Translations under genes and position numbers: made by a program
Shown: piece after piece, positions 1 through 64,000 of the stretch
Numbering within the stretch: position 1 is the first letter of the stretch
Layout: each line of letters begins with the position of its first letter
The notes under the pieces: generated by a model
Seen by the model: only the letters and a program-made list of their open reading frames with translations
What the model was told of the DNA's origin: nothing
The model's database searches: none
Origin: Gimibacter soli
GTDB lineage: Bacteria > Pseudomonadota > Alphaproteobacteria > Sphingomonadales > Kordiimonadaceae
DNA length: 64,000 bases
Direction of reading: 5' to 3'
NCBI RefSeq assembly: GCF_028463845.1
Contig: NZ_CP116805.1
Location: forward strand, 3,096,001 to 3,160,000

Positions 1-1
1 T

Positions 2-478
2 ACGATCATCCTGACGGCCATGATCATCCTTTGGGTGCTGGGCTCATACCCGCTGCCGCCTGAAGGTGCCACGGAACCCGATATCGCCTACAGCTATGTT
101 GGCATCATCGGCAAGGCCCTCGCCACCGTCTTCGCCCCGCTAGGCTTCAACTGGGAAATCTCGGTCGCGCTTGTACCCGGTCTTGCTGCCCGCGAAGTGG
201 CTGTGGCGGCCCTTGGCACGGTTTACGCGCTTTCGGGGGACGAAGACATGGTGGCAGACAGCCTTGTCGGCCTTCTGGCCTCCGGCTGGACGCTGCCGAC
301 CGCGCTTGCCTTCCTTGCCTGGTACGTCTTTGCACCGCAGTGCCTGTCGACCATCGCTGTCACCAAACGGGAAACCGGCGGCTGGAAATGGCCGCTTGTG
401 ATGCTCGGTTACCTGTTTGGCCTCGCCTATCTTGCCGCGTTCCTCACCTACCGGATCGCGCTTGCCTTCAGCGCCTGA
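2..478 (+). CDS. feoB: Ferrous iron transport protein B, C-terminal fragment
   Basis: The reading frame is open from the left edge, so only about the last 158 residues of this inner-membrane Fe(II) permease are present. Seen: several hydrophobic segments and the motif GLAAREVAVAALGT, followed by FAPQCLSTIAVTKRETGGWKW, which is typical of the second Gate/C-terminal region of FeoB. The N-terminal GTPase domain lies outside the window. A G+C hairpin follows the stop codon. No feoC or iron-regulatory site is visible downstream. The family call is firm; the fragment says nothing about the integrity of the rest. Confidence 0.9.
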   Translation, partial: TIILTAMIILWVLGSYPLPPEGATEPDIAYSYVGIIGKALATVFAPLGFNWEISVALVPGLAAREVAVAALGTVYALSGDEDMVADSLVGLLASGWTLPTALAFLAWYVFAPQCLSTIAVTKRETGGWKWPLVMLGYLFGLAYLAAFLTYRIALAFSA

Positions 479-483
479 GGAAA

Positions 484-502
484 AAGGGGCGGATTGCCCC
501 TT
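484..502 (+). terminator. Weak hairpin after feoB
   Basis: AAGGGGC (484-490) pairs with GCCCCTT (496-502) around a 5-nt loop, six bases after the feoB stop. There is no T-run on the plus strand, so it may be a weak terminator or an mRNA-stabilising stem. Confidence 0.35.
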
Positions 503-585
503 GCCCTCGGGCTGTTCCGCTCGCTAGTCTCTGCCCCAACCGGCCGGGATGTGAAGCGGCACGGATCCAGTCAAGGGGGACAGAC

Positions 586-1788
586 ATGAAAAAGACCGTA
601 CTTTTGGCCCTGCTCGCCGGCGTCAGCCTTGCCGCGTGCGAAGACAAGGTGACCAAGCCCGAAGGCCCGAGCGAGGATGCCGTCCGCATCGCGCAATCAG
701 CCCTGATCGTTGATACCCATATCGACGTGCCCTACCGCCTGCAGGAAAAGTGGGATGACGTATCGGCTGCCACCGAAGGCGGCGATTTCGATTATCCCCG
801 CGCCAAGGAAGGCGGTCTCGATGCCCCCTTCATGTCGATCTACACGCCTTCAAAGCTTGATGGCACGCCGGACGCCACGGTGCTGGCGAACGACCTGATC
901 TCGATGGTCGAAAAGATCGCCGCCGAGCATCCGGACAAGTTCCGCGTGGCCAAGTCGGTCGCCGACGTGGAAGCCGCGCAGAAAGACGGTGTCATCGCCT
1001 TGCCGCTTGGCATGGAGAACGGCTCCCCGATTGCCGAGCTTGATCTTCTCGACCATTTCTACAATCGCGGTATCCGTTACATCACGCTCGCCCATGCCAA
1101 GGCCAACACAATCGCCGACAGCAGCTATGATCCCGCCCGCCCGAACGGTGGCCTTTCGGAATATGGTGCTGAAGTCGTGAGGAAGATGAACGAACTTGGC
1201 ATCATGGTCGATATCAGCCACGTATCTGACGAAGCCTTCTGGGATGTGATGGCGCTGACCGATGTGCCGCCCATCGCCTCGCACTCCTCTGCCCGTCATT
1301 TCACGCCGGGGTTCGAGCGCAACATGGCAGACGACATGATCAAGGCGCTCGCCAAAAAGGGCGGCGTGATCATGATCAACGCGGGCTCGTCCTTCCTCAC
1401 GGAAGCGGCCAACAACTGGGGCAAGGAACGCGACGCCGCCTATGAAGCCCATCTTGCGGCATCGGGCGAGGAAAAGTCGGATACCGGCGAGGATGCCTTC
1501 GGCGTCTCCTACCGCATGACCCACCCTTTCCCCTATGCGACGCTCGATGACGTGCTCGACCATATCGACTATGTCGTGAAAATCGCCGGGATCGACGCCG
1601 TTGGCATCGGATCGGATTTCGACGGAGTGGGCGACAGCCTGCCCATCGGCTTCAAGGACGTGTCCGACTATCCGGTCCTTGTCGATGGCCTCCTGTCGCG
1701 CGGCTATGACGAGGCGGCAATCACCAAGATCCTTGGCGGCAACCTGATGCGCGTCTGGGGTGTGGTCGAGGCTGCGGCCCAGCCCTGA
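586..1788 (+). CDS. Membrane dipeptidase (peptidase M19) lipoprotein
   Basis: Predicted zinc-dependent dipeptidase of the renal dipeptidase family (400 aa), cleaving dipeptides at the cell envelope. Seen: a lipoprotein signal with lipobox LAAC (Cys18); the first metal motif THIDVPYR (His45, Asp47); LGMENG supplying the bridging Glu; DISHVSDE and ASHSSARH supplying metal His residues; and the C-terminal GIGSDFDGVG signature. The ATG at 586 was chosen because it begins the signal peptide and follows AAGGGGGA. In-frame upstream extension would run back over the feoB stop region. The MFS gene follows 75 bp downstream, and a peptide or amino-acid uptake link is only inference. Confidence 0.9.
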   Translation: MKKTVLLALLAGVSLAACEDKVTKPEGPSEDAVRIAQSALIVDTHIDVPYRLQEKWDDVSAATEGGDFDYPRAKEGGLDAPFMSIYTPSKLDGTPDATVLANDLISMVEKIAAEHPDKFRVAKSVADVEAAQKDGVIALPLGMENGSPIAELDLLDHFYNRGIRYITLAHAKANTIADSSYDPARPNGGLSEYGAEVVRKMNELGIMVDISHVSDEAFWDVMALTDVPPIASHSSARHFTPGFERNMADDMIKALAKKGGVIMINAGSSFLTEAANNWGKERDAAYEAHLAASGEEKSDTGEDAFGVSYRMTHPFPYATLDDVLDHIDYVVKIAGIDAVGIGSDFDGVGDSLPIGFKDVSDYPVLVDGLLSRGYDEAAITKILGGNLMRVWGVVEAAAQP

Positions 1789-1863
1789 GCGTCCGGTTCT
1801 GCTTGACCCGGTCCTGACTTTCCTAAATGCTTCCCTCCAATTCGGACAGATTGGGGGGGAGCC

Positions 1864-3177
1864 ATGAAGCCGACGACCACACCACCCGCCGGGGAAGCGG
1901 GCAATGAAAACGCGGCGCGCACCTTCGCCGGTGTTTCAGGCGGCATGCGCACCTATATCCTGCTGCTGCTGACCTTCATCTATGCAGTGAATTTCATCGA
2001 CCGGCAGATTCTGGTGGTGATGCAGGAAGCCATCAAGGCCGACCTCAGCCTCAGCGACACCGAGCTTGGCCTTCTGACTGGCTTCTCCTTCGCGCTTTTC
2101 TATGTCACCGCCGGCATCCCCATCGCCCGGCTGGCCGACCGCGCCAATCGCCGCAACATCATCGCCACAGCGCTTGCGGTATGGAGCGGCATGACGGCCC
2201 TTTCAGGCCTCGCCCAGAATTATGTGCAGTTGCTGCTGGCCCGGATCGGGGTCGGCGTTGGCGAAGCCGGCTGCAGCCCGCCCGCGCATTCGATGATCTC
2301 GAGCCTCTATGAGCCCAAACGCAGGGCCTCTGCCCTCTCCTTCTATTCGGCGGGGCTCTATTTCGGGGTGCTTCTTGGCTATCTGCTTGGCGGGTTCCTC
2401 AGCGAGACCTACGGCTGGCGGGCAACTTTCCTGATCCTTGGCCTGCCGGGCATCGCGATTGCCCTTCTCCTGCGTTTCAGCATCAAGGAACCGCTGCGTG
2501 GGGCCGGGGCCCAACAGCAGGCCAGCCTGAAGGAAACGCTGGCGGTGATTGCCCGGCTCAAGTCCTTCCCCTATTTCGCCTTCGGCTGCGCCATGTCGGC
2601 CTTCGTGTCCTATGGCACCGGCAACTTCCTGCCCTCGCTGATGGTGCGCTACCATGGCTTTACCCCATCCGAAGTCGGGATGATCCTGTCGCTGTCTGGC
2701 GGCCTCACCGGCATGATCGGCACCTATCTCGGGGGTGTGCTCGCCGATAAATACGGGGCACGTGACCCGCGCTGGTATCTTTGGATTCCCGGCCTTTCGG
2801 GTGTGCTTGCCATCCCCTTTGCGATGTTTGGCTACCAGACAGATAATGCCGTGCTGATGGTTGCCGGCACCGGTATCGCGGCGATCCTTTCGACCATGTA
2901 TCTGGGGCCTGCCATCTCGGTATCGCACCGGCTGGTATCGCCGCACATGCGCGCGCTGATGTCGGCAATCCTGTTCTTCATCCTCAACCTGATCGGGCTC
3001 GGCCTGGGACCTGTGGTCGTTGGCATCATCAGCGACACCCTCCGGGAAATCACCGGCGAAGAAAGCCTCAGGGCAGCGCTGACCATCGCCGTGTCGCTCG
3101 CCTTCGTCAAGGCATGGCTCTTTTTCGAAGGGGGCCGCAAGCTGCCGAAAGATCTGGCCCTGCGCGCGGAAGACTGA
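1864..3177 (+). CDS. MFS transporter, Spinster-like
   Basis: A 437-aa inner-membrane major facilitator with about 12 hydrophobic segments. Seen: NFIDRQIL in TM1, the loop 2-3 signature RLADRANRRNII, and RIGVGVGEAGCSPPAHSMIS in TM4, the pattern found in proteobacterial transporters annotated as Spinster-related. The substrate cannot be deduced. The start at 1864 is supported by a GGGGGGGAG ribosome-binding site. The gene ends convergent with the TonB-dependent receptor gene, with a strong hairpin between them. Confidence 0.85.
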   Translation: MKPTTTPPAGEAGNENAARTFAGVSGGMRTYILLLLTFIYAVNFIDRQILVVMQEAIKADLSLSDTELGLLTGFSFALFYVTAGIPIARLADRANRRNIIATALAVWSGMTALSGLAQNYVQLLLARIGVGVGEAGCSPPAHSMISSLYEPKRRASALSFYSAGLYFGVLLGYLLGGFLSETYGWRATFLILGLPGIAIALLLRFSIKEPLRGAGAQQQASLKETLAVIARLKSFPYFAFGCAMSAFVSYGTGNFLPSLMVRYHGFTPSEVGMILSLSGGLTGMIGTYLGGVLADKYGARDPRWYLWIPGLSGVLAIPFAMFGYQTDNAVLMVAGTGIAAILSTMYLGPAISVSHRLVSPHMRALMSAILFFILNLIGLGLGPVVVGIISDTLREITGEESLRAALTIAVSLAFVKAWLFFEGGRKLPKDLALRAED

Positions 3178-3213
3178 AAGGCCGCATGCCTTCTTAAAAG
3201 CATCACGCCGCAT

Positions 3214-3253
3214 CCAAAAGAAATGGCCCGGAACGCCGAAGCATTCCGGGCCA
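3214..3253 (-). terminator. Rho-independent terminator of the Oar-like receptor gene
   Basis: TGGCCCGGAA (3224-3233) pairs perfectly with TTCCGGGCCA (3244-3253). Read on the minus strand, the stem is followed by TTTCTTTTGG (3223 down to 3214), a T-rich tail expected for the minus-strand receptor gene ending at 3275. It could also stop plus-strand transcription from the MFS gene. Confidence 0.8.
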
Positions 3254-3274
3254 GCTTTCAGTCAGCCTGATGGC

Positions 3275-6200
3275 TTAGAACTTGTAGTTCACACCGAAGC
3301 GGACTTCCCACTTCGACGACGTTACCTGCAGGGTCTGCGGGTCACGGTCGATGAAGCCGCTGTAGTTGTAGGTGTTGGTCGCACGGTCGATGGTGGCATC
3401 GAGGAAGTTGATGTGGCCAAAGTAGCCAGCATGCTTCTGAACGCCCCAGTCGCTGTCGATGAGGTTGGTCAGGTTCTCGATAACCATGAAGGCCGTGATC
3501 TTGTGACCTTCGAACGGCAGCGGGATTTCCTGAGCGAGACGCATGTCTACCTTGCCCCACCAATCCGACTTGAAGCCGTTGCGCGGTGCGATTTCGCCAG
3601 CATATTTCATCAGGCCCATTTCTTCGAGGTAGGAGAAGAAGGCGTCCTGAGCAGCTTCCGAAGCCAGTGCACCGGTGAAGTTGACAAGCGGATCGTTCTT
3701 GCCGGTCGGTACATAGATCAGGTGGCGGTCGTCAACCGTGTCACCGAACGAGCTATAGGTGAAATCGAAGTAACCACCCATGTCGTTGTAGGTATAGCTG
3801 TAAGGACGGCCCGATTGCAGGCTACCGAACAGGCTGAGGGTCGTCTTGTTGTCGTCCCAAAACTCATGTTCCCAGTTGAAGCGGCCAACCAGGCGGTGCT
3901 TGATCGCCCAGTTGGTGGTTGCTTCCGTCGGGTTGTTGGCGTCGGAAACTGCAACGCCCGAGAAGTTCGAGAAGGCAACCGAAGCCGTCATCGGGTTGAC
4001 GTCGGTCGCGTCCGTGTAGGCATAGCCGAGGGTCCAGCTGATGCCCAGGTCTTCGATGTCTTTCGACAGCGATACCGAGAAGACCTTCTGTTCGCCGCCA
4101 TCAGTGTTGGTCAGGATATAGTCCGAGTTACCGAAGCGAGCGCAGCCCGAAGCGATCGGGTTGTCAACGCAAACCGGGTTCGCCTTGTTGGTGCTGGCAT
4201 AGAGCGGACGACCATCCGGCGCAGTCCCGATCTGGACGAGCGAGCTGTCAACGATATTGGCAGCGTTGCGCATCTTCGAATACAGGAAGTCAGCCGTCAG
4301 GCGGTAGCCTTCGCCAAAGCGACCGGCATCAAAGTCCCAGGTAGCGCCAAGAGCGACCTTGAGCTGCGTCGGGATCTTGAAGTCGGGATCAAGGGCGTTC
4401 ACACCGGTGTTGGCCGAACCCGAGCTCACGGAGTCATAAAGCGACTGCGGGATATCGGCGAGCGGACGACCGCTGCCCGAAAGCTCGGCCTCAAGGATGT
4501 TCAGGTTGCGGGCGCTGACCTGAAGCTGGGTGAAACCGTCGTTCTGGTAGTTGTTCACGATCCAGACGTTCGGGTTACCGCCCGAGAAGATGCCGACGCC
4601 GCCATGAACGCGGAGGGCATCGGTCGCATCCCAGGTGAAGCCCAGACGCGGCATGAAGACGCCACGGCCATCGAAGTTCGTAGCGTTCGAGAAGCCGTTA
4701 CGCGCAACGAAGTTGGGGTTCTCAGCCGGAAGGCCGCTGTTTTCATACCAGTCGTAACGAACACCGGCGGTGATCGTCAGATCGGCAGCCGGGATCGAGA
4801 ACTCGTCCTGCAGGTAAACGGTGTTGATCGCATATTCAACGGTGCCAGCGGCATCGAGCGGATTGTGCGAAGCAGCGTTACCATAATAGACGCGGTCAGC
4901 GAGACCGGCTTCGAAATTGTCGACGCTGGTGAAGCGGTATTCACCAACGGTGTGCTGGACGAACATGTTGAAGAGTTCAAGATCAGCGCGCTCGAAACCG
5001 GCGGTGATGTTGTGGTCTTCAAGACGGTAGGTACCGGCGGCCTTGTAGTTCCAGATCTTGTAATACAGATCGTTCGACTGACGGCTGTCGTCGGTGCCGA
5101 GGTAAACGGTGACACCTTCCGGGGTCGAAATCTGGACTTCCCCGATCTCGTTGTTGCCGCGCGAAATCTGGCGGTTGTCGAGGTCGGTGTAAGAAGCGCG
5201 AATCTCGGTCGAGAAATTGTCCGTCCAGTCAGAGAACAGGTGACCGACGTAGGACTTCAGCTTGGCACCACGCTCGTAATAGTGATCCGAGAATTCGAAC
5301 TCGTCGGCATCACCATCGGATTCAGAAATGTGGTAGCCGTCGTTGTAGTTGTAAACGAGGGCAAGACGGTGGTTGTCGTTGATGTTCCAGTCGATCTTGG
5401 CGAGGATTTTCTCGTCTTCGGTCGGCAGCGAGTTGACGATGTCCCCAACGGTGTAGCCGTAAACGTCCTGCGCGATCTGGGCGATGCGGTCGAACGTGGC
5501 CTGATCCGGCTGCCCTTCAAGACCCGGGCGACGGTTGAAAAGGTCAGCGCCTTCCAGCTTCTCGTAGGAAGCGAAGAAGAAGAGCTTGTCCTGGATGATC
5601 GGGCCACCAAGGTTCGCGCCGTAGCGCTTCGAGGTGTAGTCGCCGTTCGGATAGTTGGGGTTGCCTTCAAGGCGCGAGGCGCGCAGGCCGTCGTTCGAAT
5701 AATCGAAGAAGGCGCCGCCATGCAGCTCGTTCGAGCCCGACTTGGTCACGGCGTTGATGTTACAGCCGGTGAACGAGCCGTACTCGACATCGAACGGGGC
5801 CATCTCAACGGCAACCTGCTGGATTGCGTCGAACGAGAAGGGCACATACTCGGTCGGATAACCGTTCGAGTTGAGGCCGAAGTTATCGTTGAGGCCAACA
5901 CCGTCAACCGTCAGGCTGTTGAAGCGCGGGTTGGCGCCAACGCACTGGATCGCGTCGCTGTTCGACTCGTCGATGTAAACGCGCGGGTCCATACGAACCA
6001 CGTCCTTGATGTCGCGGTTGATCGACGGCGCGGTCTCGAGGTCGGTCAGGTTGAAGGTCGCGCTCGGGCCCATGGCCACGTTCGCCGATTTCAGCGCCGA
6101 TGCGCTGACGATGATCTCTTCAACGCCGCCGGCAATCTCGTCCAGCTGGAAGTTGGCTTCATAGGTCTTGCCGAGGTTCAGCGTGATACCTTCGATACGC

Positions 6201-6478
6201 TCGTTGGCGTAGGCATCCGACTTGACTTCGATGATGTAGGGGCCGCCAACGCGCAGGCCACGAGCCGACCAGCCACCGTTGGATGAAGTCGTTACCGTAC
6301 GGGTGGTACCGGTGCGGGTATCACGGATGGTTACGGTCTGGCCGGCGAGCGGCGAACCGTCGGGTGCGGTGACAACACCGCGTGCATCAGCTGAGGTTTC
6401 CTGTGCGGTGGCGGGCGATGCCAGCATCAGGGCCGACACTGCTGCGCCAAGCAGCAGATAATTCATTGAGCGTTTCAT
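3275..6478 (-). CDS. TonB-dependent receptor, Oar-like, with N-terminal carboxypeptidase-regulatory domain
   Basis: Outer-membrane active-transport receptor of 1067 aa. Seen: signal peptide ending PATAQE near residue 26; a carboxypeptidase-regulatory-like beta-sandwich at about 30-115 (ARGVVTAPDGSPLAGQTV); a plug domain at about 120-260 containing FNSLTVDGVGLNDNFG and the GSFTGCNINAVTKSGSN region; a long barrel; and a C-terminal aromatic end (FGVNYKF). The architecture matches Oar-type receptors. The substrate is unknown. It is monocistronic, with a hairpin terminator downstream and a 493-bp upstream region carrying a Pho-box-like repeat. A very long open frame on the opposite strand is a codon-bias shadow. 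Confidence 0.9.
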   Translation of the reverse strand: MKRSMNYLLLGAAVSALMLASPATAQETSADARGVVTAPDGSPLAGQTVTIRDTRTGTTRTVTTSSNGGWSARGLRVGGPYIIEVKSDAYANERIEGITLNLGKTYEANFQLDEIAGGVEEIIVSASALKSANVAMGPSATFNLTDLETAPSINRDIKDVVRMDPRVYIDESNSDAIQCVGANPRFNSLTVDGVGLNDNFGLNSNGYPTEYVPFSFDAIQQVAVEMAPFDVEYGSFTGCNINAVTKSGSNELHGGAFFDYSNDGLRASRLEGNPNYPNGDYTSKRYGANLGGPIIQDKLFFFASYEKLEGADLFNRRPGLEGQPDQATFDRIAQIAQDVYGYTVGDIVNSLPTEDEKILAKIDWNINDNHRLALVYNYNDGYHISESDGDADEFEFSDHYYERGAKLKSYVGHLFSDWTDNFSTEIRASYTDLDNRQISRGNNEIGEVQISTPEGVTVYLGTDDSRQSNDLYYKIWNYKAAGTYRLEDHNITAGFERADLELFNMFVQHTVGEYRFTSVDNFEAGLADRVYYGNAASHNPLDAAGTVEYAINTVYLQDEFSIPAADLTITAGVRYDWYENSGLPAENPNFVARNGFSNATNFDGRGVFMPRLGFTWDATDALRVHGGVGIFSGGNPNVWIVNNYQNDGFTQLQVSARNLNILEAELSGSGRPLADIPQSLYDSVSSGSANTGVNALDPDFKIPTQLKVALGATWDFDAGRFGEGYRLTADFLYSKMRNAANIVDSSLVQIGTAPDGRPLYASTNKANPVCVDNPIASGCARFGNSDYILTNTDGGEQKVFSVSLSKDIEDLGISWTLGYAYTDATDVNPMTASVAFSNFSGVAVSDANNPTEATTNWAIKHRLVGRFNWEHEFWDDNKTTLSLFGSLQSGRPYSYTYNDMGGYFDFTYSSFGDTVDDRHLIYVPTGKNDPLVNFTGALASEAAQDAFFSYLEEMGLMKYAGEIAPRNGFKSDWWGKVDMRLAQEIPLPFEGHKITAFMVIENLTNLIDSDWGVQKHAGYFGHINFLDATIDRATNTYNYSGFIDRDPQTLQVTSSKWEVRFGVNYKF

Positions 6479-6577
6479 TTCCTAAGCTCCATGGTTTTGC
6501 GGGAGATTATAATTATTGTTGCATGCCTCTCTCCCAACGCCCTTGCGGGGAGGCGCCGAAAAAAAGCCAAGAGTTCC

Positions 6578-6611
6578 GAATATCAAACTTTCCGTTACAT
6601 TTTTGTTACAA
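6578..6611 (-). promoter_or_regulatory. Pho-box-like promoter of the Oar-like receptor
   Basis: On the minus strand: TTGTAAC (6611-6605), four A (6604-6601), ATGTAAC (6600-6594). This gives two 7-mers with 11-bp periodicity, as in the PhoB consensus CTGTCAT-N4-CTGTCAT. A possible -10 GATATT begins 9 nt downstream, the spacing seen in known Pho promoters. The site is about 116 bp before the ATG and in the correct orientation. Confidence 0.5.
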
Positions 6612-6742
6612 ACCGGTGATTATTTTTTGTCAACACCGCAAACCGCCGGTCACGGGCCGTCGAATCCGGACGTCGCAATCGCTGTTTCGCTGAAAAAAAG
6701 GCGCAAAAGGCCGGTTCTTCAATCGACATCGAAGGCAGCGCC

Positions 6743-6766
6743 ACTGTCACCGCCCGAGATGACAGT
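6743..6766. promoter_or_regulatory. Inverted repeat, possible operator
   Basis: ACTGTCA (6743-6749) and TGACAGT (6760-6766) form a perfect 7-bp dyad with a 10-bp spacer. Each arm also resembles a Pho half-site, but they are opposed rather than direct. Confidence 0.35.
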
Positions 6767-6833
6767 TTAAAGAAGCTTGTCGCCTTCTTTTCCAAGTGTG
6801 GCGGAAATGCCGCATATGTTGGGGCCTGCCAGA

Positions 6834-6850
6834 GGTTAAAAATGTTAACC
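6834..6850. promoter_or_regulatory. Dyad GGTTAA-N5-TTAACC, possible operator
   Basis: A perfect 6-bp inverted repeat with a 5-bp centre in the non-coding region upstream of the receptor gene. Its symmetry would suit a dimeric repressor; no regulator can be named. Confidence 0.3.
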
Positions 6851-6971
6851 ACGATGAGATGGCGCGACTCAACGAATGTTGAATCAGCCTTGAAGGCATG
6901 AACGAAGGTGCCGGACGCAGGGTCTGTGTCCGGTTGTTGAACCATTCAAACAGGAAACGGGATAGGCTGCC

Positions 6972-8201
6972 CTAGTGCAGCGGCAGGATGACCTGACCTT
7001 CATCAAGAGCCTTGATCCCCAGATGCGCCGCAACCGTCTGGCCGAGATCCGCGAAACTGTCGCGCACCCCGCCCGATCCCGGCTTGACGCCCGCGCCGAA
7101 AGCAATGAAAGGCACATGCTCGCGCGTGTGGTCGCTGCCCGGCCAGGTGGGGTCGCAGCCGTGATCGGCACTCATCACCACAATATCGCCGGGGCGCATG
7201 TTGGCGGTCAGTTCCGGCAGGCGCCTGTCGAAATATTCAAGGGCGGCGGCATAGCCCGCCACATTGCGGCGGTGGCCGAAATTCTGGTCGAAATCGACGA
7301 AATTGACGAAGGTGAGCGAGCCTTCCGGCGCTTCCGCCACCTGTTTCAAGGTCGCTTCGAAAAGGGCCGGATTGCCGGTTGCCTTGATCTTCTTGCTGAT
7401 GCCCTGATGGGCGAAAATGTCGGCGATCTTGCCAACCGAGATCACCGCGCGGCCCTCGGCGGTCAGCTTGTCGAGAAGCGTCGGAGCCGGTGGCGGTACG
7501 GCGAGGTCGCGGCGGTTGCCGGTGCGCTCGTAATTGCCGCTTGTGCCCACAAATGGCCGCGCGATCACCCGGCCGATATTGTAGGGGTCCACCAGTTCGC
7601 GCGCCACATCGCAAACCTCATACAGCCGGTCGAGCCCGAAAGCTTCCTCGTGGGCGGCGATCTGGAAAACGCTATCGGCGGAGGTATAGACGATGGGCAT
7701 GCCGGTTTTCACATGCTCGTCGCCCAGTTCCTCGATGATGACCGTGCCCGAGGCATGCTTGTTGCCGAGCACGCCAGGCAGGCCGCAGCGCTCAATCAGC
7801 GCGTCGGTGAGTTCCTTCGGAAAGCTCGGATAGTCGTGGCCGAAATAGCCCCAGTCGAACCGCACAGGCACGCCTGCCATTTCCCAGTGGCCGGACGGCG
7901 TATCCTTGCCGAACGACTGCTCTGCAAGCGCGGCGTAAAGACCGGTGTGGCCGGAACCATCGGTTTCAAGCCCTGTCGGCACCTTGCCGGTGGCGAGGGC
8001 GGCGGCAGCGCCAAGGCCCAGCCGTGTCAGGTTTGGCAGATGCAGGGGGCCGGCCTCGGGGCGTTCCTTGCCTGTATTCCCGGCAGCGCACCAGTCGGCA
8101 ATATGGCCAAGCGTATCGGCGCCAACATCACCGAACTTCGCGGCGTCCGGTGCAGCACCGATGCCGAAACTGTCGAGTACGAGGATGAAGGCGCGCGCCA
8201 T
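6972..8201 (-). CDS. deoB: Phosphopentomutase
   Basis: Interconverts (deoxy)ribose 1-phosphate and 5-phosphate, linking nucleoside phosphorolysis to the pentose and glycolytic pathways. The 409-aa length is normal for bacterial DeoB. Seen: N-terminal metal motif LDSFGIGA (Asp10), GADTLGH with the active-site Thr near residue 30, [19 protein letters not shown] near the C-terminus, and [14 protein letters not shown] in the cap. It is the last gene of the minus-strand cdd-deoA-deoB operon, five bases after deoA. It degrades the deoxyribose 1-phosphate made by deoA and the purine phosphorylase encoded nearby. Confidence 0.95.
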
Positions 8202-8206
8202 GGCAC

Positions 8207-9544
8207 TTACTCCGTGATGGTTTCCAGAACGAGCGGCCGGGTCGCCGGCGCATCGCCCACAATGCTGTAGGCATTCTGAACAGCCCTGATCGCGGCGTCA
8301 GCCGCATCGGCGTCAGCGGCGTAAACCCGCGCCAGCGGGTCGCCGGCTTCCAGTTTAACACCAGTGCCGATCATATGGGAGAAGCCAACCCGATGATCAA
8401 TAGCGGCCTTGGGATCGGTCCGCCCGCCGCCAAGCCCGATGACGGCAAGGCCGAGCGCGCGGGTATCGATTGACCCCACATGGCCCGGCTTCGGTGCCGG
8501 CACATCGCGCACAATCTTGGCCACCGGCAGGATCAGGTCAGGCGCGTCCAGAATGTCCGACGGGCCGCCATGGGCCGCGACCATCCGGGCAAACCGCTCG
8601 GCGGCCTCGCCAGAGGTCAGCGCCTCTTTCGCTTTCTGAAGTCCGGCATCGCGGTCAGCGGCAAGGCCCGTCAGCGCCAGCATCTCTGCAGCCAGGGCCA
8701 GCGTGATCTCGATGAGGCGCGGGTCAGCGGCAGCTGGGTCGGTGAGGGCCGCCACGCTTTCGCGCACTTCCACATTGTTGCCCGCCGTGGTGCCAAGGCA
8801 TTCATTCATATCGGTGAGAAGTGCGGTTGTCGGCATGCCTGCAGCCCGCGCCACGCGCACGATGCTGGAGGCCAGCGTGCGGGCGTCTTCCACAGACGTC
8901 ATGAAAGCGCCGTTGCCGACCTTCACGTCCATCACCAGCGAATGGAGGCCCGCCGCCAGCTTTTTCGAAAGGATCGAGGCCGTGATCAGCGGCACCGATT
9001 CGACCGTCGCCGTCACATCGCGCACCGCATAGATGCGCTTGTCGGCAGGCGCCAGATTGGCCGTCTGCCCGATGATCGAACAGCCGATTTCCTTCACCGT
9101 TTTCACGAACAGGTCATTGGCGGGCGTTACGTCATAGCCCGGGATGCCTTCAAGCTTGTCGATGGTGCCGCCCGTGTGGCCAAGGCCGCGACCGGCGATC
9201 ATCGGCACGATGCCACCCGCAGCTGCCACGATGGGGGCGAGGAGCAAACTGACCTTGTCGCCCACGCCGCCGGTGGAATGCTTGTCCACAATCGGTGCAC
9301 CAGCATCGAAGCCGTGTTTCTTCCAGTCGATCACATCGCCGGAGGAGCGCATGGCAAGCGTCAGCGACGCCCCCTCTTCGGGCTCCATGCCTCGGAAGAA
9401 AACAGCCATGGCGAAAGCCGCGATCTGGGCATCGGTCACGCTGCCGTCGGTGACACCGGCGACGAAGGCTTCGATGGCGGCTTTATCGAGCCGGGCGCCA
9501 TCGCGCTTGGCACGGATCAATTCCTGCGGCAGAAAACGGCTCAT
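8207..9544 (-). CDS. deoA: Thymidine phosphorylase
   Basis: Phosphorolysis of thymidine or deoxyuridine to base plus deoxyribose 1-phosphate. 445 aa, close to the family norm of about 440. Seen: helical N-terminal domain; the glycosyltransferase-family-3 phosphate-binding motif [13 protein letters not shown] at about 87-99; [13 protein letters not shown], the thymidine/pyrimidine phosphorylase signature; and a C-terminal alpha/beta domain. Its start overlaps the stop of cdd by four bases (ATGA), indicating translational coupling. Confidence 0.95.
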
Positions 9545-9933
9545 TGCTTGCGCCGGAAAATGTGCGGCAGCAGTTCAACGAGCTTGTATTCTTCGAGAAC
9601 CGCACCGGTTTTGCCGTCCAGAAGGTATACGGGCATGTCTTCCTCGCCGAATTCAGCCAACACCTGACGGCAGCCGCCGCACGGCTGGCAGGCACGGGAA
9701 TCGGGGCCGACGATAGCAACCGCCGCGATCTTGCGCTGGCCACCAGCGACCATTGCCGAAACGGCGCCCGTCTCGGCGCAGTTGCCAAGCGGCGAAGCGG
9801 CATTTTCAACGTTGCAGCCGGAGAAAACCTGTCCGTCATCGGTGAGGATCGCGGCCCCGACCGGATGGTTGGAATAAGGAGCATAGGCCTTGTTGCGTGC
9901 TGCCATCGCAGCATCGATCAACCGCTTGTCCAT
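9541..9933 (-). CDS. cdd: Cytidine deaminase, small tetrameric type
   Basis: Deaminates cytidine and deoxycytidine to uridine and deoxyuridine. 130 aa, the size of the one-domain tetrameric class. Seen: zinc site NCAETG (Cys52, catalytic Glu54) and PCGGCRQ (Cys85, Cys88), and substrate-binding NVENA at 41-45. First gene of the minus-strand salvage operon; its product feeds deoA. The start is preceded by AAAGGGACG. It diverges from upp across 142 bp that must hold both promoters. Confidence 0.95.
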
Positions 9934-10075
9934 AGAAACTCGTCCCTTTCGTTTCGTGCAGATATACAGACGACGTGAAAAAGGGCAAGTCTCGCCGTTG
10001 ATCCGTGACGCTCGACAGAGGGGCTTTCAGCAGGCTAAAAAGGCGACTTCGAGTCCCAGCAAAAGGCCAATCTCT
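9934..10075. promoter_or_regulatory. Divergent promoter region between cdd and upp
   Basis: A 142-bp gap separates the starts of the two nucleoside-salvage operons. It must contain promoters in both directions, but no convincing -35/-10 pair or operator could be singled out by eye. Confidence 0.5.
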
Positions 10076-10714
10076 ATGACAGCCTCCGTCAAGGTCGTTG
10101 ACCATCCCCTTGTCCAGCACAAGCTGACCATGATGCGCCGCCGCGAGGCATCAAGTGCCGAATTTCGCAAGCTCCTGCACGAAATCGGCCTCTTTCTCGG
10201 CTATGAAGCGCTGAAAGACCTGCCCCTTGGCCATGTGATGATCGATACGCCGGTCACCGCCTTCAATGCCCCCGTGATTTCCGGCAAGCGCCTCACCTTC
10301 ATTTCGATCCTGCGCGCCGGCGAAGGGCTGCTTGCCCCGCTTCTCGATCTCGTGCCCGGCGCAAGCGTGGGTCATATCGGCCTGAAGCGCGACGAGGTGA
10401 CCCTGCAGCCCAGTCAGTATCTCTTCAAGGTACCGCCGCATGTGACCACCAATCTGGTGATTGTGCTTGACCCGATGCTGGCAACCGGGCATTCCGCCAT
10501 CCGCGCGATCGCGGACCTCAAGGAAGCGGGCGCCCGCAACATTCGTTTCATCTGCCTTCTGGCTGCCCCCGAAGGCGTGGCAGCGCTGCAGGAAGCGCAC
10601 CCCGATGTGGCGATCACCACCGCCGCCATCGACGAGAAACTGAACGATATCGGCTATATTGTGCCGGGCCTCGGCGACGCAGGCGACCGGCTGTTTGGAA
10701 CAGAGGATCATTGA
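10076..10714 (+). CDS. upp: Uracil phosphoribosyltransferase
   Basis: Converts uracil plus PRPP to UMP, completing pyrimidine salvage begun by cdd and deoA. 212 aa from ATG 10076, matching the usual 208-210. Seen: SILRAGEGL at about 77-85; PRPP-binding loop [11 protein letters not shown] at about 130-140; C-terminal [12 protein letters not shown], the uracil-binding signature. An earlier in-frame start would add residues not seen in the family. The next gene follows after 3 bp. Confidence 0.95.
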
Positions 10715-10717
10715 CCC

Positions 10718-11281
10718 ATGACCGTTGAGAAGCGTTTCGTCACCGCGCAGGAACTGCTGGACAAGAGCTTCGAGCTTGGCCTGCGTATCCTGAAAAGCGG
10801 CGAGCTGCCGAAATTCATCGTTGGTGTGTGGCGGGGCGGCACCCCGACCGGGATCGCCGTTCAGGAAATCATGGACTATTACGGCGTCCATACCGACCAT
10901 ATCGCCATCCGCACCTCCAGCTATATCGGCATGCAGCAACAGAAAGAGGTGAAGGTTCACGGGCTTGAATATATCATCTCCAACATCAATGCCGAGGACA
11001 GCCTCCTGATCGTTGACGATGTGTTCGACAGTGGCCGTTCGATCGAGGCGATTGTCGACCGCCTGAAAGCCAAGTGCCGCCGCAACACGCCCGAGGTGAT
11101 CAAGATCGCCACCGTCTTCTACAAGCCGGCGCGCAACGTGACCCAGCTGACGCCTGACTATTATGTCGAGGAAACCGACGACTGGCTGGTGTTCCCGCAC
11201 GAGCTTTCGGACCTTTCCCGCGAAGACATCAAGAAATTCAAGGGCATCGACCTGCCCGACCTGAAGATCGAGGCGAAATGA
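10718..11281 (+). CDS. Purine (hypoxanthine/xanthine-guanine type) phosphoribosyltransferase
   Basis: Type I phosphoribosyltransferase of 187 aa, predicted to convert a purine base to its nucleotide with PRPP. Seen: PRPP motif LLIVDDVFDSGRS (about 96-108), VWRGGTPTG near 38-45, and a C-terminal DDWLVFPHEL resembling the WxVFPxE of xanthine/hypoxanthine enzymes. Base preference cannot be set from sequence alone. It lies between upp and the purine phosphorylase and overlaps the latter by four bases, which fits a purine-salvage role. Confidence 0.8.
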   Translation: MTVEKRFVTAQELLDKSFELGLRILKSGELPKFIVGVWRGGTPTGIAVQEIMDYYGVHTDHIAIRTSSYIGMQQQKEVKVHGLEYIISNINAEDSLLIVDDVFDSGRSIEAIVDRLKAKCRRNTPEVIKIATVFYKPARNVTQLTPDYYVEETDDWLVFPHELSDLSREDIKKFKGIDLPDLKIEAK

Positions 11282-12108
11282 CCATGATGTATGATCAGAT
11301 CCAGGCGGCTGCCGCCCATATCAAGGAAGCCTACAAAGGCGAGATGCCGAAGATCGCCGTGATCCTTGGCAGCGGTCTCGCCGGCATGGCGGATGCGCTC
11401 GAAGACGCCGCTATCTTCCCGTACGGCGACTTGCCGGGCTTCCCGGTCACCACCGTGATCGGCCACACCGGCAAGCTCTATATCGGCAAGCTTGAAGGCG
11501 TGCCGCTCATCTGCATGCAGGGCCGCGTGCATGGCTATGAAGGCCATGACCAGCAGATGCTGGGCTTCCCGACCCGCGTGCTCGCCGCCCTTGGTGTTGA
11601 AACGCTGTTCATCACGAACGCTTCGGGCAGCCTTGATGTGGATGCCGGCCCCGGCAGCCTGATGATGATCACCGATCACATCAATTTCTCGGGCCAGAAC
11701 CCGCTTGTCGGCGTCAATGACGACCGCCTCGGGCCGCGCTTCCCCGATATGGGCGACGCCTGGAACAAGAAGCTCCGCAAGAAGCTCGCCAAGGTCGCCG
11801 AAAAGCTCGATATCAAGCTCCACAAGGGCGTTTATATCGGCGTGAAGGGCCCGAACTTCGAAACGCCCGCTGAAATCCGCGCCTTCCGCACGTGGGGCGC
11901 AGGCTGCGTTGGCATGTCGACGATCCCCGAAGTACTGACCGCCAACCATGCGGGCATGAAGGTGGTGGGCGTTGCCTCGATCACCAACTATGGTGCCGGC
12001 ATGGTGGACGAAGTGCTCAATCACGTTGATACGCTTGAATTCGCGGCCAAGGCCGCGGTCAATCTCGAGCGCCTCATTCGCGCCTTCGTTAAAGAAATCA
12101 GCGCCTGA
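11278..12108 (+). CDS. Purine nucleoside phosphorylase, trimeric family
   Basis: Phosphorolysis of inosine/guanosine (and deoxy forms) to base plus (deoxy)ribose 1-phosphate. 276 aa. Seen: phosphate loop GSGLAG (31-36); MQGRVHGYEGH (active-site His region); TNASGSL; GPNFETPAEIR with the catalytic Glu; VGMSTIPEV; and SITNYGAGM with the purine-binding Asn. These are family 2 (MTAP/PNP) hallmarks. The free base goes to the preceding phosphoribosyltransferase and the sugar phosphate to deoB. A hairpin follows the stop. Confidence 0.93.
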   Translation: MTMMYDQIQAAAAHIKEAYKGEMPKIAVILGSGLAGMADALEDAAIFPYGDLPGFPVTTVIGHTGKLYIGKLEGVPLICMQGRVHGYEGHDQQMLGFPTRVLAALGVETLFITNASGSLDVDAGPGSLMMITDHINFSGQNPLVGVNDDRLGPRFPDMGDAWNKKLRKKLAKVAEKLDIKLHKGVYIGVKGPNFETPAEIRAFRTWGAGCVGMSTIPEVLTANHAGMKVVGVASITNYGAGMVDEVLNHVDTLEFAAKAAVNLERLIRAFVKEISA

Positions 12109-12119
12109 CAGGCACTGTG

Positions 12120-12146
12120 ACAGAAGGGGCGAAATGCCCCTTCTGT
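12120..12146 (+). terminator. Hairpin ending the upp operon
   Basis: ACAGAAGGGGC (12120-12130) pairs perfectly with GCCCCTTCTGT (12136-12146) around GAAAT. The following bases (TGTGATATAG) are not a proper T-run, so termination may be partial. Confidence 0.6.
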
Positions 12147-12227
12147 TGTGATATAGTCCGCCCCCTGACCCGTTCCCAGTAGTGCAGCTTTTTCATCAAA
12201 GTCACTTGTGAACATCGGGAGGCATTC

Positions 12228-12695
12228 ATGCCATTATCGAAACTGATCGTGCTCGCCACCGGCGCAGCGCTTGTCTCTGCTATTTCGCTTCCGTCCTTCG
12301 CGCAGGAGGAGATGAAGCCGATGAAGCAGGAAAACGCCGTCTATATGTCCATGGTCCTTGTGAAATACAAAGGCGGGATGCGGCGCAAGGCAATGGAACA
12401 TATCGATAAATACTTCGTGCCAGCAGGCCAGAAAGCCGGAACGCCGGGCCCCTGGGTCCTGCATTTCGACAGCGGCCCGTGGGACGCCGCCTATTTCTGG
12501 GACCACAAAGGCGGCTATGCTGACCTTGAATGGGAAACCAGCTCGGACGACGTGAAATGGATGAAAGCGCTTGCCGACCTCAATGGTGGCAAGGAAGCCG
12601 CCATGAAACTGATGGATGACTATTATGGCATGGTCGCAAAATCGACCAAAGAGATCGGCCATCACCACCAAACACCCGACGAAATGAAGAAATAG
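12228..12695 (+). CDS. Secreted protein of unknown function
   Basis: 155 aa, unrecognised. Seen: an N-terminal signal peptide with probable cleavage at SFAQEE (about residue 25); a small domain rich in Trp, Tyr and Lys; the stretch WVLHFDSGPWDAAYFW; and a C-terminal His-rich tail (GHHHQT) that might bind metal. The acidic/aromatic core is reminiscent of dimeric alpha/beta-barrel folds, but this is only an impression. The RBS is GGGAGG. It is monocistronic between two hairpins. Confidence 0.75.
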   Translation: MPLSKLIVLATGAALVSAISLPSFAQEEMKPMKQENAVYMSMVLVKYKGGMRRKAMEHIDKYFVPAGQKAGTPGPWVLHFDSGPWDAAYFWDHKGGYADLEWETSSDDVKWMKALADLNGGKEAAMKLMDDYYGMVAKSTKEIGHHHQTPDEMKK

Positions 12696-12705
12696 CAAGC
12701 CCGAC

Positions 12706-12737
12706 AAAGGACCCCGATCCGGGGTCCTTTGCTTTTT
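12706..12737 (+). terminator. Strong rho-independent terminator
   Basis: AAAGGACCCCG (12706-12716) pairs perfectly with CGGGGTCCTTT (12720-12730) around a 3-nt loop, followed by GCTTTTT. It sits 10 bp after the stop of the secreted protein gene. Confidence 0.9.
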
Positions 12738-12794
12738 GGCTACTGTCTCTCTAGGCTCGTATGACCAACAAAAGACAAAACAGCGAGACCGATC

Positions 12795-13193
12795 ATGAGC
12801 ACCAATTACTACCAGTCTTTCATCACCTGTTCCGCCGACTGCCCCGCCCGGGAAGGCGAAATCCCCGCAAAACCCGGCACCATCGCCGCCCTGCAGTATG
12901 ACCTGCTGGCAAATGGGCCCTACACGATTACGAGCGACGACCTGTTGTTCGAGGTACACGCGATAAGGAACGGGATTGCGGCGAGTGACAGGGACGCCGA
13001 GAAAGCGGCTTTTTTCTCGAAGCCCAAGGCCTGTCTGCGTGCCTCGCCCCTTGTGAAACAATTCGGCTGGGGCCTGCATCATGATGAAGAAGGCCGCATC
13101 GCCCTTGTCGGGCTGGGCACCGAAACATACAAGGACCTCACCTCGCGCGCGGATATCAAAACGGTGCCGGGGATGCGCAGCAAACGTACCTGA
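12795..13193 (+). CDS. DUF6157-like small protein
   Basis: 132 aa. Seen: MSTNYYQSFITCSADCPA near the N-terminus, LQYDLLANGPYTITSDDLLFEVHA, and SKPKACLRASPLVKQFGWGLHHDEEGRIAL. This pattern matches small bacterial proteins grouped, as I recall, under DUF6157. No signal peptide; probably cytoplasmic. No function is known. The upstream terminator isolates it from the preceding gene, and fprA starts 70 bp downstream. Confidence 0.8.
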   Translation: MSTNYYQSFITCSADCPAREGEIPAKPGTIAALQYDLLANGPYTITSDDLLFEVHAIRNGIAASDRDAEKAAFFSKPKACLRASPLVKQFGWGLHHDEEGRIALVGLGTETYKDLTSRADIKTVPGMRSKRT

Positions 13194-13263
13194 GCCTCCG
13201 ACTTTGCTTCGCGGCCATTCCGTGGCATCCTTGCACCCCAGGGGACAAGGTGGGGAGGACCGT

Positions 13264-14586
13264 ATGGCCGAGACAGGCAACGGGCTGAGCAATCTGTCGG
13301 TCGCGATCATCGGGGCAGGCCCGGCCGGTTATTACACCGCCGAGGCGCTGACGGACCAGAACGACCATGTCCTTGTCGATATCATCGATGCCCTGCCCAC
13401 CCCCTTCGGGCTGATCCGCGCGGGCGTCGCCCCCGATCACCAGTCAATCAAGAATGTATCGCGGCGCTATGAGGCCACCGCGGGCCGCGATCATGTGCAT
13501 TTCATCGGCAATATGCGGCTCGGGCGCGATGTGACGCTTGCCGAACTGATGCAGCTTTACGATGCCGTGGTGCTGGCCACGGGGGCGCCGAAGGATCGCA
13601 CGCTCGGGATCGACGGTGAAAATCTCCCCGGTGTTGTCGGCTCCGGCGCCTTTGTCGGCTGGTATAACAGCCACCCCGATTTCCGCGACCTCTGCCCCGA
13701 TTTGCAGGTGGCGGCGGTAGCCGTCATCGGCAATGGCAATGTGGCGGTCGATGTGGCCCGGATACTCGCCAAGACCCCGCACGAGATGGAAGCGACCGAT
13801 CTTGCCCGCCACGCTGCCGACTGCATCCACAAAAGCCCTATCCGCGATATCTATCTGATCGGTCGCCGGGGGCCGCTTGATGCCAGCTTCACCCCGAAGG
13901 AACTGGGTGAACTGAACGCGCTTGAGGAAGCCGTGGCGCTTGTGAACCCCGCCGACCTACCGGACGCGAGCATCGACGCCACCCTTGAAGGAACGGCAAA
14001 GAAGAACATGCCGATCCTGCGCGCCATGGCCGCGAACCGGCCGGAGGATGCCAAACGCGTGCGGCTGCATCTGCAATTCTGCTGGCGCCCGATGGCGGTG
14101 CTCGGCGACGAACGCGTTTGCGGACTGCGGCTCGAACGCACCAAAGTGGTGGACGGCAAAGCTGTGGGCACGGGGCAGACCGAAGTGCTGCCCGTCGGCC
14201 TTGTGGTGCCAGCCATCGGCTACCGGTCGAGCCCTATCGAGGATGTGCCTTATGACGAAGCCAAGGGCCGCTTCCGGAACGATGACGGCAGGATATCGGA
14301 CCGGCTTTATGCCGTCGGCTGGGCCAAGCGCGGCCCGACCGGCACCATCGGCACCAACAAGCCGGACGGCCTTGACGTCGCCGCCCGCATCCTTACCGAG
14401 GTGAAACCCGGCCTGCGCCCGGGCCGCGCCGGGCTTGAAGAGCTGATCCGCGACCGCGGCCTCACGGTCGTCACCTTCCGCGACTGGAAAAAGATCGAAG
14501 CCGCCGAAGTCGCCCACGCCACGGGCGGCGCCCCGCGCGAAAAATTCACCGACGTCAGCGAAATGGTGAAGGTGGCCAAGGGGTGA
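13264..14586 (+). CDS. fprA: Ferredoxin/adrenodoxin-type NADP+ reductase (FprA-like)
   Basis: FAD- and NADPH-binding flavoprotein (440 aa) of the adrenodoxin reductase family, moving electrons between NADPH and a ferredoxin. Seen: FAD motif GAGPAG (17-22); TPFGLIRAGVAPDH; NADP motif GNGNVAVDVARIL (from about 156); GRRGPLDASFT; C-terminal KRGPTGTIGTNKPD. The ATG at 13264 follows GGGGAGG and gives the proper N-terminus; the frame extends further upstream over the previous gene without homology. No partner ferredoxin gene is visible nearby. Confidence 0.92.
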   Translation: MAETGNGLSNLSVAIIGAGPAGYYTAEALTDQNDHVLVDIIDALPTPFGLIRAGVAPDHQSIKNVSRRYEATAGRDHVHFIGNMRLGRDVTLAELMQLYDAVVLATGAPKDRTLGIDGENLPGVVGSGAFVGWYNSHPDFRDLCPDLQVAAVAVIGNGNVAVDVARILAKTPHEMEATDLARHAADCIHKSPIRDIYLIGRRGPLDASFTPKELGELNALEEAVALVNPADLPDASIDATLEGTAKKNMPILRAMAANRPEDAKRVRLHLQFCWRPMAVLGDERVCGLRLERTKVVDGKAVGTGQTEVLPVGLVVPAIGYRSSPIEDVPYDEAKGRFRNDDGRISDRLYAVGWAKRGPTGTIGTNKPDGLDVAARILTEVKPGLRPGRAGLEELIRDRGLTVVTFRDWKKIEAAEVAHATGGAPREKFTDVSEMVKVAKG

Positions 14587-14607
14587 TAAACACCAAATGA
14601 GACTGAC

Positions 14608-15231
14608 ATGATTATAAATAGAGAAGATGCAGAAAATATACTGAGCGATCTCAAGAAACGTCTGCTTGACATTCCTTTTTCATCAATGCTCGAAGTAATA
14701 GATTTACTCGATACTGATGATTGGTCTTTAACAATAAAAACACACGCCATAATAGAATCGATAATAACATTAGCAATATTATCTAAAGAAAAAAATCAAC
14801 ACATAAAGGAAACAATAAAATTACTACCCCTTCATGGCGGCACCTCAAGCAAATCGGATCTCGCTGTAAAATTGGGGCTGCTAACTAAAGAACAAAAAAA
14901 ATTCCTCGTTAACCTTTCCGAAATAAGAAATAAAATGTCTCATGATCGAGAGCACATTAACTCTGATTTGAAGCCTTATTTCGACAAAATGGATACCAAC
15001 AAGCTGAAGCAGTGGAAGGGCAATGCCTTATGGTTCTGCAGCAAAAATGAGAGAGCTTCTCAGAAATTTTCTGTCATATTTGATGAAATCCCAACAATAG
15101 CAATAGCCATCAGCGCTGCTATACTCGTCGCCCACATAGAACTCCGGCGCATAGAAGAAGAAGCCTCAGACGAAATCGAGTTTGCCACTTCAAAAACGAT
15201 CAACCAAATACTCGAAGGCAGCCTCAGATAG
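14608..15231 (+). CDS. AT-rich HEPN/MtlR-like protein, probably acquired
   Basis: 207 aa, no exact family recognised. Composition is strikingly AT-rich (ATA, AAA and AAT codons) against the GC-rich surroundings, and a poor upstream RBS supports foreign origin. Seen: a helical N-terminal region, KLGLLTKEQKKFLVNLSEIRNKMSHDRE with an R-x4-H motif (Arg107, His112), and a C-terminal hydrophobic helix. The pattern GLLTKE...L..IRNKxxH resembles the MtlR/HEPN superfamily, whose R-x4-6-H motif is catalytic in many HEPN RNases. A toxin or defence role is an inference; no antitoxin or nucleotidyltransferase partner is adjacent. Confidence 0.7.
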   Translation: MIINREDAENILSDLKKRLLDIPFSSMLEVIDLLDTDDWSLTIKTHAIIESIITLAILSKEKNQHIKETIKLLPLHGGTSSKSDLAVKLGLLTKEQKKFLVNLSEIRNKMSHDREHINSDLKPYFDKMDTNKLKQWKGNALWFCSKNERASQKFSVIFDEIPTIAIAISAAILVAHIELRRIEEEASDEIEFATSKTINQILEGSLR

Positions 15232-15238
15232 CGGAAGA

Positions 15239-15664
15239 CTAAGATAAAGCCTTCAGCTTCTTGATCGTCCCGCCGAAGCTCAGCACCGGTTCGCCGTTTG
15301 CGGTCATGATGCCGCGTGCGAAGATCAGGTTCCGTGTGGCTTTCACCACCTCGCCTTCGGCTTCCATCCAGTCCCCCGGCTTGGCGGGGCCGACGAAATC
15401 GCAGTGGAAATTCACCGTCACGCCCGGACCATCCTTGTGGTCGCGCGCGATGGCGAAGAGGGCGGCGTCGGCGAAGGTCATCAGCATGCCGCCGTGCATG
15501 GCGCCCTGCCCGTTGACATGGCGCTCGTCCGCCCGGAACGCCACTTTCCAGCCCTTGTCATCGGCGCGCCGCGCAATGAAGAAGGGGCCGACGTGGGCTT
15601 CAAAGCGGTCCTCGCCGCTCCACATGCTGTAACCTTCGGGGATCGTCCCGTCTTTCGGTGCCAT
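15239..15664 (-). CDS. PaaI-type hotdog-fold thioesterase
   Basis: 141-aa hotdog-fold acyl-CoA thioesterase family member. Seen: HVNGQGAMHGGMLMTFADAA at about 49-68, containing the HGG loop and the Asp (D66) typical of PaaI-like enzymes, and the later VNFHCDFVGPAKPGDW strand pair. The substrate is unknown. RBS GAGG lies before the ATG. It is co-directional with the AIM24-family gene upstream (9-bp gap), suggesting a two-gene unit. Confidence 0.88.
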   Translation of the reverse strand: MAPKDGTIPEGYSMWSGEDRFEAHVGPFFIARRADDKGWKVAFRADERHVNGQGAMHGGMLMTFADAALFAIARDHKDGPGVTVNFHCDFVGPAKPGDWMEAEGEVVKATRNLIFARGIMTANGEPVLSFGGTIKKLKALS

Positions 15665-15673
15665 ATATATTCC

Positions 15674-16522
15674 TCAGAACCTGTTGTCGCCGTCGAGCAC
15701 CCGGCCGATACCACCAAGCACCGAGCCTTCACCCTTGTCAGCGCCGCCGCCCTTGGGCATCGCCGCCCACATGCGGCCGGCCAGACGGCTGAAGGGCAGG
15801 CTTTGCAGCCATACCTTGCCGGGGCCGCGCAGGCGCACGAAGAAGACGCCCTCACCGCCGAAGATCATGGATTTGATGCCGCCTGCGGCCACAAGGTCCA
15901 TATCCACATCGGATGTCATGGCGGCCAGACAGCCAGTGTCCACATGCAGTTCCTCGCCGGGTTTCAGCTCGCGCTCGATCACCGTGCCGCCCATATGGAC
16001 AAACACCCAGCCGTCGCCGTCCAGCTTCTGCATGATGAAGCCTTCGCCGCCGAAAAGGGCGGTGAGGACGCGCTTCTGGAAATGGATGCCGATCTGCACG
16101 CCGCGTGCGGCCGCAAGGAAGCTGTCCTTCTGGCAGATCAGGCGTCCGCCGTAATCATCCAGCCGGAGCGCCAGAATATTGCCGGGATAAGGGGCCGCGA
16201 ACGCCACATGCGCCTTGCCCTGCCCTTCGTGCGTGAAAACCGTGGAGAAAAGGCTTTCGCCGGTAATGAGCCGCTTGCCGACAGAAAGAAGCTTGCCCAT
16301 GAAGCCCGCATCCTGCCCCGAGCCATCGCCAAGCACGGCATGCATGCCGACATGGGCGCTTTTGTACATCATGGCGCCGGCTTCGGCCACGGCCGACTCG
16401 CCCGGATCAAGCTCGATTTCCACGAACTGCATCTCGGCGCCCTTGATCACATAGTCGATATCGTCCGAAAGGCTGGCCGAGCGTTTGTGGCGCTGCACCG
16501 GCACGTCTGGAACCTGGCTCAT
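15674..16522 (-). CDS. TIGR00266/AIM24 family protein
   Basis: 282-aa protein of the AIM24 (DUF124) family, built of repeated beta-rich segments. Seen: MQFVEIELDPGESAVAEAGAM near the N-terminus and MIFGGEGVFFVRLRGPGKVWLQSLP near the C-terminus, both hallmark blocks. Role unknown in bacteria. The start at 16522 is chosen because AGGAGG lies seven bases upstream; a longer in-frame start lacks an RBS. Transcribed with the downstream thioesterase. Confidence 0.88.
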   Translation of the reverse strand: MSQVPDVPVQRHKRSASLSDDIDYVIKGAEMQFVEIELDPGESAVAEAGAMMYKSAHVGMHAVLGDGSGQDAGFMGKLLSVGKRLITGESLFSTVFTHEGQGKAHVAFAAPYPGNILALRLDDYGGRLICQKDSFLAAARGVQIGIHFQKRVLTALFGGEGFIMQKLDGDGWVFVHMGGTVIERELKPGEELHVDTGCLAAMTSDVDMDLVAAGGIKSMIFGGEGVFFVRLRGPGKVWLQSLPFSRLAGRMWAAMPKGGGADKGEGSVLGGIGRVLDGDNRF

Positions 16523-16685
16523 GGTTATTCCTCCTGTCGTTTCCTTTTTCCGCCTCATTCAGGATACAAACTTTGGTGTGCTGCACTTGACGGAAGCCCC
16601 GCCGATGCGCACGTTGATACCTGAACAAGTGGGCGCTATGAAATCATAGTGCCCCAGCAATTCCAAGACCCGGAGTCCCGTTCGC

Positions 16686-18524
16686 ATGCAAGGCATCTGG
16701 AAAGCCCTTAAAGCCCTTATCAACACCATTCAGGGGGTCGGCACTTTTGTCGCCGGTATCCTTGTCATCCTGGCGCTTGTTCTCGTCGTCAGGTTTGCGA
16801 ACCGCACGGTTGAACTGCCCGGCGTGCCCAATGGCTCGGTCCTTGTGCTGTGGCCCGAAGGCAATGTGGTGGAGCAGGCACAGTATCCGAACCGGCTGTC
16901 GCTGATTTTCAACAGCTTCGACCAGCAACCGCCGGAAACGAGCGTGCATGACATCTTGACCGCCATCGAGCGCGGCAAGAATGACAGCCGCATCGCCGCC
17001 ATGGCGATCCTGACCGACAATATGTGGGGTGTGTCGCCCGCCCACGGGCATGAGATTGCCGAGGCCGTGCGCTCGTTCCGCGAGGCCGGCAAGGAAGTTT
17101 ACGCCATCAGCTCGGAATATGATCAGGCGAGCTACCTGATCGCTGCCGAGGCCACCAAGGTGTTCCTCAACCCGGCGGGCTCGCTGCTCCTCACCGGATA
17201 CGGCCAGTATGTGCCGCACTTCAAGCAGCTGCTCGACAAGGTCGGCGCCACCGTCAACGTCTTCCGGGTTGGCACCTACAAGTCGGCGGTTGAGCCTTAT
17301 CTGCGCGACGATATGTCGGAAGCGGCCAAAACCGCCAACCGGGCTTTCCTTGGCGCGCTTTGGGAATCTTACGAATCGTCCGTCACCCGCGCCCGCGGGC
17401 TGGAGGCTGGCGCGCTGTCACGCATGCTCACCGATTTCAGCAATGTGCTGAAAGCCGGTGGCGGCAACTTTGCGCAGGCGGCCCTTGATCAGGGCCTTGT
17501 CGACGCGCTGGCGCCGCGGTCCGACTGGCGCGCCGAACTGATGGACAAATATGGCACCACGCCCGATGGCGTGAGCTTCAACCAGATTCATTATCAGGCC
17601 TATCTGGGGGCTACCCAGAATATGGCGAAGCGTGGCGACAAGGCGATTGCCGTGATCACCGCGCAGGGCGAAATCGTGATGGGCGACGGCCCGATCAATG
17701 TGGCGGCGGCTGAAACGCTGGTGCGCCATATCCGCGAAGCCCGCACGGACGAAAACGTGGCGGCCATCGTGCTGCGCGTAGACAGCCCCGGCGGTTCGGC
17801 CTTCGCGTCCGAACTGATCCGTCAGGAACTGGCGGCTGCACAGGCCGATGGCATCCCTGTCATCTCGTCCTTCGCCTCGATGGCGGCATCGGGCGGCTAC
17901 TGGATCGCGTCCACCTCGGATGAAATCTGGGCCGAACCCACCACCATCACCGGCTCCATCGGTATCTTCGGGGTAATCCCGACCTTTGAAAACACGCTCG
18001 ACAAGATCGGCGTCCACACCGACGGCGTTGGCACCTCGCCGCTCGCTGGCGCTTTCGATGTTTCGCGGCCGATGTCCGAAACCGCGAAGGATGTGGTGCA
18101 GCAGTCGATCGAGGAAGGCTACCGCCAGTTCCTCACCCGTGTGGCCGCCGGCCGTGGCATGTCGATCGAGGACGTGGACAAGATCGCACAGGGCCGCGTC
18201 TGGGCCGGTTCGGTGGCACAGACCATCGGCCTTGTCGATAATCTCGGCGGGCTGGATGACGCCATCGCCGCCGCCGCTGCCAAGGCGGGTGTCACCTCCT
18301 ACGAGCCCGTCTTCTACCGTGACTCGCCGAGCAATCTGGACACCATCATCGCCGATATCCTCGACAGCCTCGCCGTCAAGGCGCCGGTCGATGACCTCAG
18401 CCTGATCAGCCAGTCGCCGATGTTCAAAACGGCGATGATGCTGAAAACCGAGGCCATGGCGCTCGTGAAGTTCAACGACCCCATGGGCCGTTATGCGCTC
18501 TGCCTTGAATGTTCGGTGCGGTAA
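16686..18524 (+). CDS. sppA: Signal peptide peptidase SppA, 67-kDa (long) type
   Basis: Membrane-anchored serine/lysine protease (612 aa) that digests released signal peptides at the periplasmic face. Seen: N-terminal TM at about 18-37; two tandem protease-fold halves; catalytic Lys199 in [22 protein letters not shown]; and nucleophile Ser402 in [12 protein letters not shown]. This is the double-domain Ser-Lys dyad layout of the E. coli enzyme. The msrB start follows within a few bases. Confidence 0.95.
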
Positions 18525-18526
18525 GG

Positions 18527-18928
18527 ATGGACGACGCGCGGAAAAAGTCGGACGCCGAATGGCAGGCTGAACTGACGCCCGAGCAATATGCCGTGTGCCG
18601 CTGCGGCGGCACCGAACGGGCCTTCACAGGCAAATATTGGGACGAGAAGCGCGCAGGCACCTACGCCTGCGCCGCCTGCCACACACCGCTTTTCTCCAGC
18701 GACACCAAATATGACAGCGGTTCGGGCTGGCCGAGCTATTGGGCGCCGATTTCGGACGATGTTGTGGCCGAAAAGCGCGACATCAGCCACGGCATGATCC
18801 GCACCGAAATCCTGTGCGCCAAATGCGAAAGCCACCTTGGCCACGTGTTCCCGGACGGCCCCCGCCCCACGGGCCTGCGCTACTGCGTCAACAGCCTGTC
18901 GCTGGACTTCGAACCGAAGGAAGGCTGA
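18527..18928 (+). CDS. msrB: Peptide-methionine (R)-S-oxide reductase
   Basis: Repairs methionine-R-sulfoxide in proteins. 133 aa from ATG 18527. Seen: [16 protein letters not shown]-terminus, zinc cysteines Cys48/Cys51 (CAAC) and Cys97/Cys100 (CAKC), [12 protein letters not shown], and catalytic Cys120 in [13 protein letters not shown] second ATG at 18509 would overlap sppA by 16 bp; the 18527 start fits family length better, although its RBS (TAAGG) sits very close. The coupling with sppA suggests an envelope-stress or protein-quality unit, but this is inference. Confidence 0.93.
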
Positions 18929-19058
18929 CACCTCTCTGTGGCATGCTTTTCGGCGTGTCGCAGAATTTGCAACTTCGGGTGCCGTTTTATCGGGCTAAAT
19001 CCGCAACGCTGCAACGCTTATCTTCAGGTCAACAGAACCCCTGACCCGGAGAAAAGTC

Positions 19059-19688
19059 ATGAACAGCCAAGCCCTGAACATCCTGCGCATCGATACGAGC
19101 GCGACCCCTGCCACCTCGAATTCCAAGGCCCTTGTTGACCTGTATCTCGAAACGCTGGCCGCGAATGGCCACGATGTGACCCTCACCTCGCGCGATCTTT
19201 CGACCGCCCTGCCGCTGATTGACGCCACCTGGATCGGCGCCAACTTCACCCCCGCTGACAAGCGCACGGACGAGCAGACCAAAGCCCTCGCCCTGTCCGA
19301 CAGCCTGATCGACGAAGTGAAGGCACAGGATGTGCTGCTGATCAGCACGCCGATCTACAATTTCGGCACGCCTGCCGCCTTCAAGACCTGGATCGACCTG
19401 ATCGCCCGCGCCGGTGTCACCTTCCGCTACACGGAAAATGGCCCGGAGGGCCTGCTCAAAGGCAAGAAAGCGGTGATCTTTGTCACCTCGGGCGGCACGC
19501 AGGCTGAAAGCGCCATCGATTTCGCAACGCCCTATATCCGCCATGTGCTCGGCTTTGTCGGCATCAAAGATGTGACCGTGGTTGCTGCTGACCAGCTGGC
19601 GATCCGCGCCGCCGAAAGCCTTGAAAAGGCCCGTGCCGGTGCCGTGAAAGCAGCGGAAGAGCTGGTGGCCGCCCGCCGCGCCGCCTGA
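19059..19688 (+). CDS. azoR: FMN-dependent NADH-azoreductase
   Basis: 209-aa flavodoxin-like quinone/azo reductase. Seen: ILRIDTSATPATSNSKALVD at the start (phosphate-binding loop of the family), LLISTPIYNFGTPAAFKTWIDLIARAG, and the FVTSGGTQAES loop. It acts in the cytosol on quinones or azo compounds using NADH. RBS CGGAGAAAA. Monocistronic. Confidence 0.9.
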   Translation: MNSQALNILRIDTSATPATSNSKALVDLYLETLAANGHDVTLTSRDLSTALPLIDATWIGANFTPADKRTDEQTKALALSDSLIDEVKAQDVLLISTPIYNFGTPAAFKTWIDLIARAGVTFRYTENGPEGLLKGKKAVIFVTSGGTQAESAIDFATPYIRHVLGFVGIKDVTVVAADQLAIRAAESLEKARAGAVKAAEELVAARRAA

Positions 19689-19743
19689 CCCTTTCTCCGG
19701 CCCTCGTTCTGAAGGCCCCCGGGGGCTGCGTGCCCGCCTCCCC

Positions 19744-21048
19744 TTACAAGGCGCGCAGCCCCTGGAATACGGCGGTCAGGATACCGCCCAGAAGAATAAC
19801 AAAATAGGTAACCCAGATAAAGCCGGCCTTCAGGAAAGCCCTGATCCAGCCCTGCATCTGCCCCACCTTCAGCGCGACGATGATATAAAGCGACGTGCCC
19901 CACCAGAAGACGCTGAAACCGATGTCCCCGCCATATATGGGCACCACCACGGTCAGCGCCGCCATCAGCAGGAACAGGAAGCTGTGGAAATGCAGCGAAA
20001 AGACCAGCTGGTGGACATAATTCCGCCCCTTGCCCCAATGGGTGATCCACAATAGCAGCGCAAAGATGGGCATCAGCACCAAGAGTGCACGCGGCATCCA
20101 GATGTTGAACAGGCTGTTGAAGGTCGTCGGGTCCTCGAAGGACCGTGCGAGCCCATGCATGGCGCCAACGGTGAGCACATCGAACTGTTTGCTGTCGATC
20201 AGCTTCTGGGTTTCTTCCGGCGTCAGGCTGATGCGGGGCGCGTCGCTCACCGGCACGAACATACCCAGTGTCAGGCGGTAGGGCACTTCGGGCAGGTCAA
20301 AACCGGTGCCTCCGGCCGCCCCGATTATAACATCGTCGTCATCCGCATTCTCGGCGCTTTCCTTTGCCCGCAGCTGACGTTCGAGGTCCGCCTTGGCCTC
20401 GGGCTTCAGTTCCACGCCGCTTTCATTCAGGGATGAAATGACATCCTGAACGACCGCTTCAACCTCCGGCGAATTGGCGGGTGTCGTCTCTGCAGGTGCT
20501 GGCTCCGTTGCTGGCGCCACGCCGTCGCTCTGTGGGGCTTCGGGTTCTGTATCAGGGGCCGCTTCCGCCGGTGCGTCGCCGCCGGTTTCGCTTGTCTCTT
20601 CGGTTTGCTCATCGTCCTTCGGCACCAGCTTCAGGTCAAGGATCGACACATTGGCGAGCGTCAGAAGAAGGAAGAAACCGATGGAGACAACGATATAAAG
20701 CCGCACTGGCGGGAAATACCGGGTGCGGTGGCCGTTCATATATTCGCGGGTCAGGAAACCGGGGCGCAGCACCAGCGAAACGATGGTGCGGTAAAAGCGG
20801 CTGTCGGACGAAAGCGTGTAATCAAACGCGTCGGTGATGAAGGTCCAGAGCGGGCGTTTGAGCGTGCCTTCCTTCTGCCCGCAGGCGTGGCAGTAAGGCC
20901 CTTCCATCAAGGTGCCGCAATCAAGGCAGCGTTGCTCGCGTGCCTGTACCTCGGTCATCGCGTCCCGCAACTTGCGGCGCCGCCGCCGTTCGGGATAGCG
21001 GAAAGGTTTCCTCAGTTTCGCGAGAAACCGCCTGTATCTTGCCTGCAT
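19744..21048 (-). CDS. DUF3667-type membrane protein with acidic insert
   Basis: 434 aa. Seen: a basic N-terminus, a zinc-ribbon-like CLDCGTLMEGPYCHACGQ (Cys41, 44, 53, 56), then RFYRTIVSLVLRPGFLTREYMNGHRTRYFPPVRLYI, which is the DUF3667 signature, followed by a TM segment. A long Glu/Pro/Ala-rich low-complexity stretch (about residues 145-235) interrupts the TM regions, and three or four more TM helices follow. Function unknown. The start could also be Met31, which would still keep the zinc ribbon. Confidence 0.85.
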   Translation of the reverse strand: MQARYRRFLAKLRKPFRYPERRRRRKLRDAMTEVQAREQRCLDCGTLMEGPYCHACGQKEGTLKRPLWTFITDAFDYTLSSDSRFYRTIVSLVLRPGFLTREYMNGHRTRYFPPVRLYIVVSIGFFLLLTLANVSILDLKLVPKDDEQTEETSETGGDAPAEAAPDTEPEAPQSDGVAPATEPAPAETTPANSPEVEAVVQDVISSLNESGVELKPEAKADLERQLRAKESAENADDDDVIIGAAGGTGFDLPEVPYRLTLGMFVPVSDAPRISLTPEETQKLIDSKQFDVLTVGAMHGLARSFEDPTTFNSLFNIWMPRALLVLMPIFALLLWITHWGKGRNYVHQLVFSLHFHSFLFLLMAALTVVVPIYGGDIGFSVFWWGTSLYIIVALKVGQMQGWIRAFLKAGFIWVTYFVILLGGILTAVFQGLRAL

Positions 21049-21085
21049 CGCCTAAAGCCCCCTTTGACGAATGCCATGTGCCCGA

Positions 21086-21742
21086 TCAGGATGCGCGCGA
21101 AAGCACCCTGTCGGCCACAAACGGATTGCTTTGCCGCTCGTCCCCGAAGGTGGACAAGGGGCCATGGCCGGGCACGAAGGTCACTTCACTGCCGAGCGGC
21201 CACAATTTCTCAGTGATCGATTTGATCAGCGTCGGCCCGTCCCCGCGCGGGAAATCGGTCCGCCCGACGGAACCCTTGAACAGCACATCGCCCACGAAGG
21301 CGACCTTCGAGTTCGGCTCGAAAAAGACCACATGGCCCGGCGTATGGCCGGGGCAATAAACGGTATCAAACATCACATTACCGAAGCCGACCTGTTCGCC
21401 GTCTTCCAACCATTCATCGGGCGCGACCGACCGCAGGCCCGGCAGGCCGTAATTGGCGGCGTCGGTTTCGATCCGCTCCAGCCAGAAGGCGTCTTCCTTC
21501 TGGGGGCCAATCACCGGCACACCAAGCCGCTCGCGCAGGGCAGCTGCCCCGCCAGCGTGATCCAGATGCCCGTGGGTGAGGAGAAGCTTCACGATCTTCA
21601 CACCACGCGCTTCGGCGGCAGCGATCAGCTTCTCCGGCTCGCCGCCCGGATCAACGAAAGCGCCTTCCATCGTCTCGTCGCACCAGACAAGGCTGCAATT
21701 CTGCTGGAAAGCGGTCACGGGGATGATCTGGGCCTTGAGCAT
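21086..21742 (-). CDS. MBL-fold hydrolase, glyoxalase II-like
   Basis: 218-aa metallo-beta-lactamase-fold enzyme. Seen: THGHLDHAGG (His57, His59, Asp61, His62), YCPGHTPGHVVFF supplying a further metal His, FVGDVLFKGSVGRTD, and FVPGHGPLST at the C-terminus. This is the set found in hydroxyacylglutathione-hydrolase-like proteins (YcbL type). The substrate is not settled. It is on the same strand as the DUF3667 gene, 37 bp before it. Confidence 0.9.
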   Translation of the reverse strand: MLKAQIIPVTAFQQNCSLVWCDETMEGAFVDPGGEPEKLIAAAEARGVKIVKLLLTHGHLDHAGGAAALRERLGVPVIGPQKEDAFWLERIETDAANYGLPGLRSVAPDEWLEDGEQVGFGNVMFDTVYCPGHTPGHVVFFEPNSKVAFVGDVLFKGSVGRTDFPRGDGPTLIKSITEKLWPLGSEVTFVPGHGPLSTFGDERQSNPFVADRVLSRAS

Positions 21743-21893
21743 GGCGTCCTCTTGTTGGTTTCGCCTGAACCTTAGTGAGGGCGGGCGCCAGAGGCAAGCC
21801 CGGAGCCCTTCCGTGATTTAGAGCTTGACCCACCCCCTGCTGCAGATAGCTTGCGAGACCAACCGTGCCCGTATAATAGTTGCGAGTGAAACC

Positions 21894-22013
21894 ATGTTAC
21901 GCATCCCGCTGGCCCTCCTGTTGACCCTGTTTGCTGGCGGCTGCGCGATCGTTACCGCACCGGTCAAGGTGGCGACCGGGGCGATCGACATTGTGGTCGA
22001 CACGGTCGACTGA
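21894..22013 (+). CDS. 39-aa putative lipoprotein
   Basis: A tiny gene with a complete lipoprotein signal: MLRIPLALLLTLFAGGC with lipobox FAGGC (Cys17), then a 22-residue tail rich in Val, Ile and Ala (VTAPVKVATGAIDIVVDTVD). It resembles very small alphaproteobacterial lipoproteins with a conserved APVKATG motif (I recall DUF6726, not verified). It lies 37 bp before kynA, same strand. A weak GAG RBS precedes the ATG. Role unknown. Confidence 0.6.
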   Translation: MLRIPLALLLTLFAGGCAIVTAPVKVATGAIDIVVDTVD

Positions 22014-22050
22014 AAAGCGCCACCCGAAACGCCCTAGTGATGGACCGCGC

Positions 22051-22902
22051 ATGACCGACACCGCAGCCCCGAAAACCAGCGTCGACCTGACCGGCGAAGG
22101 CATCCACTGGAAACAGAATCTGAGCTACGGCAGTTATCTCGATCTCGATAACCTGCTGGCCTGCCAGAATCCGGTATCGGACGAGCATGACGAGATGCTG
22201 TTCATCGTCATCCATCAGGCCTCCGAGCTGTGGCTGAAGCTGTGCGTGCACGAGATTGGCGCCGCCATGAAGCTCTTGGAACAGGGCGAAGACCTCGGCC
22301 CCGTCTTCAAGATGCTGGCGCGCGTTTCGCGCATTCAGGCTAACCTGCAGCAGTCGTGGGAAATCCTGTCGACACTGACACCTGCCGACTATGCCGCCTT
22401 CCGTGACAAGCTCGGGCATTCGTCAGGCTTCCAGTCCTTCCAGTACCGCGAAGTTGAATACCGGCTTGGCAACAAGAATGCCCAGATGGCCGAAGCCCAC
22501 CGCGACGTGCCCGCGCGCTACGCCCGCCTGCAGGCGGTGCTGGATGCGCCAAGCTTTTATGATCTGTGCCTACAACTCCTCGCCCGCCGCGGCTTCGATA
22601 TCCCGGCCGAGGTGACGAACCGAGACTGGCGCCAGCCTTACAAGGCGAATGCCAAGGTTGAAGACGCGTGGCTTGCCATCTACCGCAACACCGCTGACCA
22701 CTGGGATCTTTACGAACTAGCTGAAAAGCTGGTCGACCTTGAGCATCATTTCCACGCTTGGCGCTTCGCCCATATGAAAACCGTGGAACGGATCATCGGC
22801 TACAAGCCCGGCACCGGCGGCACCGGTGGGGTCAGCTATCTGCAGAAAGCGCTCGACCTGCGCTTCTTCCCCGAGCTTTGGACCGCGCGGACGCGCATGT
22901 GA
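22051..22902 (+). CDS. kynA: Tryptophan 2,3-dioxygenase
   Basis: Haem dioxygenase opening the indole ring of L-tryptophan to N-formylkynurenine, the first step of the kynurenine pathway. 283 aa, normal for the bacterial enzyme. Seen: SYGSYLDLDNLL, FIVIHQASELWLKL (active-site His55), SSGFQSFQYREVE, and TGGTGGVSYLQKALDLRFFPELW at the C-terminus. Followed 24 bp later by kynB, which acts on its product. kynU is not in the window. Confidence 0.96.
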   Translation: MTDTAAPKTSVDLTGEGIHWKQNLSYGSYLDLDNLLACQNPVSDEHDEMLFIVIHQASELWLKLCVHEIGAAMKLLEQGEDLGPVFKMLARVSRIQANLQQSWEILSTLTPADYAAFRDKLGHSSGFQSFQYREVEYRLGNKNAQMAEAHRDVPARYARLQAVLDAPSFYDLCLQLLARRGFDIPAEVTNRDWRQPYKANAKVEDAWLAIYRNTADHWDLYELAEKLVDLEHHFHAWRFAHMKTVERIIGYKPGTGGTGGVSYLQKALDLRFFPELWTARTRM

Positions 22903-22926
22903 CGACAGGACCAAGGGAGACACCCC

Positions 22927-23550
22927 GTGATCTATGACATCAGCCAGACGCTCCGCCCCGGCATCCCGGTATGGCCCGGTGACACCGACTATGAAATGAC
23001 CGAAACGTGGGAAATGAACGACACTTGCCCGGTGAAGGTCTCAAGCCTCACGCTTTCCACCCACACCGGCAGCCATGCCGATGCCCCGTGCCATTATACG
23101 CTCGACGGGCTCGACAGCGCCTCGACCCCGCTGGACACCTACCTTGGCCCTGCGCAGGTGATCGACCTTTCGCAAAGCGTTGGCGCGCTGGTCACCAGCG
23201 ACGACCTCTCCGGCAAGCTCAAGGACGGCGTCGGTCGTGTGCTTCTGAAACTTTTCCCGACCTTCCCCCACGATGGGTGGGACCCGGCCTTCCCGGCCAT
23301 CCATCCCGAGACAATCGACTGGCTGGCGGCGCGCGAGGTGAAGCTGATCGGCACCGATGTGCCGTCGCTTGATCCGCAGGAATCGAAAACGCTGGATGCC
23401 CACCGGCGGGTGGCGGCCAATGGCCTCGCGATCCTTGAAGGGCTGGTGCTGGACGCCGTGCCCGAAGGCGTTTACGAGCTGATCGCCCTGCCCCTGAAGA
23501 TCGAGGGGGCGGATGGCAGCCCCGTTCGCGCCATCCTGCGCAGTCTTTGA
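22927..23550 (+). CDS. kynB: Kynurenine formamidase (arylformamidase)
   Basis: Hydrolyses N-formylkynurenine to kynurenine. 207 aa of the metal-dependent cyclase fold. Seen: MIYDISQTLRPGIPVWPGDT, metal motif STHTGSHADAPCHY (His46, His50, Asp52), GTDVPSLDPQ, and ILEGLVLDAVPEGVYELIALPL. GTG start at 22927, preceded by AAGGGAGA. Its stop region overlaps the beginning of the following frame, so the prepilin peptidase gene may be co-transcribed. Confidence 0.95.
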   Translation: MIYDISQTLRPGIPVWPGDTDYEMTETWEMNDTCPVKVSSLTLSTHTGSHADAPCHYTLDGLDSASTPLDTYLGPAQVIDLSQSVGALVTSDDLSGKLKDGVGRVLLKLFPTFPHDGWDPAFPAIHPETIDWLAAREVKLIGTDVPSLDPQESKTLDAHRRVAANGLAILEGLVLDAVPEGVYELIALPLKIEGADGSPVRAILRSL

Positions 23551-23558
23551 GGCGACGG

Positions 23559-24107
23559 GTGGAACCGCGCGCCTCGCTCGCTGACATCCACTGGCCTGCC
23601 TTTGCGGCGGGTTTGGTGATCATCGGCGGGGCCTGCGCCTATATGATGCCGGACCTGCCCCGGCTGGCCGCCAGCCTCGTGCTGCTTACCGCCCTTCTCT
23701 ATCTGGCGCTTTATGACATTCGTCACATGCGCCTGCCAAATGCTGTCACCTTTCCCCTCATTGCCCTCGGCCTTTTGCACGCTGGCCTTAACCAATATGA
23801 CAATCCGTTTGCGGACAGCCTGATCGGCGCCGCTGCCGGATATGGCATCCTCTGGGGCATCAGCGCTGCATACCGGGCCCTGCGCGGACGTGACGGGCTG
23901 GGGCTTGGCGACGCCAAACTCGTCGCGGCGGCGGGCGCGTGGCTTGGCTGGCAATCGCTGCCGTTTCTGCTGCTTTTCGCGGCCGGCGGGCAGCTTCTCG
24001 CCCTCCTCATCCCGCCCCTCATCGGCAAGCGTTTCGACTCGTCCGCAGCCATCCCTTTCGGGCCGGCGATTACGCTATCATTTTGGGCGCTCTGGCTCGT
24101 CCGATAG
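23559..24107 (+). CDS. Prepilin peptidase, A24 catalytic domain only
   Basis: Membrane aspartyl protease that cleaves type IV-like prepilin leaders, here about 182 aa. Seen: catalytic Asp motifs YDIRHMRLPN (Asp53) and GLGDAKL (Asp118) and about six TM helices. The N-terminal methylase/zinc domain of full-length GspO/PilD is absent, as in CpaA/TadV-like enzymes. The GTG at 23559, with GAGG six bases upstream, is preferred to a TTG at 23547 overlapping kynB. It lies 6 kb before the gspC-N operon, which has no other prepilin peptidase, so processing of GspG-K is its likely task. Confidence 0.85.
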   Translation: MEPRASLADIHWPAFAAGLVIIGGACAYMMPDLPRLAASLVLLTALLYLALYDIRHMRLPNAVTFPLIALGLLHAGLNQYDNPFADSLIGAAAGYGILWGISAAYRALRGRDGLGLGDAKLVAAAGAWLGWQSLPFLLLFAAGGQLLALLIPPLIGKRFDSSAAIPFGPAITLSFWALWLVR

Positions 24108-24163
24108 GGCGTTTTTCGGGTCGAGTGTGAACGTTTTGTGAATATTTGACCCCCCTTTCACCC

Positions 24164-24197
24164 CTGCAAAGAAACTGTAACAGGCGCTCTCTATAGC
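24164..24197 (+). promoter_or_regulatory. Pho-box-like promoter of the lipoprotein gene
   Basis: CTGCAAA (24164-24170), GAAA, CTGTAAC (24175-24181): two 7-mers at 11-bp periodicity like the PhoB consensus CTGTCAT-N4-CTGTCAT. Ten bases further is TATAGC (24192-24197), a good -10, at exactly the distance seen in classical Pho promoters. It lies about 95 bp before the lipoprotein ATG. Confidence 0.5.
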
Positions 24198-24292
24198 CGC
24201 ATTTCGGTGCTTGGCTCCGATCCGTTCGGGCTGCCCGGCGCATGGATTTGTTCCAATCCGACCTAATCAAAAGTCCTTTGCGGGGAAGAAAC

Positions 24293-27091
24293 ATGACCAG
24301 CATGAAATCACTGAAGTCGGTGCTATTGGCCGCGACTGCCGCCCTGGCAATCGCTGCTTGCGGCGACAGCTCGACCGAACTCGCCTCACCGGGCAATGAA
24401 GGCCCGAACCCGGGCACCGGCGGCGATGGCGGCAACGGCGGCGGCGATGGCGGCGGCGATGGCGGTGGCAGCACCGGCGATTGCCCGACCGGCACCACCG
24501 GCGTAACCGTCGGCAGCCAAACGCACTGCCGTCTCTCCGGCACCATCACCAGTGACATCACCCTGACCGAAGGCAACCTGTACCAGCTGAGCGGCAAGGT
24601 TGTGATCGGCGTGGACGCAGGCGCTGAAGGCAATGCCGGCGCTGGCGATCCGGCCACCCTCACCATTGAACCGGGCGTCACCATCTACGGCGCGACCAAG
24701 AGCGACGTTCTGGTCATCTCGCGCGGTTCGAAAATCGAAGCTGACGGCAACTCGGGCGACCCTATCGTCTTCACCTCGGGCCTCGACCTCGGCCTTGCTT
24801 CCGCCCTTGGCATCTCGAACACCCGTCCGAGCTACAGCGGCCCGGCGCTTGAAGAGCCCTTCACCGCTGAATGGGGTGGCATCGTGATCAACGGTCGCGC
24901 CTCGATCAACACCTGTAACGGTTCGGGCATCTGCGAAGCAGAAGGCGAAGGCGACAGCGGCCTCTATGGCGGCAACGACGACGCGGACTCGAGCGGTTCG
25001 ATGAAATATGTTCAGGTCAAATATGCCGGTAACCCGATTACCGCTGATGACGAACTGAACGGTATCGCCTTCCAGGGCGTCGGTTCGGGCACCGAGCTCG
25101 ACTATATCCACGTCCACAACGGCGCTGACGACGGCGTCGAGTTCTTCGGCGGCACCGCCAACATCAAGCACCTTGTGATCACCGGCGCTGACGACGACAG
25201 CCTCGACTGGACCCAGGGCTGGCGCGGCAAGGCCCAGTATGTTCTCATCATGCAGAACTCGAACCAGCCGAACTCGGACCAGGGCATCGAAGCCGACAAC
25301 TTCGGCGACGGCATGGACTTCACCCCGCGTGCACGTCCGCTCCTGTCGAACATGACCATCATCGGCGCTGGCGACAAGAGCATCGGCGACATCGGCATGC
25401 TGCTCCGCGCTGGTACCGGCGCCCGCATCTGGAACACGGTTGTCACCAACTTCGGTGAAGAGTGCCTCGATATCGATGACGCACCGACCTATGCAAACCG
25501 TGACAATGCCACGACCGGCATCACCATCCAGTCGACCTTCCTGGCTTGCACCAGCGGCAACTTCGACAATGGTGCTGAAGACGGCGATCTGGAAAGCTGG
25601 TTCCTCGGCCAGTCGAACAACAAGGTCGGCACCTCGTCGCTTTCGGGCTTCATCAACGGCACGCAGGAAAATGCCGTCGTTGCAACGAACGTCCGCAGCG
25701 TCAACACCTTCTTCGACAACGCCGGTTACGCCGGTGCAGTGCGCTCGGCCGCCACGGCTGACAACTGGACCCTCGGCTGGTCCTACGGCATCAACGACGC
25801 TGCCGGCTGCCCGGATGGCACCACCGCCGAAGGCGATGATGCTTGTGTCCTTGAAGGCACGCTCACCGAGAACGTCCGCCTGATCGCCGGTTTCGACTAT
25901 ATCCTGAAAGGGAAAGTCGTTGTTGGTGAAGATATCGGCGGCAACGGCAACAGCCCGTCGGCCACCGCCGCTCAGGCAACCCTCACGATCGACGCTGGCG
26001 TCACCGTGATGGGTGAAGACAAGCAATCCTACCTCGTCGTTTCGCGCGGTTCGAAGCTTGTATCGAACGGCACCAAATCGTCGCCCGTGACCTTCACCTC
26101 GGTGAATGATGCCACTGCCAACCTCGACACCGATACCTCGCTCTGGGGCGGTCTCGTGATCAACGGCCGTGCCCCGATCAACACCTGTAACGGTTCGGGC
26201 ATCTGCGAAGCAGAAGGCGAAGGCGACAGCGGCCTCTATGGCGGCAACGTCTCCGACGACGACAGCGGCCAGATCCTCTACACCGTCGTGAAATACGCCG
26301 GCAACCCGATCACTGCCGATGACGAACTGAACGGCGTTGCCTTCCAGGGCGTTGGCTCGGGCACCACTGTTGACTATCTGCAAGTCCACAACGGCGCAGA
26401 CGACGCGGTCGAATTCTTCGGCGGCACCGTCAATGCGAAGCACCTTGTTCTGACCGGCGCTGACGATGACAGCCTCGACTGGACCCAGGGCTGGCGCGGC
26501 AAGGTTCAGTACGCCGTAATCGTACAGAACCCGAACCAGCCGAACTCGGACCAGGGCATCGAAGCCGACAACTTCGGCGATGGCATGGACTTCACCCCGC
26601 GTGCACGTCCGTTCCTGTCGAACATCACCCTCTACGGCGCTGGCGACAGCAGCATCGGTGACATCGGCATCCTGCTCCGCGCTGGTACAGGCGCCCGTAT
26701 CTGGAACACGGTTGCCGCCAACTTCGGTGAAGAGTGCCTCGACATCGATGATGCACCGACCTACGCCAACCGCGACAACGTGAACTCCGGCATCACCATC
26801 CAGTCGACCCTGCTGGGCTGCGTTGACAGCGGCAACTTCGACGATGGCGCCGAAGACGCGGACCTCGAAGCCTGGTTCCTTGGCCAAAGCAACAACGTTG
26901 CAGCAGACACGGGTACCGTCCTCGTTGCACCGGCCGGTGGTGGCAAGAACTTCATCACCAGCCAGTCCGCAGTAACGGCCACCAACGTCAGCGCAGTCGA
27001 CAGCTTCTTCGACAACACCGACTTCATCGGTGCCGTGAAGAACGACGCTGGCGACTGGACCAAAGGCTGGACTGTCTGGCTCCACCAGTAA
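24293..27091 (+). CDS. Large surface lipoprotein with internal duplication, predicted beta-helix
   Basis: 932 aa. Seen: lipoprotein signal with lipobox AIAAC (Cys23); a Gly/Asp linker at about 35-62; then two long homologous halves with a constant offset of 424 residues through the conserved core. Each half carries WGG-VINGRA, INTCNGSGICEAEGEGDSG, DDELNG-AFQGVGSGT, HNGADD-VEFFGGT, LTGADDDSLDWTQGWRGK and GEECLDIDDAPTYANRD. Similar proteins exist in marine bacteria and Bacteroidetes as secreted beta-helix-like proteins of unknown role. No enzyme motif was recognised. Gly rather than Asp at +2 is compatible with outer-membrane sorting. It is followed by a TonB-dependent receptor and gspC-N, so it is a likely type II substrate. 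The start at 24293 has a GGGGAAG RBS. Confidence 0.85.
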   Translation: MTSMKSLKSVLLAATAALAIAACGDSSTELASPGNEGPNPGTGGDGGNGGGDGGGDGGGSTGDCPTGTTGVTVGSQTHCRLSGTITSDITLTEGNLYQLSGKVVIGVDAGAEGNAGAGDPATLTIEPGVTIYGATKSDVLVISRGSKIEADGNSGDPIVFTSGLDLGLASALGISNTRPSYSGPALEEPFTAEWGGIVINGRASINTCNGSGICEAEGEGDSGLYGGNDDADSSGSMKYVQVKYAGNPITADDELNGIAFQGVGSGTELDYIHVHNGADDGVEFFGGTANIKHLVITGADDDSLDWTQGWRGKAQYVLIMQNSNQPNSDQGIEADNFGDGMDFTPRARPLLSNMTIIGAGDKSIGDIGMLLRAGTGARIWNTVVTNFGEECLDIDDAPTYANRDNATTGITIQSTFLACTSGNFDNGAEDGDLESWFLGQSNNKVGTSSLSGFINGTQENAVVATNVRSVNTFFDNAGYAGAVRSAATADNWTLGWSYGINDAAGCPDGTTAEGDDACVLEGTLTENVRLIAGFDYILKGKVVVGEDIGGNGNSPSATAAQATLTIDAGVTVMGEDKQSYLVVSRGSKLVSNGTKSSPVTFTSVNDATANLDTDTSLWGGLVINGRAPINTCNGSGICEAEGEGDSGLYGGNVSDDDSGQILYTVVKYAGNPITADDELNGVAFQGVGSGTTVDYLQVHNGADDAVEFFGGTVNAKHLVLTGADDDSLDWTQGWRGKVQYAVIVQNPNQPNSDQGIEADNFGDGMDFTPRARPFLSNITLYGAGDSSIGDIGILLRAGTGARIWNTVAANFGEECLDIDDAPTYANRDNVNSGITIQSTLLGCVDSGNFDDGAEDADLEAWFLGQSNNVAADTGTVLVAPAGGGKNFITSQSAVTATNVSAVDSFFDNTDFIGAVKNDAGDWTKGWTVWLHQ
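24904..24977 (+). repeat. 74-bp identical block, copy 1
   Basis: This block is identical, base for base, to 26176-26249, exactly 1272 bp away. It encodes the INTCNGSGICEAEGEGDSG region of the first half of the lipoprotein. Confidence 0.9.
26176..26249 (+). repeat. 74-bp identical block, copy 2
   Basis: Second copy of the block at 24904-24977, in the second half of the lipoprotein gene. Other near-identical stretches (for example around 25321 and 26593) keep the same 1272-bp offset. Confidence 0.9.
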
Positions 27092-27104
27092 GGACCTGAA
27101 CGGG

Positions 27105-27151
27105 TGGCGCTGCCGGCATGCGGAAATTGTCCGCAATCCCCGGCAGCGCCA
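27105..27151 (+). terminator. Strong nested hairpin between the lipoprotein and receptor genes
   Basis: TGGCGCTGCCGG (27105-27116) pairs perfectly with CCGGCAGCGCCA (27140-27151). Inside, GCGGA (27120-27124) pairs with TCCGC (27130-27134). There is no T-run afterwards, so it is more likely an mRNA-stabilising or attenuating stem than a full terminator. Confidence 0.6.
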
Positions 27152-27174
27152 TCGCCATACCTAATCGAACCTGA

Positions 27175-29766
27175 ATGGTGCAAAAGATGAAATCATTCGA
27201 CATGAGCCTTAAGGGAGCCCTGCTTGCTTCCACCGTGCTCGCCCTGCCCACTGCAGCGATTGCGCAGGAAACGCAGGACAGCGGTATCGAGGAAGTCGTC
27301 GTACAGGGCCAGTATATCCCTGACGAAAAGCGTGCGACCTCGGAAATCTCCAACATCCTTGACGCGGAAGCCTTCGCCCGCACGGGTGACAGCGACGTGG
27401 CCGTAGCCCTGACCCGGGTCACCGGTCTCTCGGTTGTCGGCGGCAAATATGTCTATGTCCGCGGTCTTGGCGAACGCTACTCGCTCGCCCAGCTCGACGG
27501 CTCGACCCTGCCGCCGCTGTCGCCACTGCGCCGCGACGTGCCCCTCGACATCTTCCCGACCGCCATGGTCGGCTCCGTCCTCGTGCAGAAAACCTTCTCG
27601 CCTGAATATCCGCTCGACTTCGGCGGCGGTGTCGTCGACATGCGCACCAAAGCCGTGCCGGACGAGCAGATCCTTGAGATCGGCATCGGCACCAAGTTCA
27701 ATACCGAAAGCACCTTCAAGGGCGGCCTCAGCTACGATGGTCCGAACTCTGAATTCTTCGGTTTTGGCGGCAAGATGCGCGATCTGCCGGCAGCCCTTGC
27801 TGCCAACCCGACGCTTGAAGGCATGACCGCCGAAGAGCGTAACGCAGCAGCCGAAGCCCTGCCGAACAAATGGTCAATCGATGCGGAGGACAACCTGCCC
27901 GCCGCCAAGGTCGATTTCACCTACGGCGACCGCTTCGAATCCGGTGACAACGCCTACGGTTTCCTCATCTCGGGCAACTATGAGAACGAGTGGGACAACG
28001 AGTTCGGCGAGCGCAATACCTACGCCACCTCGAACGCCGGCCTCGTGCCCCGCGACGAAGTGAATGCCGAAGCCTGCGCCAAGTATGAAAGCGGCGATGC
28101 CACCGATTGCGGTCGCCGCGTCACCAACCAGAATATCAGCCTCAATGGTATCCTGACCGTTGGTGCCGAGCTCGGCCCCGATCACGCCCTGAAGGCTACT
28201 TCGGTGATCCTGCGCAAGTCCACGAAGCGCGCTTCGATCGAGAAGGGTTCGTTCGCTTCCGATCCGGGCTCGATCCGCACCAACAGCGAAACCTGGTGGG
28301 AAGAGCGTGAAGTCTGGTGGAACCAGGTATCGGGCGAGCATCATTTCTCGCACGATAGCGACACGTTCCAGGAAACCCAGGTCAACTGGCTCGCCAACTA
28401 TACCCGGTCGACCCGTGACCTGCCCTTCTGGCGCGAATTCACCTACGATTTCGACGAGAACGAACAGGCCGATCTCCTGTCGCCCCGTACCGACGGCAAC
28501 CGCACGTCCTACGGCGCCCTGAAGAGCGAAACCTGGTCGGGCGGCGTCGATATCCTCCAGCCCGTCACGCTCGGCGATACGCCGGTCGATTTCAAGCTCG
28601 GTGCCCATATGTCGGATCAGGACTATACGTCCTCGATGCTGCGTTATGGCTTCGTCTTCCCGGCGGGTGCCAATATCGAGCTTCGCAAGCTTGTTCCTGA
28701 AATCGTCTTCGGTCCGGTCAACCTTGATCCGGCTGGCATTACGCTCGCCGAATATACCGACCCGTCGGACGAATTCACCGGCAACCAGAAGATCACCTCG
28801 CTTTATGCCGGGATCGACGCCCAGCTTTCCGACGTGCTTCGGATCGCTGTCGGTGGCCGCTATGAAAAGTCGGAACAGGATCTTCTGACCTTCATCCGCG
28901 TCACCGGCGAGCCTGACCCGGTCAGCCGCTCGGAAGAGGATTTCCTCCCCGCCGCGACCCTGACCTGGGAATTTGCCGAGAACCTGCAGCTGCGTCTTGC
29001 CTACTCGCAGACGGTGAACCGCCCGACGCTCCGCGAGTTGTCGCGCGCTACCTTCGTCAACGAGCGTGGCGAGAACGTTCGCGGCAACCCCGATCTCCTG
29101 ACGGCCGACATCGACAACTATGATGCCCGGATCGAATGGTACTTCGGTGCTGCCGACTTCGCGTCGGTCGGTGTCTTCTACAAGGACTTCACCAACCCCA
29201 TCGAGGAAAGCTACACCATCCTCGGCGAGGGCCCGCTGAAGAGCCTGCAGAATGCCGCCGGTGCCAAGCTGAAGGGCGCGGAAGCCGAACTGCAGATCAA
29301 CCTGCCGGTTCGCGAGGCTTTCGGCTGGGACTTCGTGGGTGACCGCGAATTCTTCTTCAACGGCAACATCTCCTACATCGATTCGGAAGTGGACCTGACC
29401 GGTCAGGACACCCAGGCAACGACGCTGGTGCGTCCGCTGCAGGGCACGTCCAAGTGGCTCGGCAACGCTTCGATCGGCTGGGAAGAGTTCGAGACCGGCG
29501 AGCGCGTCTCGCTCGTCCTCAACTATCAGGGCAAGCGGATCGACGGTACGGGCCTCTTCGGGGCACCGGACGTTTACGAGAACCCGCCGATCCTCCTGAA
29601 CTTCGTTTACAAGCGGAATGTCGATGTGTTCGGCGGCCCGCTCGAAGTCAGCTTCAAGGCAGAAAACCTGCTGAACGACGATTACCGCCGCACGCAAGGC
29701 GAGGGTATCTTCGAACAGTATGACCTCGGTCGCGCCTTCTCGCTCGGCTTCAAATACTCGTTCTGA
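27175..29766 (+). CDS. TonB-dependent outer-membrane receptor
   Basis: 863 aa. Seen: signal peptide ending TAAIAQE near residue 31; a TonB-box-like EEVVVQGQ; plug domain with YVYVRGLGERYSLAQLDG and DFGGGVVDMRTK; a 22-strand-size barrel; C-terminal LGFKYSF. No N-terminal regulatory domain, unlike the receptor at 3275-6478. Substrate unknown. Position between the lipoprotein and gspC suggests the lipoprotein delivers or releases its ligand. The start could also be ATG 27187; neither has a clear RBS. A strong terminator follows. Confidence 0.88.
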   Translation: MVQKMKSFDMSLKGALLASTVLALPTAAIAQETQDSGIEEVVVQGQYIPDEKRATSEISNILDAEAFARTGDSDVAVALTRVTGLSVVGGKYVYVRGLGERYSLAQLDGSTLPPLSPLRRDVPLDIFPTAMVGSVLVQKTFSPEYPLDFGGGVVDMRTKAVPDEQILEIGIGTKFNTESTFKGGLSYDGPNSEFFGFGGKMRDLPAALAANPTLEGMTAEERNAAAEALPNKWSIDAEDNLPAAKVDFTYGDRFESGDNAYGFLISGNYENEWDNEFGERNTYATSNAGLVPRDEVNAEACAKYESGDATDCGRRVTNQNISLNGILTVGAELGPDHALKATSVILRKSTKRASIEKGSFASDPGSIRTNSETWWEEREVWWNQVSGEHHFSHDSDTFQETQVNWLANYTRSTRDLPFWREFTYDFDENEQADLLSPRTDGNRTSYGALKSETWSGGVDILQPVTLGDTPVDFKLGAHMSDQDYTSSMLRYGFVFPAGANIELRKLVPEIVFGPVNLDPAGITLAEYTDPSDEFTGNQKITSLYAGIDAQLSDVLRIAVGGRYEKSEQDLLTFIRVTGEPDPVSRSEEDFLPAATLTWEFAENLQLRLAYSQTVNRPTLRELSRATFVNERGENVRGNPDLLTADIDNYDARIEWYFGAADFASVGVFYKDFTNPIEESYTILGEGPLKSLQNAAGAKLKGAEAELQINLPVREAFGWDFVGDREFFFNGNISYIDSEVDLTGQDTQATTLVRPLQGTSKWLGNASIGWEEFETGERVSLVLNYQGKRIDGTGLFGAPDVYENPPILLNFVYKRNVDVFGGPLEVSFKAENLLNDDYRRTQGEGIFEQYDLGRAFSLGFKYSF

Positions 29767-29803
29767 TCACTATCGCGCGTCCAAGCACGATCGGAAGAAC
29801 TGG

Positions 29804-29834
29804 CCCCCCGAAGCAATCTTCGGGGGGTTTCTTT
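29804..29834 (+). terminator. Rho-independent terminator after the receptor
   Basis: CCCCCCGAAG (29804-29813) pairs perfectly with CTTCGGGGGG (29818-29827) around CAAT, followed by TTTCTTT. It separates the lipoprotein-receptor unit from the gsp operon, which therefore needs its own promoter. Confidence 0.92.
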
Positions 29835-29905
29835 ATGGGACACCGCCAGCCTGGTAGCCGCTTTGATGGCAAATTTGTTTCGGAAAAATGACATTTCCAC
29901 CGGGA

Positions 29906-29923
29906 CTGTCATGAATTTGAAAC
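29906..29923 (+). promoter_or_regulatory. Pho-box-like repeat upstream of gspC
   Basis: CTGTCAT (29906-29912, a perfect consensus half-site), GAAT, TTGAAAC (29917-29923). The 11-bp periodicity and orientation suit PhoB activation of gspC, 55 bp downstream. The -10 position (CAGGTT, 29934-29939) is poor, which lowers confidence. Confidence 0.45.
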
Positions 29924-29977
29924 AGGGACCGGTCAGGTTGGCGCCGACATGAGACATACCAACCGGATCTATCATTC

Positions 29978-30850
29978 ATGACAGACCAGACGGCAGCGCC
30001 TGCAGCAGCCCTTCGGCAACCGGCCCCGGCCAGCCTTTTCCGCCGGCTGGTGGAGCTTGGCCTTGTCGTCATGCTCGGCCTCGTGGCCGCCCATTTTGTC
30101 TGGCTCATGGTCGCCCCGGCGAGTCGCCTGCCTGCCCCTGCTGCGGACCTGCAATCAGCCGCAAGCTTCACCCGGAAGCCCGCAGAAAAGCTCGATCTCG
30201 GCATCCTTACCCGCTTCGATCCCTTCAACCGCAGCCTCGCGGCCCCGGTGACTGAAAGCGCGGAAGCCGCCCCCGAGACGAGCCTCGATCTCAAGCTTTT
30301 CGGGGTTCGGCTTTCGGATGACCCGGCGCATTCCAGCGCCATCATCCAGACCGGCGGCAAGGACCAGAGCGTATACCGTCCCGGTGACGAAATCCTCTCC
30401 GGCGTACGACTCGACCGGGTTTATGACAACCGGGTCAGCCTCAGCCGCGCCGGTGTGATCGAAACGCTGTCGCTGGATGACGGCAGCGGCCCGATCCTCG
30501 GCGGCAACACGCCCGCCAAGGTTGCTACCGCAGTTGGCCCGGCAATTGCCGCGAACGACCTGAAGTCGGTGCTCAGGCAGGTGCGGCTTGTGCCCCGCCG
30601 CGAGGGCCAGCGCATCACCGGCTGGCAGATCGATACCGACGGAAGCCCGGCAGGTGCAGCTGCCCTTAAATCCTATGGCCTCGAGCCCGGCGATGTCCTC
30701 GCCAGCCTGAACGGCGAAACGCTCGGCAGTGCCGAAGACCTCACGGATGCCCTTTCGGAGATTGACCGCACAGGCAGCGTCCGCCTTGAAATCGAACGCG
30801 CCGGCAAGCGCATTCCCCTGACCCTCAGTTCAGAAAGCAATCCGGCATGA
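29978..30850 (+). CDS. gspC: Type II secretion protein GspC
   Basis: Inner-membrane clamp that contacts the secretin GspD across the periplasm. 290 aa. Seen: short cytoplasmic N-terminus; one TM at about 27-46; an HR domain (LDLKLFGVRLSDDPAHSSAIIQ, then DQSVYRPGDEI); and a C-terminal PDZ-like domain (LEPGDVLASLNGETLGSAEDL). First gene of the operon, which has its own upstream region after a terminator. It overlaps gspD by four bases. Confidence 0.92.
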   Translation: MTDQTAAPAAALRQPAPASLFRRLVELGLVVMLGLVAAHFVWLMVAPASRLPAPAADLQSAASFTRKPAEKLDLGILTRFDPFNRSLAAPVTESAEAAPETSLDLKLFGVRLSDDPAHSSAIIQTGGKDQSVYRPGDEILSGVRLDRVYDNRVSLSRAGVIETLSLDDGSGPILGGNTPAKVATAVGPAIAANDLKSVLRQVRLVPRREGQRITGWQIDTDGSPAGAAALKSYGLEPGDVLASLNGETLGSAEDLTDALSEIDRTGSVRLEIERAGKRIPLTLSSESNPA

Positions 30851-32802
30851 TCACACGCCTTCACCGGTTCGCACGCCCTGCCCTTCTCGCTGCCCTGATG
30901 CTGGCGACCCCGCCCCTGATGGCGGCGGAAGATCATCTGTTGAATTTCAGGGATGCGGATGTGCGTGCCCTGATCGACGATATCGCCATGATCACCGGCC
31001 GCACCTTCATCGTGGACCCGCGCGTGAAGGGCAAGGTTACCGTCATCTCGCGCACCCCGGTGCCGCAAGGTGAAGTGTTCGACGTGTTCCTCTCCGCCCT
31101 CAAGGCCAACGGCTTCACGGCCTTTGCCACCGCCAACGGCGCCTGGAAGATCGTGCCCGAAGAAGGCGCCGCCTTCGACGCGCAGCCGGTTGGCAAAGGC
31201 ACCGGCGACCAGATGGTCACCCAGATTTTCCGCCTCAGCCATATCGACACGATCAGCGCCCTCAATACCGTCAAGCCGGTGGTGAACCCGCAAGGCCGGG
31301 TGATCGGCCACCGCACGCAGAACTTCCTTGTTGTCGTGGACTATGCCGCGAACATGGACCGCGTGGCCAAGCTGATCGCCGGGATCGACGCCGACAAAAG
31401 CGTGGTCGAACTCATCCCCCTGAAGCATTCGTCGGCGGCCGAGATCGTCAATATCCTGGCCACCCTGCGCGGTGGTGCGAACGGCGAGGCCCCGGACAGC
31501 GCTTTTGCCGCCGTGCCGGTCACCTCCTCCAACAGCGTGATCCTCAAGGGGCCTGCCGAGGTCGTCTCGCGCATGAAGTCGCTGGTTGGTGACCTTGATA
31601 ACCGCAACGAGGCACAGGGTGACCTGAAGGTGGTTTATCTGAGCCACGCGGACGGCGAGGCGCTGGTGCCGATCCTGTCCGAAGTCAGCCAGTCGCTGGC
31701 GTCGGCACAAGGCGAAGCAACGCCCGGCACGCGGCGCGCCACCGTCAGCTTCCACAAGGCGACGAACGCCCTTGTCATCAATGCGAGCCCCGAGATGCAG
31801 CAGACGCTTGAAGGCGTTGTCCGGCAGCTTGATATCCCGCGTGCGCAGGTGCTGGTGGAAGCCATCATCGTGGAAATCTCGGATAACGCCGCGAAGGAAC
31901 TGGGCCTCCAGTATATTCTCGCGGGCGGTGAAGGATCGTGGATCCCCTTCACGGCCACCAACTATTCGAACACCGCCCCGAACGTGCTGGCCGCCACTGG
32001 CGCCCTCGTCCTCGACAAAAAATATGGCGACGACGAAGACGGCCCGTTCTCGGACGGTATCAAGGCCCTTGGCACCGCCGCCGTTGACAGCTTCCTCGGC
32101 ATGAACGGCTTCGCGGGCGGCATCGCCGGCCAGACGAAAGACGGCACGCTTTTCGGGGTGATCCTGAATGCTGTGGCCTCGGATACGGGCTCCAACATCC
32201 TCTCTACCCCCTCGGTGATGACGATGGACAATGCCGAAGCCTCGATCCTTGTGGGCCAGGAAATCCCGATCACCACGGGTGAAGCCCTCGGCAGCGCCAA
32301 CACCAACCCCTTCCGCACCATCGACCGCAAGGAAGTGGGCGTGAAGCTGGCCGTCACCCCCCAGATCAATGAAGGCGATGAAATCCGCCTCAATCTGGAG
32401 CAGGAAGTCTCGAGCGTATCAGGCCCTGTCGCCGCCAACTCGACCGAGCTTGTCACCAACAAGCGCGAGATCAAGACGACCGTCTCGGTGCGCAACGGCG
32501 AGATCATCGTGCTGGGCGGCCTGATCGAGGAAAACGAGCGGGTCTCGGTCGAGAAAGTGCCGCTCCTTGGCGATATCCCTGTCCTTGGCCGCGCCTTCCG
32601 CAGCGAAGGCAAGCGCAAGCAGAAAACCAACCTGATGGTCTTCCTGCGCCCGACCATCGTGCGCAGCGCCAGCGACCTTGCCGCCGTCACCAGCCGCAAA
32701 TACGGCCTGATGCGCGACCAGCAGGTGAGCCGCAGCAAAACGGGCGAATCCTCGCTGGATGCCATGATGCAGGATGTGATCGGCAGCGGGGTGCAGAACT
32801 GA
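30847..32802 (+). CDS. gspD: Type II secretion outer-membrane secretin GspD
   Basis: Forms the multimeric outer-membrane exit channel. 651 aa. Seen: signal peptide ending PPLMAAED (about residue 26); the N0 domain (LLNFRDADVRALIDDIAMITGRTFIVDPRVKG); N1-N3 repeats such as VVELIPLKHSSAAEIVNIL and VVYLSHADGEALVPIL; and the secretin core with VGQEIPITTGEA and VPLLGDIPVLGRAFRS. No evident C-terminal S-domain extension for pilotin binding is visible beyond the core (the C-terminus is about 45 residues after the core). Overlaps gspE by one base. Confidence 0.96.
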   Translation: MITRLHRFARPALLAALMLATPPLMAAEDHLLNFRDADVRALIDDIAMITGRTFIVDPRVKGKVTVISRTPVPQGEVFDVFLSALKANGFTAFATANGAWKIVPEEGAAFDAQPVGKGTGDQMVTQIFRLSHIDTISALNTVKPVVNPQGRVIGHRTQNFLVVVDYAANMDRVAKLIAGIDADKSVVELIPLKHSSAAEIVNILATLRGGANGEAPDSAFAAVPVTSSNSVILKGPAEVVSRMKSLVGDLDNRNEAQGDLKVVYLSHADGEALVPILSEVSQSLASAQGEATPGTRRATVSFHKATNALVINASPEMQQTLEGVVRQLDIPRAQVLVEAIIVEISDNAAKELGLQYILAGGEGSWIPFTATNYSNTAPNVLAATGALVLDKKYGDDEDGPFSDGIKALGTAAVDSFLGMNGFAGGIAGQTKDGTLFGVILNAVASDTGSNILSTPSVMTMDNAEASILVGQEIPITTGEALGSANTNPFRTIDRKEVGVKLAVTPQINEGDEIRLNLEQEVSSVSGPVAANSTELVTNKREIKTTVSVRNGEIIVLGGLIEENERVSVEKVPLLGDIPVLGRAFRSEGKRKQKTNLMVFLRPTIVRSASDLAAVTSRKYGLMRDQQVSRSKTGESSLDAMMQDVIGSGVQN

Positions 32803-34301
32803 TGACCGACATGGCCGCCACAAGCCTCAGCTACGCCTTCGCGAAGGCGCATGGGCTGGTGCGCCTGCCGGATGATGGCACCGGCGGCATGCGGCTTGGC
32901 ATGCGCGGGCGGGCAGCCCCCACAGCCCTTCTCGAGGCCCGCCGGGTGCTTGGTCGCGCCTTTCAGGTGGAACCGCTCGATGACACCGCGTTCGACCGCT
33001 GGCTTTCGGACCTCTATGGTGCCGACACCATGGCCCGCGCGGCGCTTGCTGACGAGCTCGGCAGCGAGCAGGCGCCAGGCCTTGATGGCCTTATCGACGA
33101 CCGCCCGGACGTGGCCGACCTGCTGGACAGCGAAGACGACGCTCCACTCATCCGGCTGATCAACAGCATGATCGCCGAAGCGGCCAAGCGCCATGCCTCC
33201 GACATCCATATCGAGCCCTATGAAAGCCGCCTTTCGATCCGTTTCAGGATCGACGGCGTACTCGCTGAAATCATGGAACTGCCAGCCCGGCTGACGCCAA
33301 GCTTCACCTCGCGCCTCAAGGTCATGGCGCGGCTTGATATCGCCGAGAAACGGGTGCCGCAGGACGGGCGCATCTCGTTGACCCTCGGCGGCCGGGTGAT
33401 TGACGTGCGGGTCTCCACCCTTCCCTCGCGGCACGGCGAACGGGTGGTGCTGCGCCTGCTGGATCGTTCCGCCGCGCGCTTCGACATCGAGGCACTGGGC
33501 ATGGAAGACGAAACGCTGGATGGCTTCAAGACGGCCCTTGCCGAACCGAACGGCATCCTCCTTGTCACTGGCCCCACGGGCTCGGGCAAGACAACCACGC
33601 TTTATGCCGGGCTTTCGCTCCTCAACGACACCAGCCGCAATATCCTGACCGTGGAAGACCCCGTCGAATATGCGCTTGAAGGCATCGGGCAGACGCAGGT
33701 GAATGCCAAGGTCGGCATGACTTTCGCGGCAGGCCTGCGCGCCATCCTCAGGCAAGACCCTGACGTGGTGATGGTCGGCGAAATTCGCGACATGGAAACC
33801 GCCGAGATTGCGGTGCAGGCGAGCCTCACCGGTCACCTCGTGCTATCAACCGTTCACACCAACAGTGCCGCCGGCGCCATCACGCGGCTGCGCGATATGG
33901 GGGTCGAGCCCTTCCTGCTGGCGACCAGCGTCAAGGCGATCCTCGCCCAGCGGCTGGTGAGACGCCTGTGCGACCATTGCAAGGCCCCCTATGACGCCGA
34001 CAAGGCCGAGCGCGCCGCCGTTGGCAAACCCAAGAAGAAAGACCTGACGCTCTACAAGGCCTGCGGCTGCAGCGCCTGCAACAACACGGGCTATCAGGGC
34101 CGGATCGGGCTTTACGAGCTGATCACGATTGATGAGACGATCCAGAAGCTGATCCATGACGACGCCACCGAGGCCGAGATTGCCGCCCATGCCTTCAAGG
34201 GCCGCGATACCCTTTCGGAAGCGGGCGCCAAACTGGTGCGCAAGGGCATGACGACCATCGAAGAAGTGATGCGCGTGGTGCGCGCGCATGGGGATGCCTG
34301 A
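32802..34301 (+). CDS. gspE: Type II secretion ATPase GspE
   Basis: Cytoplasmic hexameric ATPase powering pseudopilus assembly. 499 aa. Seen: N1E-type N-terminal domain; SDIHIEPYESRLSIRFRIDG; Walker A GPTGSGKTT (257-265); Asp box VEDPVEY; Walker B region RQDPDVVMVGEIRD (318-330); HLVLSTVHTNSA His box; and the zinc-binding tetracysteine (Cys390, Cys393, Cys423 or 421, Cys426). Overlaps gspF by one base. Confidence 0.96.
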   Translation: MTDMAATSLSYAFAKAHGLVRLPDDGTGGMRLGMRGRAAPTALLEARRVLGRAFQVEPLDDTAFDRWLSDLYGADTMARAALADELGSEQAPGLDGLIDDRPDVADLLDSEDDAPLIRLINSMIAEAAKRHASDIHIEPYESRLSIRFRIDGVLAEIMELPARLTPSFTSRLKVMARLDIAEKRVPQDGRISLTLGGRVIDVRVSTLPSRHGERVVLRLLDRSAARFDIEALGMEDETLDGFKTALAEPNGILLVTGPTGSGKTTTLYAGLSLLNDTSRNILTVEDPVEYALEGIGQTQVNAKVGMTFAAGLRAILRQDPDVVMVGEIRDMETAEIAVQASLTGHLVLSTVHTNSAAGAITRLRDMGVEPFLLATSVKAILAQRLVRRLCDHCKAPYDADKAERAAVGKPKKKDLTLYKACGCSACNNTGYQGRIGLYELITIDETIQKLIHDDATEAEIAAHAFKGRDTLSEAGAKLVRKGMTTIEEVMRVVRAHGDA

Positions 34302-35518
34302 TGCCTGCCTTCGATTTCGAAGCCCTGGATACAGATGGCCGCGTCAAGCGCGGGGTCCTTTCCGCCGATAGCGCGCGGGGGGCCGCGAAGGCGCTGAAGG
34401 ACCGCGCCCTGTTGCCCGTCAAGATCGAGCCCGCCGCCAAAACCGGTGGCGAGGCGAAAAGCTTCGGTTTGCGCTCGGGCCGCCTGTCGCACCGGGATAT
34501 CACCCTTGTCACCCGCCAGCTTTCGACGCTGATCGGTGCCGCCACCCCGGTTGAGGAAGCGCTGAAGACCGTGGCCGAACAGGCCGAGAAGCCGCTCGTC
34601 AAGCGCGTGCTTCTGGATGCCCGCACGGGCGTGAGCGAAGGCCGCAAGCTTTCAGCCGCCCTCGCCACCACGAACGCAGGGTTCGACCGGCTCTATGTGG
34701 CGCTTGTGGCCGCCGGGGAAGGCTCCGGCAGCCTCGGCCCCGTGATGGAACGGCTCGCCGATCATCTGGAAAAGGCGCAGGCGATGCGCGGCAAGGTGAC
34801 AGCCGCACTCGTCTATCCCATCTGCCTTGCTGTCACTGCCTTTCTGGTCGTCACCATGCTGATGAGTTTCGTGGTGCCCAAGGTGGTCGATCAGTTCAGC
34901 CACATGGGCGCCACCCTCCCGGCCCTCACGCGCGTCATGATCGCGCTTTCCGCTTTCATGCGGGAAGTTGGCCCCTTCCTGCTGGTGGCTGCCGTAATCG
35001 CCGCCGCCGCTTTCGCCCGTGCCCTTAAAAGCTCCGCCTTCCGGCTGAAGGTCGATGCCTTCCTGTTGCGCCTGCCGCTGGTTGGCAAGCTGATCCGCTC
35101 GCTCGCCGCCGCCCGCCTTGCCCGCACGCTTGCCACCCTTATCGCCTCCGGCGTGCCGGTGTTGGATGGCATGAAAGCGGCAGAAGCTGTTATCGGCAAC
35201 GGTGTGATCCGGCAGGCGGTGGGCGCCATGCGCGACCGCATCACCAATGGCGCCAGCCTTTCGGCTGCCCTCAGGAGTGAAGCCGTACTCCCGGCCATCG
35301 TCACCCACATGGCGGCTGCGGGCGAAAACTCGGGCGCGCTCCACACCCTCCTCGCCAAGGCGGCGGACTATCTGGAAGCCGAGTTTGAGCGCTTCACCTC
35401 CACCGTCCTCGGGCTTCTGGAGCCCGCCATCATCATTGTCATGGGCGGGATCGTCACGCTGATCGTGCTCTCGATCCTTCTGCCCATCCTGCAGCTCAAC
35501 ACGCTCGCCTTCGGCTGA
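34301..35518 (+). CDS. gspF: Type II secretion inner-membrane platform GspF
   Basis: Polytopic platform protein that couples GspE to pseudopilin assembly. 405 aa, the usual size. Seen: two homologous T2SSF domains (LVTRQLSTLIGAATPVEEAL and ARLARTLATLIASGVPVLDG) and three TM segments around 170-195, 220-240 and 375-400. The start is coupled to the gspE stop. Confidence 0.95.
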   Translation: MPAFDFEALDTDGRVKRGVLSADSARGAAKALKDRALLPVKIEPAAKTGGEAKSFGLRSGRLSHRDITLVTRQLSTLIGAATPVEEALKTVAEQAEKPLVKRVLLDARTGVSEGRKLSAALATTNAGFDRLYVALVAAGEGSGSLGPVMERLADHLEKAQAMRGKVTAALVYPICLAVTAFLVVTMLMSFVVPKVVDQFSHMGATLPALTRVMIALSAFMREVGPFLLVAAVIAAAAFARALKSSAFRLKVDAFLLRLPLVGKLIRSLAAARLARTLATLIASGVPVLDGMKAAEAVIGNGVIRQAVGAMRDRITNGASLSAALRSEAVLPAIVTHMAAAGENSGALHTLLAKAADYLEAEFERFTSTVLGLLEPAIIIVMGGIVTLIVLSILLPILQLNTLAFG

Positions 35519-35536
35519 GCGACAAGGAACCGAAAG

Positions 35537-35995
35537 ATGCTGAAAACGCTGCTGAAGAAACTGAGAAAACAGGCTGCAAAGGACGAGGGTTTCACCCTTG
35601 TTGAAGTGATGGTGGTGATCGTCATCATCGGGCTTCTGGCCACGGTCGTTGTCATCAACGTGCTGCCAAGTCAGGACAAGGCAATGGTCGAAAAGGCCCG
35701 CGCCGATATCCTGATCCTCGAGCAGGCGCTGGAGATGTACAAGCTTGATAACCTGACTTATCCGACCACGGATCAGGGTCTTGAAGCGCTTGTCACCCCG
35801 CCCGCCGGCCTCTCGCGCCCCGAACGCTACCGCCCCGGCGGCTATATCAAGCGCCTGCCGGACGACCCGTGGGGCAATGCCTACCAGTATGCCACCCCCG
35901 GCGAGCATGGGTCGGTCGATATCTTCTCGCTCGGCGCCGATGGTCGCATGGGCGGGGCCGACCTTGCGGCCGACATCGGCAACTGGAAGGGATGA
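35537..35995 (+). CDS. gspG: Major pseudopilin GspG
   Basis: 152 aa. Seen: an 18-residue basic leader ending DEG, then FTLVEVMVVIVIIGLLA with Glu5 of the mature chain; YPTTDQGLEALV, LPDDPWGNAYQY and FSLGADGRMGG, the conserved major-pseudopilin core with the calcium-binding loop. Cleavage is predicted after Gly18 by a prepilin peptidase such as that at 23559-24107. RBS AAGGAACCGAAAG. Confidence 0.96.
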   Translation: MLKTLLKKLRKQAAKDEGFTLVEVMVVIVIIGLLATVVVINVLPSQDKAMVEKARADILILEQALEMYKLDNLTYPTTDQGLEALVTPPAGLSRPERYRPGGYIKRLPDDPWGNAYQYATPGEHGSVDIFSLGADGRMGGADLAADIGNWKG

Positions 35996-36001
35996 TCCCT
36001 G

Positions 36002-36481
36002 ATGGGTGGCAGGCGGGCATCCAGTGACGCGGGCTTCACGCTCGTTGAGGTGATGGTCACCGTCGCTCTGATGGCGCTTGCCTCGGCGGCTGTTGTCCTC
36101 ACCCTGCCACGCCTGAACCCGAGCCCTGAAGCGACCGCAGAGGCCACCCGCGACCGCCTTGCCGATATCGCCGCCCGCGCGGTGATCGGCGGCGAGATCA
36201 TGGGCGTGGAGGTCGACCATGACGGCCTGACACCGCTCTATCGCCGCGACGGCCGCTGGGTCGAGGCTGGTCCACGCTGGATCGCCGAAGGGGCAGGCCT
36301 CGCCCTTGAAGGCATCCCGGCGGAAAAGGGCGAAGACGGCACCCCTCGCCTGCCGGACCTCTGGTTCACGCCGGCGGGCGATGCCAGATCATTCCGCCTC
36401 CGTATCGAACGAGACGGTGACACGGTACTCCTCACGGGCGACGAACAGGGGCAGATGCGCCTGACGGGAGAGAAGCCGTGA
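36002..36481 (+). CDS. gspH: Minor pseudopilin GspH
   Basis: 159 aa. Seen: leader of 11 residues ending DAG, then FTLVEVMVTVALMALASAAVV; a beta-rich C-terminal domain with LWFTPAGDARSFRLRI. Positioned between gspG and gspI as in standard operons; seven bp after gspG and overlapping the first gspI start by four bases. Confidence 0.88.
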   Translation: MGGRRASSDAGFTLVEVMVTVALMALASAAVVLTLPRLNPSPEATAEATRDRLADIAARAVIGGEIMGVEVDHDGLTPLYRRDGRWVEAGPRWIAEGAGLALEGIPAEKGEDGTPRLPDLWFTPAGDARSFRLRIERDGDTVLLTGDEQGQMRLTGEKP

Positions 36482-36960
36482 GCCGCCATTCCTGGAATCC
36501 GTTCGTCCTGAGGAGCCCCGTAAGGGGCGTCTCGAAGGACACGCCGCTTGCCCGGTCTTCGAGACGCGGCCATGCCGCTCCTCAGACCGAACGGAGCAAC
36601 GTGGAATCAGGTTTCACCCTTATCGAAGTGCTTGTCGGGCTTGCCGTCTTTTCGATCGCGGCCCTCGCGCTCCTGTCCGCAACGCGGGAAAGCGTGCGCC
36701 ATGCCGTGGCACTTGATGCCCGCCTTGGCGCCGATATCGTGGCCGACAACCGGCTGGTTGAAGTGTTGAGTGCGCCCGAGCCCGCCACCGCCGGGCAGCG
36801 CACCGGCACGGTCGATCTCGGCGGTCGTCGCTACGATTGGGCCGAACGGGTCCGTCCCCTTGAAGGCTTCGGCGTGATGCAGGTTGAGGTTTCGGTGCGC
36901 GAGGCGGGCAGCGAACAGGTAATCGCCAACGCGTCGGGCCTTCGGGAGGTATCGCGGTGA
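36478..36960 (+). CDS. gspI: Minor pseudopilin GspI with unusual leader
   Basis: The pseudopilin signature ESG/FTLIEVLVGLAVFSIAALALLS starts only at residue 46 when the GTG at 36478 is used. Residues about 9-39 are encoded by an inverted pair of palindromic repeats (36501-36592), an insertion-like element read through in frame. The 36478 GTG has a good RBS (GGGAG) and the usual GTGA overlap with gspH. An in-frame GTG at 36601, with GGAG four bases upstream, would give a very short leader (MESG). Which start is used is undecided. The C-terminal part is a normal GspI. Overlaps gspJ by four bases. Confidence 0.85.
   Translation: MSRHSWNPFVLRSPVRGVSKDTPLARSSRRGHAAPQTERSNVESGFTLIEVLVGLAVFSIAALALLSATRESVRHAVALDARLGADIVADNRLVEVLSAPEPATAGQRTGTVDLGGRRYDWAERVRPLEGFGVMQVEVSVREAGSEQVIANASGLREVSR
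36501..36592. repeat. Inverted pair of ~40-bp palindromic repeats inside gspI
   Basis: Unit 1 (36501-36540) begins GTTCGTCCTGAGGAG and ends CGTCTCGAAGGAC. Unit 2 (36553-36592) read on the minus strand begins GTTCGGTCTGAGGAG and ends CGTCTCGAAGACC. Each unit is itself able to fold, with a variable GC-rich centre (CCCCG-TAA-GGGG, or GCGGC-AT-GGCCGC). The form matches short intergenic palindromic repeats known from alphaproteobacteria, here within a reading frame. No other copy was noticed in the window. Confidence 0.85.
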
Positions 36961-37580
36961 CACGCCAGCCTTCAGACGCCGGTTTCACGCTCATCGAAAC
37001 GCTCGTCGCCCTTGCTGTCTTTGCCATTCTGGCGGCCGGCACCACAACACTGATCGGGCAAAGCTTGCGCACCCGTGACGCGGTCGGTGACGCCACCAAC
37101 GCCCAGGCCGAACTGACGCTCGCCCGCGCCATATTGAAGGATGATCTTCTTTCTGCCGTCGCACGCCCGGCCCGCGACAAGTTCGGCGGCGCGACACCCG
37201 TTTCCCTCTCTGCTGGCAGCGTGGAGGCGGACGCACCGCTCCTGTCGCTAGTGCGCCGGGGCCGCGCCAATCCGGGCATGGCAGAGGACCGCACCAGCCT
37301 TCTTTATGTCGAATACCGGTTCGAAAATGGCGCCCTTGTCCGCCGCACCCGTGCCCGCGTCGATGCCACGCCGGAAACACCGGTGAGCGACCGCGTGCTG
37401 CTGACCGGACTTGAAGCCGCAAGGTTCGAAATACTCGGCGCCGGGGGCTGGGTCGGCAACTGGAAGGCCGGTGACCTGACGGCCGGCGGCTTGCCGATTG
37501 CCGTCGCACTTGTCACCGATGCCGCCAAGGATGGCTCTTTGCGGCAGCTTTTCCTCGTCAGCGGCGAGGTGCGGCGATGA
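36957..37580 (+). CDS. gspJ: Minor pseudopilin GspJ
   Basis: 207 aa. Seen: nine-residue leader ending DAG, then FTLIETLVALAVFAILAAGTTTL; a beta-rich domain with LLYVEYRFENGALVRRTRARVD and a C-terminal LRQLFLVSGEVR. Part of the I-J-K pseudopilus tip. Overlaps gspI and gspK by four bases. Confidence 0.9.
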   Translation: MTRQPSDAGFTLIETLVALAVFAILAAGTTTLIGQSLRTRDAVGDATNAQAELTLARAILKDDLLSAVARPARDKFGGATPVSLSAGSVEADAPLLSLVRRGRANPGMAEDRTSLLYVEYRFENGALVRRTRARVDATPETPVSDRVLLTGLEAARFEILGAGGWVGNWKAGDLTAGGLPIAVALVTDAAKDGSLRQLFLVSGEVRR

Positions 37581-38566
37581 AACCCGAAGCCCCCATGGCA
37601 AACGACCGCGGTGCTGTGCTGATCACTGTTCTTCTGATGGTGGCCTTGATGTCGGTCATCGCCGTCGGCCTGTCGGGTCGCGTTTCAGCGCTCATCGCCC
37701 GCCAACATCTCATCGAGACAGGCTCTGCCGCGCGGGAAGCGGCCTTGTCTGCCGAGACCTTGGCAAAAGCCGTGCTGCGCCAGTCTTTCGCGCTGAACAA
37801 CAACCGCACCACGCTTGACGCGCCCTGGGCGCGGCCAGCCCATTTCATGACCGAAGCAGGCCGTATCGACGGCCAGATTTCGGATGGCGGCAATTGTTTC
37901 AATCTCAATAGCCTCGTCTCCGGCGAAGGGTCGATCCGGCAATCGAACCCGGCCGCGCAGGCCGAGTTTGCCCGACTGATGGCGCTCCTCGGCCTCAACC
38001 CGGCCGAAGCCGAAGCGATTGCCGCCGCTGCCGCCGACTGGATCGACGGCGATACCCGCCCCAATCCGCGCGGGGCGGAGGATTATGACTATATGGCCGC
38101 CAGTGTGCCCCACCGCGCCGGCAACACGCTGATGGCGGATGTCAGCGAATTTCGCGCCGTGAAGGGGGTCACGCCCGCCGTCTATAGCCTGCTGCGCCCC
38201 TATCTGTGCGCGCTGCCGGTGACCGACCCCGCGCCCCTCAATGTGAATACGCTGATGCCCGCTGCCGCCCCCGTGGTCGCCGCCCTGTTCCCCACTGACC
38301 CCGATCTTGGCCGCATCATGGATGCCATCGCCTCGCGCCCGGCGGCTGGCTATGGCGCGCCGGAAGAATTCTGGCGACTACCTCCCTTCCGGAGCCTGAC
38401 GGTCGGGGACGAGATCAAGGCGCGCACCAGTGTGCGTTCCCGCTTTTTCATGCTTGTTGCTGCCGTCAGCCATGCAGATGCCCGCATCACGCTGACCGCC
38501 CTTTTTGATGCGACGGGCAAGGACGATGTTCGCCTTGTCAGCCGCCGGTTCGGAGACGAAGAATGA
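37577..38566 (+). CDS. gspK: Minor pseudopilin GspK
   Basis: Tip-capping pseudopilin, 329 aa, larger than the others as is typical. Seen: NDRG/AVLITVLLMVALMSVIAVGLS, lacking Glu5 as expected for GspK; GGNCFNLNSLV; AAAAADWIDGDTRPNPRGAED; NVNTLMPAAAPVVAALF. ATG 37595 is an alternative start nearer the cleavage site. Overlaps gspL by four bases. Confidence 0.92.
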   Translation: MKPEAPMANDRGAVLITVLLMVALMSVIAVGLSGRVSALIARQHLIETGSAAREAALSAETLAKAVLRQSFALNNNRTTLDAPWARPAHFMTEAGRIDGQISDGGNCFNLNSLVSGEGSIRQSNPAAQAEFARLMALLGLNPAEAEAIAAAAADWIDGDTRPNPRGAEDYDYMAASVPHRAGNTLMADVSEFRAVKGVTPAVYSLLRPYLCALPVTDPAPLNVNTLMPAAAPVVAALFPTDPDLGRIMDAIASRPAAGYGAPEEFWRLPPFRSLTVGDEIKARTSVRSRFFMLVAAVSHADARITLTALFDATGKDDVRLVSRRFGDEE

Positions 38567-39678
38567 CCGACCCAGTCCTGATCCTGATCGCGGACCCCAC
38601 CGACCCCGGCGCGTGGCGCTGGGCGCGGGTCGGGGCAGATGGTCGCCTGATTGCCTCCGGCACCGGTGATAGCGCCAGTCTGCCCGGCAAGGGTGACGAG
38701 CGTGTCGTGCTGGTGCTGGCGGGTGAAGCCGTGCGGGGCCGCCGGATCGACCTTCCTGCCAAAACCGACGCGCAGGCCCGCGCGGCCCTCCCTTATCTTC
38801 TGGGCGATGAACTGGGTGACAGTGCCCGCAGCCTGCATTTTGTGCTGGATACGGGCGGCGCCGGCGAGCGTTCGGTTTACTGGACGGAAGCAGCCCCGCT
38901 CGCGGCGCGCTTGGCGGCCCTTGAAGCCCGCGACCTGACGCCGGACCTGATCACCGCCGATTTCATCGCCCTGCCCGCCACCATCACGCCTTACGCACTG
39001 GCGGACGGGGAACGCGCCATCCGCGTGGCGCCGGAGCCGACCGAAGGCTATGCCGCGGACCTCGGCCTTTTGTCGCTGCTGGACCCCGACCTTCCAGCCG
39101 AAGCCCTGATGCCCGTCCGGCTGGACGGCCTTGCCTCCCGCCTTGCGGAAGGGATCGCCCGTTATAGCGGCCCCGATTTCCGGCAGGGTGCCTTCGCGCC
39201 GCGCCGTGCGTGGGGTGAAATCTGGCTGGTGTGGCAACGCGCTGCGGTGCTGGCCTTGGCGCTTCTCGTTCTCGCGGGCGCCGTGGTGCTGGCCGAAGGC
39301 TTCAAGGCCCGCAGTCTAGCGGACGAGACTGACGCGGCAACACAAGCGGCACTGCGCGATGCCTTCCCCGATGTGCGCGGCCTGCCGCACCTGCAATCGC
39401 GGCTCAAAGCCTTGCGTGGCACTGGCGCTGACCCGTTCCTCGCGCTTTCCGCCCGGCTGTTCGCGGCTGCTGAAACGGTGGACGGCGTGATGGTGAACGG
39501 CCTGCGCTTTGACCGGAGCGAAGGGCGCCTTTCAGCGGCCATCAGTGCTGCGAGCTTCGGCGATATCGAACGCCTGAAAGCGGCAGTGGCCGAGCGCGGC
39601 GCCACCTTCACCGAAGGCGCTTCCCGGCAGGAAGGTGGCCGCATCATCAGCGAAATCACGATCGGAGAACGGCCATGA
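38563..39678 (+). CDS. gspL: Type II secretion protein GspL
   Basis: Bitopic inner-membrane protein recruiting GspE. 371 aa. Seen: an actin-like cytoplasmic N-terminal domain with VLVLAGEAVRGRRIDLPAKTDAQARAALPYLLGDEL, one TM at about 228-248, and a periplasmic ferredoxin-like domain. Forms a complex with GspM, encoded next with a four-base overlap. Confidence 0.9.
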   Translation: MTDPVLILIADPTDPGAWRWARVGADGRLIASGTGDSASLPGKGDERVVLVLAGEAVRGRRIDLPAKTDAQARAALPYLLGDELGDSARSLHFVLDTGGAGERSVYWTEAAPLAARLAALEARDLTPDLITADFIALPATITPYALADGERAIRVAPEPTEGYAADLGLLSLLDPDLPAEALMPVRLDGLASRLAEGIARYSGPDFRQGAFAPRRAWGEIWLVWQRAAVLALALLVLAGAVVLAEGFKARSLADETDAATQAALRDAFPDVRGLPHLQSRLKALRGTGADPFLALSARLFAAAETVDGVMVNGLRFDRSEGRLSAAISAASFGDIERLKAAVAERGATFTEGASRQEGGRIISEITIGERP

Positions 39679-40169
39679 CTGCAGCCCTCAAGCCCGTCAC
39701 CGGCTGGTGGAACGGCCTGTCGCCGCGCGAACATCTGATGCTTGGCGGCCTTGGCATCATCGTCACGTTGCTGATCCTCTGGTATGCCATCGCCGCCCCG
39801 CTCCTTGCATGGCGTGCTGAAGGGATCGACACGCTGGATGCCGCCCGTCGCGATGCCGCCTTCGTTGAAAGCGCGATTGCCGAGGCTGCAACCCTTGGCA
39901 CCACCCAGCCCAAGGTGGCAACCGGCGATTTGCGCGCCAGCATTTCCGAAAGTGCGCTCGCCCGCGGTGTGCCGATCAGCCGCCTACAGCCCGAAGCGGC
40001 GGGCGGGATCAATGTCTGGGTTGAAGGTGTCACACCGACGCTTCTCTATGCCTGGCTTGCCGAAATCGAAAAGACCTACGGCATCGGTACGGCCCGCGCC
40101 GTCATCTCCCGCGCTGCCGATGGTGGCGGCCTCACTGTGCAATTGCTGCTGACAGGGGCGGGGTATTGA
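39675..40169 (+). CDS. gspM: Type II secretion protein GspM
   Basis: 164 aa. Seen: WWNGLSPREHLMLGGLGIIVTLLILWYAI, the conserved N-terminal WxxLxxRE motif followed by a TM, then a periplasmic ferredoxin-like fold. Partner of GspL. Overlaps gspL and gspN by four bases each. Confidence 0.9.
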   Translation: MTAALKPVTGWWNGLSPREHLMLGGLGIIVTLLILWYAIAAPLLAWRAEGIDTLDAARRDAAFVESAIAEAATLGTTQPKVATGDLRASISESALARGVPISRLQPEAAGGINVWVEGVTPTLLYAWLAEIEKTYGIGTARAVISRAADGGGLTVQLLLTGAGY

Positions 40170-40882
40170 ACCAGCGGACACTCCTCGCCACCGGCCTCGC
40201 AGCTTTCGCCATCGGCCTTGTTGCCTGCCTGCCCCTTTCCCTTTTCCTGCCTGCTTCAGGGCAGGATGGTCTCCATTATAACGGGGCAAGCGGCACGGTG
40301 TGGCAGGGCGGCAGCGTTACGGGTGTGCGTTACAAAGGCGTGCCGGTTGGCACTGTCGATATCGAGCCCTCGATAAGCGCCTTGCTGACCGGTGCCATCG
40401 GCGGTGACATCCGGGTGCGGGGCAGCTTCCTGAATGGCACGGGCCATGTTTCTGCGGGCGACGGGATCGTGGCGCAGGATGCGTCGCTCCGCGTTGCCCT
40501 TGCCGGGCTGCAACTTCCCTTGCCGCTGGATGGTGCCCTTGAGCTGGCCGGTTTCAACGCCCGCATCGAAGGCGACCGCTGCGTCGAGGCCTCGGGCAAT
40601 GTCCGCCTTGTTGCTGATCTTGCAGGCAATGCTGGCCTGCTGCCCCCGCTGCGCGGCACAGCGGCGTGCGAGGATGGCCAGCTTGTCCTCCGCCTGCAGG
40701 GCGCTGCCCGCGGCACCAATCTCGGGTTAGCCGCATGGATTGCCCCCGTCGGCGGCTACCACCTCACGGCGGACCTTGCCACGACAGAGGCTGACATCCG
40801 CCGGGTTCTCCCCTATATGGGCTTTGTTCAGGCCGGGAATAGCTTTAAGCTCGAGATCAAAGGCCGCTGGCAGGGGGATTGA
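40166..40882 (+). CDS. gspN: Type II secretion protein GspN
   Basis: 238 aa. Seen: N-terminal TM at about 9-29; GASGTVWQGG, the GspN block; VDIEPSISALLTG; LRGTAACEDGQLVL. GspN is present in only some type II systems and its role is unclear. Last recognisable gsp gene; the following lipoprotein starts two bases after its stop. Confidence 0.85.
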   Translation: MNQRTLLATGLAAFAIGLVACLPLSLFLPASGQDGLHYNGASGTVWQGGSVTGVRYKGVPVGTVDIEPSISALLTGAIGGDIRVRGSFLNGTGHVSAGDGIVAQDASLRVALAGLQLPLPLDGALELAGFNARIEGDRCVEASGNVRLVADLAGNAGLLPPLRGTAACEDGQLVLRLQGAARGTNLGLAAWIAPVGGYHLTADLATTEADIRRVLPYMGFVQAGNSFKLEIKGRWQGD

Positions 40883-40884
40883 CG

Positions 40885-41391
40885 ATGCGTTTGTTTACGG
40901 CTGTTGTAGCAGGCGCCGGCCTCATGCTTTCGGCCTGCACCGGCACCACTAACACACCGCCTGCTGCGCAAGCGCCAGCCGCACCTGCAGCCCCATCCGA
41001 AGAAGGCCCCGCCGGGCGTATCGGCACCCTGCCCCCGCAGGAACTGGCGGATGGCACATGCGGGCTTTATCTTTTCGCACGGGAAGTCGGACGCCGCCTT
41101 GTGTTCGTCTCCGACACCACCAGCACTGACGCCCGGATGCAGATCGACGGCAGACCTGCGCAGCTCACCCGTGTGTCAGCCTCCGGCACGGCTGCCGGGC
41201 GCTTCTTCCCTGAAATGCGCTACGAGGCAGGTGGGGTCACCGTCAGCGTCAGCTATGTGCCCGAAATGAATGGTAACCTCAGCGGCGGCGCCGTCATCCG
41301 CGAGGGCCGCCTGACCTTCGCCGATGCCTCCGGCTGGTCCTATGTGATGCCCGTGGCCGGGCTTATCGCCTGCCGCCCGGCGCAGGAGTGA
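40885..41391 (+). CDS. Small lipoprotein linked to the gsp operon
   Basis: 168 aa, family not recognised. Seen: signal with lipobox LSAC (Cys18), a Pro/Ala linker, then a beta-rich domain with ELADGTCGLYLFAREVGRRLVFV and VMPVAGLIACRPA; two Cys may pair. The ATG at 40885 follows AGGGGG. Only two bases separate it from gspN, so it is probably in the same transcript. An outer-membrane pilotin-like role for the secretin is possible but purely positional. Confidence 0.75.
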   Translation: MRLFTAVVAGAGLMLSACTGTTNTPPAAQAPAAPAAPSEEGPAGRIGTLPPQELADGTCGLYLFAREVGRRLVFVSDTTSTDARMQIDGRPAQLTRVSASGTAAGRFFPEMRYEAGGVTVSVSYVPEMNGNLSGGAVIREGRLTFADASGWSYVMPVAGLIACRPAQE

Positions 41392-41402
41392 GGAAACAGG
41401 CA

Positions 41403-42155
41403 ATGCGGATACCGCTGCGTATTGTTTCCTGCCTGATGGCCAGCCTCTGGCTCTATGCTTTGCCGGCAACTGCCGAGGATAAGCTGCCGGTCGTCGATAT
41501 CTATCTGGACCGCGGGACAGAAGTCCTCATACGCAAGGACCGGGACCGTTACGCCGTTGCAGCGGTCGACAAGCTGAAACGCTTCATGGACCGCACCGGG
41601 CTCAGATACCGGCTGCGATACCTGCCGTGGTCGCGCGCCATGCGGCTTATCGAAAAGAACCCGAAAGCGCTGATCTACCAGTTGCTGCGCACACCGGAAC
41701 GGGAAGAACGCTTCCACTGGATCATGCAGGTATTTGACGGCGACGCCCTCCACCTGATCGCGCTCGACACCACCCCGGAAGCCCGGCTGAAGCTGCCGGA
41801 AATTCTGAAGGGCAATACGCTGATCGGCTGCCAGAAAGCGACCGCGCACTGTGATGTGGTACGCAAGCTTGGCGTCTCCGAAGAACGGATCATGGAAGTC
41901 CCGGCGGCTGTGCCGACAGCACTCGAGCAGATGCTGCTGCGCCAGCGCGTGGATTTCATCATCGCCTATAAAAGCACCGCGCGAAGCAATTTCGATGCGC
42001 TTGGCGAAGATCCGGCGCGCGCCGTTTTCATCACACCACTCGACAGTTCAGACGACTATCTGGCCGCTCCGGCCGGTATCGATCCCGCCATTCTGGCCAA
42101 GCTTTTGGCTGTGCCGCTGGCTGACTTTCCGCTCCTTGAAACACCGTCGCGGTGA
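41403..42155 (+). CDS. Periplasmic solute-binding-like protein
   Basis: 250 aa. Seen: signal peptide ending LPATAED (about residue 25); VDKLKRFMDRTGLRYRLRYLPWSRAMRLIEKNPKALIYQLLRTPERE, the pattern of family 3 extracellular solute-binding folds (PBPb) seen in orphan periplasmic proteins. No permease genes adjoin it, so a sensor or orphan role is as likely as transport. ATG 41403 with AGGAAACAGG upstream is preferred to a GTG at 41388. It closes the gsp-lipoprotein gene string. Confidence 0.75.
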   Translation: MRIPLRIVSCLMASLWLYALPATAEDKLPVVDIYLDRGTEVLIRKDRDRYAVAAVDKLKRFMDRTGLRYRLRYLPWSRAMRLIEKNPKALIYQLLRTPEREERFHWIMQVFDGDALHLIALDTTPEARLKLPEILKGNTLIGCQKATAHCDVVRKLGVSEERIMEVPAAVPTALEQMLLRQRVDFIIAYKSTARSNFDALGEDPARAVFITPLDSSDDYLAAPAGIDPAILAKLLAVPLADFPLLETPSR

Positions 42156-42227
42156 ACACACGAGCAAAAGGCGATCAAGGCCACAGGTTGCAGCTTCGGG
42201 CGATTTTGAATTTTCAGGGGAAGGTGG

Positions 42228-42302
<75 letters not shown>

Positions 42303-42461
42303 CCAGCGGTGTGGCGCGGTTTTATTAGAAGTACCCGGCGCTGTAAAGCCCCTTTTCAACAAATTTTGGGCGGGTATCGCCCCTCGCGCGTTTCCCCTGC
42401 CCGAAGCGCTTGCCTGCTTGCCCCGCATGGTTAAAGTGGGGGAGAAAACGGAGGCTTATCC

Positions 42462-43460
42462 ATGACGATACTCATCACCGGCGCGGCCGGCTTCATCGGC
42501 TCGCACGTGGCGGCGGAACTTCTGGCGCGCGGTGAACGAATCGTCGGCCTCGACAATATGAACAGCTATTACGACCCCGACCTGAAACGCGCCCGCCTCG
42601 CGCGGCTCCATGACAAGGGCGATTTCCATTTCATCCCGCTGGACCTTGGCACCGATGGCGGGCTTGTTCGCGCCCTTGGCGAACACAAGTTCAAGTCCAT
42701 CGTGCATCTGGGCGCACAGGCGGGGGTCCGCTATTCGATCGACAATCCGGACGCCTATGTGCGCTCGAACCTTGTCGGGCACATGAATATCCTCGAGCTC
42801 GCCCGGCACACGGATGGCATCGAGCATCTGGTTTATGCCAGTTCTTCCAGCGTTTATGGCGGCAACACCAAGCTGCCTTTCTCGGAAAATGACGCCGTGG
42901 AAACGCCGGTCTCGCTATATGCCGCCACCAAACGCTCCAACGAGATCCTCAGCCAGTCCTACAGCCACCTCTATGGCATCCCGCAAACCGGCCTCCGCTT
43001 CTTCACTGTTTACGGGCCATGGGGGCGCCCGGACATGGCCTACTGGCTCTTCACCGAGGCGATCCTGAAGGGTGAGAAAATCCGCATCTTCAACAACGGC
43101 GATATGGGCCGGGATTTCACCTATATCGACGATATCGTGGACGGCATCCTGCGCGTGCTGGATCACCCGCCAGCCGCCAGCGACAGCAAGCCGCTGTTCG
43201 GCGGCGGCAAGGCCCCGCACCGGGTTTACAATATCGGCAATAACGAGCCCGAGCGGCTGATGGACATGATCTCGATCCTCGAAGCCGAGCTCGGGCGCGA
43301 GGCCGTAAAGGAATTCGCGCCCATGCAGCCGGGCGACGTGAAGGAAACCTATGCCGAAATCTCGGCGATTTCAGGTGACCTCGGCTTCAAACCGACCACG
43401 CCCCTGAGCGTCGGCCTCAAGAAATTCGTCGCCTGGTACAAGGACTATTACGACGTCTAA
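42462..43460 (+). CDS. NAD-dependent sugar-nucleotide epimerase, UDP-glucuronate 4-epimerase-like
   Basis: 332-aa extended short-chain dehydrogenase. Seen: NAD motif GAAGFIG (7-13); GLDNMNSYYDPDLKRARL; SSSSVYGGN with the active-site Ser; YAATKRSNE with the catalytic Tyr-Lys; FFTVYGPWGRPDMA, typical of UDP-glucuronate epimerases; FTYIDDIVDGILR. It would provide UDP-galacturonate for surface polysaccharide, but the exact substrate is inference. RBS GGAGG. Confidence 0.9.
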   Translation: MTILITGAAGFIGSHVAAELLARGERIVGLDNMNSYYDPDLKRARLARLHDKGDFHFIPLDLGTDGGLVRALGEHKFKSIVHLGAQAGVRYSIDNPDAYVRSNLVGHMNILELARHTDGIEHLVYASSSSVYGGNTKLPFSENDAVETPVSLYAATKRSNEILSQSYSHLYGIPQTGLRFFTVYGPWGRPDMAYWLFTEAILKGEKIRIFNNGDMGRDFTYIDDIVDGILRVLDHPPAASDSKPLFGGGKAPHRVYNIGNNEPERLMDMISILEAELGREAVKEFAPMQPGDVKETYAEISAISGDLGFKPTTPLSVGLKKFVAWYKDYYDV

Positions 43461-44317
43461 GCGCCTATCCTATCCGCCATCAGCCACCAATCCGGGTGAC
43501 GGGCGATAAGGCTGCGGGCAGCAGCCCCAGCCTCCGCTTCGCTATCGAACAGCGCAAAACAGGTGGCGCCGGAGCCGGACATGCGCGCAAGGCGCACACC
43601 ATGAAGCGTTTCAAGCGTCTTCAGCACATCCGCGATTGCCGGCAGCACGTTGATGGCGGGCCCGGCGAGACTGTTCCGGCGCGCCTTCACGGCTTCAAGG
43701 TCATAGGCTGCAGCCGGTGGCAATCCGGCATCAAAGGCCTTGCTTGCCTCCCTGTAGGCCCTGAAAACTGGCGGCGTTTCAAGCGGCAAGCCCGGATTGG
43801 CGAGGAGGATACCCTTCGGCCCCTCATAAACCACCGGCATAAAGCCCTCCCCCACGCCCTCGACAAGGATAGGCCGCCCGGCGAGGCAAGCCGGTACATC
43901 GGCACCGAGCTGGATACCAAGGCGAGCAAGGGCGGCATCATCAAGCCCCGCGCCCCAGAGGTCATTCAGGCCCCTCAGGGCAGCTGCAGCGTCAGCCGAG
44001 CCGCCGCCGATCCCGGCGGCCACCGGCAGGTTTTTGGTGAGGCGGATCGCCGCCTTCGCGGCAACCCCTGTTTCTGCTGCCAGCAATCGGGCCGCACGCA
44101 GGACGAGGTTGTCATCAGCCGCCCCGTCAAGCGCGCCCGCGAACGGGCCATCAATGGTGAGTGCCAGGTCATCGGCTGGCGCGAAGGTCAGCGTGTCGCC
44201 GTGCGCCGTGAAGACGAAAAGACTGTCGAGCAGATGATAGCCATCGGCGCGGCGCCCGGTGATTTCCAGAAACAGATTGACCTTGGCTGGCGCCGTCACC
44301 ATCAGGGCCGGGGCCAT
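43457..44317 (-). CDS. ispE: 4-diphosphocytidyl-2-C-methyl-D-erythritol kinase
   Basis: GHMP kinase of the non-mevalonate isoprenoid pathway. 286 aa. Seen: APAKVNLFLEITGRRADGYHLLDSLF at the N-terminus, the GHMP loop LPVAAGIGGGSADAAAALRGL, and the C-terminal ARMSGSGATCFALF. The ATG at 44317 begins one base after the TPR gene stop; longer in-frame starts lack support. It overlaps the stop region of the epimerase gene convergently by four bases. Confidence 0.95.
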   Translation of the reverse strand: MAPALMVTAPAKVNLFLEITGRRADGYHLLDSLFVFTAHGDTLTFAPADDLALTIDGPFAGALDGAADDNLVLRAARLLAAETGVAAKAAIRLTKNLPVAAGIGGGSADAAAALRGLNDLWGAGLDDAALARLGIQLGADVPACLAGRPILVEGVGEGFMPVVYEGPKGILLANPGLPLETPPVFRAYREASKAFDAGLPPAAAYDLEAVKARRNSLAGPAINVLPAIADVLKTLETLHGVRLARMSGSGATCFALFDSEAEAGAAARSLIARHPDWWLMADRIGA

Positions 44318-44318
44318 G

Positions 44319-46088
44319 TCAGGGCGTCCCGGCGTCCGGCTTGGCGAGCGGCGGCAAGCCCTTTTCAAGCTTTTCCAGAAGCTTGGCCTTCAATTCGTCA
44401 TTCGGCTTTGCATCGAGCGCATGACGCCACTGGAAGCGCGCCTCGGCCAGCCGCCCGGCACGCCAGTAGGCATCGCCCAGATGATCGTTGATCGTCGCGT
44501 CGGTCGGCTCCATCCCGACGGCTTCTTCGAGGGTCAGAACCGCCTGCGCATAATCGCCGGTCAGATAATAGACCCAACCCATGCTGTCCCTGATGAAACC
44601 ATCCTCCGGGCGTGCCGCCATGGCCTTGGCGATCATTGCCTTGGCCTCGTCGATATTCTGGCCGCGGTCGATCCAGCTGTAGCCGAGGTAATTCAGCACA
44701 TTGGGCTCGTCGGGGTTCAGCTTGTGGGCCAGCATCAGGTCGGTTTCTGCCTCCAGCCAGCGGCCAAGCTGCTCGTAACAGATGCCGCGCGCGAAAAAGA
44801 CGAACCAGTCGGCAGGCACCGGCGCCGTGATCGTGTCAATCACCTGACCGTAATAGACGATGGCTTCCTCGAAGGCGGATGCTTCACGCTTCAGATCACC
44901 AAGCGAGGTAAGGTACCCCCGGTCTGCCGGTGCTTCCACCAGCATGTCCTTGAGGATAGCCTCAGCATTGTCGGTCTCGCCAGCGGCCTTCAGGGCAGCA
45001 ATCCGCCGCGCCTGGGCTGCACGCCACAGCGGGTCGCCGCGCGGCACGGTCGCAAAAGCCTGCGCCGCATCCTGCGGGCGGTTCACTTGCTCAAAAAGCG
45101 CCCCAAGCAGCAGATAGATGTCCGCCACGTCGGGCGTCAGGTAACTGGCGAGCCGCAGATAGACGACCGCTGCCTGCGCGGTGCGCGCCTGTGCAAACTC
45201 GGACCCCAGCCGGAACAGTAGCAAGCTGGCACCACCAAGGGGGGTCGCCGCAGTCTGGCTCGGCGCCCCAAGGTGGCTGAGGCGCATGGCTTCGCGCATC
45301 AGGTAACCGTTGCCACGGAACCGCTGCGTTGCATCCGTCAGGATCAGGCGAGCCGCATCGCGGTTGCCAAGCGCAATCTGCTGCTGGGCATAGGCCACAA
45401 TGGGCTGCATCGAAACCGGGCGTTCTTCGGTCGTCAGGCGCTTGTAGACTTCCTCTGCGCGGGCTTCCTCGCCCAGATAATCAAGGATATAGGCCAGATG
45501 TTCTTCGGCGATCGGCTTGATGCGCTCGTCTGCCAAAAGGGGCGCGAGGGTTGCTTCTGCCTGCACCAGATCCTTCTCGGCAGCATAGGACCAGGCCTTG
45601 AGGACGGGGTTTAGCACCAGATCGAAGCCATCGTCTTCGCCTTCGGTCAGCAGCGTCCTGAGCCGCGCCCAATCTGCACCGCGATAGGCGCCAACCACCC
45701 GCATCATGAAGACGATATTGTCATCCTGTTCAGGCGGCAGTTCGGCTGCAAGGGCTGCCGCGTCATCCAGCCGGCCCGAAAACAACAGCTGATAGAAGGC
45801 ACGCTCGGCGACAAAGGCGCTTGAAGGGTCAAGCGCCAGTGCCTCCAGATAGAAGGCTGCCGCCGCCGCATTCTCGGAATTCTCCTGCGCGAGCGTCGCC
45901 GACAGGAACGGCCCGAAGCCGCTGTCGGTGGCGCCCATGTCGTCCTCGACCGTGAATTCGCTATAGAGCGGCGGGGTGGCTGGCGCCGGCGCGAGCTCCG
46001 GCCTGCTGCCGCCCGCGCAGGCGGCAACAAGGAGGGAGATCGCGAGCACGGATGCGCGCCCGGCCATCGGAACGAAAACTGCCTTCAT
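44319..46088 (-). CDS. TPR-repeat lipoprotein
   Basis: About 589 aa. Seen: lipoprotein signal (lipobox VAAC, in VLAISLLVAACAGG) and many tetratricopeptide-like helical pairs, for example AAFYLEALALDPSSAF and DLMLAHKLNPDEPNVLNYLGYSWIDRG. This family often sits between ETF-QO and ispE in alphaproteobacteria; role unknown, presumably a scaffold in the outer-membrane/periplasm. Two adjacent ATGs (46091, 46088); the second has better spacing to GGGA. Upstream in-frame residues run into the neighbouring gene and are not part of it. Confidence 0.88.
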   Translation of the reverse strand: MKAVFVPMAGRASVLAISLLVAACAGGSRPELAPAPATPPLYSEFTVEDDMGATDSGFGPFLSATLAQENSENAAAAAFYLEALALDPSSAFVAERAFYQLLFSGRLDDAAALAAELPPEQDDNIVFMMRVVGAYRGADWARLRTLLTEGEDDGFDLVLNPVLKAWSYAAEKDLVQAEATLAPLLADERIKPIAEEHLAYILDYLGEEARAEEVYKRLTTEERPVSMQPIVAYAQQQIALGNRDAARLILTDATQRFRGNGYLMREAMRLSHLGAPSQTAATPLGGASLLLFRLGSEFAQARTAQAAVVYLRLASYLTPDVADIYLLLGALFEQVNRPQDAAQAFATVPRGDPLWRAAQARRIAALKAAGETDNAEAILKDMLVEAPADRGYLTSLGDLKREASAFEEAIVYYGQVIDTITAPVPADWFVFFARGICYEQLGRWLEAETDLMLAHKLNPDEPNVLNYLGYSWIDRGQNIDEAKAMIAKAMAARPEDGFIRDSMGWVYYLTGDYAQAVLTLEEAVGMEPTDATINDHLGDAYWRAGRLAEARFQWRHALDAKPNDELKAKLLEKLEKGLPPLAKPDAGTP

Positions 46089-46116
46089 CATTGTCCCGGC
46101 GGGCCCGCCGGTCCTC

Positions 46117-47775
46117 TTACATGTTCGGGTAATTGGGACCACCGCCGCCTTCCGGCACCACCCAGTTGATATTCTGGGTCGTGTCCTTGATGTCGCAGGT
46201 CTTGCAGTGCACGCAGTTCTGGGCGTTGATCTGGAGGCGTTTGCCGCCTCCTTCACCGTCCACGAATTCATAAACGCCAGCCGGGCAGAAGCGCTGCTCG
46301 GGGCCCGCATAATCTGCCCAGTTGATCTTCACGGGGACGGTCGGGTCCTTCAGCGTCAGGTGGCAGGGCTGGTCTTCTTCGTGGTTGGTGTTCGACAGGA
46401 AGACGCTGGTCAGCTTGTCGAAGCTATAGACGCCATCCGGCTTCGGATAGTCGATCGGCTTGCAATCCTTCGCCTTCTTCGTGGCCTCGTTATCCTTGTG
46501 GCCGTGACGGAAGGTCCAGGGGATCAGCGCGCCGAGGCCGAGGCTGTTGAGCCACATGTCGAAACCGGAATAGAGCGTGCCGAGCGTGACACCGAATTTG
46601 GTGAGCGACGGACGCGCGTTCCGAACCTTGTGCAGGTCCCTGTAAATCCAGCTTGTCTTGAAGGCATCAGCGTAGGAGGTCAGCTCCTTCTCGCCTTCCG
46701 AGCCTTCAACGAGGGCGTCGAAGGCCGCTTCAGCCGCCAGCATGGCCGACTTCATGGCATTGTGGGTGCCCTTGATGCGCGGCACGTTCACGAAACCGGC
46801 CGCACAGCCGATAAGCGCACCGCCCGGGAAATGCAGTTTCGGGATCGATTGCAAGCCGCCCTCATTGATCGCCCGTGCGCCGTATGCCACGCGGCGACCA
46901 CCCTCTAAGATCGCTTTCACGGCGGGGTGCGTCTTGAAGCGCTGCATCTCGTCGAACGGCGAAAGATAAGGGTTCGCGTAATCAAGCGTCACGACAAAGC
47001 CGATGGCGACCTGATTGTTTTCCTGATGATAGATGAAGCCACCGCCGGCCACATCCGAAAGCGGCCAGCCCTGCGTGTGAATCACGGTGCCTGCCTTGTG
47101 CTTGGCGGGGTCGATATCCCACAGTTCCTTGATGCCGATGCCGTATGTCTGGTGCTCGACACCCTCACGCAGGTTGAAATGCTTCTCGAGCTGCTTGGAG
47201 AGCGAGCCCCGGCAGCCTTCAGCGAACAGCGTATATTTGGCATGCAGTTCCATGCCCGGCTCGTAGCCATCCTTGTGGGTGCCATCGCGGCCCACGCCCA
47301 TGTCGCCGGTCGCCACGCCTTTCACGCGGCCATCCTCATGGAACAGCACTTCGGCGGCGGCGAAGCCGGGGTAAACCTCAACGCCCAGCGCCTCGGCCTG
47401 CTCGCCCAGCCAGCGGGTGAAATTGCCCAGCGACAGTGTGTACATGCCCTTGTTGGACATCAGGGGCGGCAGCAAGAAGTGCGGGAAATCAATATGGCCG
47501 GTTTCTGACAGAATCCAGTGATGGTTGTCGGTGACAGGTGTGTTGAGCGGTGCGCCCTTGTCTTTCCAGTCAGGGATCAGTTCGTTAAGCGCGATGGGGT
47601 CCACCACGGCGCCGGAAAGGATATGCGCGCCAATCTCCGAGCCCTTTTCGAGCACGCAGACGGTCAGTTCCTGACCCTTCTCGTTTGCAAGCTGCATCAG
47701 CCGGATCGCCGCAGACAGGCCGGACGGGCCGCCTCCTACGATCACAACATCAAATTCCATGGATTCGCGTTCCAT
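46117..47775 (-). CDS. Electron transfer flavoprotein-ubiquinone oxidoreductase
   Basis: Membrane-bound flavo-iron-sulfur enzyme passing electrons from acyl-CoA and amine dehydrogenases (via ETF) to ubiquinone. 552 aa, normal length. Seen: FAD motif [47 protein letters not shown]; and C-terminal 4Fe-4S ligands in [10 protein letters not shown] and [12 protein letters not shown]. First gene of the run to the TPR gene and ispE. Confidence 0.96.
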
Positions 47776-48083
47776 GTTTTACTCCCCTGAATGACTAACG
47801 GCGGCGCGCCGAACGGCAATAAAAAATCTCGGCAAGCCTGCCTCTGTTGACCCATTCCGGCGCGTTTGTGTCCGGCCCTGTCCCTTTGATTTTCAGTGTT
47901 TATGCCCCGCCCCGGCAGCAAGGTCAAACGGTTGCAGCGAAATCTGTGTTTATGTGAACGGGCGGGTCTCGAAAAAAGCGGTGCGTGGCTGGACAGGGCC
48001 GCTATATAGTGATTGCCGTGGACAACGCCGTGGGGGCAGGTCCTGCGATTTGTAACAGTGAACGACAGGGACCGCCCAACTCG
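47776..48083. promoter_or_regulatory. 308-bp divergent intergenic region
   Basis: Lies between the starts of ETF-QO (minus) and the uracil-DNA glycosylase gene (plus); no gene seen. Holds a perfect 10-bp inverted repeat, GGCCCTGTCC (47874-47883) and GGACAGGGCC (47991-48000), and a TATATAG sequence just after the second arm that could be a -10 element for the plus-strand gene. Confidence 0.4.
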
Positions 48084-48953
48084 ATGATGAACCGGGGCAA
48101 CGAGATCACGTCCGATATGGACCCCGCCTTCCTGCTTGCCTGGCATGTGGAAATGGGCGCGGATGAAGCTATCGGTTTCGATCCTGTAGACCGCTTCACA
48201 GCCCCTTCTGCCCCCGAAATCCGCATGCCTGCTGCACCGCGCCCGGCCGCTGCCGACGGCGCCCCGCGCACCGTGGCCGATATCGTCGCCCCGACTGTGC
48301 CCGTGGCTGGCCCGCGTGTGATCGAGGCGCGCCCTGTGCAAAGCGTGATCGGCGCGGGCCCGGCTGAAGCCGTCCGCGTTGCCGCCAGCTGCAACAATCT
48401 TGAGGAACTTCGCGCCGCTATCGAGGCTTTCGATGGCGGCACCTTGAAGCGCGGCGCCAAATGCACCGTCTTTGCCGATGGCGTGCCGGGCGCGCCACTG
48501 ATGGTCGTCGGCGAAGCGCCGGGTGCGGACGAGGACCGTGAAGGCCGCCCCTTCGTGGGTGCCTCCGGCCAGTTTCTGGATCGCATGCTGGCCGCCGCCG
48601 GACTTTCGCGCCAATCGAACGTCTATATATCGAATGTTGTACCGTGGCGCCCCTTGGGCAACCGCACGCCGGACCCGGCGGTGATCGCCATGTGCCTGCC
48701 CTTCCTGATGCGGCATATCGAGCTTGCAAAACCGCAAGCCCTTCTCCTTGTTGGCAAAGTCCCGACAGGCGCACTTTTTGGCAGCGACGATGGCATTACC
48801 CGCCTGCGCGGGAAGATGCGCGACATCACCGCCGGGGGCTTGACGCTGCCTGCCATGCCCACATACCATCCGGCCTTCCTTTTGCGCCAGCCCGCCCAGA
48901 AAGGCCAGGCGTGGCGCGATCTTCTGACCATTCGGGAAAGGCTGACACTTTGA
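48084..48953 (+). CDS. Uracil-DNA glycosylase, family 4-like
   Basis: DNA repair enzyme removing uracil; 289 aa. Seen: a proline/alanine-rich N-terminal third, then VGEAPGADEDREGRPFVG (catalytic/water-activating block), SGQFLDRMLAAAGL, NVVPWRPLGNRTP, and PTYHPAFLLRQPAQK with the C-terminal His motif. The Fe-S cysteine positions typical of family 4 are only partly present (FDGG in place of FDGC, with another Cys 8 residues later), so cluster binding is doubtful. Start uncertain: 48084, 48087 and 48117 are all possible. Confidence 0.88.
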   Translation: MMNRGNEITSDMDPAFLLAWHVEMGADEAIGFDPVDRFTAPSAPEIRMPAAPRPAAADGAPRTVADIVAPTVPVAGPRVIEARPVQSVIGAGPAEAVRVAASCNNLEELRAAIEAFDGGTLKRGAKCTVFADGVPGAPLMVVGEAPGADEDREGRPFVGASGQFLDRMLAAAGLSRQSNVYISNVVPWRPLGNRTPDPAVIAMCLPFLMRHIELAKPQALLLVGKVPTGALFGSDDGITRLRGKMRDITAGGLTLPAMPTYHPAFLLRQPAQKGQAWRDLLTIRERLTL

Positions 48954-50821
48954 AGACGTGGCGTATCGGCAAATGGCGGAATAGCTGTCTCGGCCTGACC
49001 CTCGCCGCCGCCCTTGTGCAGCCGGCACTGGGTGCGGACGCGCCAGCCCCCGTGGCCGTCGCTGCCGCGAGCACGGCGCCCGCAGCCAGCATGCCGATCA
49101 CTGTAGCGGTCCCGAAGGCCCTGTCGGATGAAGACCGCGCGCGGTATGAACGTATCTTCGCGCTCGTCAATGCCGCCAACTGGAAGGCGATGGACGCCGA
49201 AGTCGCCAAGCTGAAAGACAAGTCCCTGATGGGGCATGTGCTTTACGGCAAGCTGATGCACCCGACCGGATACCGATCTACCTATGCCGATCTTTCCGGC
49301 TGGCTTGAGATGTATCCCGATCATCCGAACGCATGGCTTATCTACAAGCTCGCCAAGCGGCGGCAAGGCAAGGCCAAGCCGCCACGCCTGCCGGTCGATC
49401 CGCAATATCCGAACGTAACCGGCCACACCGGCAACAAGGGCCTGCCTGTACCGAAGCGGTCCAAGGCATCGAGCCGCGAGGTCGCCCTCCTGAAATCGCA
49501 GGTGCGCACCTATGTGAAATCCGGCCAGCCGGAACGCGCCGAGAAGCTTTTCTGGGTTACCGACGACAAGAAGATCATGGCGGGCCACGAACGCGCCGCC
49601 CTGCTGGAGCGGATCGCCGCCAGCTATTATTATCAAGGCAACGACAAACGCGCCAAATTCACGGCCGGGCTTGCCGCCAAGACCGACCGCAAGAACGAAC
49701 CGACCGCCGACTGGACGGCCGGCCTCGCCAGCTGGCGCCTTGGCGATTATGAAAGCGCCTACAAGCATTTCGCCGAAATGAAGGGCTCGTCGAAGCGGCT
49801 TTCCAGCTGGCTTGCTGCCGGTGGCCGTTTCTGGGCGGCGCGCGCGGCCTATCGCACCGGGCGTGACGACAAGGCCGAGGAATTCCTCAGGAGCGCAGCG
49901 CTTGAATATCCCGAAACCTTCTACGGGCTGCTGGCGGCACGCCAGCTTGGCATCCAGCCGAAGTTCGACTGGTCCCTGCCGCCCCTGACCCCGAGCGGGC
50001 TTGAAAACCTGAGCCGCTTCCCGTCCACCCACCGCGCGCTTGCGCTGCGCGAGCTTGGCCGCGACGACATGGCGGACGAGGAACTGCGCCTTCTGTGGGG
50101 CCGTCAGGGTACCGCTGTGCAGGACGACCTGCTGGCGCTCACCGCCCAGATCAACCTGCCGAACCTGCAGATGCGCCTCAGCCGCGCGGGCGGCGGCAAG
50201 GTGAAAGTGCCGACAGGGGCGCGGTTCCCGCTGCCTGACTGGGAGCCCGTGGACGGCTTCCGGATCGACCGGGCACTGATCTATGCGATGGTCCGACAGG
50301 AAAGCGACTTCCGCATCCAGGCGCAAAGCTATGCCGGTGCGCGCGGCCTGATGCAGGTGATGCCGGCGACCGCCAGCTACCTGACCCGCGACAAGACGCT
50401 TTTCAAGCGCAATCAGCACCGCCTGTATGAGCCCGAGTTCAATATCGCGGTTGGCCAATATTATGTCGAATATCTGCATGATAACGACGTGGTCGGCGGT
50501 GACCTTCTGAAGCTGCTGGCGGCCTATAACGGCGGCCCCGGCACGCTGAAGCGCTGGGTCGGCGAGGTACGCTTCCAGAACGATCCGCTGCTGTTCGTTG
50601 AATCGCTGACCTTCCACCAGACCCGCGATTATATCGAGAAGGTGATGGCGAACCTCTGGATGTACCGGATGAAAATGGGCCAGACGACCGCAAGCCTTGA
50701 TGCGCTTGCCGCCGGCAAATGGCCCGGTCTTGAGCATTTCGATGAAGATGTGCAGGTCGCCCGCGCCAATGGCGATGCCCGTCCGCCTGCTACCCGCCAG
50801 CTTGGCCGCGACGCCAAGTGA
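48950..50821 (+). CDS. Soluble lytic murein transglycosylase
   Basis: Periplasmic peptidoglycan-cleaving enzyme of the Slt70 type, 623 aa. Seen: signal peptide (CLGLTLAAALVQPALGAD); long helical superhelix domain; C-terminal SLT domain with catalytic Glu451 in VRQESDF, SYAGARGLMQVMPATA, and LLAAYNGGPGTLKRWV. TTG start at 48950 overlaps the preceding stop (TTGA) and has GGGAAAGG upstream; no ATG exists before the signal peptide without extending far into the previous gene. Confidence 0.92.
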   Translation: MKTWRIGKWRNSCLGLTLAAALVQPALGADAPAPVAVAAASTAPAASMPITVAVPKALSDEDRARYERIFALVNAANWKAMDAEVAKLKDKSLMGHVLYGKLMHPTGYRSTYADLSGWLEMYPDHPNAWLIYKLAKRRQGKAKPPRLPVDPQYPNVTGHTGNKGLPVPKRSKASSREVALLKSQVRTYVKSGQPERAEKLFWVTDDKKIMAGHERAALLERIAASYYYQGNDKRAKFTAGLAAKTDRKNEPTADWTAGLASWRLGDYESAYKHFAEMKGSSKRLSSWLAAGGRFWAARAAYRTGRDDKAEEFLRSAALEYPETFYGLLAARQLGIQPKFDWSLPPLTPSGLENLSRFPSTHRALALRELGRDDMADEELRLLWGRQGTAVQDDLLALTAQINLPNLQMRLSRAGGGKVKVPTGARFPLPDWEPVDGFRIDRALIYAMVRQESDFRIQAQSYAGARGLMQVMPATASYLTRDKTLFKRNQHRLYEPEFNIAVGQYYVEYLHDNDVVGGDLLKLLAAYNGGPGTLKRWVGEVRFQNDPLLFVESLTFHQTRDYIEKVMANLWMYRMKMGQTTASLDALAAGKWPGLEHFDEDVQVARANGDARPPATRQLGRDAK

Positions 50822-50864
50822 CCCTGCCCGCGCTGCCGGGCTTCCCTGAAACGGAGATTGCCTG

Positions 50865-51359
50865 ATGCGCGCCTTTATCCTTGCCTGCTTCACCCTCGTG
50901 CTGATGGCCGCACCGGTAACAAACGCGAACGACTCTGCCAAGGACAAGGCGCTCATCAATGCCATGCTCAATCACCTGCATGCAGCCGCCGCCAATGCCG
51001 ACTGGCCGGAATATTTCGGCCTTTATGCCGACGACGCCACCTTCCTTGGCACCGACAAGACCGAGCGCTGGGACATGCCTACTTTCAAGTCTTACGCGGC
51101 CCAGACGAAGGGCTGGAAATACACGATGACGGAACGGCACATTGATCTTTCCGCCGATGGCAATGCCGCCTGGTTTGATGAACTTCTGTGGAACGATGCC
51201 TATGGCGTCAGCCGCGGGACCGGCGCACTGATTCGGGGCGATTCGGGCTGGAAGATCGTTCAGTATCATTTGACATTCCCGATGCCAAATGACCTCGCCA
51301 AACGATTCACCGAAGAAATTCAAACCTTTGAAAAAAATGCTGCAGCGCAGGAAAAGTGA
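50865..51359 (+). CDS. Secreted SnoaL/NTF2-like protein
   Basis: 164 aa. Seen: signal peptide (MRAFILACFTLVLMAAPVTNA), then ALINAMLNHLHAAAANADWPEYFGLYADDATFLGTD and RGTGALIRGDSGWKIVQYHLTF, the SnoaL_3/DUF4440-like cone fold. Catalytic or binding role unknown. RBS ACGGAG. Follows the lytic transglycosylase by 43 bp. Confidence 0.85.
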   Translation: MRAFILACFTLVLMAAPVTNANDSAKDKALINAMLNHLHAAAANADWPEYFGLYADDATFLGTDKTERWDMPTFKSYAAQTKGWKYTMTERHIDLSADGNAAWFDELLWNDAYGVSRGTGALIRGDSGWKIVQYHLTFPMPNDLAKRFTEEIQTFEKNAAAQEK

Positions 51360-51409
51360 CAATTTTTTCAAAGTCTTGATGCAGTAACAAAGGCGCGTCA
51401 TGCTTTCCT

Positions 51410-51426
51410 TGTCCCACGATGGGACA
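51410..51426. promoter_or_regulatory. Perfect inverted repeat before the PAS gene
   Basis: TGTCCCA-CGA-TGGGACA, 20 bp before the ATG at 51446. It could be an operator or an mRNA hairpin next to the RBS (GAGGAG). Confidence 0.45.
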
Positions 51427-51445
51427 GATGGTTGAGGAGAGCACC

Positions 51446-52057
51446 ATGGCACTGCCTTCTGCACTCGACGAGATCATCGGCATCTGGCGGGCCCTGCCCC
51501 GTAAAGCGGGCGCCTTGTTGCCCTGCCGCCGTGCACTTAACCCCCGCGATCTTGCACGCGCCCTGCCGCGTGTTGCCCTGATGCAGCGGCGTGACCGCTA
51601 TGACATCCAGGTCGGGATCGTGGAAACCCCCTTCGACGCACACTGGTCGGAAGGGATGGCCGGGTTTAACGCCTTCGATATTGCCGACAGCGACATGCGC
51701 GAGAATATCGCCCGCTTCTGCGACGCCATCCTTTCGCAGCCCGCCGGCGCGTGGGTCGAAGAGAAAGTCGAAGCCATGGGCGGCGGCGAAGCCACCGTCT
51801 CCACGCTATACCTGCCACTCACCGACCGGCAGGACCGCGCGACCTATATCATGGGCTGCTCGGTAAGCGACCGGCCGGCAGCGCACCGCTCGCTCCGGGA
51901 AAAGTTAGTGCCCACACCATCCGCCATTGCGGCTGTCCGCTTCTTCGATATCGGGCAGGGCAAACCGAGCGTGGCATTCGAGCCCATGACGCGCATCAGG
52001 GGCACTGGCCTGAAGGAACGCTTCATGGACCCGGCGACGGTGGAAGCTTCCCTATAA
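51446..52057 (+). CDS. PAS_5-type PAS-domain protein
   Basis: 203 aa, cytoplasmic. Seen: LPRKAGALLPCRRALNPRDLARALPRVALMQRR and ETPFDAHWSEGMAGFNAFDI, matching the PAS_5 family common in alphaproteobacteria (single PAS fold with no output domain). ATG 51446 has GAGGAG at ideal spacing; an upstream ATG overlaps the inverted repeat and lacks an RBS. Ligand unknown. Confidence 0.78.
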   Translation: MALPSALDEIIGIWRALPRKAGALLPCRRALNPRDLARALPRVALMQRRDRYDIQVGIVETPFDAHWSEGMAGFNAFDIADSDMRENIARFCDAILSQPAGAWVEEKVEAMGGGEATVSTLYLPLTDRQDRATYIMGCSVSDRPAAHRSLREKLVPTPSAIAAVRFFDIGQGKPSVAFEPMTRIRGTGLKERFMDPATVEASL

Positions 52058-52075
52058 GCGATTGCCGGGCGGGCT

Positions 52076-52879
52076 TCAGCTCGCCCGCGCTTTCATCTTG
52101 GCAGCCATTTTGAAGGCAAGGCGTGGGAACAGGCGCTTCAGCCACAGGGCATTCATCTCCATGCCCTGCCCCACGGCAATTTCGGGCGTGCCCTTGTGGA
52201 AGCCCCTGACGATAACGCGGGCCGCCGCGTCCACATCCATGCCGCCGGCGATATTATTGTCCATCTTGCCGAACTCGGTGCCGTCGCCCTTCAGGGCCAC
52301 GTTCGAGATATTGGTGCGGATGAAGCCGGGGGTCACGGTCGTCACCCGGATATTCTGGTCCGCCGTTTCAGCACGCAGCGCATCGAAGAAACCCATCACC
52401 GCGTGCTTGGCGGCGCAGTAACCGGTGCGGAGTGGCGCGCCGAGCTTGCCGGCGACCGACGCGGTCACCGCGATATGCCCGCCGCCTGCCTTGATCATCA
52501 GCGGCAACACGGCTTTGGTCAGCGCCATCTGGCCAAACACATCGACCTCGAAAAGCTTCCGGTAGGTCGCCATCGTGGTATCGATGGCCAGCGCGCGCTG
52601 CGAGATACCGGCATTATTGAAGAGCATATCAATGCGGCCGGTAAAGGCATGGGCCTCGGCGGTCGCCATTTCGATAGCGGCTTCGTCGGTCACATCCAGC
52701 GGCAGGGCAAGCACCTTGGCGGCCCCATTGGCAAGGCAGGCGGCCTTCACGCGCTCCAGTTCATCCGCGCGACGGGCCGACAGGACCAGCGCCCCGCCTT
52801 CCTTGGCGATTTCCTTGGCAACGGCTTCGCCGATCCCCGACGACGCCCCGGTGATCCAGACAGTCTGATCCCTGAACAT
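52076..52879 (-). CDS. Short-chain dehydrogenase/reductase
   Basis: 267-aa classical SDR. Seen: ITGASSGIGEAVA (NAD(P)-binding, from about 10), NNAGISQRA, catalytic Ser/Tyr/Lys with TASVAGKLGAPLRTGYCAAKHAV, and TPGFIRTNIS. The C-terminal LKRLFPRLAFKMAAKMKA is basic, perhaps membrane-associated. Substrate unknown. It follows the CoA-transferase gene by 26 bp on the minus strand. Confidence 0.9.
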   Translation of the reverse strand: MFRDQTVWITGASSGIGEAVAKEIAKEGGALVLSARRADELERVKAACLANGAAKVLALPLDVTDEAAIEMATAEAHAFTGRIDMLFNNAGISQRALAIDTTMATYRKLFEVDVFGQMALTKAVLPLMIKAGGGHIAVTASVAGKLGAPLRTGYCAAKHAVMGFFDALRAETADQNIRVTTVTPGFIRTNISNVALKGDGTEFGKMDNNIAGGMDVDAAARVIVRGFHKGTPEIAVGQGMEMNALWLKRLFPRLAFKMAAKMKARAS

Positions 52880-52905
52880 GGCTTTCCTCCCCCGAAATGC
52901 ACGTA

Positions 52906-54129
52906 TCAGCCGATGGCGCCACCGGATTTCAGGGCGCCGATTTCCTCAGCATTAAAGCCCAGTTCGCCAAGGATTTCATCCGAATGTTGGCCAAGCATCG
53001 GCGGCGCCTTCTCATAGACGATGGGTGTGCCCGAAAATTTGATGGGGCATGCCACCTGCGGCACCTTGCCGGAAAGCGGATGGTCCAGTTCGAACGCCAG
53101 CCCGCGCGACACCACCTGCGGGTCAGCGAAAGCCTGCGGAATCGTGTTGATCGGGCCGCACGGCACCGCCACATCCTCAAGAATGGCGATCCATTCTGCG
53201 GTCGTTTTTTTGGCAATCAGTGCTGCCACCAGCGGCACCACTGCCTCGCGGTTTTCAACGCGGGCACGGTTGGTGGCGAAACGTGGATTTTCGGCAAGGG
53301 CAGGATCACCCGCGACCTCGCAGAAGGCCTTGAACTGGCGGTCATTGCCGGCGGCCAGAATGATATGCCCGTCGGCGGTCGCGAAATCCTGATAGGGCAC
53401 GATATTGGCGTGGGCGTTGCCCGCGCGCTTCGGCACATTGCCGCCGATGAACCAGTTCATATTCTGGTTGCCAAGTAGGCCGAGCGTCACGTCCAGCAGC
53501 GCCATATCGATATGCTGGCCCTCGCCCGTCAGGTCGCGGTGGCGAAGGGCGGCCAGAATGCCGATCACGCCGTAAAGCCCCGTGGTGAGGTCGGACACCG
53601 CGACCCCTACCTTCTGCGGGCCGCCGCCCGGCTTGTCGTCACGCTCGCCAGTGATGGACATCAGCCCGCCCATCGCCTGGATCATGAAATCATAGCCCGC
53701 ACGATCTGCATAAGGCCCGGTTTGCCCGAAGCCCGTGACGGAGCAGTAAACAAGCCCCGGGCACTCGGCCTTCAGGCTTTCAAAGTCGAGCCCGTATTTT
53801 TTCAGGCCGCCGACCTTGTAGTTTTCGAGAAGCACATCGGCGCGGCGGGCGAGTTTATGGATCACCGCCTGCCCTTCAGGCTTCGAGATATCGATGGCGA
53901 TAGAACGCTTGCCGCGGTTGGCGGAAAGATAATAACCCGCCTCGCCGGTCTCGTTGCCGTCCTTGTCCTTGAGGTACGGCGGACCCCAGCCGCGTGTGTC
54001 GTCGCCGGCACCGGGGCGTTCCACCTTGATGACATCGGCGCCAAGGTCGGCCAGAAGCTGCCCCGCCCACGGCCCCGCGAGCACGCGCGACAGATCCAGC
54101 ACTTTCACACCCGCAAGCGGCCCTGCCAT
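52906..54129 (-). CDS. Class III CoA-transferase (CaiB/BaiF family)
   Basis: 407 aa. Seen: VKVLDLSRVLAGPWAGQLLADLGADVIKVERPG at the N-terminus; GYYLSANRGKRSIAID; AGYDFMIQAMGGLMSITGE; and DMALLDVTLGLLGNQNMNW, which holds the family Asp. Transfers CoA between carboxylic acids in the cytoplasm; substrate not evident. Start at 54129, after GGGAGG; upstream in-frame residues lack homology. Possibly co-transcribed with the SDR for a fatty or organic-acid pathway. Confidence 0.92.
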   Translation of the reverse strand: MAGPLAGVKVLDLSRVLAGPWAGQLLADLGADVIKVERPGAGDDTRGWGPPYLKDKDGNETGEAGYYLSANRGKRSIAIDISKPEGQAVIHKLARRADVLLENYKVGGLKKYGLDFESLKAECPGLVYCSVTGFGQTGPYADRAGYDFMIQAMGGLMSITGERDDKPGGGPQKVGVAVSDLTTGLYGVIGILAALRHRDLTGEGQHIDMALLDVTLGLLGNQNMNWFIGGNVPKRAGNAHANIVPYQDFATADGHIILAAGNDRQFKAFCEVAGDPALAENPRFATNRARVENREAVVPLVAALIAKKTTAEWIAILEDVAVPCGPINTIPQAFADPQVVSRGLAFELDHPLSGKVPQVACPIKFSGTPIVYEKAPPMLGQHSDEILGELGFNAEEIGALKSGGAIG

Positions 54130-54264
54130 CCGATCCTCCCTTGATTGTGGCTGCCCCGAGAAAGCACCAAAGCCAATTGAAGTGCAAGCGGCTTGACACG
54201 ATGTGCGGCAAGAGGACACATGAGGGGGCACAAGGTGGCCCAATCGCCACCCAGAGAGATTTGG

Positions 54265-55086
54265 ATGCCAATGACTTTCCGCACGCCGACGACCCTCAGC
54301 CTCCTGAAGGCCGCCTTCCGCGCTGCCCGCGCCCGCGCCATGCTGCTGTTCCTGCTGTCGCTGATGTGCGGGGCCGTTTCCGGGCTTCTTTATGCGCCCG
54401 CGTGGCCTGTGGTTTCGGACCTTTTCACCGTGATGGCCGACCAGACGATGCCTGACCCCGAACGCAGCGAACGCATGGCAGCGATTCTCGGCGACGGCTT
54501 CTTCACGGTCATCATCTGCCATATACTGGTGATGGCGGCAACGGCACAGCTGATCGCCCCGTGGGCGCGCGCTGTGGCGCCCGATGCCCCGGCGCCGCTT
54601 GGCCTCAGTTACGGCGACAGCGCCCGGCGCGGCTTCCGCCTTTTCGGCCATATGATCACGGGCGCGGGCGTCAGCCTTTCGCTGATCATCGTGCTGGTGA
54701 CCATCGCGCAGTTCATCCCGGCGGCCTTTGTGCAGCTGGTGATCGCTGTCCTGATGCTTGGCAGCGTCATGATGGTGGCGGCTATCGTCAATCTCGCGAA
54801 CGCGGCTGCGGCGCGCGACCGCACCGAGAGCTTCCTTTCCGCATGGCGGCGCGGGCGCCTGTTCGGCGGCCCCATCGTTTCAAGCTTCGCCTTCATCGCC
54901 GTTATGGTCACCTTCTGCAACATGACCATCGGCACGCTGATCGTGGCGCTGGCGCCCGCTGCCATCGAGCTGCCGGTATCGATGATCGTCGGCGGGGCCT
55001 TCATGTTCCTGATGACGGCCCTGCATGTGGCGGCCATGCATGAAGTGCCCGACTTTCACGACCTGATGCCGACCCGGCAGGTGTGA
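54265..55086 (+). CDS. Polytopic membrane protein of unknown function
   Basis: 273 aa with about six hydrophobic segments (for example AMLLFLLSLMCGAVSGLL, LSLIIVLVTIAQFI, LVIAVLMLGSVMMVAAIVNL, GGAFMFLMTALHVAAMH). No family recognised. ATG 54265 with AGAGAG upstream is preferred to earlier starts. Just upstream of recQ, whose ATG is two bases after its stop; co-transcription is likely. Confidence 0.7.
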   Translation: MPMTFRTPTTLSLLKAAFRAARARAMLLFLLSLMCGAVSGLLYAPAWPVVSDLFTVMADQTMPDPERSERMAAILGDGFFTVIICHILVMAATAQLIAPWARAVAPDAPAPLGLSYGDSARRGFRLFGHMITGAGVSLSLIIVLVTIAQFIPAAFVQLVIAVLMLGSVMMVAAIVNLANAAAARDRTESFLSAWRRGRLFGGPIVSSFAFIAVMVTFCNMTIGTLIVALAPAAIELPVSMIVGGAFMFLMTALHVAAMHEVPDFHDLMPTRQV

Positions 55087-55088
55087 CG

Positions 55089-56912
55089 ATGCCGGACACC
55101 GCTGCCGGCACCCGCCCCGACAAACACGAAATCCTCGCCTCCGTTTTCGGCTTTTCTGCCTTCCGGCGGGGTCAGGAAGATATTGTCGACCGGCTGACCG
55201 CGGGCGGCAAGCTGCTTGCCGTGATGCCGACGGGTGCCGGTAAAAGCCTGTGCTACCAGCTTGCCGGGATGCTTCGGGGCGGGATCACCATCGTTGTGTC
55301 GCCGCTCATTGCCCTGATGAATGATCAGGTGGCAGCGCTGACCGCCAATGGTGTGGCAGCCGAAGCGATCCATAGCGGCCGGGACTGGCAGACGAACGCC
55401 GATGCCTGGCGGCGCATCGCCGGCGGCCATTCGGGGTTCCTGTATCTGTCGCCCGAACGCCTGACAACGGACAGGATGCTGTCGGCCCTTGCCAAGCTAC
55501 CGGTCCGGCTGATCGTGATTGATGAAGCGCACTGCGTTTCGCAGTGGGGTCACGATTTTCGGCCTGAATATCTGACCCTTGGCACCTTGCGCGAGACCTT
55601 CCCGCAGGCTGCCATCGGTGCCTTCACGGCCACCGCTGATACGGTGACCCAAGGCGATATCGGCGACAAACTGTTCGGCGGCGACGGCGAGACTTTTACC
55701 TTCGGCTTCGACCGCCCGAACATCCATCTGGACGTGCGTGAAAAGGCCGGCGGCCCGGCGCAGCTTGTGAAGCTGGTGGGTGAACTCGCCGCCGGTGGCG
55801 CACAAGGCATTGTCTATTGCCTGTCGCGCAAGGGGGTGGAGGAAACTGCCGAACGGCTGAACGCTGCCGGCATCAAGGCCATTCCCTATCATGCCGGGAT
55901 GGATGCCCACACGCGGCATATTCACCAGAACCGTTTCCTGTCGGAACCTGATCTTGTCATGACCGCCACCATCGCCTTCGGCATGGGGATCGACAAGCCG
56001 GACGTGCGCTTCGTGGTGCATGCTGACCTGCCCGCCAATATGGAAGCCTATTATCAGGAAATCGGCCGCGCAGGGCGCGACGGCAACCCGGCCCGCGCCG
56101 TGATGCTATACGGCCTTGGCGATATCGGGCGCCGCCGCGCGATGATCGACAGCGGCAATGCGGGCGACGAACGCAAACGGGTGGAATGGCAGCGGCTGAA
56201 TGTGCTTCTGGGCTATGCCGAAGCCGTCACCTGCCGCCGCCAGATGATCCTTTCCTATTTCGGGGAAGCGTCCGAGCCCTGCGGCAACTGCGATGTGTGC
56301 GACAGCCCGCCGAGCGTATTCGATGGCACGCAGGAAGCCGAGATCGTCGCCGAGATGCTGATCGCCACGGATGAGCGCTACGGGCAGGCCCACCTTCTGG
56401 ATATCCTGATGGGGGCCGCAACCGCCAAGATCAAATCGGCAGGCCATCATGAACTGCCCGCCTTCGGCGCCGGGCGCCCGCGTGACCGCCACCAGTGGCA
56501 AAGTTACCTGCGCCAGATGCTGGCCGCTGGCTACCTGAGCCTTGACCTTGAAGGTTACGGCGCCCTGAAACTGACGAAACGCGGTCGCGCGATCCTTGCA
56601 GGCGGTGTCGAGGTGTCGTTGAAAGACAGCCTGCCGCGCCGGGCGACGCCCAAGATGAAATCGACCGCCACGCCGGTTGAACTGTCGGCAGGGGACGGCG
56701 AGCTTTATATGGCGCTGAAGGCCCTGCGCCGAGACCTGGCCGACGCCGCCGACGTACCGGCCTATGTGATTTTCGCCGACAAGACGCTGGCCGACATGGC
56801 CCGGCTGCGGCCTTCGACCCGCCGCGAACTGCTTGGCGTCAACGGCGTTGGCGAGAAGAAGGCCGACAAATATGGTGACGCCTTCCTCGACCTTATCCGG
56901 AGCAATGTCTGA
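55089..56912 (+). CDS. recQ: ATP-dependent DNA helicase RecQ
   Basis: 3'-5' helicase for recombination and repair, 607 aa, normal length. Seen: motif 0/I FRRGQEDIVDRL and MPTGAGKSLCYQ (46-57); DEAH in VIDEAHCVSQWGHDFRPEY; motif V/VI with FGMGIDKPDVRFVVH and YYQEIGRAGRDG; zinc cysteines CRRQMILSYFGE and CGNCDVCDSP; and a C-terminal HRDC domain (KALRRDLADAADVPAYVIFADKTL). ATG 55089 follows the membrane protein gene; cutC starts two bases after the stop. Confidence 0.97.
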   Translation: MPDTAAGTRPDKHEILASVFGFSAFRRGQEDIVDRLTAGGKLLAVMPTGAGKSLCYQLAGMLRGGITIVVSPLIALMNDQVAALTANGVAAEAIHSGRDWQTNADAWRRIAGGHSGFLYLSPERLTTDRMLSALAKLPVRLIVIDEAHCVSQWGHDFRPEYLTLGTLRETFPQAAIGAFTATADTVTQGDIGDKLFGGDGETFTFGFDRPNIHLDVREKAGGPAQLVKLVGELAAGGAQGIVYCLSRKGVEETAERLNAAGIKAIPYHAGMDAHTRHIHQNRFLSEPDLVMTATIAFGMGIDKPDVRFVVHADLPANMEAYYQEIGRAGRDGNPARAVMLYGLGDIGRRRAMIDSGNAGDERKRVEWQRLNVLLGYAEAVTCRRQMILSYFGEASEPCGNCDVCDSPPSVFDGTQEAEIVAEMLIATDERYGQAHLLDILMGAATAKIKSAGHHELPAFGAGRPRDRHQWQSYLRQMLAAGYLSLDLEGYGALKLTKRGRAILAGGVEVSLKDSLPRRATPKMKSTATPVELSAGDGELYMALKALRRDLADAADVPAYVIFADKTLADMARLRPSTRRELLGVNGVGEKKADKYGDAFLDLIRSNV

Positions 56913-56914
56913 TC

Positions 56915-57661
56915 ATGACCCGCCTGCCCACAATCGAAGTCTGTGTCGATACGATCGACGGCGCCTTCGCGGCCCTTGAAAACGGCGCCGACCGGATCGA
57001 GCTTTGCGCCGCGCTTGAAGCGGGCGGCCTGACGCCTACACCCGGTGCCATGGAAATGTGCCGGGGCCTGAAGGGCCAAGTTTACACCATGATCCGCCCG
57101 CGCGGCGGGGACTTCATCTATACGGCGGCCGAGCTTGACCAGATGAAGCGCGATATCGAAGCCACCCGCAAGGCCGGCCTCCATGGCGTCGTTTTCGGGG
57201 TTACCACAGCCACGGGGGCGGCGGACGTGAAGGCGATGGAAAGCCTGATCGCTGAATGCGAAGGGCTGGGCGTCACCCTGCACCGCGCCTTCGATGTGAT
57301 GCCGGACACAATGGAAGCGCTGGAGACCGCTATCGGACTGGGGTTCGAGCGTATCCTCACCTCGGGCGGTGCTTTCACTGCCATGGCAGGGATTGACCGT
57401 TTGACGGCAGTGGCGGCAGCGGCTGAAGGCCGCATCGCCATCATGCCGGGGGCGGGTGTGACCGCCGCGAATGTCGCGGCCTTTGCCCGCCTTCCGGGGG
57501 TCACCGATATTCACGCCTCCTGCAAGGCGGTGCAGGCGTCCGCCTATGGCCCCGATGTGCCCCTGATGGCCAAGGACGCGGGCTATGTCCGCAACATCAC
57601 CGACCCTGCCACCGTTCGCGCTTTCCGCACGGCGGTCGAAGCGGCCTGGGCTCAGGCGTAG
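56915..57661 (+). CDS. cutC: CutC family protein
   Basis: 248-aa TIM-barrel protein long named for copper homeostasis, though the function is disputed. Seen: IEVCVDTIDGAFAALENGADRIELCAALEAGGLTP; MIRPRGGDFIYT; GVVFGVTTATGAADV; LHRAFDVMPD; ILTSGGAFTAMAGID; IMPGAGVTAANV. The last 10 bp overlap the end of the convergent GST gene. Confidence 0.94.
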   Translation: MTRLPTIEVCVDTIDGAFAALENGADRIELCAALEAGGLTPTPGAMEMCRGLKGQVYTMIRPRGGDFIYTAAELDQMKRDIEATRKAGLHGVVFGVTTATGAADVKAMESLIAECEGLGVTLHRAFDVMPDTMEALETAIGLGFERILTSGGAFTAMAGIDRLTAVAAAAEGRIAIMPGAGVTAANVAAFARLPGVTDIHASCKAVQASAYGPDVPLMAKDAGYVRNITDPATVRAFRTAVEAAWAQA

Positions 57662-58296
57662 GCGTAAGGCCCGCCGTTTTCGAGCGCGCGACGGTAGGCA
57701 GGCCGCGCGTGGATGCGATCCAGAAAATCATGGGCACGCGGGCCGATGGAGCCGCGTGACGACGCGGCCTCGAGCGGGAAGCTCATCATGATATCGGCCG
57801 CACTGATTTCAGGCCCGGCAAACCAGCCGGTGCTATCCAGCGCCTTTTCCCAATAATCGGCATGCAGCCGGATTTCGGGGTCAATATAGCCTTTCATCGG
57901 GCCGCTGATCAGCTTGCGGGCAAGCGGGCGAATGAGCGCCGGGCTGCGGGTCGATACCATCGAGAAAATGAGCTTCATCACAAGGGGCGGCATCGCCGAA
58001 CCTTCGGCATAGTGCAGCCAGTAGGTGAGGTTTTCGGGGCTGTCGCCCTTCATCCGGTCGCCCGCGCGGCTATGCAGCAGATAGGCGATGATCGAGCCGG
58101 TTTCGGCAACCACCCGGTCACCATCCACCAGCACCGGCGCCTTTCCGAGCGGATGCACGGCGCGCAGGGCGGCGGGCGCCCGGTTGGTTTTCGCGTCACG
58201 AGCGTGATGGACGATCTCGTACGGTTCCTCCAGTTCCTCAAGCATCCAGAGGACACGCTGGGACCGGCTGTTGTTCAGGTGATGGACAGTGAGCAT
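57652..58296 (-). CDS. Glutathione S-transferase family protein
   Basis: 214 aa. Seen: LTVHHLNNSRSQRVLWMLEELEEPYEIVHH (thioredoxin-like domain with the GSH-site Ser/Asn), GKAPVLVDGDRVVAETGSIIAYLL, the cis-Pro region, then an all-alpha C-terminal domain. Conjugation or peroxide role unspecified. Start at 58296, with AAAGGA eight bases upstream. Shares strand with the next methyltransferase, 13 bp away. Confidence 0.9.
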   Translation of the reverse strand: MLTVHHLNNSRSQRVLWMLEELEEPYEIVHHARDAKTNRAPAALRAVHPLGKAPVLVDGDRVVAETGSIIAYLLHSRAGDRMKGDSPENLTYWLHYAEGSAMPPLVMKLIFSMVSTRSPALIRPLARKLISGPMKGYIDPEIRLHADYWEKALDSTGWFAGPEISAADIMMSFPLEAASSRGSIGPRAHDFLDRIHARPAYRRALENGGPYAYA

Positions 58297-58309
58297 CGGG
58301 GCGGTCCTT

Positions 58310-59065
58310 TCAAAGCCTCGTGGCGTGGATGGTGATATCCCAGAGGATGCGGCAGCGTTTTTCGGGTTCACCCCACGCGGCCTCAAGGGCGGTCACCAGT
58401 TCGGGGATCGGATCGTGCCCTTCGGACTTCCGGAAGGCCGCCGTTGACGACCAGCTGGCAGCATAGGCAGCCAGTTCCCGGGTTCCCCAGTGGCGTTCGA
58501 TCACCAGTTTCGGTGCTGTTATACGCTCGAACGGGAAGTCGAGATCAGCATATCCGTTGCGGCAATGGTCATGCTCCATCGGCCACCAGGGGCCGAGCGT
58601 GACATCCTGAAAATGCCGGAAGGCTTCATCCACCGCCGGGTCTTCGGGCGCATGGAGCGGCGCATAGGTCCAGACAGCCAGCACGCCGCCCGGCTTCAGC
58701 ACCCGGCGGGCTTCCCTGTAAAAGGCATCAAGATCAAACCAGTGCAAGGCCTGCGCGACAGTGACAAGGTCGCAGCACGCATCCTCAAGGCCGCTCGCTT
58801 CCGCCGGGGCCACCCGGTAGCTGATGTTCGGCGCCTGTTTCGCGGCTTCGATCTGTTTGGCGCTGGCGTCCGTCGCCACGACCTGTCCGAAATGGCGGGC
58901 AAGCGCCACAGCCGCCTGCCCGTTTCCCGTGGCGCAGTCCCACACGCGGTCATGCGCGCGGCACTGGGCGGCAAGCCATTCGAACAGGATATCCGGATAA
59001 TCCGGTCGTGCTTCGGCATAAGTGCCGGCAGAACCTGAGAAATGATCCTTGAAGCCGGCACTCAT
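58310..59065 (-). CDS. Class I SAM-dependent methyltransferase
   Basis: 251 aa. Seen: VWDCATGNGQAAVALARHFGQVVATDAS (motif I glycine loop), YRVAPAEASGLEDACCDLVTVAQALHWFD (motifs II/III), and RRVLKPGGVLAVW. This set fits the Methyltransf_11 group (UbiE/Trm9-like small-molecule methylases). Substrate unknown. Minus-strand between the ligase and GST genes. Confidence 0.9.
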   Translation of the reverse strand: MSAGFKDHFSGSAGTYAEARPDYPDILFEWLAAQCRAHDRVWDCATGNGQAAVALARHFGQVVATDASAKQIEAAKQAPNISYRVAPAEASGLEDACCDLVTVAQALHWFDLDAFYREARRVLKPGGVLAVWTYAPLHAPEDPAVDEAFRHFQDVTLGPWWPMEHDHCRNGYADLDFPFERITAPKLVIERHWGTRELAAYAASWSSTAAFRKSEGHDPIPELVTALEAAWGEPEKRCRILWDITIHATRL

Positions 59066-59077
59066 GCTGTTTCTCCC

Positions 59078-60703
59078 TCAAGCCGTTGGCAGCTTGTAAT
59101 CCTTGAACTGATCGCGAAGGTCCTTCTTCGAAATCTTGCCGGTGGCGGTGTGGGGAATGCTTTCAACCGTCACCACATCATCCGGCAGCCACCATTTGGC
59201 GCAGCGGGGTTCGAGGAATTCGAGCATATTGTCGCGGCTGACCGTCTTGCCTTCCTTCACCGTGATGATCATCAGCGGGCGTTCTTCCCACTTCGGATGG
59301 CGCACACCGATAACGGCGGCTTCGGTCACATCCGGATGCGCCACAGCCTCGTTTTCAAGATCGATCGAGCTGATCCATTCGCCGCCCGATTTGATCACGT
59401 CTTTAGAGCGGTCAGTGATCTGGATATAGCTCGCCGGGTCAAGGGCGGCCACGTCGCCAGTGTCGAACCAGCCGTCCTCATCGAGCGCGGTTTCGTCGGC
59501 GCGGTAATAGCTGTCGATCACCCACGGGCCGCGCGCCATCAGGCGGCCGGCGGTCTTGCCGTCGCGCGCCAGCATGTTGCCGTCGTCATCCTTGATGCAC
59601 AGCTCCACACCGATGGGCGGACGGCCCTGCTTGACCTGATAGTCGAGCTTGTCCTGCGCCGAAAGATCCATGATCGCGCCGTTTTCGGAACCGACGGAGC
59701 CAAGCGGGCTCATTTCCGTCATGCCCCAGGCATGGTTGACGCGCACGCCATAATCCTTCTGGAAGGTTTCGATCATCGAGCGCGGCACCGCCGAGCCACC
59801 GATGGTGACAAGCTCAAGCGGTTTCATATCCAGATTGTTCGCCTTGATATAGGCAAGCATGCCGTTCCAGATGGTCGGCACCGCCGCCGTCACCGTGATG
59901 CCCTCGTCCTTGATCAGCTTGTGCAGCGTTTCAGGATCATGGTGCGGGCCGTTGAGCACGAGCTTGGAGCCTGCCGCCGCCGTTGCATAAGGGATCGCCC
60001 ACGCGTTCGCATGGAACATCGGAACCACAGGGAGCACGGTCGAGGTTGCGCTGATCTTCAGCGTGTCGGTCGAAAGGCAGACAAGGGTATGCAGGAAGTT
60101 CGACCGGTGGCTATAAAGCACGCCCTTCGGGTGACCCGTCGTTCCGGATGTGTAACAAAGGCCGCACGCGGTGTTTTCATCAAGTTCCGGCCATTCGAAG
60201 GTGCCCGGCTCGGCGGCGAGCAGCGCTTCATAGGAATGCACGTTCGGCAGGCTCGTCTGCGGCATATGCTCGTGGCCGACCATGATGATGTAATGTTCGA
60301 TCGACTTCATCGTCGGCGCCAGCTTCTCGATGAGCGGCAGGAAGGTGATATCGAACATGAGGACCTTGTCCTCGGCATGATTGGCGATATAGACGATCTG
60401 CTCCGGGAAAAGCCGCGGGTTGATCGTATGGTTCACCGCCCCCATTCCCGAGGAGGCATACCAGGCTTCCACATGGCGGTTGGTGTTCCAGGCGAGCGTC
60501 GCCACGCGGTCACCTTGTTTCACGCCAAGCTTCGCGAGCGCCTCGGCGCACTGGCGCGAGCGACGGGCGATATCGCCCCAGGTCATCCGCACCTGCCCGC
60601 CTTCGGGCTGCATGCTGATCACCTCGCGTTCCGGGTGATTGATTTCCGCGTGTGTAAGAATTTTTGAGACCAGAAGCGGCCAGTTTTGCATAAGACCGAG
60701 CAT
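59078..60703 (-). CDS. Fatty-acid/acyl-CoA synthetase
   Basis: AMP-forming ligase of 541 aa. Seen: AMP-binding motif YTSGTTGHPKGVLYSHRS; NHAWGMTEMSPLG; GWFDTGDVAALD; KDVIKSGGEWISSIDLEN; and the C-terminal Lys motif TATGKISKKDLRDQF. Similar enzymes are annotated as long-chain or 3-methylmercaptopropionyl-CoA ligases (DmdB-like); chain preference is not deducible. First gene of the minus-strand set running to the GST. Confidence 0.93.
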   Translation of the reverse strand: MLGLMQNWPLLVSKILTHAEINHPEREVISMQPEGGQVRMTWGDIARRSRQCAEALAKLGVKQGDRVATLAWNTNRHVEAWYASSGMGAVNHTINPRLFPEQIVYIANHAEDKVLMFDITFLPLIEKLAPTMKSIEHYIIMVGHEHMPQTSLPNVHSYEALLAAEPGTFEWPELDENTACGLCYTSGTTGHPKGVLYSHRSNFLHTLVCLSTDTLKISATSTVLPVVPMFHANAWAIPYATAAAGSKLVLNGPHHDPETLHKLIKDEGITVTAAVPTIWNGMLAYIKANNLDMKPLELVTIGGSAVPRSMIETFQKDYGVRVNHAWGMTEMSPLGSVGSENGAIMDLSAQDKLDYQVKQGRPPIGVELCIKDDDGNMLARDGKTAGRLMARGPWVIDSYYRADETALDEDGWFDTGDVAALDPASYIQITDRSKDVIKSGGEWISSIDLENEAVAHPDVTEAAVIGVRHPKWEERPLMIITVKEGKTVSRDNMLEFLEPRCAKWWLPDDVVTVESIPHTATGKISKKDLRDQFKDYKLPTA

Positions 60704-60928
60704 CGCCAGTCATACCTCCCTTCGTGCATATTTTCCCCGACGAGATATTGAGATACAGGCCGTGGGCTTTCAAGAGAAAGCGACATGACAGAAACTTGAT
60801 TGCCCTAATCCTGCCACAGCGGCCTATTAGCCATGACTGACAGTTGCCCGGTGCGGGGAAAGAGCGTTATGCTCGCCACCGAAATCCGGGCACCGAAAGG
60901 TTCGGAACAGAATCGGGGGTATTCAAGC

Positions 60929-61531
60929 ATGTCAGGCACGTCACCTCGCTCGTGGCACCATCAGGGTCATTGGCTGGCCCTTCTGATGATCGGCTTCATC
61001 GCCGTCCTCGTCGCATCGATTGCAGCAGCGGCGCAATCGACCGATGAAAACACCTATGACGAAGCCACCATCGTTGAGAAAGGCTCCGCCTACCTCGGCG
61101 AAGGTGCCGAAGTGATGGCCAAGACACTTGAAGGCATCTTCAAGAAGAACGGTCGCCCGAACGCCTATATCGAAGGCTCGGAAGCAGGCGGCGGCCTGAT
61201 TGTCGGCCTCCGCTACGGCGACGGCATGCTCAATCACAAGATCGAAGGCCAGCGCAAGGTACACTGGACCGGTCCGTCAATCGGGCTGGATGCCGGTGCA
61301 GACGCCGTGAAGGTCTTCGCGCTTGTTTACGGCCTTTATGACACGCAGGAAATCTACCGCCGCATCAGCGCCATGGAAGGCAGTTTCTATTATGTCGGCG
61401 GCCTTGGCATCAGCATGTATGGCAACAAGGATTTCACCATCGCCATGGTGCGGGTCGGCGTGGGCCTCCGGGCGCAAGCCTCGCTCGGCTATCTCAACAT
61501 CACCGAAAAGCGTCGCTGGGTTCCGTTCTGA
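60929..61531 (+). CDS. EipA/DUF1134 envelope protein
   Basis: 200 aa, secreted to the periplasm by a signal peptide or anchor (LALLMIGFIAVLVASIAAAAQ). Seen: TYDEATIVEKGSAYLGEGAEVMAKTLEGIFKKNGRPNAYIEGSEAGGGL, and VHWTGPSIGLDAGADAVKVFALVYGL, the DUF1134 signature. In Brucella the family member EipA supports envelope integrity. ATG 60929 with GGGGG upstream is preferred to earlier starts that lack a signal. Ends at a terminator shared with the convergent Sel1 gene. Confidence 0.9.
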   Translation: MSGTSPRSWHHQGHWLALLMIGFIAVLVASIAAAAQSTDENTYDEATIVEKGSAYLGEGAEVMAKTLEGIFKKNGRPNAYIEGSEAGGGLIVGLRYGDGMLNHKIEGQRKVHWTGPSIGLDAGADAVKVFALVYGLYDTQEIYRRISAMEGSFYYVGGLGISMYGNKDFTIAMVRVGVGLRAQASLGYLNITEKRRWVPF

Positions 61532-61555
61532 GGCACCCCGAACGACACGTATAAG

Positions 61556-61587
61556 AAAAGGTCCGGCAGCGATGTCCGGGCCTTTTT
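61556..61587. terminator. Bidirectional rho-independent terminator
   Basis: AAAAGGTCCGG (61556-61566) pairs with CCGGGCCTTTT (61576-61586), with one T-G wobble, followed by T on the plus strand. The A-run at the left arm gives T residues on the minus strand, so it can serve both eipA and the Sel1 gene. Confidence 0.8.
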
Positions 61588-61600
61588 ATTTGTCTAACCG

Positions 61601-63385
61601 TCATTTCAGCGATTTGCCGTTTTTCCGGGCCCACGCCTCGGCGGCAGCCTTCCACTTTTCGTTTCCGAATGCGGCCCCTTTCATAAGGGTTACGGCTTCA
61701 TCCATATCCCGGGCATAGCCCTTGCCTTCGGCATACATGATGGCTTTTGCGTAGCAGACTTCCTGATAGCTGAAGCCCACATCCTTGCCGAAGTTCCAGC
61801 CTGCGCCAAAAGAGCTGAACCCAGAAAGATAGTCGGCTGCCTTGGTATAGTCCTGCCGAACATCTTTTCCGTAGTAATAGAGAAGCCCGAGCTTTGCGCG
61901 TGCCGTTGCATTCATTGCCTCTGCCGCCTCGGTATAAAGGCGAACTGCCAGCTCTACATCCTGCTTGAAAAGGGAAGTGCCTTCGAAAAAGACATCGGCA
62001 AGCTCCGTCTTGTATTGGGTAAGGTCCATTTCGGCGGACTCGCTACCCTTGACGAGCCATTCCTCGGCCTCACCGCGGTTCATGCCCTGCCCGTGAATGG
62101 CCAGATCGTATAGCTTGTCGTAGGCATAGGGGAAGTCGGCCGCCACTTCCTTCAGGCTGGCAATGCCCGCCTTCAAGTCCCGAGCACCACCGTGCCCTTC
62201 CACCTGCATGTAGCCAAGCAGATAGCGCGCAGCCTTTACCCCCGCGGCGTCCGCTGTGATGAAATAGGAACGGGCTTCGGCCATTTCCGTGGCACTACCT
62301 TTGCCATCGTCCCACAGGTAGGTCGCAAGGTCTGTGAGCGCATCTGCGTCACCACCTGCTGCTGCCTTTCGTGCCCATGCAATGGCCGCCGTACGGTCGG
62401 CGTCCTGCCCGAACCCGTTGAACAGATTGTTGGCGAGTGTGCTTTGTGCGCCCTTATGGCCTTGGCCGGCCGCACGTTCGAACCAGCCATTGGCCCGCGC
62501 CTGATCCTGATCGACATTGTCACCCTGCTCTTCGCGGGGATCGCCCAGCAATCCTGCAACAATTTCGTGCCGCTGAGCGTCCGCCTCATTCAGCACGATG
62601 CCGGCAGAGAACTGGGCATCTGCGTACCCGGCCTCTCCTGCTTTTTCAAACCAGCTCAGGGCCTTGGCCTGGTCACGGGCTGCATAGTCGCTATCGTAAT
62701 AGAAGATACCCGCCGCGAACATTTCCCTGGGCTCCGTCAGGGCTTCCAGCGCCTCGCGCGCCTCTTTACTGCCCTGCTCGGTGGCAAGAACATACCAGGC
62801 AATCCCCTGGTCCTTGTTCTCCTCGACTTCATGGCCGTAATAGTAATAGCGCCCGAGCATCCAGGACGCGGCGGCGAGATCGCCGTCAGAGGCCGTCACC
62901 AGATACTCGATCGCCTTCGCCGAATCCTTTTTGACACCTTCGACCGGGATGTCGCCCATATAGATGCCGGCCAACATATAGCTCGCCTCCGGCACTTTCA
63001 CGCCGTCAAGTCGCCAGAGATAGCCAAGCCCCCGCGGCAAATCGCGCAGCGCTTCGTCCTGCCCCAAGAGAATGGTCGCAGCTCCGTAATAGCCCTTCTC
63101 ATAGCCGAGACTTGCCGCCTTCTCGAACCAGGTGAGAGCGGCTTTCTTGTCCAGCGCCACTCCGGCACCGTTCAGATAGGCAGTGGCGAGCGTATAGGCA
63201 GCTTCACCGACGCCGGCGTCAGCGGCCTTACGATAAAGCTCCATTGCTTTCGTCATGTCGCCTGCCTTATGGGCAACGACCGCCTGATTATAGAATTCAT
63301 ATTTCGACTGTGCCGTTGCTGGCGCAGCCCAGAGGCTGACACCGAGCCCCGCCGTCAGAATGATCTTTGAAAACCGATTTTTCAT
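61601..63385 (-). CDS. Sel1-repeat protein
   Basis: About 594 aa, secreted (signal peptide ending APATAQSK). Seen: about a dozen Sel1-like TPR units with the pattern A..YY.G...V.....KA..W..KAA..G, for example EKAASLGYEKGYYGAATILLGQDEA and ARAKLGLLYYYGKDVRQDYTKAADYL. Probably a periplasmic interaction scaffold; partner unknown. Start at 63385, with GGGGGTATG upstream. Not linked to an obvious partner gene. Confidence 0.88.
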   Translation of the reverse strand: MKNRFSKIILTAGLGVSLWAAPATAQSKYEFYNQAVVAHKAGDMTKAMELYRKAADAGVGEAAYTLATAYLNGAGVALDKKAALTWFEKAASLGYEKGYYGAATILLGQDEALRDLPRGLGYLWRLDGVKVPEASYMLAGIYMGDIPVEGVKKDSAKAIEYLVTASDGDLAAASWMLGRYYYYGHEVEENKDQGIAWYVLATEQGSKEAREALEALTEPREMFAAGIFYYDSDYAARDQAKALSWFEKAGEAGYADAQFSAGIVLNEADAQRHEIVAGLLGDPREEQGDNVDQDQARANGWFERAAGQGHKGAQSTLANNLFNGFGQDADRTAAIAWARKAAAGGDADALTDLATYLWDDGKGSATEMAEARSYFITADAAGVKAARYLLGYMQVEGHGGARDLKAGIASLKEVAADFPYAYDKLYDLAIHGQGMNRGEAEEWLVKGSESAEMDLTQYKTELADVFFEGTSLFKQDVELAVRLYTEAAEAMNATARAKLGLLYYYGKDVRQDYTKAADYLSGFSSFGAGWNFGKDVGFSYQEVCYAKAIMYAEGKGYARDMDEAVTLMKGAAFGNEKWKAAAEAWARKNGKSLK

Positions 63386-63460
63386 GATTGCATACCCCCA
63401 AACTCGAACCGAAAACACGATTTGAGAACGGGTTTCATGTTTTTGTCAATCTACTGAAAT

Positions 63461-63880
63461 TCAACCGGTTTCAATACTGTATGAGACTGCAGCGAGACGA
63501 TGCGCGTCATTGTCATCGGCACGCCAGCAACCGGTTACCGTTTCCTCTCCGGTTACGGCAGTGATGAGCCATATCCAACCGGGCTCGACCGAGCGGGCAC
63601 GGTCTTCATCAGAAGGCTCAGGCCTGCCGTTTGGATGGCTGTGCCACACCCCCGCAATCGCCGGGCCGCCCTCGCGCGCTTCACGGTGCAGGCGCAGGAG
63701 AAGGGCGGGATCGATCTCGAAATTACGGGCGGGGTCGGCGTCGGTCACGTTGCGGCTTGGTACATAGCCGGCAATATGATCCCGTGTGCCCAACAGCATG
63801 GCGCAGGCTTCATGCGGGGCAGCCTCCAGGGCCAGCGCCTCCAGTGCATCCAGAAGCCCCGGCGCCAGCGTCACGCTCAT
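63461..63880 (-). CDS. M67 (JAMM/MPN) metallopeptidase
   Basis: 139 aa, JAB1/Mov34-type isopeptidase fold. Seen: Glu24 in PHEACAML, HSHPNGRPEPSDED giving His80, His82, Ser90 and Asp93 (the JAMM zinc set), and the WLITAV strand. Substrate unknown; some bacterial members act with small ubiquitin-like sulfur carriers, but none is visible here. Its ATG overlaps the stop of the gene upstream (ATGA), so the two are co-transcribed. Confidence 0.88.
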   Translation of the reverse strand: MSVTLAPGLLDALEALALEAAPHEACAMLLGTRDHIAGYVPSRNVTDADPARNFEIDPALLLRLHREAREGGPAIAGVWHSHPNGRPEPSDEDRARSVEPGWIWLITAVTGEETVTGCWRADDNDAHRLAAVSYSIETG

Positions 63881-64000
63881 TTGGGGATATGCACCCAGCG
63901 CTCGGTGCCGGTCGCCTGATCAAGCACAAGGATATGGTCGCCGTCATCGCCCCGGAAGGTCAGCACCAGCCGGTTGCCCGAAAGCGAGGTCGAAACAAGC
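63877..64000 (-). CDS. C-terminal fragment of an unidentified protein
   Basis: An open reading frame enters from the right edge and ends at 63877. The visible 40 residues end LVLDQATGTERWVHIPK. The tail is not a recognised family. It overlaps the M67 start by four bases, so it precedes that gene in one transcript. Confidence 0.55.
   Translation of the reverse strand, partial: LVSTSLSGNRLVLTFRGDDGDHILVLDQATGTERWVHIPK

Follow-up and report, generated by a model that had tools for sequence, protein, structure and literature searches.

The stretch of DNA analyzed here (the window) covers 64,000 nucleotides, bases 3096001 to 3160000 of the single-contig, 3.59-Mb genome of Gimibacter soli. On its plus strand lie gspO, encoding a prepilin peptidase that consists of the peptidase domain only (23547-24107; PF01478, Peptidase_A24); a gene for a 932-residue putative surface lipoprotein of the ElpS type (24293-27091), comprising a signal peptide with lipobox, a tether, and two predicted β-helix domains; a gene for an 859-residue TonB-dependent receptor (TBDR) with the plug motif YVRGLGERYS..VPLDIFP and matches to barrel and plug families (27187-29766); the type II secretion system (T2SS) genes gspC to gspN; and two genes for exported proteins. 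The T2SS genes are gspC (29978-30850; PF11356, with TIGR01713 below its cutoff), the secretin gene gspD (30847-32802; TIGR02517 over cutoff), the ATPase gene gspE (32802-34301; TIGR02533 over cutoff), gspF (34301-35518; TIGR02120 over cutoff), the pseudopilin genes gspG, gspH, gspI, and gspJ (35537-37580; PF08334, N_methyl, PF02501, and PF11612), and gspK, gspL, gspM, and gspN (37577-40882; PF21687, PF12693/PF05134, PF04612, and PF01203). The preliminary description of this DNA had listed the same genes on one strand, and the Pfam and NCBIfam matches bear it out: the TBDR barrel and plug are recognized, and the T2SS is complete from GspC to GspN plus the prepilin peptidase, with gspH assigned only through its N_methyl motif and position.

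The two trailing genes encode a small lipoprotein of 170 residues (40879-41391, plus strand) and an exported protein of 255 residues that looks binding-protein-like by eye (41388-42155, plus strand); neither has a Pfam match. The small lipoprotein also follows gspM or gspN in most relatives, including the Caulobacteraceae, at 25 to 41% identity, and it is possible that this protein, which closes the gsp operon, is an accessory T2SS lipoprotein not yet recognized as such. A tRNA gene lies just past the cluster (42231-42302, minus strand).

The cluster forms two units, elpS-TBDR and gspC onward, rather than one, since a strong terminator-like hairpin (29802-29829, plus strand) separates them and each has its own Pho box. 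The box before elpS, CTGCAAA GAAA CTGTAAC, spans positions −129 to −112 relative to the ATG (24164-24181, plus strand), and the box before gspC reads CTGTCAT GAAT TTGAAAC (29906-29923, plus strand). Within the first unit, elpS and the TBDR gene are likely cotranscribed. The gspO gene probably stands outside both phosphate-controlled units, since the tryptophan dioxygenase and cyclase genes run directly into it (21931-24107, plus strand), with a 4-base overlap between the cyclase gene end and gspO; given this overlap, gspO may share a transcript with the tryptophan breakdown genes. A sigma-70 promoter scan gave no match near the cluster genes, a result that carries little weight. In most relatives of the order, gspO is likewise upstream of elpS, and in some Caulobacteraceae it is downstream and in the opposite direction. 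Some Sphingomonadaceae (L092, L105, and L108) have kept the neighborhood but rearranged it, with the gsp genes placed upstream of elpS and facing the other way. Since the gene order is kept across the order, the cluster shows no sign of being a mobile island.

The preliminary description had also reported Pho-box-like repeats before the lipoprotein gene, gspC, and a distant Oar-like receptor gene. We scanned both strands of the window (~128,000 positions) with a weight matrix for CTGTCAT-N4-CTGTCAT (18-mers, with the repeats 11 bases apart), a home-made matrix built from the textbook consensus. The repeats proved real: two CTGTCAT-like repeats 11 bases apart, a feature of the PhoB regulon, are present upstream, and the Oar-like, gspC, and elpS sites ranked 1, 2, and 5, respectively, in the whole window. 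They also outscored dinucleotide shuffles of their own promoters (Oar-like, 0 of 2,000 shuffles; gspC, P = 0.0005; elpS, P = 0.0035). When the gene order and repeats were sought in relatives, the Pho signal was found to be kept at both elpS and gspC. Upstream of elpS in 84 loci, the forward-strand median was 14.0 bits, versus 4.8 bits in 356 other intergenic regions (P = 1e-22) and 9.3 bits on the reverse strand (P = 2e-9). The signal was also enriched upstream of 49 gspC genes relative to other regions (P = 1e-8), with a difference from their own reverse strand of only P = 0.02, and it was not enriched before the TBDR gene or the inner gsp genes of these loci when the same matrix was used. 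Several Caulobacteraceae and one of the two Xanthomonas loci had weak sites, and strong boxes occurred at several of the T2SS-less loci described below (e.g., L044 to L046). The T2SS of Caulobacter has been placed in the PhoB regulon (PMC11208175). The conservation of these boxes supports the proposal that the cluster is under phosphate control.

The Oar-like receptor gene (3275-6478, minus strand), whose product has CarboxypepD_reg and OMP_b-brl_4 domains, is preceded by the best Pho box in the window (6594-6611, minus strand). Oar-like genes in many of the family's genomes have similar sites before them, even where the encoded protein is only 40% identical. Fjoh_3841, a phosphate-induced TBDT of Flavobacterium, carries the N-terminal Pfam domain of the Oar-like receptor (PMC8115612). 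Other Pho-like repeats were seen toward the end of the window. Three in an 11-base register, GTTTCAT GTTT TTGTCAA TCTA CTGAAAT (63432-63460, plus strand), lie near the window end, after a Sel1-repeat gene (61601-63418, minus strand), and the repeats CAATCAA GTTT CTGTCAT (60774-60802, minus strand) lie between an AMP-binding ligase gene (59078-60703, minus strand) and an EipA envelope gene (60833-61531, plus strand).

Relatives of the lipoprotein were sought in 100 genomes of the order, 289 of the class, 60 Caulobacteraceae, and a named genome collection, which gave at least 539 of them. The named loci discussed below are the best 80 of these and are rich in Sphingomonadaceae, so locus percentages should not be read as unbiased frequencies. 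All lipoprotein searches led to one family (A1-A3), which links the window with loci of Caulobacteraceae, Xanthomonas, Sphingopyxis, and Hyphomonas; the named loci include Brevundimonas, Phenylobacterium, Asticcacaulis, Xanthomonas, Luteimonas, Sphingomonadaceae, Hyphomonas, Maricaulis, Aliidiomarina, and Catenovulum. The lipoprotein matches no Pfam or NCBIfam family, and only 4 of 61 family members weakly touch Beta_helix.

The window lipoprotein has the lipobox LAIAAC with Cys23, a Gly-rich tether, and two domains (about residues 64 to 495 and 500 to 932) that share 63% identity across 444 aligned columns. Two domains were found in 40 lipoproteins and one in 87 matches; the two-domain forms occur in the family of the window, several other families of the order, Maricaulis/Oceanicaulis-type genomes, Catenovulum, and Aliidiomarina. 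Over domain residues 200 to 340, the halves of one protein are 74 to 80% identical, versus 43 to 66% between proteins, whereas the first 100 domain residues instead split into an N type and a C type. In the core, the two halves agree at 39 of 43 fourfold-degenerate third positions in the window, 44 of 49 in L069, and 51 of 51 in L070, compared with an average of about 43% expected from codon usage. Since this synonymous-site identity exceeds what selection on the protein alone would give, gene conversion between the halves is likely in these three genes; the signal is weak in other two-domain genomes.

Searches for a solved relative of ElpS by sequence returned two chance matches with a single sequence and none with a profile. 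The AlphaFold2 model of the C-terminal domain of the window lipoprotein had a pLDDT of 94.7, and the full-length model showed two well-predicted domains behind 58 low-confidence residues (signal peptide and tether), with an unreliable mutual placement of the domains (pTM of 0.57). Foldseek matches to the domain were weak (best E value of 1.4e-3), and structural alignment led to right-handed β-helices with Z scores of about 20 to 23, among them AlgE4 (Z of 22.9), the PL9 lyase Pel9A (Z of 20.6), tailspikes, NosD, and pertactin. The ElpS domain is thus confidently predicted to be a right-handed parallel β-helix, a shared fold that does not by itself show function. Six acidic residues on neighboring coils (D208, D209, E212, D230, D234, and E262) are invariant in 61 sequences, and D231 is nearly so; R90 is the sole invariant basic residue, no lysine or histidine being invariant in this set. 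In its spacing, the conserved D..DxxE / DDxSxD pattern resembles the calcium site known from PL9 pectate lyases, and we treat this likeness as a lead only.

ElpS and one TBDR subfamily constitute an obligate pair, the fixed unit of the cluster. A TBDR gene lies immediately 3′ of elpS in all 80 named loci (the best 80 of at least 539), and among the matches listed, the plug motif RGL..RY...VPLDxFP occurs no more than 1.3 kb past the elpS stop codon in 115 of 121 loci. Three of the remaining six loci end at a contig edge, and the other three encode a TBDR whose motif deviates; the motif did not recur anywhere else in the 2.3 Mb of these 121 loci. Whole-genome searches of 26 genomes that lack elpS found no TBDR scoring above 54 bits, compared with 328 to 890 bits in six elpS-positive genomes, and the window TBDR has no close paralogue in its own genome. 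The distances of ElpS and TBDR correlate (r of 0.85 in a mirror-tree analysis uncorrected for shared phylogeny). No solved relative of the TBDR was found at an E value of 0.001.

A hairpin lies between the two genes of the pair, directly 3′ of the elpS stop codon (about 27101-27154, plus strand; z of −5.2). In 83% of 119 loci, the 90 bases past this stop codon had a z below −2 relative to shuffled sequence (median z of −3.4), compared with 28% of 220 control gaps between genes (median z of −0.7). The stems vary in sequence, and a T-run is present in only 17 of the 119 stretches and is absent from the window copy. Stems in intergenic gaps commonly shield the message that lies 5′ of them, and the hairpin probably gives more lipoprotein than receptor.

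The T2SS, in contrast to the pair, is an optional neighbor that the lipoprotein and receptor can dispense with. Fewer than two gsp genes were found nearby in 40 of 83 loci, some of which end at a contig edge, and no GspD over the family cutoff was found in six near-complete genomes that carry elpS-TBDR (G012, G019, G025, G050, G068, and G077), which runs counter to the earlier supposition that the lipoprotein depends on the T2SS. Given the obligate pairing on the one hand and the T2SS genes missing at about half of the loci and from these six genomes on the other, the emphasis shifts from secretion to the pair. The recurrent neighbors of T2SS-less pairs included no obvious phosphatase by eye, so these loci gave no clue to the ligand. 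In family f1, the genomes without elpS (G034, G038, G079, G082, and G088) are also without GspD over the cutoff, as if the whole cluster had been lost together, unlike in the Sphingomonadaceae.

Le Blastier et al. described a lipoprotein-TBDR-T2SS cluster in Caulobacter (CC0170, CC0171, and CC0172-0184) and drew the same cluster for Xanthomonas campestris, Sphingomonas alaskensis, and Hyphomonas neptunium (PMC2996285). Caulobacter ElpS is induced by phosphate starvation and located at the surface, and its release into the medium requires gspC-N; its arrival at the surface does not depend on the T2SS, and extracellular phosphatase activity increases along with it (PMC2996285). In the open literature searched, we found no later function for ElpS and nothing on phosphate for Xanthomonas. 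In the window, the TBDR gene directly follows elpS and precedes gspC-N, the order of the ElpS cluster. The window system is thus of the ElpS kind, in a tandem-domain form, an assignment made through the shared family and neighbors in the published groups. The preliminary description had taken it for a related but different system; the family and gene order are instead those of ElpS (CC0170), with the lipoprotein domain duplicated. Like ElpS-CC0171-gspC-N of Caulobacter, it combines this gene order and lipoprotein family with a TBDR, a T2SS, and putative phosphate control. It differs in having two ElpS domains with likely gene conversion, a gspO gene upstream on the same strand, and extra trailing genes. 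The Caulobacteraceae lipoproteins have 486 to 495 residues, which agrees with the published ElpS size of about 50 kDa. L211 and L213 also share the published Caulobacter position of gspO, which is downstream and facing the other way. The predicted β-helix fold with its acidic cluster, the likely gene conversion between the domains, and the hairpin after the elpS stop codon are new here.

Two other kinds of system offer parallels. In Flavobacterium johnsoniae, ElpS-related lipoproteins encoded beside TBDTs (Fjoh_3856/3857 and Fjoh_0546/0545) are strongly induced by low phosphate, and these FI/FII lipoproteins are abundant outside the cell and have a polygalacturonase-like fold (PMC8115612). The likeness has limits: the TBDTs there have a CarboxypepD-type domain, and the part of the source consulted describes no T2SS linkage (PMC8115612). 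The SusC-SusD systems of Bacteroidota resemble ElpS-TBDR in the obligate pairing of a surface lipoprotein with a TonB-dependent receptor. They differ in that the predicted fold of ElpS is a β-helix rather than the SusD fold (no SusD family match to the lipoprotein was found in Pfam or NCBIfam), in that the lipoprotein gene comes first, and in that ElpS-TBDR has no polysaccharide utilization enzymes.

A strict pair need not work inwards. The TBDR might instead carry or dock ElpS across the outer membrane so that ElpS acts outside the cell, which would account for its T2SS-independent arrival at the Caulobacter surface. Secretion of PopC by Myxococcus xanthus requires a TBDT, Oar, which is likewise dedicated to an extracellular protein, although Oar is a TBDT of another type and PopC is a protease secreted full-length (PMC6434023). 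Strict pairing would be equally expected of a dedicated translocator, which could be scarcer than its cargo and so match the hairpin. However, the plug and barrel of the TBDR look like those of ordinary importers (Pfam), and deletion of the TBDR gene in Caulobacter did not abolish ElpS production, in a paper that covers production rather than localization (PMC2996285). We consider outward transport unlikely. Similar odds attach to an enzymatic role, in which ElpS would be a β-helix enzyme (lyase, hydrolase, or epimerase) whose substrate is a phosphorylated or acidic polymer; its acidic cluster would bind calcium or take part in catalysis, and the TBDR would import the products. The best structural matches, the AlgE4 and AlgG epimerases, PL6 and PL9 lyases, and tailspikes, are consistent with such a role, as are the six invariant acidic residues and the phosphatase activity that accompanies ElpS in Caulobacter medium. 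These matches are only about 6 to 13% identical, however; NosD and pertactin, in the same match list, show that β-helices have binding roles too; and among basic residues R90 stands alone, with neither a lysine nor a histidine that is invariant.

The remaining alternative, put forward in both the original Caulobacter work and the preliminary description, is that the T2SS genuinely carries the lipoprotein as its cargo, the cluster being a secretion island. The shared Pho control, the gspC-N genes that adjoin in about half of the loci, and the need for gspC-N in release into the medium all speak for it. The last point upholds the preliminary description's statement that Caulobacter ElpS is secreted by the T2SS as far as release is concerned, but not as to how the protein reaches the surface, which it does independently of the T2SS (PMC2996285). 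Together with the six genomes that keep the pair without a GspD over the cutoff, this independence largely refutes the cargo rule as a general rule for ElpS; a need of ElpS for the T2SS is the least supported of the readings, and we regard it as very improbable.

We favor, with a probability of roughly 55%, a reading in which phosphate-controlled ElpS captures a phosphorus-containing ligand for its TBDR and the T2SS is a coinduced neighbor. An uptake device is favored because the pair is strict and likely cotranscribed, because Caulobacter ElpS is surface located and phosphate induced, and because of the Flavobacterium parallel. Under low phosphate, PhoB would occupy the Pho boxes upstream of elpS, gspC, and the Oar-like gene, and the hairpin after elpS and the terminator after the TBDR gene would yield lipoprotein in excess over receptor. 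The lipoprotein would be held on the outer membrane surface by its lipid and flexible tether, and its two β-helix domains, each with the same acidic cluster, may capture the ligand, perhaps a polyanion bound through cations. ElpS would pass the ligand to its cognate TBDR for import driven by TonB energy, so that the pair would act like SusD-SusC with a β-helix protein replacing SusD. The coinduced T2SS would export hydrolases and may release the lipoprotein, without being required by the pair. The preliminary description had the lipoprotein supplying the receptors in general; this remains the best reading for its own TBDR, but the Oar-like receptor is tied to it only by shared Pho control. Several observations count against uptake: in Caulobacter, cell phosphate was unchanged and the TBDR transcript was constitutive (Le Blastier et al.; PMC2996285), ElpS is released into the medium, a poor fit with a fixed lid on the receptor, and the Pho boxes of several Caulobacteraceae and one Xanthomonas locus are weak as scored by our home-made matrix.

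More broadly, Pseudomonadota and Bacteroidota may share a widespread two-component outer membrane importer for a phosphorus source, made up of ElpS and its receptor, with a β-helix lipoprotein in the role of SusD. This lipoprotein would have either one domain or two that gene conversion keeps alike; we offer this joint proposal tentatively, at a little below even odds. For ElpS, described in 2010, the tie to one receptor subfamily rather than to the T2SS shifts the question from secretion to uptake, and in Flavobacterium, ElpS relatives are among the surface proteins that low phosphate strongly induces. The question becomes which phosphorus source needs a lipoprotein and a receptor together, and the tandem, probably gene-converted form and the hairpin provide handles on the number of binding sites and the ratio of lipoprotein to receptor.
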